The notes beneath the pieces were generated by a model, which did not search any database, was not told where the DNA came from, and saw only the letters and a program-made list of their open reading frames with translations. Source: Pomacea canaliculata (Eukaryota > Mollusca > Gastropoda > Architaenioglossa > Ampullariidae). Taken from it: a DNA stretch of 64,000 nt. Positions 1 to 64,000 of the stretch are shown here, piece by piece (within the stretch, counting starts at the first letter, position 1; each line of letters starts with the position of its first letter). The stretch is from the NCBI RefSeq assembly GCF_003073045.1, contig NC_037596.1, positions 7,025,416 to 7,089,415 of the forward strand, in the 5' to 3' direction. A program made the position numbers and the translations under genes.

Positions 1-1985
1 TGGGACAGGAGCCGCTTCGGTTGCTCAAGTCTTCATGTTTCTGTTAGTGAAGCTCATGTTCATCTTGACCCTGGAGCTGTAGATTGCCATTGGTGCGTGC
101 CATGTGCCTTACGAAAATAATCTTAACGGTCTCCTGACTGCAGCTTGAATAAAATTTTTAAAATATTTTTTTTTTGTTTACGATCATTGTATCATTCGTT
201 TATAGATGGTAAAACTTTTGTATTGACTTTTGGACAATATTTTATGCTATAAGATTTGTACAGCGAAATGTTACTAGACATAAACTGGATAAGACTTTAA
301 GTATAATAAACTACATTTTTCGAGTGTAAGAATAGAAAAAGAAGATTTAAAAAATGCATTTAAAAGATAATATATCGATGTAACTATTAGAACTAACACA
401 CACACACGTGAAAAGTAATTTTGTTACACATTGCCAGGTGACAGGTTGTTGACCATTTTTGACACAGTATAAATCTGATTGATATTGTACGTTGGAATAA
501 ATTGTTTCTAAAATTCCTTCATCAATGACACTTTGTTGTTGTGTTTCCTGTGTCATTCATGTTGTTGCTGTTAAAACCTGCTGTATGACTGGAGAAGCAA
601 TATATGTATATATAAAGGGGCTACAACTCCTTCGCTCTAAAACCCTCTTGTCTCCCTTTATATTCGTTGATGTGATGTGAGAAAAAGAAGACTAACGAAC
701 ATGTGTCAGCTTCAGCATCTTTGTCAACAGCAACAACATCAGTGACAGCCAAAGATTCAAGGATTTTTTGCATTGCATGATCATAGTCTAAATATCATTC
801 TGTGTAGGTAATTTTTAAAGCATTTTAAATTTATAATTTAATAATTTTATGGTATAAAAACACTTAAATTTGTGTACATTTGTCCATGTGTTTGTTTGTG
901 CCTGCGCACGTGTGTTTGTGTTGACATATATTTGTAAGCATATATATATATGTGTTTCTATATACAGTTGCATGTATGTTGTTATTTCTTTGTGTGCTTA
1001 TGTGTTTATTTTTCTGTGTGCGTGTGTGTTCTTAACGTGTTCGTGTGTTTTCATCTATATGTGAGCATGTTTCATTATGTATGTTTTTTATTTATTTTCA
1101 ATGTGGATGCTTTAGGGTGATAGGAATGTTCGTGCACCTCATGGTGCTCACACGAGAATACAGAGAACCAAAGCTGGCAAACAGAGGAGCAGCTGTCACC
1201 ACTGTACACTGTACACGATGTGCCACTCACAACCCCGTCTGTGTTGTACACACTGCGCCATCACAATTGTGTATAGTGACTAATTAAGAAGCTACTTATT
1301 TGAACTTCCGATTAAGCTCCAGCGGCCTCTAGCTTCTTGCTACTCAGTGTTCTAATTCAAGGGCGGGAACACACACACACAAACACACACAGAGAGAAAT
1401 TTAGGCTGATACACATCACTGACAACGATTGAAAAGGCAAAATACGTGAAAAAACATTCCGAATTATACAACCACTGTAGTGACAATTGAAAAGACTCAC
1501 ATGTATTTCCAACACACATACACACACTTTCTCTCCCTGCAAACTCCCTGCTAGGCTTTCAAAGTGTCAGCTCCCCTGCTGGTTAATGTGCTCATGTAAG
1601 AAAAAAAGAACTGAATATGCAGGCCACCCTGCTTGACTTTGGGCTGAGACTGCTTTGCCAGGGTATCACAAAAGAAAACCTCCCTTTGTACATTCAACTG
1701 TTCCTTAGAATGCTTTTAACTTCGTGACATAATCAAAACATATGTCGAGACAATTATGTCTGGGGTCGCTCAGTGTCTGAAGCTGATGATAGCAAGTGAG
1801 AATGTACAAAAGATATTTTTGCACAGCTGAAGTCAGTACTTAAACTTCACATGAGTCAGTCGAAGTCTTGACTGATGGTGCGATGAACTTTGGAATATTA
1901 TTGTTTGTCGACTGCGTATCAGTGAAATCTCCAAGCTAAGCTGCTGTAAACGAAACATAGAATCTGATACTGATGGGGTGATCAG
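1..1985. other. No gene recognised; microsatellite-rich flank
   Basis: I see no supportable exon here. The stretch holds short (CA)n, (TG)n and (TA)n tracts, for example near 395-410, 940-955 and 1370-1395. The open frames are short, cysteine- and valine-rich shadows of TG repeats. The last 60 bases resemble the leader of the signal exon that starts at 1986. Confidence 0.6.
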
Positions 1986-2052
1986 ATGATAGCAACTGGA
2001 TTGGGTTACCCCGGTGGTGTGACGAAACTGGTCCTGGCCTTTACTTTTACAG
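1986..2052 (+). CDS. Orphan 67-nt signal-peptide exon (micro-exon/8-Cys type)
   Basis: The reading frame from the ATG at 1986 encodes a 22-residue signal-peptide-like sequence ending LVLAFTFTG, followed by a consensus donor (gtaggt) after 2052, so the exon ends in phase 1. Length and phase equal those of the signal exons at 4079, 43106, 58140 and 63697, and the bases just before the ATG (ctgatactgatg-ggtga) match the leader at 58140. The hydrophobic core is weaker than in the others because a Lys and a Thr interrupt it (GGVTKLVLAF). I cannot identify its downstream exons with confidence. The only phase-compatible candidate before gene 1 is 3589-3712. It may be a relict first exon or the start of a gene whose other exons are unrecognisable. 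Confidence 0.5.
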
Positions 2053-3588
2053 GTAGGTTGTTTATTTGTCTCACTTTAATAACACGTTGGCTTCAATTGT
2101 ATTATATATATACAATATATATTTTTTGATTTAAGAAAAAAAAAATATTGGATCTTGTGTTCAGCACTCGTTTTTTGCAGTATTAATCGAAATACACACT
2201 GAACTAATCTGGCTGACCACTGACAGACCAAGTACGACAACTAAATATGAACTTTAAACACACACACACAAAGAGATCTTTACTCAGTTACAATCACGAA
2301 TAATAAAAAAAATGTTCATGCTGTCTACAATCGTTGTGTTCATAACAATAGTTTCGTTTCTGTGTGAAGACTCCTGTAATTTATGAAGGATAGCATGATA
2401 TATCCAATTTGTCATAGAGTTTTTAATGCAGTCACGAAGAAAATAATTCAAAGGGGGAAATGGATCGAAAACGAAAAATTGAATAGAGGGCGGGTGAACA
2501 AGCTAAATAAGGAATAAGAAAAAAATTCAAAAGTCGAAAAACAGGAAAACTTCTATGTTGAAACTAAATCTTGCTGCATCTGTTTAGAGATCACAAGGTT
2601 TCGTGTCCGAACAGTTCCCCGGGTATTTTGATTTCCTTAACATGTTATCAGTCTTCTTCTACTTAGAGAGAACAAAATCAACACCGGGCTGATGCATTAG
2701 CAATAAAAAAAACAAATCGTCTTCTGTCTTGTTGCAGCTTACAAGTCAACCCTGTAGTATTAAGAAGTATAAACAGTGTATCTTTCACATTTGTGACTTA
2801 TTACTTTTTTCGTTGTATGACCTATTGAACAACGGAATAGCTTTCAGTATTCATTAAACCTGTTGTATAAAAGATATATATATATATACTATTTGACTTG
2901 CTTAATTAACCCTATAAATAGATAATTTAATTTGCTTGTTATGAAAAAAAATATATTTATTTTTTACCAATAAATGTGCACATAAGTTTTGTTTAACTTA
3001 ATTAATAGGTGTTCTTTTAATACAGAAAAAAACCGTAGTTTACTGAATATGTATTATCTCAGTTACCAAACACATGTACTAAGATGTATAGGTCATCGTA
3101 GCTTACTTTCTTGTGGGAAGTGGTACTTTCTTAATATATTGTCATGTTCAAATCTCTCTTTTCTCTCTATCACACACACACACTCGCTTACATACATGCA
3201 TACATATCATACTTATATGAATACTTCGTGTTAAAACATTTTTCTAGACCCTTACTTTATTGTAATGTTCAGCAACAAAATACAACCTGTATACGTCAGG
3301 CGGAAAGACACATTACCAAAAAAATCTACAATAAGTAGAAACACATTAAAAATACATTCTGAAAATAGCTGAGCTATTAAGGTCACTGGTCTCTTTTGCT
3401 CACTCTCTCTTTCAGACACAAAAGCCAGCAAGCGCGCACACACACACACACACAGATACTACTGATTTATCCACTACATATCAATCTGAAATTTCCTGGG
3501 ACTCTTTCGTTTTAATTGAAACCTTCCGCTGCAGGAAAAAAATAAAAGTGTTAAATGTCAAGCGGTTATTGCATGGTTTCACTTTCAG
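2053..3588. other. Probable intronic or intergenic DNA
   Basis: AT-rich sequence with no supportable exon. A TATATATA tract lies near 2876-2888 and CA repeats lie near 3172-3184 and 3436-3454. A weak acceptor near 2740 leads into only a few codons before a stop, so I do not call it. Confidence 0.5.
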
Positions 3589-3712
3589 CTACGGCTATGC
3601 AAGAAGAAGGAAAGCAGGAAAGAAAGAAAACGATTTATGAAAACTGCATAGTGAAGTCAACATTACTTCAATTTCCTTTGAAACTCCAGGATTTTTACTC
3701 TTTTTTTCACAG
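3589..3712 (+). other. Candidate decayed module exon A
   Basis: An open segment of 124 nt lies between a good acceptor (ctttcag) and a donor (gtaatc). It enters in phase 1 and leaves in phase 2, the phase pair used by every first exon of the 8-Cys module, and 124 nt is exactly the length of two of those exons in gene 2 (15693-15816 and 17923-18046). The translation contains E-N-C-I-V followed by a Phe-rich stretch, loosely like C-I-x-P in real modules, but the other three cysteines are missing and no B or C exon follows before gene 1. It could be a dead module fragment behind the orphan signal exon, or a coincidence. Confidence 0.25.
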
Positions 3713-3736
3713 GTAATCTTACAGTTCTATAATAGT

Positions 3737-3737
<1 letters not shown>

Positions 3738-3772
<35 letters not shown>

Positions 3773-3816
3773 GATCATCAGCAGCAGCAGCAGCATATTA
3801 TCATCATCATCATCAT
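3738..3816 (+). repeat. (CAT)n/(CAG)n trinucleotide repeat
   Basis: Tandem ATC/CAT units interrupted by about five CAG units. It lies about 260 bases before the first exon of gene 1. Confidence 0.95.
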
Positions 3817-3975
3817 CGCTGTGCTTGATATGCCACACGAAATATAGGGAAAAGTATATTTGGTCTCTGTATTTCTTTTTATCTTATTATATCATGTTAG
3901 AGCTGTATGTACCTGCATACAGATAATGTAGGCACAACACAGAGTGTAGTAATCAGATCCTTGAATGATACTCCA

Positions 3976-4092
3976 ATGAGCGTGAAAATATTACTGCTGT
4001 TATTACTGTTGTTCTCTGTTTGCTCCTCAGCAATACGAAGGAAGCTGTTGCAAGTGAAAATCCGATATTACTGTCGTGATGAAATCAAATGA
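3976..4092 (+). other. Short ORF with signal-like N-terminus overlapping the gene 1 start
   Basis: A 38-codon frame begins MSVKILLLLLLLFSVCSS and continues with a basic stretch (IRRKLLQVK), then stops 14 bases inside the first exon of gene 1 in another frame. The N-terminus looks like a signal peptide. However, the bases from about 4055 are homologous to the untranslated leader of the signal exons at 58140 and 63697, which argues for 5' UTR. It may be an upstream ORF of gene 1 or an accident of a Leu-rich (CTG/TTA) stretch. Confidence 0.2.
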
Positions 4093-7000
4093 AATGATCG
4101 GTCCGGTTGGTTTAGTCCTAATGTTCCTCGTTCTTTATTTTACAGGTACGTTCATGATTTTGCCATTGTTTTAACCTTGAAGACATCTTCCACGTAGAAT
4201 TATGAAATCTCATGAGAATATTCAACATCTTATTACATATCATAGTAGGAGATAGTGGACAGCGGTGCAGTTTTACCCCATTAAACACGACCATTAAAGG
4301 AAATCATGAATGAATGTCCCTCAGCGGATGATTGATGATGACTTATTGTTTTTACCAGACTTCAAACGTCAAAACAGAAAACTATTTTTTTTAATCGATA
4401 GCTGGTGTACTCTCGCCATTATTGTGTAATAGTTTTGCGAAAAAATAACTTAGACAAAGATTAGGCGTTTCTTTTCATACCTGGTAGACTAATATGTCAT
4501 TTAGGCCTCTCCGATGACCTTCTGGCAGGTAACGAAAGAATCTACAAGATTACACTGAGTGACCATAGAGAACGAATGGATAGCAGCTATGAGACATTGA
4601 AAGTCGTGGTCACACACACCAGAGCACAAAAAATATAGATGAAAAAAGCAGCTTCCAATATTCGGTACCTGTCGTGTTTAAAGATGGCAGCTAAAGTAAT
4701 CCGCATCATTTCATCTATATTGATGCCTTACAATCAACTTTAAAAAAGTCGCCTCCCGCGACAAATTTTCTTGACTTGATAAAAGAATTCTCGATCTAAA
4801 TGGTCATTCGTTTATTACTTTCCTGTTCATATATCTCAACATGTTTTCCTCTTGTTCTATGTCTATCAACAAACTGCGGAATATTAACACTTTTTGCACT
4901 GTTGTTCAGTCGTAGGCGCACAAGACCCGTGTGACGCCAGTGATGCTAGGAAGATCATGTCCTGTGCTTCTATTTTCGACTGGAACATATTTTCACCGAA
5001 ATGGGACACTTGTGAAAAGGAACTAATCACAAAAAAATTTTGTAGGTGAGTTGACAAAGTATTTAATATATCACTTCCTCTCATTTTGACCGTCTTGCTG
5101 GCTGTATGACTGGCTGGCTTTCTGTGCACTAAATTCGTTATGTCGTTTATGCTTTGGTATTTTTTATGTTGCTGGCTGTTAAAATAAACTAGTCTACATC
5201 GAAATGAAAAGTACCTTCACATGAGGTATCAGTTGGCTTTCTCGGAAATGTTTGTCTCATTATCAAATATTAATAAATAATAAATAATAAAAAATAAATA
5301 AATAATAGCATAAACTACAGTCAACAGCATTACCGTATTCAAGTTCTTGCTATATACTAATGTCATATGGCAACATTGCTTTATCTCAGTAGCCTAAGTA
5401 GTAAATTGAAAAAGGAATACAAATTGTTCATGGTAATTTATCTTTTGCAGAGACATGATACTGATGCACTTGTGTATGATTCAAAGTGATATTTCACCAG
5501 TTTGCTTGGAGGACAGTTCAACAGAGACAGATTTATACGGTATGATTGTGTTGGTAAATGTATCCTGTCTGCATAAAAATCTTCTAGAATAAACGTACCT
5601 GCAATTTCAAATGGCAGTATAAAGTAATAGTAAAATAAAAACAGTTGCAGTAATCACTATTCAGACATCAACTCTTATTTTTTTCTTACTAAAGCAGTGG
5701 GTGATATAAATATAGTTTAGGATCGTCACTTTTTTTTCCGTTCTGTTGGCGGATGATAGAAACAGTTTACATATCTCTTTCCCTTCTACAATCATCTCTT
5801 GGAAAGATTTTGGTTTTATAAAAATAGCATGAGGTAAAAGAACTCAATTGCCAGCCAATGTAATTGGGTTCGGGTTAGACTTAGAGCATTAAGAGTGATG
5901 GTGGTGTTGTCTGTATTGGCAAATGTACATTTTTACGATAACTGATTATTTTGTCGTTTATTGCCTTAGCGATCTACTGCGCACTTGTAGTTTATAGCGG
6001 TCACTATCTTCTCAAATACATGTAAGTATTTTTCAAATTTTTATTATTTTCTCTTGGAAGTTTTCGGCTGCTCACTGAACGACGTGGAGAAAATTTGTAC
6101 CGAAGGTAAATCGCTTTTAATCTGCTTCGAACATTTTGTCTTCTTTGTTAATATTCTCTATGGCAAGTTGAATATCACATTATTTCTCCCACCAGCAACA
6201 TTAACTTATTGGTTGTAGCACCTTCTGTACTCCTTATGTCTTTCTCTTTGTGATCATGTTATGCAATCGGTTTCTTTTTTGTCTTATTTTAACTGGTGTT
6301 TGTCTCTGAAGGTATCTTCCAAAGTATAAAATGGCTTTTTTCTTTCAGTCGCCAACTTATTCTTGTCCTATGTCCTGTTTTAGATAATCATTAACAATAT
6401 CCTGATCCTTTTTTAGTTATTACAGTAATATATCTTATATTACCTAAAGATGGCAGATGAACGGTGCAAATCGTGATCATTTTATATTTAGTGATTTCGT
6501 ACACTCATACTAACTCTCGCAAAGCCAGAAGAAAATGTTTTATCTTGATAAAACAATTCACGATCTATCTAAGCAGATATCTGTTATTTGTCTTATAATA
6601 AGTTATTTATATCAACAATACACTTTCCTCTCGCTCTGTGTTTATCAATAGAATAGCTGCTTCTCACACGTTTGTTACATTTGTCTTCAGTGCTGGAAAG
6701 ACCAGAACAGTGTGACTACGATGTAGTTGAAAAGTCAATGTCCTGTATTTCTGACAGCTTCTTGAACTTTCTATTACATCACGGCGCTTCTTGTAATACT
6801 GAACTAATAACAAAGGATCTTTGCACGTAAGTTTAAAAAGTATTAAATATTTAATGTGTGAATACCTCCCCTTCTTTTTGTTTAATTCGTTATGTTGTTG
6901 ATGCTTTTCTATTATTATTAGAATATTATGATTTTTTTGGTCTGTTAATTTAAAATGGTTTAAATTAAAACGGAAACTCTAGGTACCATACGTGTCCGAC

Positions 7001-9330
7001 CATTCTCTCGGAATTTTTATCTCATTATTACATATTAAACAGGGACGAACAGATTAAATTAAACTACTGTCAACAACATAGCTCATATTGCTATATTATT
7101 ATCAAATGGTCATTGCTTTTTCTGTCACGTTTCGAGGAAAGTAAAAAGAAAAGGAAGAACATTTTGTTGCAGAGATTTTTTATGGACTATGGAGTGCTTC
7201 ATTAAAAAAGATATTTCCTCATATTGCTTGATGTACAACGTAACAGAAGGATCTCAGCAAAACGGTATGATTTCGTTCTTAAATGAATCTGATTTACAAA
7301 TAAGATGCTAATCTTATATACATATATGCTAGTGCTATTGAAATTTTTCATTAAAGTTGAAAATTGTATTGTATTTAAATAGTTACTAAAACTCAGTTGG
7401 AACAGTCAGTATTCAGTCACCAATATTTTTAACGACGATAATGGCAGAGGTGGTAGGGAAACTTTTCATTATCTGTCGTTAATTACTAAAACACTCTGTG
7501 TACAGTTGAATTTTATCATTGTCAAATTTCTATCTGTTCTGTTACCTAATGACTGAGCACTTAAAATAAATGTTACATTTCTTTCTCACTTTTGCAAGTC
7601 TCTCTTGTGTAGAGTTTGATTGTACAGTGCGCCACTTGGAGGAAAAGTGCATCGATGATCGTTTCATCAAAAGACACGGTAGATGACACCTTTCTTCATT
7701 TCTTTGTTGACATTGTCTTTTAAGAAAAGTGAAAGATACATCATTTTTCATCAATATTGAAACCTTTACTGTAATATATTTAATTCATTCATTGTGAAGT
7801 TTTTACACTGACTAGGACTGTATCTCTATAATTAACTGCAATTTGGTTGAGCTTTTCTTCATACAAATTTAAACATTTGTAGGAGAGCTTTTTACGAAAT
7901 ATTTAGTAGTTTGGTAGTTATACCATTTTAAATCAAAATTTCTTAAAATTTAACACACTGTTCACAAAAAAATTCATTAAAAAAAAAACTAAGCCGATTT
8001 TGCAAAATCCCCCTCCTACGTTTGTAGATCTTCCTTTTAGGTAACTATTTCAAACAGAATTTTGAGTCTACTCACAAAATTGACGAAGTTATAAGCTTTT
8101 TAAAATGTTTGTTTGGGCGCCATTTTGGATTGTTTCCATGGCAACCGATAGCGCGACGAGTGCAGTAAAACTATTTTTTGAAACTTCATTCAAAGGCTAA
8201 ATAGCTGATACAAAAAAATCCGCGCTATCCCGTGAAACAAAAAACTTTTTTTTTGACCGGTGTCTGGCCTTAAGATAAGATAAGATTACTTTATTGTCCA
8301 GCAAAGGAGATGTGTCTTCCAGCATGCAAGCAGTCAGAGAGAAAATCAAAAACATCAACAATAACATCAGCAATGGCAGAAGTGAGCACACACACACACA
8401 CACGCCCGTATCAAAAGGACAATACACCAGTTTCCATGACTACATAATATTAAATGTTGTTTGAATGTCTATTCTATGCACAACACACGTTTGCCAAACA
8501 CGCATCACAGCAAACCTATTTTAGTTATCATGAGAACATGGAAAGATACAATTCTAGACTAACTTATTTATACAAAGTATCAAAACCCTCATATCAATGC
8601 AGCGCTTTTCGTCTCATTTTACTGACTCTCAAATGTCAACATGTCAGACCACTTCTTCACTCGTTTAAACATTTGTTTAATCGCTATTTGTGTTTCACTG
8701 CACAGGAGATTCGGTGCAGACTACAAAACCTGGAGGTAAGAATTTTTTGCTTACATATTATACAGGTATTAGCAAGAGGGTTAGCTGCATTTCTTGAGGA
8801 AATAATCAAAATCCCACTGTGCTCACCCCCGTTACAAATTAGTCAAAACCAAACAGAAATTTTTCAAACATTTTATCACAATATGTTTTGTTTTCCAATT
8901 GACAGGAACTTCAATTCAAACAAGAAACTCGCCATCTAAAACTCGCCATGTACAGTTGAGAGGTACACAAACTAGCCCTATATTTCTACAGTCGATGTGT
9001 ACAGCTTAGCCATATATTTCTACAGTTGGGATGTGTAGTCAGTCTAAAGCTGTATAGTCGGTATGTACGTAGGATGTTATAGTCCTGTATGTTTACAATT
9101 AAAACACAGGCTAGCTCTAGTCAGCATGTATTAGGACTAGTCCTCTTTCCTCTCTACAAATTTGGTTTTTGTTGTTGTAATTCATGTATTCTTTTTCTTT
9201 ATTTACGTGCATCATTCATGTTTCAGGGCAAACTAAAGGTGCCAGAGGAGGTTCAGTGACACACACTTCTTTTGCCCTGTTAATTGTCATCACCATCCTA
9301 TTGCTGTTTATTTCCATGCAGATTGTGTAG
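4079..9330 (+). CDS. Gene 1: GPI-anchored-type protein with two 8-cysteine modules
   Basis: Spliced model of 273 codons: 4079-4145, 4910-5045, 5451-5539, 6061-6105, 6691-6826, 7173-7264, 7613-7678, 8706-8735, 8906-8962, 9227-9330. All junctions are gt/ag and the sum keeps one frame. The first exon gives a signal peptide. I chose the ATG at 4079 rather than 4094 because the exon is then 67 nt, as in four relatives, and its leader matches theirs. Module 1 and module 2 each show C-x10-C-x15-C-x9-C-x8-C, a second exon-B cysteine, and a C-x7/8-C pair in exon C. Two short phase-1 linker exons follow, rich in Gly, Ser, Thr, Gln and basic residues. The last exon ends in about 16 hydrophobic residues up to the stop (ALLIVITILLLFISMQIV), typical of a GPI-anchor signal or tail anchor. 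Module function is unknown; a surface role is inferred. A DUF19-like or hemolymph-protein-like relationship is possible but untested. Confidence 0.82.
7940..8270. other. Unclassified dispersed-repeat-like segment in gene 1 intron
   Basis: This block in the long intron before the first linker exon has a different texture from the rest of the intron. It has A-rich runs, then a more GC-balanced core near 8113-8160 containing gcgccattttggattg and ccatggcaacc, then A-runs again. It looks like an inserted non-coding element, but I could not define terminal repeats or a target duplication. Confidence 0.25.
8268..8345 (-). mobile_element. 3' tail of a non-LTR retroelement
   Basis: Read on the minus strand, the segment ends in ggacaataaagtaatc followed by repeated ATCTTA units, the kind of short-motif tail seen at LINE and SINE 3' ends in molluscs and other animals. 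Only the 3' end is recognisable. Confidence 0.4.
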
Positions 9331-9604
9331 TTTATGTCTTCTTTTAAAACCTGTCAACACCATGTTTTTAAGTATTGCATATTCTTGTAGCTTTCTAGCT
9401 TATGTGTATCATACTGTTAGATGTCAACCAGATACTAGCACAACCTTTCTAGTGATGGCAAGTTTAAGATGAAACAATGAAAAGTATACGACAATAGCTC
9501 AGCTTTTATTACTTTGTGTCAGAGAGGATAAACAAGTAAAAGACTCTTTCTCCTATTTCACCACCTGTTTATTATCTCTTATTTAAGGAAGAAACTACAC
9601 ATGA

Positions 9605-9610
9605 AATAAA
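9605..9610 (+). terminator. Poly(A) signal of gene 1
   Basis: An AATAAA hexamer lies about 275 bases after the gene 1 stop codon. No nearer AATAAA was seen. Confidence 0.55.
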
Positions 9611-10928
9611 TTCACATTATCTCTATCAGTTAATTACTGACAACATTATCAGCGCTTTGTTCATGAAGATCTGTTTATGTTAGAACTTTATCTTGCGGTT
9701 CTTATTATTGTTAATTCTACACCACGATTAAGATTGTTTTAATGCTATTAGTTGTGTTATATTAATAAGGATGAGTCCATGCTCATGATGTCAATACAAA
9801 TATCTGCCCTTCTTTGGCTTGATACTTGTTAGTGGTTATTGTATATTATGTTTAACAATCATTTTCTTCTTTTGTAATGTCGGGACAAAACCTAGAAACC
9901 CAGACAATATGAGCAGCTTTAATGAATTGCAAGCATGAACACTCATAACACGTTGATGCCGCAAGCTTCTACCCTTTTGACTACAATGTGCTCTGTAATT
10001 ATGAGGCCAAGATTTTTCCTGAATGAAATTCATCAACTCCGTTGTCGTCGTTTGATCTGCTGCTGCGCTATCCCTGCTATTGAACAATGCTTCTGCGGTG
10101 AGATAAGGGACACAACTCTTCGATTTCTTCCTCTATTTTGTTTGTCTCCCTTTACATTCGCTTGCTTGCAAACAGAAAAAGCGCAGGCACACAAACAGGA
10201 GCAAACATCAAAATTAATATCAACCACAAGTTTAATAATAGCCGCAGCAAAGTTTCAAAGTATTAGTTTGTATACTTTACCATACCAGTTGTTAAAACTC
10301 TTATTTGGACTTATTTAAAATCTTTTGACATTTGAATTATTCTTTGATTAAAGATGTCTTTGTGTGCACGGGACTGCTGCTTATTAAACTTGTTTTTCCG
10401 GAGGTCAAATAAGAATGGCCGTTGGACGTAAGATTCCACTTAAATTAGGGGAGAAAACCCAAGTCGCAGTTGAGCGTGCTTACAATCATATGCATCGTCG
10501 TGTTAATCATTTTTCAAGCAGAAATCAACGGACGTACCTACTGAAGTCACCAAAACGTAATTTTATACGTTAGTGGGAAGATCTTAAACTACTTATCTTA
10601 TCCTCGAAATGCTAGATAATCATTATAAGCAGTAGAGAAGTGATGCACTTACAAAACTATGGCTTCGTGACTAAATCTTTGTGTTTCCATGACAGTTACT
10701 GACGTCCACACATACAAACCACTTCTGCATCTTTTGTCTCTTTCTTTTCTCTTCGTAAAGAGCTAGACTCAACTGTTTAAGAGAACCGACTCATGCAATT
10801 GCCACATGTGCCAACACCAGCAGACTGGAAGCTTTAAATCCCAATGTATACCTGTCCTGACTGCATAGGTATGTGTGTTTGCAATGCATATGTGCATTTG
10901 AATGTGTGTGTGGGTGTGTGTGTGTTGC

Positions 10929-10993
10929 TCTTGTAAAGCACGTTGAGGTTACATCAACATATACAGTTTAAAAAATGAAGTTATTATTATTAT
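10929..10993 (+). mobile_element. SINE/LINE 3' tail
   Basis: The sequence ttgtaaagcacgttgaggtt, then a short spacer and a (TTA)n run, matches the layout of the L2/CR1-type tail shared by many animal SINEs (taaagcgctttgag ... ttattatt). Only the tail is recognised and the 5' boundary is unclear. Confidence 0.5.
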
Positions 10994-11871
10994 ATATCAG
11001 TGGTTCATAACTTGTGGACTTGAGCGGAAGTGTATATACTTTGTGGTTATTTACTTTCTTGTGACTTCTTACATTTCCTGAACACATCATCCACCTATTG
11101 CTATTCTCTAAGAAATTCTTCAAGTTGTTGTCTCCCACTCCTTTTCTCTCTCTCTCACCGCCCATTGCGGACGCACACATATACTATGGTTTACGTTACT
11201 GATTTTTGTAAGTATTTTTGTATACGTTTGCTGGTAAAGTACAACGACTAACTGCAGTCTGAATTTGTAAGTTATTAAGCAGAACCATACATCTGCAGAG
11301 AAATTTGTAATTCAAACACACCGGTAACAGATACAAAAATCTTTGTAAAAAATCCGGAAACACACACTTAATAACATCTGGCTGCGCTCTCAAGAACACT
11401 GCTCTCTCTCTTATTCACTTACACACAAGCACTCACTCAAGCGCGAGAGAGAGAGAGAGAAAAAAAAATTCACATATACTGATTAATGTGAAATATAATT
11501 AAACACTAATCGCCTCAGCCAATCTCTTATTTCCGGCGAGTTTGTAATATAATACAGAAGAGGTTTCATATGGAACTGACAGCAATTATTATCAGTGTCT
11601 GATCAGTGCAAAACAAGGACTCTACAAGAGAAAAGAAAGCAGAAAAAGATTTTGCAAAATAGCAAATTACATTTAAATTAACGTACAAACATCAGCGGGC
11701 CAAAGAACTTAAACGAATGGCTTCGGCTTCACAATGCTTTCAAAAATCATTTCCTTTGTCATTACAACAATGATATCAATGACATTATCTCTACAGACAC
11801 AATTGAAAAGTTTACAGCAGAACAGAAAAGGTCGCTCTTTTAATTAGTTAAGCATGGGGCAACGTGTAGAG

Positions 11872-12059
11872 CAGACCTGGGCAACGGCCTGCCCGCGGGC
11901 CGCATCCGCCCCGCCTCCTGTCTCTGACCAGCCCGCCCGCCAGTATATATACTATATATACAGTAGTGGGTAAAACTGAGTTAACTATATTAGTCCTGCC
12001 CTCTACAACCATCCCAATTTCTCATGCGGCCCCTTTGGAAAATTAATTGCCCACTCGTG
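11872..12059. mobile_element. hAT-like MITE
   Basis: This 188-bp non-coding element begins cagacctgggcaac and ends with the near-reverse complement (ttgcccactcgtg), with GC-rich ggccgc and gcggcc blocks inside both ends. It is flanked by 8-bp direct repeats gtgtagag (11864-11871) and gtgtagaa (12060-12067). An 8-bp duplication and this terminal sequence fit the hAT superfamily. There is no transposase. Confidence 0.65.
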
Positions 12060-13515
12060 GTGTAGAACTTTATGATTATTGACTTGTTTTTTAAATTAGA
12101 CAGCGGTCTGGCCAGTAAGTCCTTCAGTAACTCTATTCTGCAAATTATTGGTTACAGTAACGAAAATTTCTCTGAAATTTAAATTGACATTGCAGTAAAC
12201 CAGCTCACAGTGGTGACCAAAACAAACTGCCGTGAAATCTTCTAAAACAATCCAATTTTCAGACACTAATAAATTTCACGAAGACGATGGGGGCGATTGT
12301 GATTCACCTAGTCACGATTGTCGAGGTATATCACAATCAAATATTAACACTCAGTACAAACTCAAATACTGTACTAATGTATAACTTCAAATGTATTCAT
12401 TTCCTGAATTCTATGTACAGATATTTACAGATGCTCATATAGTTTGATCATTACTTGAGACAAGGTCAACGGAATTAACCACTAAAACAGGAAGAGTTTC
12501 AGCTTCGATAAGGGTAAGCAGATTTCACATTTTTAAACCGTCTAATCATCTGCATTCTCCAAATGTGGCTTTGTTTACGTACACTATTGTTACAAAATTA
12601 TCTTAACCATGTAGGTCTGTTTAACAGAAATAATCAAGTTCTATTTCAAAGGGGATTCAACCCTGGCTGTATGATAGTTTTTCGGGAAATCTTCTGTTAT
12701 TACATGGAGGAGGGCATGGTATTTACAGTTTATCTTTGATTTCACAATGGTTTAGAACTTGCAAAATATGTCAATGAGGGATTTCTTACTGTACAGTAAC
12801 ACAAGTACCGAATGCAGAGACACAGCGATGATAAGAACATCCTGACAGTTCAAAGACCCTTGTCCAGTTTCTAACCTTTCAGAAAGTTAAAAATAGTATT
12901 TTATTGTTTGAAACTAATTTTACATCATTAAACAAGACCGAGGACATCAAAAGATCAGTAGTTTTATTTACGTTTGCAATATACCGGCTTAAATTCACAA
13001 ATAATGTTTAAAGCAGCACAACAGCCACATACAACTTGAATAATGATAACATCTCGGTAAGGTCTTCACACACACACATGCGAGCGCGATTTATGCTATA
13101 CAAAGTATACACAGTATAGCTGAAAACTAATCAGGCCAATTTCCTGATTTAACATGCTTGAAGTTCCGTCTTGGTCCTTAAAGCTTTCGTTCCTAGAATC
13201 TGACGGCATCGTATCTAATATCTTTGCAGTTCCGCTTCGGTTGCTTCGACTTCACAACACGGAAGACAATAGGAAAGAAAAGTGTTTTTGACCACAGCCG
13301 GTCCTTCGAGTTCTGTGGGATTGCTGGTTTTGTACTTCTCTTCATTGGTAATTTGTTATTTTTTAACCGAAGTTTTAATCATCATCCTTATCATCAGCAA
13401 CAGCTGCATCTGGGGCATATTCATTCTCTGTATAAGAATCTTTTTTTTATGTCCTTTATGCCGAAATACACCTTTCTCTTTTCAGAATTTGCTTAAGATT
13501 GTTTCGAAGAAAACA

Positions 13516-16500
13516 ATGGACTTCTCGAAATGTTTGATGTTGCTAGTTCTGGTCCTTTGTTTTGCAGGTATGTACCTAACCTCTTATCTTCTGTTACGAT
13601 TTTCTGCTCTGTTTAACTTATGTTTTAGTTATTACTCTATCCATAGTTTGTATTTTAGTCCACATTTTTTTACCAATGTGACAAGATAAAATGCTTTTAT
13701 GCGTCTGGACAAGAACCACTTGTAAACCTTCGGGAAAATATACTTGACAAATTTAATACATTTTAGTACGCTATTGTTTTTTTAACACCTGTTGTGTGTG
13801 TTCGTAGAAATACAGGGCAAGTGTGAAAAGCAAGAAACCGATGAAATTCTTGCTTGCGTTTCGCCTCATATGATGCATTTTTTTTCATTTGCAATCAGTC
13901 CTTTTTGTGCAAGACATCTTATCACACAAGATATTTGCACGTGAGTTAATGTCTTCCTGTTGTACTACTCGCTTGTTAGTATTCATTATCAAATATAAAT
14001 TATGTGAACGGCTTGCTACAATTATCTAAGGGTTATTAATGACAGAATACTGGTTTTTTCTTCAAGTAAGATACAAATCTTCTTGATTTTACCCAGGAAG
14101 TTTGCAGACATCGTGCGATGTGTTAATGGCGTTAAACTCTCATCGGAATGCGTACGAGACTCTGCCAAGCAACTCAGCACAAACTTGGGTAAGCATTTAC
14201 ACCAATCAGTCAAAGAAAGTGATGAAACGATCTGGCAGTGACATTATTTAGTTGGAATAAAGTAGATTAATTAAAAAAAGAAAGAAATCCCTGACTCTCT
14301 GCTCTATCCTGGAAAACAATCTTGCGTTAGAATTACTTTTCTACGGACATGCGTTAGAATTTCAGTAAAACCAAAATCTGTCTTGTCTATAGAGATATAT
14401 ACAGATTTTTGTTTCTCAGAAGATATCTTATTCAGCAATTAAAACTTCAATATCTGTTATACATTATTTCTATTTTCCCATAATAATTCTTGTTGCCAGA
14501 GATTGCTTGTAAGCTGAATGACTTCCAGGAAGTTTGCATTAACGCACCTGCCCTTCGGACAGGTAAGTATTGTTCATTGAACAGTTTATTTAATTTGTAG
14601 ATCTTCGTACAAAAAGCTACAAAAAATATAATTGATTACTCTTCCATGCTACTCGGTAAAATTATAATTTTATATATATATTTATGTACTCACTCCCCCT
14701 GATTTAGTTTTATTTTATCTTCCTTTTTTAACCGCCTAGTTCTAGTTAGCATCCCACTTGGTCTCCACGTTTTCTTTCGTTTGTATTTTTATACCACGTG
14801 AATTCTTCGCGTAATTCATCGAGATTAGAGAGACTGAAGACAGTGGCAAGTAGCATTCCTTTCCGTCGCATCATTTGTAGTAAACGAAATTAAGTATAAA
14901 AATCGCAGACTGATACTTAAATGAGAGAATAAAAACCCTTTCACTGCCAACCCAGTATCTTCAAACTTGTACATAGTAAATGATCTTTGTACATTAAAAT
15001 AGTTTCCAAAAAGTCATCTCTTGATATTCAAACATCGCTTTAGGAACATTGACCTTTGATTCAAAAAAAAAAAGAGTATTTTAAATTAATGTTTTCCATA
15101 ACTCTTTGCAGAAATCGACTTGTCAGCGCAATCGCTACCTGTCGGTAAAGGTGAAAGTGGTGCATCCTATGGTACAGGATATACTGTGCAGACGACAACT
15201 TCTCCAGCTAAAAGTAAGATTTTTTGTGTGTAGAAGCTCGAATTAACAAAACATTACTAGAGATAATATTTTACAGAAGATGCGTGCTTCCCGAACGATG
15301 AATCCTGAACTAAGCTACTTGCTTATTGTAGAACCTATTATGAGTGTTGTTTGTGTTTGTTTGCTGTTAGTTTATACTAGAATATTAAAATATGCTTTAG
15401 AAGTTATTTATATCCATATATAAAGTTGCGTGTCTGAAGGCCCCACCCTATTCACACACTCTGAGAATAAATATAATAATCGTTTGTGGACTTCAAGAAA
15501 TGCGACAATCCACTTGAGTAGACGGACGACGATGTTAATAATAATATTAATAATAAAGGTAAACAAACCCAATACGCATCCTCTACCACAAGTTTCTCCT
15601 TGAGCATGAGTAATAAAAAAGTACACTTTAAATTTAATAAATGTTAATGCAATATATGTTTTTTTCTGTTACATATGTTTCGGAAATACAAGTCAAGTGT
15701 ACGAAGGAAGAAATCGACGTCTATGCCAATTGTTTGTTGCCTCACATGTTGAGCTTCTCCCCGGTGCTGAGCGGCTCTTCTTGTGACAAAAATCTTATCT
15801 CAAAAGATATCTGCAAGTGAGTTACTTCACACGCAATATTCCTCCATTGTGTTGCACATACACAAAGTAAATAAGCACTTGTATGTGTGTGGACATGTTC
15901 AGGCATTTACTCACAAACTATACAAACGCTTGTTTATATTATATTATTATATTTATATTATTATTATAGATTAATATTGCGATGTGTTTATATGTGAGTG
16001 TGGGCGTGCAATAATTTCATATTGTGAGATTATTTTTATTTATCACAATATCCTATTAATATCAGCATCTTTACAAGAAGCAGGGTGTTACTTGCTGAGG
16101 TTGAAAGCCTCTACAGATAATTTTTTGACAACACTGGAGTTAACATTTTTTAACAAAATATTTGTGGATGTTACCACAGGAGGGTAGCAGATGTTGCGCA
16201 ATGTTTCCATCATGCCACAGCTACACGGATTTGTGGCATTCACCTTGCCCAGCAATATGCCACACAGCTGAGTATGTTTTTAAAAGAAAACAGGAATAAA
16301 AGGAGAAAATTATGTCTCATGAAGTCCAACATTATTCAACAAAATCAATCTGTTCAATTTGAAACTTGACTGAATTACAATCGACACTGTAGAGACGGTG
16401 TCAATGATTTGTACTAGAATTTTATATATGACCCACACGTATGTCTTGTTTATCGGGATATGTTCAAAAGATTATTTTACCTGTATCTTTAGTGCTTTAA

Positions 16501-19500
16501 TATTTGTTGCACATTATCTTTAGCAATTTACATTTTGGCAGATTTTTCTTGTAGCCTGAATGTCATCTTCGAAGTTTGCGCCAACATTTCCATGCTTGAC
16601 ACAGGTAAGTGTTCTGAATTATTTGATCCGATTGTGGTCTTCGAACGTTGAAACTAATCGTCTATATTTATTTCCCACCAGCGGATTGTGAAATACTATG
16701 AAATATTATATACTTTTTGTGTTAATTTGTAAGGTTTTTTTTTACTTTTATATTTTCGCTAGTTTCTGGCAATATATATATATATGGTTTAGTCCTTGTT
16801 ACTCGAGGAGCATAGGGCAGCAATATATATATAATTTTAAGATAAAGAACACACAGAAAAGAGAGGTACTAAAAGGACCAAGACCAAAGTAAGCAAGAAA
16901 AATCCTTTTTGCAACGAATAGTAAGACCAAAGACAATGACAAACTCATAAATATCTTTTAAGCTATATTTTACATTTTCGCAAGGAAAGAGGAACTAAAA
17001 AACAAGAACAAGAGCTGAGAGTAACATGATATGGCAACAGTAAGGGTGTGAACAAGGACTAGCACTATGGGAAAGTACAGCAAAGTAACACATAGCATTT
17101 GTGTTTATTAACAGAGACTCCCTTAATTGTGGTACTGTTATAGAGAATTCTTTTCTATCTGGGTGCTTCTAACTTTGCATGTTGACGATACATATGCTCC
17201 CTGCCTGTAATGATGCTTCTAATGATACAGGAGATGCTGTAGAAACGACAGTATCTTCAGCAGAAGGTAAGATTGACTTTGATAGCTTGCATACACATAA
17301 CTCTCACCACATTGTTAAAGAGAGCAAAAATATAAAGTGAAGGAGGCTGAGAACAAACAATCAAATCAATAGCTAGGAGGATATATATATATATAAACAT
17401 ATAGTCTGTAGATAATACAACAAAATAGAAACAATATAAAAATCGCTTGCTCTCAATGTATGTATAAAAATGTAGATATATATAATCATCATTGACTTTC
17501 ATTAAACAAAAGCTTTGGAGGTTTTTCTTGTATTTTTTCTTATTAACATCTGCAATTTTCTTCTATTTTTTGGTAGTATTTTTACACTGCAAAAGCTAAT
17601 TCTATGTTATGGTGATTTATTTTTCAGCTGTTCAAGCTCCACTTATAAAATAACCGTATATAGTCTCTGTATTCATAATATTTTAATATTAAAGGATCAT
17701 TTTAGCAATTGCTTTTATTACTTTCATTCATTTTTTTAATGCCATCCTCTAATAGCTTTCGAAAAAGTTTCCTGCAACAAGAAATGTTTTTATGTTGGTC
17801 TATATGAACGATGACAAATAAAATTTAATAATAATTACTTAAAGATTGATTTATGTTATTAAAGATATTAAATATTACTTTCACAAATGTATGTTGTATG
17901 TTGTTATCTTCTAATAAACAAGGTCTATGTAAGGAGCAGAGAAGTAGTGCTTTCAGTGCCTGCATTACTCCCTATAGCATGATGTTCATCCGGCTGACGA
18001 GAGGCTCTTCTTGTGATAGAAAACATCTCTTAGAGAACTCTTGCGAGTAAGTGGACATATAGGTGTATGCCAACTGTTCTTGATTAAACGATATATGTAT
18101 TGAGCTTGATGTGTAGCCTACACGCCTGAATACCACTATACTTACAGAATCTACACACTTGAGTACACATATTCACAAAATGTGTATATGTGGAAGAGTG
18201 GATATAATTTATATAAAAAGAAACAAGTAAAATAAAATAGACAGGGTCAAAAATGACAAATTAACAAGCACATATGACTTCTTGAAGGGTGGTTTATGAG
18301 TATTTAATAGCTTATGACACATGAGCAGAAAATATTTCTTCCAGTAGTAAAAAGTAGAAAGATGTTCTCTCCCCAAGTACTTATGTATTAATTACTCTTA
18401 ATTGTTGCTAGCAGTAGTAACAATATGTCAGTTAATAACAGATACGTCATCGTGGTGCTAATAGTAGAAAGTTCTTACAGTTCTGTTCTTTTAAAATTAC
18501 TTCTATTAATTAGTTTCAATATATTTTTTTTCTTTTTCTCAGTCTATCTTTATATCCAGCTGGTTACTTTTTAATCGTGAATACAACTATCATGACAAGG
18601 GACATAATAAGCCTTGCAGAATAACTCCAGAAAACTTGAGTTCACATTCTCGCAATTGTTTATGATATTATTGTTTATGATATTATTGCAGGGATTTTGA
18701 ACATGTCGTGCAATGTTTCAATAACCTCAAAGTTACCAGGACATGCAGGCGTCAGTTCTTTAGGGAAATCAGCTCGGATGCCAGTATGTGTTTAACATCA
18801 ACATCTTTCTATAATTATATTTCCCAACCAGATCATGTAAAGTCAGCTTTATGTTTGAAGTCACTATCAGAATTCCTTTCTATGCCATTAAACAAGATGC
18901 TTATGTAATATTATCAAAAGAAACTTTTATACGTCCCATCATCTTTGTTAGTTGAAATTTATTATCATGATATAATTAGGAATACTTGAGTATTTATTTT
19001 GCTTTTCATGTCTTTCTCTCTTTACAATTTTCTTCTTGTAGATTTCGCTTGTAAGCTGACTGACTTTCAAGAGGTTTGCACTGATGCTCCTGCCTTTGAC
19101 ACAGGTTGGTGTTTTTCATTAAATACATCATAACCAAAGAATACTTAAATATCACACTGATTATATCATGCTGTTTCCATGTTGTTGCATAACCTTCCTT
19201 TGTCAACATCAGGTGTCCATGTTTTGTTATATAAACTGAAGCCACCGCTTTACAGGTCCCTTGAGATGAGGGAGATAATTCTCTTCTTTAATTAATCTAT
19301 GTTTATGCCATTCACCACGCACTGAGCTAGTCGGAAACCAAAAAAACAGGGTTTCCTTGTTTTACAAATCTGAATTTTTCATTTGACCATAAAATCATTT
19401 TACTTTTATACTGTTGCTGCTCTTTCAGATGCAGTCTTACAATCATTCTTCAAAAGTTATTTAGATATTTTAATGAATATAATTAATTTATAATTGAAAT

Positions 19501-20755
19501 GATTCATTTATGATTGATATAGTTAATTTATAATTAATATAATTAATTTATGCTTGATATAATTGATTTATGATTAATATCATTAATATAATTTATATTT
19601 GTATCAGTTTTCACATAGCAGATCAAGATGTACCGGTAACTAAGAAAAGGAAATATATACTACTGTATCATGCAACCTTAATGCACTTTCTTTTATTTTA
19701 CGAATATTTTACGAATATTGCATCTGCAACTAGTGTCGGAGACAGAAACCCAGTGCGAGGAGGAAGAACTCAACTCCTTTGATGAATGCATCTTACCATA
19801 CACATTGAGTTTTGCTCCATTGACAAGTGGCCCTACATGTAACAAAAATATTATCTCGAAAGATATTTGCCTGTGAGTTGATTATGCTTTTGTGTAATTA
19901 TATATTTTATACACATACAAAAAATTCAACAATTTATGAGTATCTTTGCTTCTGGTTCTGCTGCTCTTGATCTCCTGTTTTAAATTATTTTAGGTATATT
20001 ACTGTATACCTTAAAAGATTTTTTGAAGTGATGTTTTATAAAATAACTAAAATCAGCGAGGATGGTCGTGTCAGAAACTGAGAGCAGTGAGTATTTTTAA
20101 GCACAAAAATAATTTTCACTTCAATTTTGTAAAATAAAATCCTAGTGAATTTTCGATATAATCATTCAATATTAAGTAATATTAAAATAGTGTTCTATAT
20201 ATATAGACACACACTAGTACTCATACATACTTTTAATCCAAGGTTGTTCATCAATACCCTTATTCTCAGACATGCTCTGGATTATTAAATGTATCAATTT
20301 ATGTTTGAAGTTTGGGCTAATGTGTGTCCTGTTGACAAATTTTCTGTTTTTTTTCAGGAATTTTGCAAATATCGTGCATTGCATCAATGATGTCAAAGCT
20401 TCAAAGATGTGCAGGCGTCAGTTTGCAGAGGAACTCCACATACAAATGAGTATGTTAATATTTACATATTTCTTCCTACACATGATGCCCACACTCATAA
20501 TTTCCTTAAGTAGGATTTAGGTAGAGGGAGAGTTTAAGAATTCCTCTTCTGTTTTTTCAAAAGGGGTTTTTGCATAACTAGAATAAAAAGTTGTTTTTAC
20601 GATGAATAGCCCAAACTCTGATGTAAACAAAATTGTTCTGACTTATTTGGGATAGAAACTGCATTTAAGTAGCTTTTGTGTGAGAAGGAGTAAATGAACT
20701 ACATTAGAGCTTTGATTAATTAAACACACTTTTTTATACATAAAAATTGTTGTTG

Positions 20756-20851
<96 letters not shown>

Positions 20852-23716
20852 GACTGTTGCTACTTCATTATTAATAATATTTTATCTTTCTTTTACATAA
20901 AAATTGTTCGTTTTGACAGATTTTGCTTGCACACTAAAGACTTTCAGGAAGTTTGCCCAGATGCTCCTGCTCTAAATACTGGTTGGTGTTTTTTTATTAA
21001 GCATTTTATTCTCATTGTTTATCCTCGTACGTGGAAGTTGGTCGTTTACATAATTTTCCTACCAGCCGGTTTACAAACGGTATGACCTTTATCTACATTT
21101 TACTTTATATTTTTGCTACAGAAAGAAGTAAAACTACCATCAAAATCCCTATAGGTCAGTGTAGCAGCCTCGAAATGAGCACAAACTTTAGCGGGCAGAA
21201 AGTAAGAAATATGATCAGTCTTTGAAATTTCCCCTCTCAATTTGAACAAAGGTGCACAGCAAGCATAACTGATATGTTGATTAAATGAGATAGATTTATT
21301 CCGAAGTTAATTTTGCTTCCACAAGATATTCACCCTCATCAACCTCGTCAAGACGACTCGTCATTAGGCATACGCTGTTTTGTCAGCATTTGGTTTTAGT
21401 TTGTTACTATGAATTGTTTATGGTTGCAATACGATAGTTCCCAAACGGACTATTTTTTATAGTAACATGTGCATATCCTTATGCACACACATGATGCACA
21501 GGTGTGCACACTTACACGCACTCAGACATATCCACACAATGCAGTAACTTACACATGCAAACAGACGCACATATAGGCAAACATATGTATACAAAACACA
21601 CACACACATAAACACACGAGGTGATACGCTTATTCACTTGCCACGTATAACATGTATCTTTACTAGGCTATGATTATGACTTGTACACTGTACACCTGTA
21701 CATCCTTAGTTTCAAGAACACAAGCGATCTGTAGGACACATGAGCTCACCGACTTTCAAGGCTGCTTCTACCCGCGAGTCAGGAGTTTTAACAAACTGGG
21801 GAGTGGTTCTTCTTGTAACAGAGAACTTATATCAAAGGATCTTTGCAGGTGAGTTTAATAACAATATCCGTATTTTTTCATATATACATAAGGTCGGATC
21901 AGATTTTGCGTTCAAACTTCAGTAACCTACAAATCTTCGAATATTATGCCTAAAAATTACCTTTTAAAAATGTTTTTTTGATTTTACTGCAGGGATTTTG
22001 CAGTTATCGTGGAATGTTTCAATAAAGTCAATAGTTCACGGTCGTGCAGACGCCATTTTTCCAAGAATCTCCGCACACAAACGAGTATGTGTTTACTCTC
22101 AAAGTATTACTACCGCTAAACCACATCAAGTTTCTGTTTCTGGTCTCCCTGTTGTCCCACTTCACATTATAAAGCTTTCAGAACGCTGTTGACCCTTTGG
22201 CGCTTGAATGACGACATCACCCCTCCCATAATGATGTGCTTACGTCACTGGCTGCCTACCTCAACCGTTTCACTTACAAGTTTATTGTCTTTGTTATATT
22301 TTAATCGCTGTTCTCATGATTATTTTTATTCCTGCCTGACTGTCCAGACTCCATGTCACTCACTTCATTTAGCGGCTGATACACTCCGACTTCGACCTTC
22401 CACCTGCGCCGACCTCTTTGCCTGGAAAGTTTGACCCCGACACTAACGACTCATTACTTTCTGATAGCCTTAGAACAATCACCGGCGCCTTTAATTGTTT
22501 TATGGGATCAGTTCTCTCCATAGTTTTTTTAACATAAATTGAAGGAGTGACCAGCAGGCTGTCCATCACTGCTATACGTGGTCACCCTCACACGGGCAGG
22601 TACTCATAAGCAAACTTTAAGAATCGCAAATAGATATAGCATGATGTCATGGACCCAGCATATGGTATATTTATTCCCTCCCGTATCCTCTTAAACTTTC
22701 TTTTTTCTCATTTTGGTAGTTTTCTCTTGTCATCTGAAGGACTTCCATCAAGTATGCACTAATGTCTCTGACTTTGATACAGGTAGGTGTTCATCCTCTT
22801 ACGGTTATGCTTTTGTCTTCATAAGTTTTTCATACACAATTGAGAAACATTCTGAACATTCTATACAAGTCATTATTCATATATATATACACAAAGACAC
22901 ATAACTAGAAAGACACACCAATATATGGGATGGATCTGACAGATTTTGATGATCCAGTTTTCATGATTTGATTAATGCAAGCCAAACAGTATTAATCTGA
23001 GCTACTTCGTCGACGGCAAATGCCTTACACGTATCTCTGGCAGACCAGCAAGACTTGTCAATATATATACTTACAAGTTCAAGTTTCTGAAGCAGAACGT
23101 GACCACGCCAAAGGCTTTTGAAGGTATGATAGAATGGAGGTATTATCATCGCATCTCTTTCGACTTTAACGGCACCTTTTGTTTCCAAATAACGGTAAGA
23201 GATAAGTTTTCTACTTCTTTTTTAAATAGGTGGCACTTAGTTCATAGACTTTAAAGCTGATTATTGGCAGCTCTAGCTAAGGGAAATTGTTGTAAGTCAA
23301 TGATAATAATGGCGTGATGGTGATGAAAAGGATGATTATAAAATATTCACGAAATCATAATTTATTTCATGTTCTTTGACAACTTTAATAACGTCAGAAA
23401 ATAGAAGTGTCAATCTCATAGCAAATTATTTATCTTATTTCCAGCTGACAATCATCTGTTTTTGCTGGTTTTTTAAAGGTTATCACAGAGTTCAGACGAT
23501 GCTATGGCCACATTTCCTTTATAATTGTGCTGATTACTAATGAGAAAATGCTCTCTTTTAAAATTGAGATTTTCTAATCTACGTTTTGTGTGTCACATGG
23601 GTACACATAATACTGTCTCTTGTGCAGTTAAATGTTTTGATGGGTACGACCTGTACAAATCCAGTGTACTTCCGATCCTGCTCACCAAAAAAAGGTTTTG
23701 CAGCCTCCGGGATTAA
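13516..23716 (+). CDS. Gene 2: secreted protein with five 8-cysteine modules
   Basis: Exons: 13516-13567 (signal peptide MDFSKCLMLLVLVLCFAG); module 1 13808-13940, 14097-14188, 14500-14562; linker 15112-15213; module 2 15693-15816, 16180-16271, 16542-16604; linker 17231-17266; module 3 17923-18046, 18692-18783, 19042-19104; module 4 19734-19872, 20358-20449, 20920-20981; module 5 21710-21848, 21993-22084, 22720-22782; tentative last exon 23628-23716. Splice sites and phases repeat precisely: A is 124-139 nt, B always 92, C 63. The fourth C exon is 62 nt, a 1-base loss. An acceptor 20 bases downstream (exon 20940-20981) would restore the frame but drop one cysteine. The last exon has no hydrophobic tail, so the product should be soluble if this end is right. 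Poly(A) signals follow at 23731 and 23747. Function unknown. It could be two genes, but I found no second signal exon. Confidence 0.72.
20746..20850 (+). repeat. (TTA)n microsatellite
   Basis: About 33 near-perfect ATT units, preceded by GTT units, in the intron before the 62-nt C exon of module 4 in gene 2. Confidence 0.95.
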
Positions 23717-24992
23717 AAGAAATGGAGAGGAATAAAATATGTGTTAAATAAAGTGATCTCGTTATAAAAGTTTTATATCTGTCACGGTATTTTGTAACTG
23801 CCTAAGACGATTTGGCTAACACACTATTTTCATTTTCTACCAACTCTTTGCTTGGGAACTACTGGTACTCGTTTTTTCCCATTGTTATAATGAGAATGCT
23901 GATAACCTTTTATTAACACTTTTTTGTTTGGTTTTGTAAGAAACTTCTTTGATTTTTAGTAGTGCTTCTAAAGATTTCTTTCTTAATTATACGAATATCT
24001 CACAATATACCCTTGCACCTCATGATCTGTTTTTCTTAGAATAGATGACTCAGACTGAGTGTGAAAGAAATACTATAAACAAAAAAAGGTGTGATAAAAA
24101 AGTACAAAATCTCACATTTCATTTTGCATAAATTTCATTGTTATGTTTTATTATGACAGTAATCATGGCTTCTTGAAAGTTGCTGCAACATTCAGTTAAT
24201 CCTAGAGCTTGCATAGCAATATTTAGAGCTAAGAATATATCCAGTACAATGTAGGCCATCATAACAACCTGTACTAGGGCTACAAACGACTGTCTTAGAT
24301 GGTTTGATAAATGATTGTAAACACAAAATGTAATAATAACTTATATAATGAAAGTGTGTCATAAAAAGGGAGTGAAATACTTTAACAAATGTTTCATGTA
24401 TGATTTAAGGTATGTGCATTTTTACCATAACTACTGAATAAATTCTTCAAGATATGTTTAGCACTTGACTTTAATGTAATAAAAATACTAAAGGAGTTTT
24501 TATTTGTGTTATATATTCATGTTATCGCACATATTAATCTATGTCATCCTAAATCAGTTAAACAATGTATGCACGCACACAAACACACAGACAAATTTAC
24601 GCGAATTTAAAAAAACACTAAATCACATTTGGTTTCATACATCTGGATTCGTTCTTGATCTCATCGAATGGACTGTCTATGGAAGCAGAGAATAGAGACA
24701 TTTAAAAATACTTTCACAAATATATTACATTTGCATAACTCTCTACAACATGCATTTATGTACTAATCCATTACTCAACAAGAAGAACACAATACAGATG
24801 ATAAGGAACAAGTCAGACTGAGATGTGTGCATGGCGACACAAATATGTTTAATGACAACTGTACACGAAAAGCACGTGTCTGAATGACTCGAATATCTGC
24901 TGGTGACTAATCCCATGAGCACGGACAGCATTTAACAAACGGATCTTGAGATCAGCGACACCTTTAGCTGAGAATTAAAGATAAAGCCTATC
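23717..24992. other. Convergent intergenic region, gene 2 to gene 3
   Basis: AT-rich sequence with no exon that I can support. It holds AATAAA hexamers at 23731 and 23747 for gene 2 and a minus-strand ATTAAA near 24848 that could serve gene 3. Confidence 0.6.
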
Positions 24993-27900
24993 CTACATAT
25001 GTGCTATCAGGGATACAGTAATGGCGGCTCCCAGCAAGATGCCAGCACCTGCAGCTCCGGCACCACCTTCAACAGACTCAACAGTCTTTTTAAAATGACC
25101 ATTTCATGGACAAACATTGATGGTTACTGTCATTACTTGTGGTCACTGACATGTAGATGCTCATTTATGATTAGGAATGTAAGTATTGACTTTGTAATTA
25201 AACATGCCGCATCAGGCTTCTTAGGCTTCAACTAACATTAGGCAAAGAATACTGAAAACCTCAGACATGCAATAAGGATGCAGACAGAAATTTTAAAAAA
25301 GAAAAGAATTATTTAACGGGAAAGGGATGCTATAGCAAAGTTTTAGGCACGAAAGTTGGAGTCTTACCAATGTTCACTGCTGGAACTCTGCGGCAAGCTT
25401 CTTTAAAGTCTTTCATTTTACAAGGAATTGCTGAAATAAGAAGAGGGTATTTCTATAGTACCCAGTACCAAAGAGCAATTCATGATATTTTTACTTATCG
25501 GTATTGTCAATATGCTCTTTCTCTGTGCTTTCAATGTAGACAAAGTGTCTAATATCTAAGTAATCTGGAATCTATCCATCTATCATTAGCTAGAGGATAT
25601 TGTTGCTTGATGTTTTACATATACATGTACTACACTATGTGGATGAGCATTTGTATACATATGTTTACATTCATTATCATCCATCATCCATCATCATCAT
25701 CAGCTTTCGACCATACCCGACTGTTGATCGATCTGTTCCACAACGTATGGCCGACATGTTGTTCTGGAAACGATTTTCTTATTGGCACAGAACACAATGG
25801 CGGCGAAGTCCCTGGAGTACACGTGAACAATAAATTATTGTCAAAGCTCAGATTATATTTAGACCTGCTGTTGGCACTTTTGAAAGACATTTCACCTAGA
25901 CTAACACTGGAAGAAAAGAGAAATAAGAGCAGGACCTTTGACATTTTATTTCTTACATTAGCTGGTCACGTGCCCTGCATCAGTAAGTGGACAGCTATAA
26001 ACAAATAAGAGTTGTGTTGCCTTCTTTAAAAACGTTTCTTTGATTGTTTTGTGTCTTTTCAGAGGAGAATGTCTTGATTTGTAAAATATACAATGAACTT
26101 GTTTAACTCACTTGCACACGCCTTCCGAGATAAGAGCACGGTTGCATGATTTTCCAAATCCAAAAATCTTTATAAACTTTTGAGTGTAAGGATCAAGACA
26201 TTCAATTAATGTAAGCAGTTCTTGAACGGTACATTGAGCCTGTTTCCCTGTCCCTGGAAAAAGAAACAAAACTGGCAGCTGAATTATTTTGTGATATAAA
26301 GGTGAGAAGCACATTAGTTTTACAGCAAGACTGTCTTTACCCAATCAGTTGTAATCATATGAGAAGATAATAGTTCAATGGCCTGGTGGTTATCTCTCTT
26401 GCAAAATGTTTAAACTTCGGTGCAAGAAACCATTGCCCGGATACAAAGCAAGTATACAGTCCAGAGGACTTCGTTTTGTGTGTCGTCTACATCTTCCTCC
26501 ACAGACGACTACTACAGCCTTGAGTGGAAAGCAAATTCTGAGATACAGATGTACTGATTTGTAGACGCTTATTTATGGTTTGGATGGTTAATATTTACTC
26601 TGTAACTATGGCAGGATTTATACGGCTTATAAGGCTTTAACAAACAAAAGACAAAGAATAAGAAAAGCCTTCGACAAACAATAAGAATATAGAAGAAATG
26701 TAAGGAAAGAATAAATAAAGGGAAAGCGATGAATATACTAAAATTGCCGCGCGCAAAGATTGTGTGTCACAGAGAGAGAAAGAGAGAAAGAGAGAGATCC
26801 CCAACTCCTACCAACATTCCATGATGTAGCTTCGTGGCACAATTCTTCAAAGTCAGTCACTTTACAAGGAATTGCTGTAATAAGAAGAGATTGTTGTATC
26901 AAGGCTCAGTGACAAAAAGTAAATCATTAGTTTTCTTTCTTATCAGCATTTTAATATTATCTTTCTCTTTGCTTTATCATTAAAGTATACACAATCTTAG
27001 AAGGGTCTAAGTAATCTTGTAACTACCTATCCATTTATCTATCATTAGTTAGGGGTATACCTAATACGCATATTTAAATCTTTATACATACAACCAAGAC
27101 ACTTTTTCCTAGGGAGTACTTATATACGTATATATATATGTCTCTTTACATTCAATAAATAAATCTTTTCAAGCAACAATTGTGAGATTTAAAACAATAC
27201 CTAATATTTGATCAACAACTTTTGCAGAAAGTGGTAGACATGTTCTGGAAATATTTTTCTGGTTGGCACAGTCAACAATGGCGGAGAAGTCACTGAAATA
27301 CACATAAACAATAAATTATTATAAATACCAGATTATTATTTTTTGTATTTGTTCTTGGCACTGTTGGTAGATATTGCGCCTAGAGCACTTGACTAACACG
27401 GGCAGAGCTCAGAAGAACAAAGAAGTCAGAGCAGGAGACAGCGTGACCTTTGACATTTTTTGAGCATTTTATCTCTTCTGTTAGCGAGCCACATGCACTG
27501 TATCATTATGTGATGACTAAAATAATATATTTTGTGTTTTCTTTGATAGCGTTTGATGTGTGTGAGTCTGTGTGTCTTTTAGACTGAAAGAGAGAAGAAT
27601 GTTTTGATGTATAAAGTATTTAATGAAGATTTAGTCTGTATAACTCACTTGCACACGTCCTCAGAGATGAGAACACGCTTGCACGAACCTCGAGCTCCAA
27701 ATATTTGCAAGAATTTTGCATTGTAAGGCAGAATGCATTTTATAATTGTAAATAATTCTTGTTCAGTACATCGCGCATGTATTCTCGTCACTGAAAACAG
27801 AAACAAAGAATGTCCGGGTGAAACGCGTTCAACTAGTGAAGGTCATTTACTGGATGGTTCACGTGCTTCACGGTGGACAGTTCACACTCCATTGCTTCCC

Positions 27901-28342
27901 ACTAGGATGGGACTAACAAAAGCCTCGTGTTTGAAACTTTCCCTGACCTGCACAGTTATTCTGTTCAACTCTGGGCCGTTCACAATAAAAGTATGCAATC
28001 TAATCCCATGAAGACTTTATTTCTTTACTTTTTTCAGTTGCTGACCAGTTAATGTCTTTATGCTTGTTAGTCACTTGTAATTAAAAAACATCTTTATTTG
28101 AAAATCGTGAAAGTGATAGACAAAAGTTTTATGTGCTTGAATTAGGACAGTAGAATCTATTTGGTTATGTTCTTTATTGTTTCGTATTCATAATGCAAAA
28201 AATGAAGTGCCTAGTTATATAGACATAATTGAGTTGACACCACCGCGACAGTCACAAAGAACAACACTGAAGTAAAGCAAAGACACGTACCAGTGAGTAT
28301 GAGGACCAATATAACTGGCACCAAACCACACGACCCACCCAT
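24993..28342 (-). CDS. Gene 3: GPI-anchored-type protein with two 8-cysteine modules
   Basis: Minus-strand exons in transcript order: 28342-28291 (signal peptide MGGSCGLVPVILVLILTG), module 1 27790-27649, 27292-27201, 26874-26812, module 2 26253-26112, 25811-25717, 25430-25368, and last exon 25066-24993. The total is 240 codons in one frame with gt/ag borders throughout. Each module reads C-x10-C-I/L-x-P-Y, then C-x9-C-x8-C-x10-C, then C-K-x-x-D-F-x-E-x-C. The last exon is Gly/Ala-rich followed by a hydrophobic end (ILLGAAITVSLIAHM) that closes at the stop, the layout of a GPI signal. The acceptor of the last exon is pyrimidine-poor. The closest relative is gene 4; intron sequences also align between them. 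Function is not recognised; placement at the cell surface is inferred. Confidence 0.85.
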
Positions 28343-28439
28343 GGCACGATGATATCAGGTTTGATGCAGATGAAGATAGAAAAGATTGTCAGCTGCTTCT
28401 ATCCCGAAGCGTCTGAGGCGATGAAAGACGACTGATGTG

Positions 28440-28640
28440 TCTTTCTTACTGTGTGAATGACGACGAGGTCTCTGGCCGGCCACGAATTTTTTTTTCCCCT
28501 AACATTGCTATAGTGCGACCTTACCTGAGAATTCTGATTGGCTTCCTGATCATGTGACTTAATCTCGAACCCATGACTTTGTACAAACACACGTCGCCTT
28601 GTTGTGGGTTTTCACATTGAGATAAGAGTCGCTGATGTTG
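28440..28640 (-). promoter_or_regulatory. Conserved upstream block of gene 3 (CCAAT and E-box)
   Basis: On the minus strand this block carries agtcacatgatcaggaagcc directly followed by aatcagaat, which gives a CCAAT-type motif and a CACATG E-box. It is followed by a donor-like ctcag/gtaagg. The block is strongly conserved upstream of gene 4 (35461-35640), much better than nearby spacer, so it is probably promoter plus 5' UTR. A short 5' UTR intron is possible but not proven. Confidence 0.45.
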
Positions 28641-29639
28641 ATAAGTATCTGCTGCGTTTCAATAAAGGTGAAGTTGTACATTCACTGGGGTGTAGCTTTG
28701 TATGAAACACGCAGGCTGATCGTTCGTCGTGCGGTGTAGAGTGTGGAGACTGTCGTAGTTAGCCATAAACATCCATGTTTTCATGTCCGTCGACTGTTTC
28801 AAGCTCGCTGTCTCCGCTATATTCACTGTAACGATTCACGGTTCAAATCCCAATGGCTCCTGTATTTGTTCAAACACAGGTAGAATTGTGTGTTCAAGCA
28901 TGGGTAGAATAGCGGCACGTTCTGGGAAAGCCACGTGACGCGTGACGTAAGGCCACATATGACATCACATCGTGACGCAGTAAGAATTGTAGATTTTGTT
29001 GTGGACATTGAGTGTTAATCTTGGAGAGAGCGGAGCATGAGGTGTGATGTGAGCCAGTACTACTTAGTGCGGATAGGAATTACGATTCCGTAGTTAGTCG
29101 GTGTCTGCTTAGCAACTACCTTAGCTACCTAGTTGCTAACGGCCTGATTGGCAATAACTCATCTGTTCGTCGGACTTCTGCACCTACTCTGCGTGTGTGC
29201 AAAAGCGCGCAACATCGAACATTTATTTATTCATAATTTTTATTGTTTAAAATACCTTGTATGACCTACATGATAGTTACTTTTCTCTGTATTTACCACA
29301 AGTACGCATAAAGCGAGTTCGGGATGTCGGTGTGCATGTAGCAGCGATAACACTGCAGTGTGAGGCTCTTGTTTTAGAACGAGTTCCAGGATGCTTTCTG
29401 TATTGACATCTGTTAGAGGGTCCATAATCGAGGATTGTCTCTGGACACTCCAGATTCCTCCCCTCTATCATCATAGTGTAAAATTATGGAAGCACCACCC
29501 CACTATCAATTACAATCGTAGCAACAATTGACATTTTGTATTTGGAGCAATATTTCCGGAAAACGTACTGAACTCGCCTTATGTGGACATGAAAGTGGTG
29601 TATGTAAGCGCATGTGGTGTTCTTATTATTGCTGTTGTT

Positions 29640-29735
29640 ATTATCGTTATTATCATTATCATCGCCATCGTCATCATCGTTGCCATCATCATCGCCATCG
29701 TCATCATCGTTGCCATCATCATCGTCATCGTCAAC
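29640..29735 (+). repeat. (ATC/GTC)n trinucleotide repeat
   Basis: Interrupted ATC, GCC and GTC units with two nearly identical 30-bp subunits in tandem. It explains the overlapping long open frames here. Confidence 0.9.
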
Positions 29736-30141
29736 AGGTGCAGCAAAAAAACCCCTAAACATCCGACTTGTGACACAGAATAAAAGGCATAAAAAGGGGC
29801 GAATGCAGTTGTTAATAAACACATGCACAAAATCACAAACATCAGATTTAATGCAATTAATGCTTGGTTTATTCAAGTGTGCGTACATGGCTGCTTTATT
29901 TAGAGACTAATACAGTATTATCTGTGTACGTGTGTGTGTGTGTGCGCGCATGTGCGTGTGCGTTGTTGTGTGCTGACCTGTAAGTGCCCTTGAATGAGTG
30001 TTTTTATGTTTTATGTTTAATTTTGCCCTTTGTGCCTTTGGTTCGAAGGAATGTCTGCGTGGTTATATATCACTTCACACAATGCTACACCTCAGACTAC
30101 TCTAATTTGTTATGCATTCTACATCTTCTGCGTCAGTCCCG

Positions 30142-33100
30142 CTACATATGCGCTATCAGGGATACAATAATGACCGCTCCCAGCAGCCTCAGCGAGATGC
30201 CAACACCTGAAGCTCCGGCAGCTCGTCCTGAAACAAAATCATTTTTTTTTTATTAAAAAAAAGCCTCAGGAACAAAAATTGATAGTTTCACTTTTAGCCT
30301 TGTCACTAGCCTTTAGGCTACGTTTCCTGTCCTAGACTTTAAATGTCTGTGTACAACGGAAAAGAAATCGGCAATGACGTCACAACGGCTTCCAATCACG
30401 TGTTCATAGGTCGTAGGCATGAAGCAAAACTCGGATCATCCCAGGGTTGTTTAAAGAGTAACTTAGTTTCCTGCTTTTTAAAACAACCTCAACAGAAGGT
30501 TTGAATAGAAGAAAAGTTCATTTTCCAGTCTAGAGGACTTCGTTTTGTGAATAGTCAACATCTACTCTACAGAAGACTTGCCAGAGCCTTGATTAAAAAG
30601 CAAATCCTGAGATAAACATGTACTGATATGGAGACGCTTATTTCTGGTTTGGATGGTTAATATTTACTTTGTAACTATAACATGCTTTATAAGGCTTATG
30701 AGGCTTCAAGAAACAAAAGGCAAAGAATAATAAAAACCTTCGACAAACAATAAAAATGTAGAAGAAATTTAAGGAAGATAGGAAAGTAAAAAAGGGAAAG
30801 CGATAAATATACTTAAATCGACTAGCAAGATAAATAGAGTGTGTGTGTGTGTGTGTCACAGAGAGAGAAAGAGAGGAAATATATTAACATGTCTTACCAA
30901 CGTCCAATGCTGGAGCTTTGGAGCACAATTCTTTAAAGTCAGTCACTTTACAAGAAATTGCTGTAAAAAAAGGGGGAGTTGTTTCAAGTATTAAGTTCCA
31001 AAGAGTAAATCATTATTTTTTTTCTTATCAGTATTCTTAATAGTCTCTCTCTATCCTTTATCTGCATATAAGTTTACACAATCTTAGATAGTAGGGTCTA
31101 AGTAATCTTGTAAGAACCTATCCATTTATCTATTATTATTGAGGGGGTATTTCTAATTCGCATACTTCAATCTTTACACATATATGTACGATACTTTTTC
31201 CTCGGGAGTACTTATATACATACATGTATGTCTGTTTACATTGAATAATTATAATCTTTTCGAGAACAATTGTGAGTTAAAACAATACCTAACATGTCTT
31301 CAATCTGTACTCCAATGCGTGGCCGACATGTTGAGCTGGTAATGTTTTTCTGGTTGGCACAGATCACAATGTCGGAGAAGTCACTGAAATACACGTGAAC
31401 AATAAATTATGTAAAAACCTAGATTATTTTTTCGTCCTTTTTGTACCTTCTCTTGGACATGATGGTAGATATTGCGCCTAGAAGCCTAGAATAACACGGG
31501 CAGAGCTAAGAAGAACAAAGAAGTCAGAGAACAAAGCAGCGTGACCTTTGACCCTTTTGAGCATTTTATCTCTTCTCTTAGCGCGTCACATGCGCTGTAT
31601 CATTATGTGGTTGACTAAAATAATATATGTTGTTTCTTTGATGGCGTTTGATGTGTGTGAGTTTGTGTGTCTTTTGGATTGAAAGAGAGACGAATGTTTT
31701 GATGTACAAAGTATTTAATGAAGATGTAGAGTCTGTATAACTCACTTGCACACGTCATCAGTGATGAGAGTGCGGTTGCATGAACCTCCAGTTCCAAATT
31801 TTCGCGAGAACTTTCTATTGTAAGGCAGAATACATTGTAAGAATATGCTGAGTTCTTCTTGAGTACATGGCGCGTGTGCTCCCCTCACTGGAAACAGAAA
31901 CACAAGTCGCAGATGAATTATTTTGTGCATAAAGGTCTAAGGTCAGAAGCATATTAACTTCACAGCTAAACTGTCGCTAACCAGTCAATTGTTCGGCACG
32001 ATGCAGGAGCATATCTGTTTACGAGTTTAAAGTTCTAATGCAAGGTAAGGCCTATTTCTCAAAAGAGTAATTTAGTTTCCTGTATTTGAAAACAGCTTTA
32101 AGATGGGTTTCAATATGAGAATAGGAGGTCGGTTTCCAGTCTATAGGTTCGTTTTGTGTATCGTCAACATCTACCTCTACAGAAGACTTGCTAGAGCCTT
32201 GAGTGCAAATCAAATCCTGACACACAAATGTACTGATTTGTAGACGCTTATGATTAGGATACTTAATATTTACTTTGTAACTATAGAACGCTAAGAAAAG
32301 ACTATAAGCCTTCAAATAACAAAATCAAAGAGTAATAAAAACATTCAACAAGTAATAAAAATGTAGAAGAAATTTAAAAAGAAAAGAATGTATAAAGGGG
32401 AAAGGTATGAATATACAGTGGAACCTCGGTTAGCGAACGCCTCGGATAGCGAATATTTCGGTTAACGAACAAAAATTTCGTTAAAAATTTGTCTCGGATA
32501 GCGAACAAAATTTCGGATAGCGAACAGCCACGTGAACCACACGTGACCGACCAGCATGTCATCATTCGAGCTCGAGACACAGTTACGATCGGTCGTTCCT
32601 TATCTATGCGCATCCTTCTTATTTAGTGATTGTTGTGCTTTATTTTAGTAAGATAATCCTCAATCATGGCTCCAAAAAAGATTAAGAGCAATTAATAGTA
32701 ATGATGTAATGACAAGGAAGCGGCCAACAAATGAATTGAAAAAGGAAATGATTTCAAAGTATGAAGGTGGCATATGCGTCTGTCGGATATGTGATGTCGT
32801 ATTACCCAAGAGTTTTACAAAAAAGACAGAAGGAGCAGACACTGGACAAGTTTTTTCCTTTAACCACAAAGCTACAGAAAAGGGAAGTCACCCCCGATTT
32901 TACAATGTCACGTGTGCTCATGGAGGGGGAATCCAAGCAGTAATTCCACCCCTTCCTCCCCACACCTGTTTCCACCCACGCCGTCAAAACGGCAAGTTTT
33001 CTGATGTTTAAATGCTTTCGTTAATGTTTTTATGTTTATTTAACTCCATTTATATTGCATTATAACTGTTCTCATTAAAACAAATACCTATATAGCCTGT

Positions 33101-35446
33101 AACTTTCAAATATTAGCGAGTCAACGGGGGCTGGGAACCAATTAAATCTATTTCCTTTATTTCTTATGGAAAAAAATTGTTTCGGATAACGAACATTTCG
33201 GATAACGAACAGCTTTCCAGAACGGATTAAGTTCGTTAACCGAGGTTCCACTGTACTAAAATTGCTGCGTCCAGAGATTGTGTGTGTGTGTGTGTGTCAC
33301 AGAGAGAGAAAGAGAGGAAGAGAGAGATCCACAACTCTTACCAATGTCCACTGCTGTAGCTTCGCCGCAATGTTCTTTAAAATCAGTCACTTTACAAGAA
33401 ATTACTGTAATAAGAAGTCGTTTGTCAAGGAATTAGTGGCAACGAGCAATTCATTAGTTTTCTTTCATATCAGCATTTTTAATAGTAGATAAAGTATACA
33501 TAATCTTAGATAGTAGTCTAAGTAATCTTGTAACCACCTCTGCATTTATCTATCATTATTTCGGGCGTATTTCTAATTCGCATGCTTGAATCTTTACACA
33601 TATATGTACGATACTTTTTCCTCAGGAGAACTTATATACATACATGTATATCTGTTTACATTCAATAATTATAATCCTTTCGAGCACAATTGTGAGATGT
33701 AAAACAATACCTAATGTTCCATCGATATGTCTCACAGCGTGTGGCAGACATGTTGCACTGGTGATGTTTTTCTTGGTGGCACAGATCACAATGTCCGAAA
33801 AGTCACTGAAATACACGTAAACAATAAATTCTTTAAAAAATCCTTATTTTTTCCCCTGCTCTTGGCACTGTTGGTAGATATTGCGCCTAGACTAACACGG
33901 GCAGAGCTCAGAAGAACAAATTAGTCAGGGAAGGAAACAGCGTGACCTTTGACATTTTTGAACATTTTATCTCTTCTATTAGCCAGTCACATGCACTGTA
34001 TCATTATGTGGTTGACTTAATAATAAATTATGTGTTTTCTTTGATTGCGTTTGATGCGTGTGAGTCTGTGTGTCTTTTGGACTGAAAGAGAGAAGAATGT
34101 TTGGATGTATAAAGTGTTTAATGAACTCACTTGCACATGTCCTCAGTGATGAGATCGTGGTTGCATAAACCTCCAGCTCCGAATTTTCGCGAGAACTTGT
34201 TTTTGTAAGGCAGAATGCATTTAGACAATGTATTGAATTCTTCTCGAGTACATGTCGCCTCTGTTCCCGTCACTTGAAACAGAAACAAAAGTGCCAGGTG
34301 AATTATTTTGTGCATAAAGGTCAGAAGGTCAGAAGCATATTACCTTCACAGCTAGACTGTCAAATGTTCCGGATGCTACAAAGACAGAGCTGTCTACGAG
34401 TTTAACGTTCTAATGAAAGGAAAGTGCGATTTCTTAAAAGAGTTTAAAGTTCAGTGCAAGAAATCATTTCCTAGATATGGACGAGTACCTCCTTGCGTCT
34501 AAACATCAAACTCTATAGGCGTTAGGTTCACAAAACAAGCAAGATTTTTTCTGACTATCATAGCTAAACCTCCAGATAGCCTTCCTGTGTTCTCTAAAGG
34601 TTTTAAAGACAGGAAGATAAATACAGTGTGGTAGAGAAACAAGTCATTGGGTATAGTTTCCCTAAATGTTTCTACAAGTAGAGCAAAATGAAATTCGTAA
34701 ATATATTTAATTAAGTCAGGTTTATACACATCGATGTTATAAGTGACAAATTTTAGGGATTTGTGTTTATTGCTCGTATCCATAGTAGCGTTGATAGCAT
34801 TATTGGAGCCGAACTTTGATGAGTTTCTAGCTTGAATATCCTCTGTCGCTGGTGTATTGTCTCCTTTACTCCTTTTAGACATTTTATGGCTGACTACACT
34901 TCTAGAATGCACAGGTGAAATGTATTCAACTAGCGAGGTCATGTACTGGATGGTTCACGTGCTTCACGGTCGACACTTCACACTCCATTGCTTCCCACTA
35001 GTATCGGAGTAAAACAAGCCTCGTGTTTGAAACTTTTTCCTGACTTGCACAGTTATTCTGTGAAACTCTGAGCCGTTAACAATAAATGTATACAGCCTAG
35101 TCTAAAAAGACTTTGTTCCGTTACTTCTTTTCAGTTGCTGACCAGTTAATGTCTTTATGCTTGTTAGTCACTTGTTATTTAATAAAAAAAAACTTAATTT
35201 GAAAATAGTCGAAGTAATAGAAAAACGTTTTATGTGCTTAGAATTAGAATAATAGAATCTATGTGGTTATGTACTTTTTTGTTTGCTTATTACTGATGCA
35301 AAATTCAGCTTAGAATAGTTATCTACCCATAATTGAGTTGACACCACCGCGACAGTCACAAAGAACAACACTGAAGTAAAGCAAAGACACGAACCAGTGA
35401 GAATCAGGACCAAGATCACCGGCACCACACCACAAGACCCACCCAT
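30142..35446 (-). CDS. Gene 4: GPI-anchored-type protein with two 8-cysteine modules
   Basis: Minus-strand exons in transcript order: 35446-35395 (signal peptide MGGSCGVVPVILVLILTG), module 1 34272-34131, 33805-33711, 33404-33342, module 2 31887-31746, 31383-31289, 30960-30898, and last exon 30227-30142. The total is 245 codons in one frame. Exon sizes 142/95/63 are identical in both modules. Asn-x-Thr/Ser sequons occur in exon B (KNITS in both modules) and exon A (CNRT). The last exon gives a Gly/Ala/Ser-rich spacer and a hydrophobic terminus (GAVIIVSLIAHM), GPI-signal-like. The introns of the two modules are themselves similar (31040-31270 against 33490-33690), so the second module arose by duplication of exons with introns. 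A Tigger-like transposon sits in the intron between the modules and a LINE fragment sits in the first intron. Confidence 0.87.
32416..33253 (+). mobile_element. Tigger/pogo-like DNA transposon, internally deleted
   Basis: This 838-bp element has near-perfect terminal inverted repeats (cagtggaacctcggttagcg at the start, its reverse complement with one or two differences at the end). It is flanked by TA on both sides (32414-32415 and 33254-33255). Subterminal copies of gataacgaac/gatagcgaac recur at both ends. The interior from 32665 keeps an N-terminal transposase-like piece (MAPKK, then KRPTNELKKEMISKYEGG) that stops making sense within about 60 codons; the catalytic region is absent. Genes 3 and 5 have the same intron site without the element. 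It is non-autonomous. Confidence 0.88.
34508..34915 (-). mobile_element. LINE fragment, endonuclease (APE-like) region
   Basis: Minus-strand translation contains KSLKFVTYNID at the front, LLVETFRETIPNDLF in the middle, and GRLSGGLAMIVRKNL near the end, the spacing of the N-terminal endonuclease domain of non-LTR retrotransposons. The reading frame starts near 34942 and runs out near 34499. No reverse transcriptase follows. Its borders can be placed because gene 5 (around 39795) and gene 3 (around 27820) have the flanking intron sequence without it. It lies in the first intron of gene 4. Confidence 0.6.
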
Positions 35447-35460
35447 GGCACGATGAGGTC

Positions 35461-35640
35461 TCTGACCGGAAGCGAATTTATTTTTCCCGTAACAATGTTA
35501 TTTGGAGACCTTACCTGAGCATTCTGATTGGCTTCCTGATCATGTGACTTAATCTCGAACCCACATGGCTTTGTACAAACACACATCGTCGTGTTGTGGG
35601 TTTTCACATTCAAATAAGAGTCGCTGATGTTGGTAAGCAT
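35461..35640 (-). promoter_or_regulatory. Conserved upstream block of gene 4 (CCAAT and E-box)
   Basis: The minus-strand sequence carries gccaatcagaatg (CCAAT box), a gtcacatga E-box and ctcag/gtaagg, which looks like a splice donor, with ggtcag/agacc about 53 bases on as a possible acceptor before the ATG. The same order is conserved upstream of gene 3, which is the evidence for function. Confidence 0.45.
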
Positions 35641-35950
35641 CATTTTTATCATTGCCATGATTCACGGTAAACTTCAGCTGTATTTCATCCTGAAATATAT
35701 AATCCAATGGTTATTTTTTAATTATGCTGTTTGTAATATTTATTACTGCTGCTTATTCGTGTAACAAACTATCTTATGTGGAGTCTTCACATCGAGCAGA
35801 CGACAACCCAAAAGAATGCGATGCGTGTGTGGATACAAAGCCATGTGGGTTGGAGATTAAGTCACATGAGCAAGTATAGCCAATCAGAAGGCTAGAGTAA
35901 GGTTCCTACATAACATTGTTCTGAGAAAAAATAAATTCTCTTCCCGCTTA
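35461..35950. repeat. Imperfect inverted duplication of the gene 4 upstream block
   Basis: The arm at about 35461-35605 is the reverse complement of about 35806-35950, roughly 145 bases per arm around a 200-base spacer. Shared words include ttctgattggc, catgtgacttaatct, cccacatggctttgta and aataaattc. Confidence 0.8.
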
Positions 35951-37853
35951 GAGCAGGACTTTCTGCGCATGCGTGACACTACGTAACAGCATCTTCGTAC
36001 ATTGTTTCCGGGGATGCAGAGAGCGGGTTAGGCATCAGAATAAAATATGGTAGTCCGGCCATCTGTGTGGCAGTGTAGCTGCTGGTTTGCCTTGTGTTTC
36101 CATTTTCTCCTTACCTGGTCTGCCATAGTTGAGCGTTGCGACGAACAAACGCATTAATTTTTTTTTTTATTCTGGAGTACGGGCATGGCTATTCAGAAGG
36201 TGGCTTAAATGAAACTTGCATCGATATAGAAAAAAAGAAAATATATATATATAAGTGCAAAGGCAGAAGTTGCATTTTTATTAGATATCACCCTCTTACT
36301 CTCGCAATTACATACGCATGCATCCACGAACACCTACACACACATCGCCTACTCAAACTACACACAAGGCAGAGAGGACCTCACACCACTGAATATTGAC
36401 CATCTGTAGCCCCGTCTGACAAGTGGGGGATGAGGGAACTGTCTAGGTGGCCCAGGTGACAATAATATTATGCTTTGTGTCTCTCAGCTGTGGACGATGT
36501 TCACACCTGTCACCTGGCGGCGGCGTCATCAAAGGCCACTGTTCTTGCTCCGCAGGACTGACTGTCCGGCATGGTGCTCTCTAGCAGCTTCTATACTGCT
36601 TGTATTTCAAGGTCTTTTTATTTATTCATGATTGTGGATAAATTAGTCGTAAAATTTAATTATTGGAGATTTTAATGTCACAATGAGTATCAGATGACAA
36701 AAATACCTTCGCCTTATACTACTGTCATGTGTGATCATTCTATGATTTGCTGTTCCATCCTGTTTGTACTGGGGGAGGCTTCCACTGACAAATAAAGATG
36801 GCTACAAATATTAAACGGCTATTTAATTTTCGGTGTACAATAGACATCCTGAAACAATAATACACAAAATCTAAATCATTATATTGGGGTGTCCTCTTGT
36901 GTAGGCGTCGGGGTGCCATGGAGCTGAGTATGTGGAGTTATCTTTTAAGAACTTTTTGAAGGTCTAAAGCAAGCCCAACATACACTGAGATTGCTACACA
37001 TTAAACAAACAAAAAAACTTGTTTCTATCAGTTTCCTTTAAAATCAAACGGTCAAAATCATTTTCAGTTCTGTCTAAGTGTTTTGTGTTTAATAGTTGAA
37101 ACCGAGGTGTATTGAAACACACACACACTAATGCGATGCATCTATGACTAGAAACATTTTGGTTCTCTCCTCTCTCTCTTGTTTAACTCATGATTTGTGT
37201 TCTCCATCTTCAGCTGCAGCCTGTAGACATCTACACCGCGGCCTGAGTCAACCTTAATGACCGGGTCAGCTGTGCGTGATTAGTCCTCCAAATTAAGCAT
37301 TTATCACCCCAGCTTTTCAGTGCACACACACACACACACCGACTATTGACTGTTGGACAGTTCGAAGACAACACTATATTTACCGTTTGACTTGTACAAA
37401 TGGATGTGTGTGCTTTCATCGTTGATGAAGCCGCTTTTGTGGCAAGTTTTTGTTTGTTTATGAAGTGATCACTTTTCTTTTAAGTGGTAGAAATGATTAA
37501 TTGCAGAATATTTGTATTCATTGCCTTCAAGGTGCATGTGTAGGAGGATACCGAGAGGAAAGGAGAGAGCGAGTGAAAGGTTGACCTTGTAATGAGAAGT
37601 GACTGCAAAATAAACAAAAAACAAACAAGATTCTGATTCTTACTTGAGTGTCTGTTATTTTATTTATTATATGTAGGGTTATTTATTATCAAAATTAGTT
37701 CGTAGTATTTATTGGGATATTGTATCCCTTTGTCTTTGTGTAGGAAAGTATATATGTTCCTTTAAATAGAAAAAGTGAAGTAACGCTTCTTTTTGTTTTG
37801 CTTGCTTTTTTTGTCACATCCAGGTCCTGCACTTTTCTTCCCCGCGGTGACAG
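35951..37853. other. Mosaic of segmental duplications, no intact gene
   Basis: 35950-36110 matches the region upstream of gene 5 (40975-41130). 36360-36920 matches 42360-42960, in the same order. 36990-37560 matches the EF-hand upstream blocks (50040-50820 and 54390-55200), including the (CA)n tract and the gactattgactgttggac segment. It ends just before the downstream region of gene 5. I see no coding exon. A minus-strand AATAAA for gene 5 lies near 37658. Confidence 0.7.
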
Positions 37854-40847
37854 CTACATATGCGTTATCAGGGACACAATAATGACCACTCCCAGCAGCC
37901 ACAGCGAGATGTTAACACCTGAAGCTCCGCCTGCAACAGAATCACCACATTTTTTTTTAAAAAAAAGGCCTACCTCAGGGACAAAGATCAATCGTTACAC
38001 TTGTAGCTTATAGTTGTACTTTTCCCTGTCCCAGACTACAACTGTCAAAAATCCGCATGGACGTCACAACGGATTCCAATTTCGTGTTGAGAGGTCGTAG
38101 GCATGAAGAAGCCAGATTATCCCAGGGTTGTTTAAAGAGTAATTTAGTTTCCTGTATTTGAAAACAGCTTTAACAGAAGGTTTGAATATGAGAATAGGAG
38201 GTCGGTTTCCAGTCTAGAGGTTCGTTTTGTGTATCGTCAACATCTACCTCTACAGACGACTACTAGAGCCTTGAGTGCAAAGGAAATCAGACATACAGAT
38301 GTACTGATATGTAGACGCTTATTTATCATTAGGATAGTTAATATTTACTTCGTAGCTACAGCATGCTTGATAAGGATTATAAAGCTTCAACTAAAGACAA
38401 AGAATAATAAAAACCTTCGACAAACAAAAAAAAATTATAGAAGAAATTTAATAAAGAAATTAATGTATAAAGGTGAAAGCGATAAATATACTAAAATTTC
38501 CCCGCACAAAAGATAGAGAGTGTGTGTGTTTGATTGACAGAGAAAGAGAGGAAGAGAGAAATACACAGCTCTTACCAACGTCAATTGCTGGAGCGTTGGG
38601 GCACGATTGTTTAAAGTCGTTCACTTTACAAGGAATAACTGTAATAAGAACAAGGTGTTTGTCAATGATTCAGTGCCAAAAAGCAATTCATTCACTTTCG
38701 TTCTTATCAGCATTCTCAATAATATCTACATGCTTTATCTGCAGATAAAATATACAAATCTTAAATACTAAGGATCTCAGTAATATTGTATTTATCTCTC
38801 AATCTATCATTAGTTAGTGGGTATTCTTAATAGTTATACATGAATCTTTACACATACATGTACGATACTTTTCGGGGGAGAACTTACATACATAAGTGTA
38901 TGTGTGTTTTCATTCGATCATCATAATCTTTTTTTTAGTACAATTGAGATTTATAACCATACACAAATGTTGGTCGATCTGTTCCACAGCGTGTGGTCGA
39001 CATGATGTTCTGGATACGTCTAGCTGGTTGGTACAGTTCACAATGGAGGCGAAATCCCTGGAGTACAAGTGAACAATAAATTATTGTTAAAGCCTAGATT
39101 ATTTTTTTTCTTTTTGTATCTGCTCTTGGCACAGTTGGTAGATATTTCACCTAGACCAACATGGCAGAGCTCAGAAGAATAGAGAAGTCAGAGTACGAAA
39201 CAGCGTGATCTTTGACATTTTTAAGCATTTTATTTTTTCTATTAGCTGGTAGCATGCACTACATTATTATGTCGATAACTTTAAAAAAATAAATGTTGTC
39301 TTCTCTTTGATCGTGTGTGATGCTTGTGAGAGTGTGTGTATGTGTGTCATTTGAACTGAGAAAGAGGAGATTGTATTGGTGTTTAATGTATATATATATT
39401 AAGGTATAAAGAATAAAAAGTCTGTGTAACTCACTTGCACACGTCTGCAGATACACGTATAATAGTATTGTTGCATGAGCCTCCAGTTCCAAAAGTCTTG
39501 TTGAACTTGTCATTGTAAGGAGTAATACATTTAAACAATGTATTTAATTCTGGGTCGGTACATTGTGCCTGTGTCCCTGTTACTAAAATTAGAAAATAAG
39601 CAGCTGAATTATTGTGTGCATACATGTCACAAACATTATTTTAACACCTAACTTTGTCTCTTAACTAGTCAATTTTTCGACTTGATAAAGGAACATAATA
39701 GTTAAATGGTCTAGAGGGGATTTCTCTTTCAAATAGTTTAAAGTTCAGTACAAGAAACAATTTCCCGGATATGGGCGAGTACTTCCTTTCGTCTCAACAT
39801 CAAAGTATACACAGTTCACCATTAACAGGTCAGGAACACAGGTCAGCCATTGTACAGTTTGTCGTGGAGTTGACAGCTCGGAATGGTTGGGTTCATATTA
39901 GGTATGGCAATTAGACATTTCTATAGATAAATGTGACCTCACAGAATTGAATCTTTTCTGTAAAAGGCATTAAAGGTTTATTCTATTTTTTTTTTACTTT
40001 ATTTTATTTATTTATTTATTTTTCAAACTAATAGAGTTGCTGTGATTTTTACATGGTTCAGGGAAAATTAATTTACTATTTATTTCAAACACACCATAAA
40101 CTTCTTATTACATTTGTGTGAGCGCGTTACTTGTCAAGTCTGTGCTCTCTCCTTGGATTTTAAATGCTTTTAATTCATCCTTTCTTCTAACACAAATCCT
40201 TGATAACCACAACATACAAAAAATCTCAAAGCCTTAAAATTAAAGAAAACTACAGGCCATTTACAAAGGTGAAGATATTGCCGCAAATCAGTACAAATTA
40301 ATCAAATCACGTGCACACTCTCAGTGAAGTGATGGCAGGTAATGATTAAGTATATTTTCCCCATTTCTAGGCTCTCTCCCTTTGAAAACAATCTTTGTTC
40401 CTCATTTAACAGTTGTGGTTCTCGTTAAAAATGTAATACTATCCATATGAGGATGGCGTGGACAAAGAAAAAAGAACAAAAACAACAAGAAAGGAGTTAA
40501 GAGAAAGAAATGGAATATAAAGAAAAGAAGAAAAACACCAAACAAACAAAAAATAAGAGAAGGTTGAACACAAAACGAGACAATAATGAGAAAAAGACAT
40601 ATCTGAGAGCTACAATATCACAAAGGAAGATTGGCAAGAAGTAAGACAGCAAAACAGGAAAGATTAGTAAGAATGGCCGAACAGGAGAAAGTCGACAGTC
40701 AGAAGAAACAGCAGACAGGGAGAACAGCAGACAAACTTGGAGAACAGAAAACAAAAATTCCTCTCCAACACCAAATCAAAGCAATGAAGACTTACCGGCG
40801 ACAATCAGGACCAGGATGACCGGCACCAGACCGCACGACCCACTCAT
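37854..40847 (-). CDS. Gene 5: GPI-anchored-type protein with one 8-cysteine module
   Basis: Minus-strand exons in transcript order: 40847-40796 (signal peptide MSGSCGLVPVILVLIVAG), 39582-39435, 39057-38963, 38638-38576, and last exon 37930-37854. The total is 144 codons in one frame. This is the minimal form of the family: signal, one module, GPI-like tail (LLGVVIIVSLITHM). Exon A is 148 nt because two residues are inserted between the third and fourth cysteines (CNNTIIRVSADVC). The exon B donor is shifted by one base relative to its paralogs (cattt-g-t/gtatgg), keeping phase 1. The first intron is longest and lacks the LINE found in gene 4. The upstream region differs from that of genes 3 and 4. 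Confidence 0.86.
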
Positions 40848-43105
40848 GACAGTTGATGTCAGGTTTGCTACAGAGGAGTGAGACAAGCTGATGTCAGATG
40901 CTTGTGTGATGAAGTCTCTGAGGCGATAAAGGACTCACTGTGGGAAGGATAACGAGGTCTCTGAATGAAGATACTCCTTCCTGGTCAGGGCAGGACTTTC
41001 TGCGCATGCGCGATGATTGCGTAACATCATCTACGTACATTGTTTCCGGGGATACAGATAGTGGGTTAGGCCTCTGACTAAAGTTGACCATCTGTGTGTC
41101 AGTTTACCTGTTGGTTTGCTTTGTGTTTCAAGTCTCTCTCAAGTCACTTTTCTCTCTCTCTCTCTCTCTATGTGTTTTATATTTGAATCACTAGTGTTTA
41201 GTATTTTCTAGACGATCAGTTTGTTTTCCTATATTTACCCCCTTTTTTTACTCTTTCTCAACCCCTCTCTCTCTCACTCACACTGTCTGCATACTCAAAA
41301 ATACACGGAAGAAAATCCAACGATAGATAACTGTGCAAAAGCATGAAAAAAAACCCCAACTAAAACACAGAATGTGGCAGCACTTCACCTATCTGTTCTT
41401 ACGGTGAAGTGGCTGTCCTCATCAACCAGAGAGGATACCAACAACGACCACTTAGGTGAAGAAGTGAAGCCGCGCAGACCCGGATGTCTCCCCGACCACG
41501 TCCGCCTCCGAGTATCAGCAAAGTTGATTTTCTTCGGTATCAATGCTGGAAAAGTATGAAAGCTTGCGCGTCTGATTGTTTGTTTGTGTGTGTGTGGGTC
41601 CGTTGCCAGTCCACGATCATCACAGAACTGCACACCCCAATCTAGAGACGGGTACCCGTCTAAAAAGCGTGTGACTGACTCCAAGCTCTCTTATAACAGT
41701 GGTCGCTCTTGGTGTCCTGTTTACTTGAATCTTTGGCTAACAAGTCGTGAAACTAATAGCTAGCCCTCAGACTGGACTGGAGTGAGTTTTGTAGAATCAT
41801 ACAGTGTAGCTACGCACAACCATGAGATCCCTGCTCTTTCGTTATGCCTTCAATTTAATATAAAATATCTCCACTTTACATCCGCCCTGACACCTCCTTG
41901 TCACAAGTATCCGCTTTATCACTTAAGTGACAAAACCCTGTGTTTCGAGATATCCCCATAAACAATATCTCTAAAGAACGGTTAGATGTCTTGTGTTACC
42001 CTGCTCGTGGGTGGTGTACCTTATACATTGAGCAATACATGGACATTATGCTTCTACATGGTGAATGATTTTTTGATATAGACTATAGCAGAGTTTACAT
42101 TTTGAAAAATAACATTTATATATGTAGATATAATTTATTAATGCATGTTTTATAGGGCACACGTGATAGTTTGTGCACTGGAACTGATTAGCTTAAAAAT
42201 AGCGGATAACAAAGTTAATGAGGTCGGGGATAGGGGGAAGATGATAATGATGGGGGAGGAGTGTTAATCTAGATAGACTGGTCAGTTTCTGTGAGACATT
42301 GTGTGTGGATGCTTTTTTGCTAAGATCATCCTGCGAGTGTGAATATGGAGGAAATGAAAACTAGTCAGAGAGGACCACACCCCACTGAGTATTGACCATC
42401 TGTAGACCTGTCTGATATGTCTGGAGAGTGGGGGATGAGGGCAATAGGTCTTTCTGGCCGAGGAGGTTTATTTATCATGAGTCTTTTAGGTGGACTCGCT
42501 GATAAATTAGTCGTAAACTTTAATTATTGCAGACGTTAATATCACAATTAGTGACCAGATGACAAAAACACTTCAATACACACGTTAGCACTACATGTTT
42601 TTTTCTATATTTAAAATATTAAAAATTTAATCTAGTTACAAGAAACTTCACCTGGCTTAAGAATACGCATACAAAGAGACAGAGAGGGTAGAGAGAGAAG
42701 AGCAGAAGGACGATTTGCCAACTTTCTACTAATCTGTCCACGCCCAATGTCCGATGCTACTGTAATATGTAATCATTTTATGATTTGCTATTGCATCCTT
42801 TTTTCAGTGACACACAAAGATGGCTACAAACATTCAACAGCTATTATTTTATGTCTTGGTGTACACTGCACGTCCTGAAACAATAATAATTATACAGTCT
42901 CAATAATAATTTTAGGGCCCTCTACTGTGTGGCGCCGGGGATGCCATGATGCTGAGTGGATTTACACGGATGTTGACACTCTCACTGAAAAAGAATGGGT
43001 GTGTCGGAGCCTCGGATGGGCGTTAAACTCTGTTGTCGTCCATCTACATGTCAGTGGCATCACCCAAGCTCCAGCAAGCAAGACTGTGACTCCAGTATTG
43101 TTGTG
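40848..43105. other. Upstream of gene 5 and of the micro-exon gene (divergent)
   Basis: This divergent intergenic region has no exon that I can support. It contains CT, TG and GA tracts. Its parts at 40975-41130 and 42360-42960 recur at 35950-36110 and 36360-36920. Frames such as 41385-41684 lack any domain signal. Confidence 0.6.
40985..41060 (-). promoter_or_regulatory. Possible gene 5 promoter with NRF-1-like palindrome
   Basis: A ctgcgcatgcgcgat sequence, close to the NRF-1 consensus palindrome, is followed by attgcgtaac. The same block is repeated at 35955-36030 (ctgcgcatgcgtgac, then tacgtaac). Its position about 140-200 bases upstream of the gene 5 ATG and its conservation suggest a promoter element. 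Genes 3 and 4 have a CCAAT-type block instead. Confidence 0.35.
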
Positions 43106-46100
43106 ATGAAAACAGCTGGAATGAGCCACCTGGGTGGTTTGATGTTACTGGTCCTGGCCTTTACTTTCACAGGTGCAGTACTGACTGATTTTAGCTAGAA
43201 GGATATATATTTGATATTTTATTATAAACTATTTTATTGAAATTTATAAACTAAAAAACTCAAATATAAATATAATTACATATTACGGGGGAATCATACA
43301 CAACTCTATAATGTAAATACCTAAAGTACAATACAGTTGTTGTTAAAGATAAAAGTACGGAGACTAAAATAGCACCATTTGTGATGATGTAAAATTTTCA
43401 TATTTATTTCTTTCTGTACATTTTTATCTTACGTACCCACGATTCACAATTTAAACTGAACATCAAGCTAGCAATCATATTATCGTAGCAGTTGTTAAAG
43501 AATTTTTTGCAGTAATAAAAGAGACAAAATTTAATTTTTACTATACTAAGCTTTTCTGAACTTCATACCGAAAAGATGCATTTCTTTTGCTCTTCACTTT
43601 AGTTGATACAGATACACTAACAACACTTTACTACATACAACTCGTCCTATCAGCTGCTTTACATGATTGAGAGATTTTCTCTGTTATTTCTAGTTATCAT
43701 TTAAACAACAGCTTTAATTTGAGTTATGGTGGCTTTAAATTACCGACTAGTCGATCCATATGTCACTCGTCTATTCTATAATCACTGCTGGACAGGAAGT
43801 ACTAAGTGGTGAAGATGACATGACATTATCTCTCAGTCTCGCAAACTGACATCCTGAGTGTTTGTAAAGTGACCAATCAGACACTACAACTTCCTTCTTA
43901 GTTATTTTAGTTATCTCATGTTCTTATTCCTCTCTCTTTCTCTCCTACTCCCACCCATACCCACAAACCAACTCCCCGTCCACACACACCCACACAAGTA
44001 CCGGGAAAGATAATGTTGCTATGTATTATTATGCATGTTTATTTATCACTTTCTGTTTTGTTGTACAGGGGAGAATATTCTGACTCTGGATTATTCTTCT
44101 GGTAAGGGTGACTTCTGATAAATCACAAACGCACGACTTCAGCATGTTGATAATTGGAGAAAACAAACACAAACATGAAGCATTTTAATTATTTTTTTTG
44201 TAAGATCTTTTCACTGAAGAGGTGCAATAAATAACAAAATATAATAGGATATAGTTTGCCTGCTCAAAAAGATATCTCTATTGATTTCAGTGTACTATAT
44301 ATTAAGTTTGTAAATAATGCAGTAAGCATGTCTACTCTTTTTAGTTGTATTTTGTGCTTGTAGTTTTCTATTTCACGCTCTTTTTCTTTCATTCATAAAT
44401 TCATTGTATTTGATTCTTCCTTTTATTTATTCATTTATTCATTCTTTCATTGTTTTTGTTGTTCATTCGTTCTTTTTGTTTTCATTCATTTGTTCATTGC
44501 TTCTCTCTTTCATGTTCTTTATTCTTTTATTCTTTCTTTCATTTTCCTTCCTTTAATTCATTGATTCTTTCTCTCTTTTCTTTCTTTTATTCTTTATTTT
44601 TATATTTTTTCTTTTTTTCTTTTTTAATTTTTTTCTTTCTTTCATTTTTTAATTTTTTCTTTCGTTCATTCTCTTTCTAATTCTTTCTTTTTCTCTTTTG
44701 TGCTTCTCCTCTAATATTTTTTACACACTCATTCACTTCTGCTGCGGCACCGTTGCTTCATAGGCATTTTATGTTTGATTCTTGCAGGAGATTTTCTGGA
44801 GATGGAATCTGGTAAGTGTGGCTAAAAAAAAAGGATAAGACTGCAAATTTTCACAGTTGCTTACCTTAGAAAACAAAGCCATAAGAAAACCTCAGAATGA
44901 ATCATAAATACACAAAATCTAAAAAGAAAATCCTGGTACAGCCAACGCTATAAAATTCTCGTAGTATATAGGGTTACTCAAAGTATGTTAATACCTTAAT
45001 GTACATATATAATTCATTAATATTAACATAATTTTGACTATGATCTAACTATTTCTTTATTATAAATTCTTCACACATGTAGCTACAAAATATAGGAAAG
45101 AAATACGTTTCAATTTGTTCCAACATGATTACCAATGATAGAAAAGTGTCTTCTTCGTTAAATAGATTGTTGTATATACTTGTATATACTTGGTACTCAT
45201 GTTGACACATTACACGCAGCACGCGTTTGACACCAGAACAACACAAAATCCATTCACATCCTTTAAATTCACTTACATTAATTTTTACATGATGACATCG
45301 AACTTTACCACAAACATGACAAGAAATCAACCCGCATGGAACTTCTCATTATCCAGCATTATCGTAACAATAAAACAAAAACAAATCCTTCTAGATAGCC
45401 AATAACATAATGGATAGATTATGTAAAGCAATAGTAAATACATAGAAAATCATAATTTAAAACCTGAAAATATATATAGAGAGAGAGACGCATAGAAGTA
45501 TGTAATATAGCTAATAACTATGCAAAGAAACTGTCTACTTACTTCGTATTACTTCATCTTGCCCCTTTTTATCTTTTTCTTTTTCTTTTATTAACTCGTT
45601 GTCGCTCAATATCTATGTCTTTACATTCTCTCCCGTCCAACTACAGCTTTTTTTATTTGAATGCAACTTTTGCTCACCTTTTCAGGTGATATTTCGATGA
45701 CGGAATATGCATCTGGTAAGACAAAACTTTTATAAATAATAGAAGGTTGAAGTTCACAAATTCTTCATGTCGAAAAAAAATGTAATAACCTCCTCACATA
45801 TGCACAAAAGTTTGAAAAGGGTAAAATGTTAAACTTAATTTACAATTGTCTTCCGACTTTATATGTTTCTTTCTTTCTTTTCACGCTTTGGTTTTTCTTT
45901 TCTCGCCTATAAAACCTTTTGATAAGACACACATCCACACACCACATACCACGTTCCATAAGTGAATTTTCCTTTATTCATTCTCTTTCTAATTCTTTCT
46001 TTACCTCATTCGTGCTTCTCATCTCCCTCTAATATTTTTTTATATACATTCAAAAGCATTTACTAAGACACATGCACATACAAACCCCATAAACACCACT

Positions 46101-46771
46101 TTCTGTATTTCTCTCACACACTCATTGACTTCTGCTGATGCCCCCATTGCTTCTTAAGCATTTTATGTTTTATTTTTGCAGGAGATTTTCTGGAGATGGA
46201 ATCTGGTAAGTGTGGTTAATTAAGGATAGGATTGCAAACAGCTGCTTACCTTAGAAAACAAAGTCAGAAGAAAACCTTAGAATGAAGCATAAATACATTT
46301 TTAATTTACTTACATTAAGTTGTACATTATGACATCGAACTTTACCACAAACATGACAAGAAATCAACCACCCAGGGAACTTCTCACTACCCAGCATTAT
46401 CATAACAATAAAACAAAAACAAATGCTTCTAGATAGGCAATAACATAATCGCGTGGATGGATTATGTAAAGCAATAGTAAATACATAAAAAAACCATAAT
46501 TTTAAACCTGAAAAAATATATATATAGAGAGAGAGACGCATAGAGGTATGTAATATAGTTAATGACTATTCATGCAATGAAACTGTCTACCTACTTTGTC
46601 TTTTTAGCTTAAATCATGCACCTTTTCTTCTTTTCTATTTTTTTAAATTCTTTCTCGTTCACTCTCTCTCTCTCTCTTTACTTTTTCTCCCGTCCAACTA
46701 CAGCTTTTTTGTTTGATTACAACTTTTGCTCACTTTTTCAGGTGGTTTTACGATGACGGAATGTGCATCTG
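43106..46771 (+). CDS. Micro-exon gene 1 (secreted, partial)
   Basis: Signal exon 43106-43172 (67 nt, with core GGLMLLVLAFTFTG) is followed by five very small exons, 44069-44101, 44788-44811, 45686-45715, 46182-46205 and 46742-46771 (33, 24, 30, 24 and 30 nt). Each sits between a clean acceptor (pyrimidine tract plus cag) and gtaag, and each is phase 1 in and phase 1 out. They encode GENILTLDYSSG, GDFLEMESG, GDISMTEYASG, GDFLEMESG and GGFTMTECASG, variants of one acidic unit. Any subset can be spliced without a frame change. I could not find a sure last exon; 48100-48173 is a candidate. Function unknown. The linker exons of the 8-Cys genes (GDSVQTTKPG in gene 1, GDAVETTVSSAEG in gene 2) look like the same kind of unit. 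Confidence 0.65.
44700..46771 (+). repeat. Tandem duplication of a two-micro-exon unit
   Basis: The segment 44720-45740, with micro-exons 44788 and 45686, is repeated at about 46110-46790, with micro-exons 46182 and 46742. Exon-flanking introns align closely (cattttatgttt...tgcaggag) and the intronic piece near 45270-45540 matches 46300-46570. Internal deletions shorten the second copy. Confidence 0.8.
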
Positions 46772-48099
46772 GTAAGACAAAATTTGTTATAAATAATAGA
46801 AGATTGAGTTTCACACATCCACATACCACACACCACATTCCATAAATACACGCACAGACACTTAGCACTTTTTTCCATTTTTCTCAGTCATTATAGTCAT
46901 AATGATGATTCAAAACATGAAAATAACTAGAATTAAGGACGAAAATCCCGACCAACCTTTGAACATGCGGAAATTGGACTAGTAACATGTCTTAGCACCT
47001 TTCTTTCTTTCCTTCCAAAAGCCCGCAACTAACATTGTTTATAGCATGTTCCATAAAGTCTTCATGTTTTTCCACAAAACAGTGAAAAGGGTTGAAGAAA
47101 GAGATAATAAAGACCAATGTCTGGGATCCGGTCCCTGCAAACCGGGGTAAAGCAAACCCTGGCAAGCGGTCAGGACCGGACAATGGTGTCATAACTTGTG
47201 TTTTGTAACCGCCATGATACGATGCTGATGGGCAGACAGTCCATCAGCAAACACCTGTCCTCCGGTCAGTGGCCGGACTAAGGTTCAAACCTTGTGTACC
47301 TGCATCTCTATGCTACGGATGCTGATGGACAGAAAGTCTGTCAGCACAGCTCAGGCATAGACAGATGCAAGTACAATGACATGTAAAAATATTTCAGCTA
47401 TGACAACAGAAAATGTCACACACCATGAAACAGAAATGAGCAAAGATTTTGAAGAGCTGTTTTGGGGTATTTTTATTTATTAATATTTTCTATTTATAAT
47501 ATGGATGACAGCAAAACAAAAACTCTAAAGGAATCTATATACACATGTAGTTGATGGCTATGCAAGTTCTTGAGGGTAAAAATATATTTTCAAAACACAC
47601 ACACAAATAAGGAATTAAAAGAGGTACATACCCATTGTTATCTCCATCAACATATTCAATGTGTGTGCGTGCAAACTGTATTCAAATTATCTTGGCTTAC
47701 ATTAAACCGTGTATGTTGCTGCTACTCGGATTATGAAACAGAACAGAATTTTTTTTCAAAGTTTGAAATTTTATATACCATTGTCTACATTGACTTCCTT
47801 TGTGAATGTGGACCTGTCTACTACTTTTTTTAATAGTACGGATTTTGAATCCCTAGAAAGTTTCTGCTGTATTTGGTTTTATTTGAGTATGTTGTCATGT
47901 GTGTCACGTGTTGTGGGTACCAAACTCAACCGTCATGGCTGTGAGGCATCAAAGGATGTTACATAGTTTGGTATTTAAGCTAGTGTGAAAGTGATTATAA
48001 TTACAACGATAGGCGTGAAACATGTGTGAAAGGAAGATAATTATAGCATGCTTAAGATTTTTTCTGTTTGCTGTGCATTATGGGTAGAAGGTTTTGCAG
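46772..48099. other. No gene; contains hairpin-bearing repeat near 47.1-47.4 kb
   Basis: No exon is supported. The GC-richer block at 47110-47395 differs from its AT-rich surroundings. It has two related hairpins: gctgatgg...ccatcagc at about 47222-47248, and gctgatggacaga...tctgtcagc at about 47319-47345. Both follow a 'tacg(g)atgctgatgg' phrase. It is probably an inserted dispersed repeat of unknown class. Confidence 0.4.
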
Positions 48100-48173
48100 G
48101 TAGAGGCGTCCTGCGTGCAAATTTCATTTGTCCTGGACTAATTATTCATTTAACTGAGCGATCCATATCTTGA
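48100..48173 (+). other. Candidate last exon of micro-exon gene 1
   Basis: Following ggttttgcag, the phase-1 frame reads GRGVLRANFICPGLIIHL and reaches TGA at 48171-48173. It is phase-compatible with the micro-exons, but the pyrimidine tract is poor and no paralogous exon was found after the 58140 copy. Confidence 0.2.
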
Positions 48174-48197
48174 CCTGGAACAATTTTTCTACGTGTC

Positions 48198-48437
48198 ATG
48201 TACGAAGGTTGTTTTTTTTTTTTGCCATTGGCGTTGTTAATGCTTTCGTTGTTTGTGCCTTATACATCAAGTGAAAGGGCGGCAACTCCTCCATTTTTCA
48301 AGCCGATTGTCTCCGTGTCTACTGAACTTACTACAGTGACTTTCGATGTTGATGGCAGACATCAGAACAGCTACTCACACAAAAAACCCGGTATTACTTT
48401 CAACAACAGCTTAAGCAATTGCATGGGATTTTTTTGA
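48198..48437 (+). CDS. Possible small secreted protein or first exon
   Basis: A 79-codon frame starts with a good signal peptide (basic-free start MYEG, then FFFLPLALLMLSLFVPYTSS) and continues with ERAATPPFFKPIVSVSTEL and TTVTFDVDGRHQNSY. I do not recognise the family. A donor-like ccg/gtatta lies at about 48391, so it may be only the first exon, with the rest of the frame being intron. No paralog lies elsewhere in the window and there is no clear TATA box or poly(A) signal. It could be a chance frame. Confidence 0.3.
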   Translation: MYEGCFFFLPLALLMLSLFVPYTSSERAATPPFFKPIVSVSTELTTVTFDVDGRHQNSYSHKKPGITFNNSLSNCMGFF

Positions 48438-50991
48438 AACTTTTTAAACTTTTCTGCGTGTTACCAGCCTACGTTTTAAATCTATGGATATTGGTGTTCT
48501 TTTTTTCCATGTTTATATTTTTGACATTTTTTTCTTCTAAAGGTACCTGTCTATTTGTCTTTGCTCTAATGCACTTTTTTTTACCTTAGCTGTCCTTTTT
48601 CTTCTAAAACAGAAGGATTATTGTTCAAACTAAATTCCATATAGCAAACTATGTGTCTTTACTTTTTTGTAAACTGTTGCCTTCACTTGGCGTTCACAGT
48701 CAAATAATTGACCACCAAACTCTACACTCCTCTCCATTTTACTCACGTGCTATATATCGACACTTACGGTCATATAGAGAAACATGATTTCTTATGCTCG
48801 GGTTTTAATTTTGTAATGTGTGTGCTTTAACAAGCCACACACACTGGCACTTTGTTTTTATTAAGGCAGAGCTAAAACTGATGATGGAGCAGAAAGGCGG
48901 AAGACGAAAAGAGAATCAAGGGCGGACATCCTACACCACTCATCCCCAGATCGTGACAGCCTTCTACTGTATCGTACGACTCGACTGTTTCCACGGGCAA
49001 GAGTAGAAGTCAAGTAAAGATATTTTAATGTTACATTGAAGGCAAAAGTAAAGTAGCAGTTATCATTAGCTCACATGGTTGTAGCAATATAGAGATTCTG
49101 TAAACACATGAAAGACCACGTGACGTTGGACCACCATTCACAACATTGTCAGCAGCCAACACCAATCACAGCGACAGTTCATGTTATTCGGACATTGAAA
49201 GTCTGCATGTCTCGTGCTAAAGTAACATTTGTTCAGAACCACGAAAAATGCAGACTGTCAGAGTACGAATAATCCCAACTGTCGCTCATTCTCTCTCTCT
49301 GATTGGTGTAGACGTCACAATGTTGTGAGTGGTGCACCAGCGTGACGTAGTACACTGTTATCAGCGCTGATTGATCGCATGAGCGAAACGTAGCGGGTAA
49401 TTAATTAACCGAAGGGTTTCGGAGGTTGAAATTTACAGTTTAGTCTTCTATCGCCTACATCTACTGATATCGGGGTAAAAAAACACAAACTGCTCAGAGA
49501 AAAAGAAACTATATGCGCAGCTAGGTTGTAGTTCTCTTTCTATCAGACTCTCCTAACCAAAGGTTGGAACATCACACTGAAGAATCTACGCCCACAAATT
49601 TCTATTTTACAGGTTTTAGAGTATGTTATAAGAAAAAGTAACAAAGTGTGCTTCTCTCCCATTGACTGTTCCGGTATTTTTCTCATGAGTTAAACATTTG
49701 AACAGCGCATTTACAATCTTAATTATGTACTTGTAATTAATTTCTTTAATGAGTACTCTTATAGGCACTTCTGTGTATGCTTGAATGATGTGTGTGAGAA
49801 GGATGAGGAAGAAGTCAAAGCTCACAAACATGGCGAGGGTAAAGTTCATCGTTTGCATTACAGAAGACGACTGCAACCCTGAAACCTAGTACATAAATTT
49901 TCTCACACTTATGTACACGAGATATTTGTGTTTGTTTGCCTGAGATTGTAACTACTCTCAGATAGCGACTAAAGCTCAGTATTCATGACTTAGTGCATAC
50001 CTACACAATTTTTTTTACCAGCAAGGAATTTTTTGAAAACACAAGCAGAAAAATCATTGTTTCTATCAGTTTCCCATCAAATCAAACGGTCAAAATCAAG
50101 TTCAATTTTGTCTACGTTTTTTCGTATTTTTAAGGATTGAGACTAAGATGCATTAAACACACATACACACACCTATGCACGCACTCGCGCTTCTTGCACA
50201 CATATCTTCTATTTCTACAACATTCTTTCTTTCCTCTAATCCGTCTCATTTAGTTCAGGATTTGTGTTCTCTGTCTTCACCTGCAGGTGTCGAAAGTAAC
50301 AGCCCACAACCTTAATGACTAGTTCAGCTGTGCGAGATTAATCCTCTTGATTAAACATCTATTCACTTTAGTCTTTCAGTGCACACACACACACACACAC
50401 ACACCGATTATTGACTACTGGACAATTCGAAGACAACACTATATCTATCGCTTGTCTTCTACATTTGTTTTTGTGTACTTTCATCGTGGATGAAGCCAAT
50501 CTTGCGGCAAGCTGTTGCTTGTACCGGTGGTGACTAATCGTGATATTTCTTCTTCTTTCTTTTTTCTATCTTTCTTTTATTCTTTGTTGTTCTCGTCATC
50601 TTGTCTTTTGTGCTTGATTTCTTTTCATCTTTCATTCACCTTTGCTACTCTCTTGCCTTCCTTCCTTTCCCGGAGTATGACGGAGCGTTTAACTAGACAC
50701 TCGGTGCTCTTGGTTAAACCTTTTTCCAGTTAAAGGCTTCCACTTATTTGTTTCATAGCGCCATCACTTTTTTAAGTGGTAGGAATGGTTAATTGGAGAA
50801 AATTTGTATTCATTATTGTATTTTTTGGGGGTCACATCCCGGTCCTACGTACTTTGCCACGCCTCCTCCCCACACTTTATCTTTTCTTTTCGTATACACA
50901 TCTGGGACAAACATATTGACCAAGACAGCGCTAGAGAGAGAGAAGGTTGCACAGCAGCACCCACCCCCCTGTCCCCCCTTAAATACATGTG
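48438..50991. other. Intergenic; EF-hand upstream block from about 50.0 kb
   Basis: 48438-50000 has no supported gene. A phase 2-1 candidate exon at 49765-49838 is noted but not called. 50040-50990 is conserved with 54390-55380 upstream of the second EF-hand copy and, in part, with 36990-37560. It holds a (CA)n tract near 50382-50404 and gacaaacatattgaccaag just before the TATA box. Confidence 0.6.
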
Positions 50992-50998
50992 TATATAA
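50992..50998 (+). promoter_or_regulatory. TATA box, EF-hand gene copy A
   Basis: TATATAA within gtgtatataagtttctgcag, 51 bases before the ATG. The same box and flanks precede copies B and C. The expected transcription start is about 25-30 bases downstream. Confidence 0.75.
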
Positions 50999-51048
50999 GT
51001 TTCTGCAGGTGAACTTTGCCAGCCACGTACGTTGCGGAATCCGTCACT

Positions 51049-53345
<2,297 letters not shown>

Positions 53346-53481
53346 TCTCATCTACTTCTACATTCTCCGGAGCTGATGAACAAGAACACCTTGCGGGCCT
53401 GAAGATGACAGGCTGGAGTTGACACTCAGGATGCGTTAATGTGAACCTGAAGGACAGAAACTTCTGGAATAACAAAACTGA

Positions 53482-53487
53482 AATAAA
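53482..53487 (+). terminator. Poly(A) signal, EF-hand copy A
   Basis: AATAAA about 137 bases after the stop, conserved in position in copies B and C. Confidence 0.7.
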
Positions 53488-54063
53488 ATTTGGCATCAAG
53501 CATGGAAATGGCGTTATAACTGTTTGCTATCAGTGTAAATCTGTCATGTGTGTATGTGTGTATGTGTGTATGTGTGTATGTGTGTATGTGTGTATGTGTG
53601 TATGTGTGTGTGTGTGTCTGTTATGGGCTTGCGTGCTGTATCTGTGTCTGCAAGTGTGCACGCATACCAAGTGTCTAAATAATGTTTCCGATTATAGTCT
53701 GTAGCCCTATACATAGGTTACTTCAAACTGTATCGACACATTAGCAACTAAAGGGACTCCAACCTGAACCTTCTCCCCCAAAAAATAAAATAAAACAAAC
53801 GAAATGCTACTTTCCATGGAGAAGCAGTCTACCTACGGTGGATGAGCCACGGCCATTTTATGTAAGTGATGGACTTAACGGTTCTAGTTTATGTGCAATG
53901 AATGTGTTTCTAGGTTTGCATCTGCAAGGGATAGTCACAATGGCTTTGGATTATCTTGCACTGGGTTGAACCCAGAGATATAGGAAGTAGACCGTTGAAA
54001 TAAACGAGCGTACCTTGAAGACAAGCTAAGTGAACAACTAAACAGTAAACAAAGTAAACAAAG

Positions 54064-54190
54064 CGCAAATGGGGGTGGACAGGACACACCCTGCACAAAC
54101 CAGCTGACACCATTGCCAGGCAGGCACTTGACTGCAACCCTCAGGGGAAGAGGAGAGTTGGGAGACCGAAGCTGACTTGGAAAAGAACAG
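54064..54190 (+). mobile_element. LINE remnant, C-terminal end of the polymerase ORF
   Basis: Translation reads W-T-G-H-T-L-H-K-P, then IARQALDCNPQ and GKRRVGRPKLTWKRTV, the well-known end of RTE-like LINE proteins (W-x-G-H ... G-R-x-x-x-G-R-P-x-x-T-W-x-R-T-V). No other LINE part is adjacent. Confidence 0.6.
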
Positions 54191-55381
54191 TAGTTCAACC
54201 TGAAAAGTGAATTTAAAGTTTGTGTGTATGTGTGTGTATGTGTGTGTTCGAGCGAACGCGCAGCATTGAACACTTGTGTGGTTTGAGAGATAGAGATGTA
54301 CAGAAATAGAAGTACTTACATCTGCTGTTATCGTTTATTGATAATTAATTATTGCTAACATACTTTGCGCGAACTATATGATAGTTTCTTTTGTCTATAA
54401 GTTTTCCATCAAATCAAATTGTCAAAATCATGTTCAGTTTTGTCTGTGTTTTCGTTTCTTTAGCGACTGAGACTAAGAATCATTGAACACACATTCACAC
54501 ACACATATACACACACGTGCGTCTTGCCAGACGAAGAAATGAAAAATTGTAGTATTGTATTGTTATTTCAATGCGCGCAAAAAAAAATATAAACATAGAA
54601 AGATTCCTTCTATGTCTAGAACATTCTTTCTTTCCTCTCCTCCCTCTCGTTCTCTGTCTTCACCTGCAGGTGTGGAAAGTAACAGCCCACAACCTTAATG
54701 ACTGGGTCAGCTGTGCGTGATTAATCCTCCTAATTAAACATCCATTCACTCCAGTCTTTCAGTGCACACACACACACACACTGATTATTGACTACTGGAC
54801 AATTGGAAGACAACACTATATCTACCGCTTGTCTTCTACATTTGTTTTTGTGAGCTTTCATCATGGATAAAGTCTATCTTGCGGCAAGCTGTTGCTTGTA
54901 CCGGTGGTGACTAATCATGATATTTCTTTTTCTTTCTTTTGTTCTATCTTTGTTTCATTCTTTGTTGTTCTCGTCATCTTGTCTTTTGCGCTTGATTTCT
55001 TTTCATCTTTTATTTATTTTTGCTACTCTATTGTCTTCCTTCCTTTCCCGGAGTATGACGGAGCGTTTAACTAGACACTCGGTGCTCTTGGTTAAACTTT
55101 CTTCCATTTAAAGACTTCCTCTTCTTTTTTTCATAGAGACATCACATTTTTAAGTGGTAATAATCCTTAATTGGAAAATATTGATATTCATTATTGTATT
55201 CATTTATTTTTGGTCACATCACGGTCCTACCTGCTTTGGCACTCTTATGCCCCTCCTCCCCACACTTTATCTTTTCTTTTCGTATACACATCTGTGACAA
55301 ACATACTGACCAAGACAGCGTGCGCGCGCGAGAGAGAGAGAAGGCGGGACAGCAACGCACCCTCCTGTCCACGTACAGGTG

Positions 55382-55388
55382 TATATAA
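55382..55388 (+). promoter_or_regulatory. TATA box, EF-hand gene copy B
   Basis: TATATAA 52 bases before the copy B ATG, in the same context as copy A. About 1 kb of upstream sequence is shared with copy A. Confidence 0.75.
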
Positions 55389-55439
55389 GTTTCTGCAGGT
55401 GAAGCTTTGCCTGCCACGTACGTTGCTGAATCCGTCACT

Positions 55440-57613
<2,174 letters not shown>

Positions 57614-57751
57614 AATCTTTACCACCTCATCTACTTCTACATTCTCCGGAGACGATGAACAAGAACACCTTGCGGGCCTGAAGATGACAGGCTGGAGTTA
57701 ACACTCAGGATGAACCCTGAAGGACAGAAAAATCTGGAATAACAAAACTGA

Positions 57752-57757
57752 AATAAA
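57752..57757 (+). terminator. Poly(A) signal, EF-hand copy B
   Basis: AATAAA about 139 bases after the stop, in the same sequence context as copies A and C. Confidence 0.7.
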
Positions 57758-58139
57758 ATTTGGCATCAAGCAAGGAAATGGCGTTATAACTGTTTGCTAT
57801 CAGTGTAAATTTGTCGTGTGTGTGTGTGTATGTGTGTATGTGTGTATATGTGTGTATGTGTGTATGCTGACAGTGAACGACACTCACATTCTTGTCCTCT
57901 CACTATCTTTTCTGAGCGAGGAGCTGTGTCACTGACTGTGGCCCCCTCCCTGTGTGTGCAGCTGAGCATCCCAGTTAGTTCAACCCGGTATCTAGTTACA
58001 TCGGATGCTGACACTCAGAACTAAACTGTGTGGTGTGTTGTAGCATGCCTGATTGAGTGTTGGAAGTCAGGTGTTGCTTTTTGCCTACTGATGAAAAGCA
58101 TCTTTGGAGCAAAACTGTAAATCTGATACTGATGTGGTG

Positions 58140-59513
58140 ATGAAAGCATCTGGAATGGACTACCTGAATGGTTTGTTGTTACTGGTCCTGGCCTTTACTT
58201 TCACAGGTACTGACAGTTTTCAACTACAAGGATTTATATTTGAAATTTTATATAAACAGTTTATTGTGAATAGAAAACGAAAGATAATCATCTAGAAATG
58301 TACTTACATATTGATGTAAAATTACGCACGAGCATATATTCAGTCTCCACAGAGAAGTTGTCATTACAGATAAAGTTTCGAAAGCTACAAAAGTACCTAT
58401 TTTTTTATATTTATTTATAAATTTCACATACATTTCCTGTGCCTCTGTCATCTGAGGTACCCGTAATTTAAACACACACCGTCATCATCTGTTTTTAACG
58501 AAATTTTTAAAGTAACAAAAGTGTTGGCAATATTTATTTATCTCTAAAGGACTAAGCAGGTGAGACACCGGGAGAGTTGCTTCTAATAGAAAGAGGGGAG
58601 GAAATTTCTCAAGGAGGAATATACAAGAAAAACATTAAGGAAAATGCAGAAATTCAAATTATTTTAGTTCTATATTGTTCTCCCTTTTCACTCCTGTTAA
58701 ATATGTTTTTAGTTTCCGGAACACTAGCTAGATGTGTTATATATAGCAGAAATAATAAACAGATTATTTTTGCTTACACAAAGAACTGTTTTTAACGAGA
58801 ACGGTTTGAGTGTAATGAATATTTATGTGGCATAGTAATTCCTATACAATGACGAATCATGCAATAATTCTGTCTACCCATTTTATTTGTGCTTTGTCTT
58901 TACAGCTTCCAATGTTTTCTTTCTTTCTTTCTTTCTTCCTTCCTCCTTATTATTTCCTTTGGACTACAGCTTTTTTGTTTGATTACCACTTTATGTTTAT
59001 TTTTACAGGGGATGGTAGTACAATGACGGAAGTTTCGTCTGGTAAGTAATAGCATAATATAAATAATAGAAGGCTGACTTTCCATACATTTGTGGTAACT
59101 GACCAAGAGAAATGTTGGGGTTGAAGGATGTTTGTGTATGAAGATGTGGAGATAGATATGTGTATAAGGAAGACAGAGATATGGGGGGGATGTATAAGGG
59201 TATACGGGTTGTGGTAGTGGGAGGTAGGTCAAAGGTAATGTAGAGGTGTGGAACCTTATAATCTTTTCTGGTATATCTTTGCTGTATATGTGGATATGAG
59301 TGTGTGAGCATACAGGTGAATAACGAAGGAAAATTGTATAGATGTGGGCATATATCCATTTGTGACTAGGTTCTCGCACCCTTGCTTAAGTGCTTAAACC
59401 AAAAAAAGATATGTCTATGTCTATCACAAACTCATTTTTTCAGCAAAACATTTGTTTCATCAGCGTTCTGTGCTTATTTTTTGCAGGAGATGACATGCTG
59501 ACGATGGAACCTT
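58140..59513 (+). CDS. Micro-exon gene 2 (secreted, partial or truncated)
   Basis: Signal exon 58140-58206 (67 nt, core NGLLLLVLAFTFTG) is followed by micro-exons 59009-59041 (33 nt, GDGSTMTEVSSG) and 59487-59513 (27 nt, GDDMLTMEP). All are phase 1 to phase 1 with clean acceptors and gtaag donors. The leader before the ATG is nearly the same as at 63697. About 50 bases after the second micro-exon the sequence turns into a LINE remnant and then the promoter of EF-hand copy C. Any further exons have been lost or lie beyond copy C. It may therefore be a truncated copy of the gene at 43106, or its transcript may run through the EF-hand gene. Product unknown. Confidence 0.55.
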
Positions 59514-59562
59514 GTAAGTCTCAATGGGTAAATGATGAGATTGAAGTTTTTACTAGCTCCTA

Positions 59563-59655
59563 GAACACTCAGGGAAAGAGGAGAGTAGGGAGACCGAAGC
59601 AAACTTGGAAAAGAACAGTAGAGAGTGACGCAAAGGACATCGAAACCACATGGGT
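59563..59655 (+). mobile_element. LINE remnant abutting the copy C promoter
   Basis: Translation NTQGKRRVGRPKQTWKRTV followed by ESDAKDIETTW continues the same RTE-like C-terminal region seen at 54064-54190. It stops where the promoter-proximal EF-hand block (catctgtgacaaacatattg) begins, so copy C lacks the 1-kb upstream block of copies A and B. Confidence 0.6.
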
Positions 59656-59751
59656 CCAACATCTGTGACAAACATATTGAGCGAGACAGCGTGCGCGTGC
59701 GAGAGAGAGAAGGCGGCACAGCAGCACACACCTCCTGTCCACGTACAGGTG

Positions 59752-59758
59752 TATATAA
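59752..59758 (+). promoter_or_regulatory. TATA box, EF-hand gene copy C
   Basis: TATATAA 52 bases before the copy C ATG. Conserved upstream sequence extends only about 100 bases above it. Confidence 0.75.
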
Positions 59759-59809
59759 GTTTCTGCAGGTGAAGCTTTGCCAGCTACGTACGTTGCTGAA
59801 TCCGTCACT

Positions 59810-62103
59810 ATGCTGTCTTACTGGATCTTGTTCTCTTTGACTACCTTGTGCTTCAGGTAAGAAATGTGCAGATCATGTGATTTAGTCTCTTTGACACATC
59901 CACTACCATCACTACCTTTCAACAAAAACTGGATAGAGATAACACTTCAACAACAAATTTGACGAAAATTTACAGCTGTTCGACATCTTGGTGTGAGTTA
60001 AACTGACAACTGATTTGTTCCCGACAAGTCGTTGCTGCTCTTCATGGACGCACCTCGGCAAGTTGCTGGTTGTGTGTAACCAAAGATCCTTTGACCAAGT
60101 CTAGCAAAGTATTTGCTCAATTATATAAAAACTTTATCAGAACTGGACAAACATTGGTTCATATTGTTCACTGGCATTAAGAAGGAAAAAAACAATGTAG
60201 TTTACGTGTGTCCGCGACCTTTAAAGAAAACAACAAAAGTTTGTAAGTGTGTGTGTTCGCGCGAACGCACAGCATTGAACACTTGCGTGGTTTCAGCGAT
60301 AGAGATGTACTTAAATCTGCTGTTATCGTTTATTGATAATTAATTATTGCCTAATATACTTTGTACGAGCTACATTTCTTTTGTCTACATTGACCACTGC
60401 ATCACAAGCCTCGGTTGAAGCCTGCGCTATCAGATCTCTATACAAACAAACATATAGATGACAAATAAACAATTCTCACATTCAAGAACACATTTTATAA
60501 GACTTGCAATAAGAGCAAAATGTCCTGGCATTATATTGTGAAAGAAGCTGCATGATTCCAGGAAACGATAGAATATTCCCTTAACTAAAGGGCACTTTCA
60601 TGAACTGAAAGAGTGACAGGATATTTGTTTCAGTTCCCATGTACCTGGAGGACCTCACGCTCATATCTTTAACAAAGTCTTCAGTTTTTTCGACCAAGAT
60701 GGTGACAACAAAGTGACTGTGACAGAGTTCTGGACCAAGCTTCCCAATGACCCGAATGGTAACAGTACACATCCATCATCTTTACTAACCTCTGAATGTG
60801 TGTGTGCAGAGATGTTGAAAACAGATATAAATGTGACAGCTCCCAATCTGACTGAAATCTTCAGGCAAATTTGGGAATCAGGGGAGGTCACTGTTGCGTG
60901 GAAGACAGGGCTCATCTTCAAGTTACCCAAGAAAGGAGATCTTGGAGACTGCAATAATTGGAGGGGCATAACACTTCTTTCCCTCACCAGCAAGGTCTTC
61001 AGCAAGATTGTTTTGTCAAGACTGACGGCAACACTTGAGAAAGAACTCCGACCACAGCAAGCAGGATTTCGCCCTGGGCGATCCTGCTCCGAACACATCT
61101 TCATTCTGCGACAGATTCTGGAGCAGAGCAACGAATGGAACACACCGCTGTACATCAATTTCATCGACCTGGAGAAGGCTTTTGACAGCATCCAACGCGA
61201 GTCCTTATGGAAGATCCTGAGGCATTACGGAGTCCCTGCAAAACTTGTTCAGGTCATTGCAATGCTGTACAGCGATTTCAAATCCCAGGTTGTCTGTGAC
61301 ACGGAGCTCACAGACCCCTTCAACGTCAGTACCGGGGTGAAGCAGGGCTGCATTCTGTCGCCGTTCCGTTTGGACATGGGGTCACCTAGAGCGGGTTTCA
61401 GCCGATCGACATCGGTGGCTGACTCTGGTTGAGGCCTTATGTGCAACCTGATGCACGAAGAGGAATAGAATAGATAGAATGTGTGTGTGTATGTGTTTGT
61501 GTTAGTGTGTGTGGTAGTGTGTGTGCCTGGGTGTGCCGTGCAGTATCTTGCCAGGTTCTGGTTTCTCTACTTAAGGTCACATATTTGTCCTGATACATTC
61601 AACAAGAGATGTCATTGGTCAACGACTCATCTACCATCCTTCATCCAATTGTGGGCGATTTTTAAGGTTACCACATAACAACTTAACTGTTCGACAACGG
61701 GACAACTTTCAATACCTTTATCAGACATTAACTACCTTACCCATAGTTCACGGTTTATTAATTGCGTAAGAATATCGTCATGGCGGTTTCAGATGATGGT
61801 ATCGTCACGAAAGAAGAGTTCATTAAGTGCTGGGAGTCGATCACCGAATACACTTCTGAAGAAAAGGAGGAGAACCGACACTCGGCCGAGCTGTTGTTCA
61901 AGCGAGTCACCAACACCACACTCAGCTACGACGATACATTTCTGTTGTTTAAGGTCTTCGATACAAACAGTGAGTAACTGGCACTACACGAAATTCCCTT
62001 CTTTTAACACATCATCGTTTGATTTATTCTTAGTGAAAAAAGATGGAAAACTTATTGACACCCTGAACACTTCTTGTGCTGAAACTCTTTCGCCACCCTA
62101 TCA

Positions 62104-62200
<97 letters not shown>

Positions 62201-63169
62201 CTGTCTGTCTGTCTCACTAGCAATCTCTCCCCTCCCCAACTCTCCAGTTTTGGTAGGCAGTGTTATTAATCTATGTTATCCATGAAGTTTGCTTTGTAAT
62301 GAGATGTATAAGAAACAAGCGTTAATTAAAACAAGTTTTCTGTTGCAGATGATGGGGTCATTAGCAGAATAGAATTTCTGACCGAATGGGAAAGAGTATG
62401 TACAAAAAGCTGTGTATATAGTTTCTTGACTCGTCCGCCTGTCGTCCTTCTCTGTAGATGTGTGCACATGTGTGTGTGTATGTCGCCAGAATCTATTCCC
62501 TTTCATCTCTCACATCATTCTTCCCTCTAGTGTGCTGGCGTGTCATCATACCTATAATTGCCCTTGTGGATGAATAAAGTTGTATTGAATTGAATTGAAT
62601 TGAAAATAGATAATGACACTCTCCATCCTCATTAATTCTTTTCTGTTTCTGCTTTTTGTTTTCTATGTTCGTCTTTGATTACTTGTCAGCATGATTGTTC
62701 TCCTTCCATCCATCGTATTCTGCACACGTCACATACTTGCCTTAAACATTGAGGACATGCTCCTTTTTGAACGCGATTATGTGCTATGTATATCATGGGA
62801 TGATGATGATGATGACGACGACGACGACGACGACGATGATGATGATGATGATGATTTTTATTATTAAAAAAGCAAGACTTTATTTTAATCATCCACGATC
62901 TTTTAATGAAGCGTGTGTGTGTGTGAGAGAGAGAGAGAGAAGGAGTGCATGATAGTAAGTTTTAATTACGACAGATGTAATTTAAAAAGAATTTCTACTT
63001 TCAGAAGGATTTACCTCTGAGATCACATGTCGCCACAACTGATGGAGTAGTTTAATTTTAGAAATAAGAATATAAAAAATAATGTTTTTCTATTTCTTAG
63101 ATCCACCCTGAACATGACAATTATACATCAAAACCACATTCTGTGACGCCAGCCCCAGGTAGAAGGTAA
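59810..63169 (+). CDS. Secreted EF-hand protein, copy C
   Basis: Exons 59810-59856, 60634-60758, 61793-61969, 62349-62395, 63101-63169; 154 codons in frame. Signal peptide MLSYWILFSLTTLCF. Loops: DQDGDNKVTVTE, DPNDDGIVTKEE and DTNNDGVISRIE. Exon 2 is one codon shorter than in A and B, just before loop 2, which brings loops 1 and 2 one residue closer (19 between starts). The tail ends VTPAPGRR. Intron 2 holds a LINE reverse-transcriptase fragment and intron 4 a short retroelement tail; neither breaks an exon. The long frame that crosses from exon 2 into the LINE is not a fusion gene, because the donor after exon 2 (gtaaca) is intact and shared with A and B. Poly(A) signal at 63308-63313. Confidence 0.88.
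60805..61478 (+). mobile_element. LINE (RTE-like) reverse-transcriptase fragment
   Basis: An open frame in intron 2 of copy C shows RT blocks: WRGITLLSLTSKVFSK, QQAGFRPGRSCSEH, INFIDLEKAFDS (motif A) and GVKQGCILSPF (motif B). The F-A-D-D block (motif C), the endonuclease and the C-terminus are missing. After 61370 the sequence jumps to a short 3' piece ending tgatgcacgaagaggaat. The insert lies inside the (TG)n tract that copies A and B keep at this point. Confidence 0.8.
62106..62213 (+). repeat. (CTGT)n microsatellite, copy C intron 3
   Basis: About 26 CTGT units with one single-base slip near 62199. Confidence 0.97.
62460..62605 (+). mobile_element. Retroelement 3' tail in intron 4 of copy C
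   Basis: An insert of about 145 bases, absent from copy B at the same site, ends with cccttgtggatgaataaag and a (TTGAA)n run, a LINE/SINE tail form known from CR1/L2-like elements. Confidence 0.5.
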
Positions 63170-63307
63170 AGTTTTTACCACCTCATCTACTTCTACATTC
63201 TCCGGAGATGATGAACAAGAACATCTTGCGGGCCTGAATATGACAGGCTGGAGTTAACACTCAGGATGAACCCTGAAGGACAGAAACATCTGGAATAACA
63301 AAACTGA

Positions 63308-63313
63308 AATAAA
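63308..63313 (+). terminator. Poly(A) signal, EF-hand copy C
   Basis: AATAAA about 139 bases after the stop, same context as in the other copies. Confidence 0.7.
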
Positions 63314-63696
63314 ATTTGGCATCAAGCATAGAAATGGCGTTATAACTGTTTGCTATCAGTGTAAATCTGTCATGTGTGTGTGTGTAAGTGTGTGTGTGTG
63401 TGTGGGAGGAGGAACCTTTATGCTGACAGTGAACGACACTCACATTCTTGTCCTCTCACTATCTTTTCTGAGGGGGGAGCTGAGCCACTGACTAGGGCCT
63501 CCTCCCTGTGTGTGGAGCTGAGCATCCCAGTTAGTTCAACCCGGTATCTACTTACAGCGGATGCTGACACTCAGAACTAAACTGTGTGGTGTGTTGTAGC
63601 ATGCCTGATTGAGTGTTGGAAGTCTGTTGTTGCTTTTTGCCTACTGATGAACAGCATCTTTGGTGGTAAAACTGTAAATCCGATACTGCTGTGGTG

Positions 63697-63763
63697 ATGA
63701 AAGCATCTGGAATGGAATACCTCGGTGGTTTGTTGTTACTGGTCCTGGCCTTTACTGTCACAG
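63697..63763 (+). CDS. Signal exon of micro-exon gene 3 (continues past the window)
   Basis: 67-nt exon with core GGLLLLVLAFTVTG, phase 1 donor (gtgcag, the same donor sequence as at 43172). Leader and following intron match 58140 closely. The rest of the gene would lie beyond 64000. Confidence 0.6.
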
Positions 63764-64000
63764 GTGCAGTACTGATTGTTTTCAACTACCTGGATTTATA
63801 TTTGAACTTTTATTAAAACCACTTCATTGTGAATAGAAAACGAAAAGATAATCATATAGAAATGTACTTACAGACTGATGTTAAATTATGCACGATCATA
63901 TAAGTAGTCTGCACAATTAACTTGTCACTACAGATAAAGTTTCGAAAGCTACAAAAGTAACCAAATTCAGCAATTTAAATTATTTAAGTTCTTTATTATT

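Follow-up and report, generated by a model that had tools for sequence, protein, structure and literature searches.

The central question raised by this locus is whether five neighboring gene groups, built from repeats of one three-exon cassette within a 64,000-nucleotide stretch of NC_037596.1 from the apple snail Pomacea canaliculata (the window), encode an undescribed family of surface proteins, and how the members of such a family diverge. Apple snails are an invasive crop pest that also hosts parasites, and detailed accounts of snail recognition genes come, to our knowledge, mainly from Biomphalaria.

The window contains 12 A exons, 12 B exons and 12 C exons, one of the latter frameshifted. 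The signal exons are of phase 0-1, exons A, B and C of phases 1-2, 2-1 and 1-1, and the tail exons of phase 1-stop. G1 (4079-9330) and G2 (13516-22782) lie on the + strand, and G3 (28342-24993), G4 (35446-30142) and G5 (40847-37854) on the - strand. An earlier note on this DNA had proposed such a phase-1 kit of signal exon, cassettes and tail, and the twelve cassettes, with which the independently annotated database proteins agree, bear it out. Its exon lengths were also correct: exon B measures 89-95 nt in 12/12 cassettes and exon C 63 nt in 9 of the 11 readable copies, the G1 copies being 45 and 66 nt. The exon borders of G1 and G3, and those in the first half of G4, were placed from splice consensus and homology rather than from transcripts. 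The features of G1 and G2 are as follows.

4079..4145, + strand: G1 signal exon, phase 0-1, with ATG, hydrophobic core and donor GTACGT
4910..5045, + strand: G1 cassette 1, exon A
5451..5539, + strand: G1 cassette 1, exon B
6061..6105, + strand: G1 cassette 1, exon C, short (45 nt)
6691..6826, + strand: G1 cassette 2, exon A, recovered by the G3-G5-trained profile (E 0.0036)
7173..7264, + strand: G1 cassette 2, exon B
7613..7678, + strand: G1 cassette 2, exon C (66 nt)
9227..9330, + strand: G1 putative last exon, a small-residue stretch then a hydrophobic end, GPI-signal-like
13516..13567, + strand: G2 signal exon, identical to the P0007 start
13808..14562, + strand: G2 cassette 1 (A 13808-13940, B 14097-14188, C 14500-14562), in P0007
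15112..15213, + strand: G2 linker exon 1, phase 1-1, 102 nt, confirmed by P0007
15693..16604, + strand: G2 cassette 2 (A 15693-15816, B 16180-16271, C 16542-16604), in P0007
17231..17266, + strand: G2 linker exon 2, phase 1-1, 36 nt, confirmed by P0007
17923..19104, + strand: G2 cassette 3 (A 17923-18046, B 18692-18783, C 19042-19104), in P0007
19734..20975, + strand: G2 cassette 4 (A 19734-19872, B 20358-20449, C from 20920, lacking 1 nt); P0007 ends at 20975
21710..22782, + strand: G2 cassette 5 (A 21710-21848, B 21993-22084, C 22720-22782), past the P0007 end

P0007 (LOC112569125, 440 aa) was rebuilt at 440/440 residues from 15 window exons, both linkers included. The fourth C exon of G2 is missing 1 nt relative to its sister exons, which shifts the frame; P0007 terminates at 20975 within this exon and therefore lacks the fifth cassette. 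Thus, of the cassette counts given previously (1, 2, 2, 2 and 5), the twelve cassettes stand, but the fifth G2 cassette lies outside the database protein, cut off by a frameshift that had been overlooked. The 0-2 linker exons per gene claimed there are confirmed for G2 only, which has the two matched by P0007. A search for a G2 tail exon gave no convincing one, only weak candidates such as 23960-24039. No database protein was retrieved for G1, which was queried only via its two modules in alignment A2.

The cassettes of the two strands resemble each other beyond chance. Profiles trained on one gene set were run against the other at a threshold of E<0.01: those from G3-G5 alone recovered 6/7 A, 2/7 B and 3/7 C exons of G1/G2, and those from G1/G2 alone recovered 5/5 A, 4/5 B and 4/5 C exons of G3-G5. 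These cross-trained runs detected nothing outside the cassettes at E<0.1. The - strand genes comprise the following features.

28291..28342, - strand: G3 signal exon
26812..27790, - strand: G3 cassette 1 (A 27790-27649, B 27292-27201, C 26874-26812)
26443..26457, - strand: G3 fusion junction, C-to-tail intron joined to signal-to-A intron
25368..26253, - strand: G3 cassette 2 (A 26253-26112, B 25811-25717, C 25430-25368)
24993..25066, - strand: G3 tail exon, GPI-signal-like, from homology to the G4/G5 tails; acceptor pyrimidine tract weak
35395..35446, - strand: G4 signal exon, unusual donor GTTCGT
33342..34272, - strand: G4 cassette 1 (A 34272-34131, B 33805-33711, C 33404-33342)
32013..32062, - strand: G4 fusion junction
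30898..31887, - strand: G4 cassette 2 (A 31887-31746, B 31383-31289, C 30960-30898), in P0001
30142..30227, - strand: G4 tail exon, in P0001
40796..40847, - strand: G5 signal exon, in P0003
38576..39582, - strand: G5 cassette (A 39582-39435, B 39057-38963, C 38638-38576), in P0003
37854..37930, - strand: G5 tail exon, in P0003

In both two-cassette genes here, G3 and G4, the C-to-tail intron passes directly into a signal-to-A intron; therefore, two genes were fused and the intervening exons lost. The cluster has grown by tandem duplication and by fusion of neighboring genes through phase-1 introns, and the gain of whole cassettes through phase-1 borders, put forward in the earlier note, is demonstrated at these two junctions. 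The birth-and-death evolution also suggested there is supported by the recent tandem copies, the frameshifted C4 exon and the two genes for which no protein was retrieved, protein searches having returned none for G3.

An alternative, which we regard as improbable, is that the cassettes are small genes in their own right and that the two-cassette G3 and G4 models are not real transcripts. P0001, the sole protein retrieved for G4, shares an unbroken 128-residue run with the second half of that gene, spans just its second cassette and starts within the preceding intron; in addition, the paralogues P0002 and P0004 carry a single cassette each, like G5, the one-cassette gene encoding P0003 (LOC112568409, 144/144 residues). 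However, the P0001 start translates an acceptor pyrimidine tract, no copy of a G5-type signal or tail exon lies between the G3 or the G4 cassettes, where the intervening intron consists of the two joined introns, and P0007 is an annotated multi-cassette protein for G2.

Eight cysteines are retained in 11/12 modules, with the spacing C-x10-C-x15/16/17-C-x9 (11 in G5)-C-x8-C-x9/10-C-x14/15-C-x8-C. The spacing described before is upheld in these modules with wider ranges (x17; x11 in G5; x9), and fails in G2 cassette 4, whose broken C exon leaves it with six cysteines. When the five whole gene products and the 14 members of alignment A2 were compared with Pfam-A, no family rose above its curated cut-off among the matches listed; six weak families appeared for A2 among these, each from one member only, and the Ly6/uPAR profile was not among them. 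The sequence profile found 0 distinct sequences among PDB chains at E<=10, and the searches gave no match to named proteins outside Pomacea. The view that the module belongs to no described family was borne out among the families searched, as was its lineage restriction, to a single species at the sensitivity that the searches reached. The module is apparently a domain that has yet to be named.

Fold prediction for a single module, which the earlier note had suggested, gave a helical model without strands at modest confidence (mean pLDDT 60.8). The P0007 model, of similarly modest confidence (mean pLDDT 60.1), contains three full modules with a similar succession of helices, again without strands. 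The top but weak structural match of the predicted fold was to the extracellular domain of RAMP, which is likewise small, helical, disulfide-braced and followed by a C-terminal hydrophobic segment. The module might then belong, far diverged, to a known family of all-helical disulfide proteins, in which case the six RAMP cysteines would correspond to 1, 2, 3, 5, 6 and 8 and the 4-7 pair would be extra, but we consider this very improbable. RAMP1 has six cysteines against eight in the Pomacea module and shares no sequence similarity with it: the RAMP Pfam profile gave no match at E<=10 to gene products or A2 members, and hhalign against RAMP1-3 returned a probability of 0.1%. Moreover, RAMPs have a membrane segment with a short cytoplasmic tail whereas the Pomacea proteins have next to none, and the Pomacea cassettes, unlike RAMP, repeat within one gene.

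A hydrophobic first exon, which reads as a signal peptide, is present in 5/5 genes and in P0003 and P0007. In 4/5 genes the C-terminus is a small-residue stretch then a hydrophobic end, and the tails, as read, terminate about 0-3 residues beyond the hydrophobic stretch. A signal exon together with a hydrophobic C-terminus that leaves almost no cytoplasmic tail suggests a surface location for these four. The tails are probably GPI-anchoring signals, though they may be membrane spans without a tail.

The module exons of the young copies carry a statistical signal of diversifying selection, which was beyond the reach of the earlier sequence-only reading. In a site-model test on the five G3-G5 copies (~100 codons, in-house code, naive Bayes site calls), omega was 1.08 overall, and M2a improved on M1a with 2dlnL of 25.3, assigning omega 3.7 to 32% of sites. 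None of 120 parametric bootstrap simulations reached this value (maximum 12.8). Re-runs were positive in 4/5 cases (without the second G3 module, G3m2; three close copies; star tree; alternative topology), while the fifth (G5m1, G3m2, G4m2) was not significant (P 0.12). Module exons outpace their own introns in divergence in 6/6 pairs without G3m2, five at P<0.05, and in 0/4 pairs including it. Thus, these exceptions apart, both the site model and the exon-intron comparison reveal excess replacement change among the clustered copies. Tail exons are 84-92% identical among copies, module exons 67-80%. Six selected sites of predicted helix 1 fall within an 80 degree arc (P 0.0002), a pattern with a weak echo in the G2 modules (P 0.09). 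The module's predicted outer face appears to change unusually rapidly, as in arms-race proteins.

Relaxed constraint, with tandem copies in decay and an omega near 1 reflecting absent selection, is an unlikely explanation. It would accommodate the frameshift in G2 C4, the failure to retrieve a protein for G1 or G3, the unusual G4 donor, and the overall omega together with pairwise dN below dS in 8/10 pairs (dN exceeds dS in just two). Against it, none of the 40 cysteine codons in the five G3-G5 modules is lost and the frames are open, each cysteine column having a posterior of 0.99 for the constrained class; simulations under constraint and neutrality never match the observed improvement; and in the six pairs without G3m2 the exon rate is above the intron rate, not equal to it. 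Gene conversion among copies could also distort the selection test, and we give a similarly small chance to the exon excess and site-model result being artefacts of conversion or intron alignment. Indeed, these are tandem copies whose introns are 65-86% identical, and in close pairs dS too exceeds intron divergence. Yet the outcome was stable in four of the five copy sets or topologies, conversion is expected to homogenize exons rather than diversify them, and an artefact does not predict clustering of selected sites on one helix face.

On balance we favor a snail-lineage family of secreted, mostly membrane-tethered and probably GPI-anchored proteins, with one to several compact helical four-disulfide modules whose helix 1 would offer a contact face for a changing partner. 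The cysteine scaffold would preserve the fold as this helix-1 face varies, and the contact surface would comprise the face together with sites within helix 3, beyond it and near the last cysteine. The co-changing partner may be a parasite or microbe ligand or a same-species gamete or egg-coat protein; extra cassettes would add contact surfaces, and the hydrophobic tail would keep the protein on the outer membrane. More tentatively, the cluster might be an undescribed apple-snail recognition system, for parasite, self/non-self or gamete recognition, built on a private four-disulfide helical module with a helix-1 specificity face; point selection would diversify the module, and intron-to-intron recombination of the phase-1 exon kit would multiply it. 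The fastest-changing sites indicate a specific contact surface on the module, the G3 and G4 junctions are a plain case of phase-1 introns adding whole cassettes with the frame kept, and the family offers a compact system for asking if the number of modules and the variation of the helix face track parasites or mating.

Ly6/uPAR proteins consist of a small cysteine-rich module in one or more copies with a GPI tail and phase-1 exon borders, all features paralleled in the Pomacea family, with its GPI-like tails; however, theirs is a three-finger beta fold, whereas the modest-confidence Pomacea models are helical and strandless. The Guadeloupe Resistance Complex (GRC) and PTC2 of Biomphalaria glabrata are reported to be snail surface-protein clusters with high replacement divergence, the PTC2 genes having no known domain except a membrane segment and no homology beyond gastropods (PMC4361660, PMC7494358). 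They share with the Pomacea cluster strong replacement change in clustered snail genes, measured in Pomacea between gene copies, where a site class with an inferred omega of 3.7 coexists with overall dN above dS in only 2/10 pairs. Many GRC/PTC2 proteins are described as single-pass, by contrast with a predicted helical, cysteine-braced module ending at a hydrophobic tail, and their known link to resistance has no known counterpart for the Pomacea cluster. In snake three-finger toxin and other venom genes, exons are reported to outpace introns, a process termed ASSET (PMC2711939). These toxins have another fold and come from another animal, and change in Pomacea is modeled as point substitution at particular sites; nevertheless, both combine a conserved signal exon and disulfides with introns more similar than the coding exons.

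The cassette kit described in the earlier note is present in two plus-strand genes (G1 and G2) and three minus-strand genes (G3, G4, and G5), and eight cysteines at near-fixed spacing are found in 11 of the 12 modules, each of which is built from three exons:

Exon A: 124-148 nt, phases 1-2, cysteines 1-4
Exon B: 89-95 nt, phases 2-1, cysteines 5-6
Exon C: 63 nt in 9 of 11 readable copies, phases 1-1, cysteines 7-8

Because the exon search demanded splice sites, the splice consensus at the exon borders is not independent evidence. Profiles were built from the exons of one strand and searched for those of the other. At E<0.01, minus-strand profiles recovered 6/7 plus-strand A exons, 2/7 B exons and 3/7 C exons; the reverse search recovered 5/5, 4/5 and 4/5, respectively. 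No match at E<0.1 fell outside the cassettes in these runs, and a profile search of the window revealed no further cassettes.

The independent check comes from database proteins. Searches returned six named proteins, all from Pomacea canaliculata, the apple snail to which the window belongs. G5 is LOC112568409 (P0003), identical over 144/144 residues, and P0007 (LOC112569125, 440 aa) was reconstructed letter for letter from 15 G2 exons, among them two linkers:

15112-15213, plus strand, G2 linker exon
17231-17266, plus strand, G2 linker exon

G2 exon C4 has one base fewer than its sister exons; P0007 enters the shifted frame and ends at 20975, and cassette 5 thus lies outside this protein. No convincing candidate for a G2 tail exon was found. 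A perfect (TTA)31 array (20759-20851) lies in the intron before C4, ~70 nt upstream of the exon. Exons C3 (19042-19104) and C4 (20920-20981) share the atypical donor GTTGGT, whereas C1, C2, and C5 use GTAAGT or GTAGGT. G4 is represented only by P0001, which comprises the second cassette and tail and whose start is read out of the intron preceding exon A2; an unusual donor follows the G4 signal exon. When translated in frame, the introns before exon A at 34339-34260 and 31936-31878 (minus strand) yield a signal-like peptide (MHKIIH...), since their pyrimidine tract encodes Leu/Phe, and the second of these stretches is the P0001 start. The cassette counts of 1, 2, 2, 2, and 5 proposed earlier hold for the DNA; the returned proteins carry one in G5, one in G4, and three full plus a cut fourth in G2. 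Searches returned no protein for G1, queried through its modules only, or for G3. LOC112568889 and LOC112568891 are two more single-cassette relatives with the same signal and tail types; they are not encoded by the modelled genes. Protein P0006, from a 1,493-base contig that is probably snail DNA in another collection, holds 31 residues of G5 exon B continued into its intron (39080-38913, minus strand).

The introns common to the G3, G4, and G5 modules share 65-86% identity and point to how cassettes were gained. G5 has the order signal, A, B, C, tail. After cassette 1, both G3 and G4 contain a G5-like C-to-tail intron followed, ahead of cassette 2, by a G5-like signal-to-A intron, with switch points located by comparison with the G5 introns:

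Between 26457 and 26443, minus strand, G3 intron switch point
Between 32062 and 32013, minus strand, G4 intron switch point

Neither the signal nor the tail exon of G5 has a copy between the cassettes of G3 or G4. Given these fused introns and absent exons, G3 and G4 are each most simply explained as two tandem genes joined, in one or two such events, by loss of the exons in between, the frame being kept because both introns are phase 1. In the module tree both G4 cassettes group with G3 cassette 1, while G3 cassette 2 and G5 fall outside. The G4 C1-A2 intron has ~840 nt (33254-32416, minus strand) that its G3 and G5 counterparts lack and that may be an inserted mobile element. Elsewhere, at 50388-63670, repeat units are spaced at 4.1-5.6 kb, with many blocks in three copies at up to 97% identity. 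These units contain EF-hand-like frames that score below threshold (51267-51605, 60617-61429), and each of the three has a TGTC microsatellite array at the equivalent spot (52530-52658, 56718-56838, 62105-62214). The third also carries part of a reverse transcriptase (Pfam RVT_1, E 1.3e-22).

Pairwise comparison of the five G3-G5 modules gave dN/dS of 0.49-1.22, exceeding 1 in 2/10 pairs, and the single-ratio estimate was 1.08. Adding a positively selected class (M2a versus M1a) improved the fit greatly (2dlnL 25.3, omega 3.7, 32% of sites); 0/120 data sets simulated without positive selection, with one optimiser start each, reached this value (maximum 12.8). The signal persisted in 4/5 alternative copy sets or topologies; for the set of G5m1, G3m2, and G4m2 (numbered by gene and cassette), P was 0.12. 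All eight cysteine columns fell in the constrained class, at 0.99. Module exons were less similar than the adjoining introns in 6/6 pairs without G3m2 (P<0.05 in five, Fisher) and in 0/4 pairs that include G3m2, the copy with the most divergent introns. In close pairs dS also exceeded intron divergence. Identity is 77-87% among signal exons and 84-92% among tail exons.

AlphaFold2 predicts, with modest confidence, an all-helical P0003 module (helices 27-48, 63-78, 87-93, and 99-110; pLDDT averages 60.8 overall and 56-83 per ten residues within the module). The P0007 model has a similar helix succession in its three full modules and cut fourth, whose last helix falls in frameshifted residues; the first module alone is predicted well, with means mostly of 66-90. 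Six selected sites on helix 1 (columns 9, 13, 16, 20, 24, and 27) fall inside an 80-degree sector of the helix circle (permutation P 0.0002). This clustering supports the predicted helix and picks out one face. The trend is weak in G2 modules (P 0.09).

Conserved cysteines stand beside fast-changing sites in these genes, which open with a hydrophobic exon and bear the marks of tandem copying and fusion. Their proteins may be secreted and GPI-anchored; the modules would then be displayed at the cell surface and might contact a partner evolving in step. The nearest parallels in mode of working are the hypervariable GRC (Guadeloupe Resistance Complex) and PTC2 clusters of the snail Biomphalaria glabrata (PMC4361660, PMC7494358), and that in exon-versus-intron pattern is the venom three-finger genes (PMC2711939).
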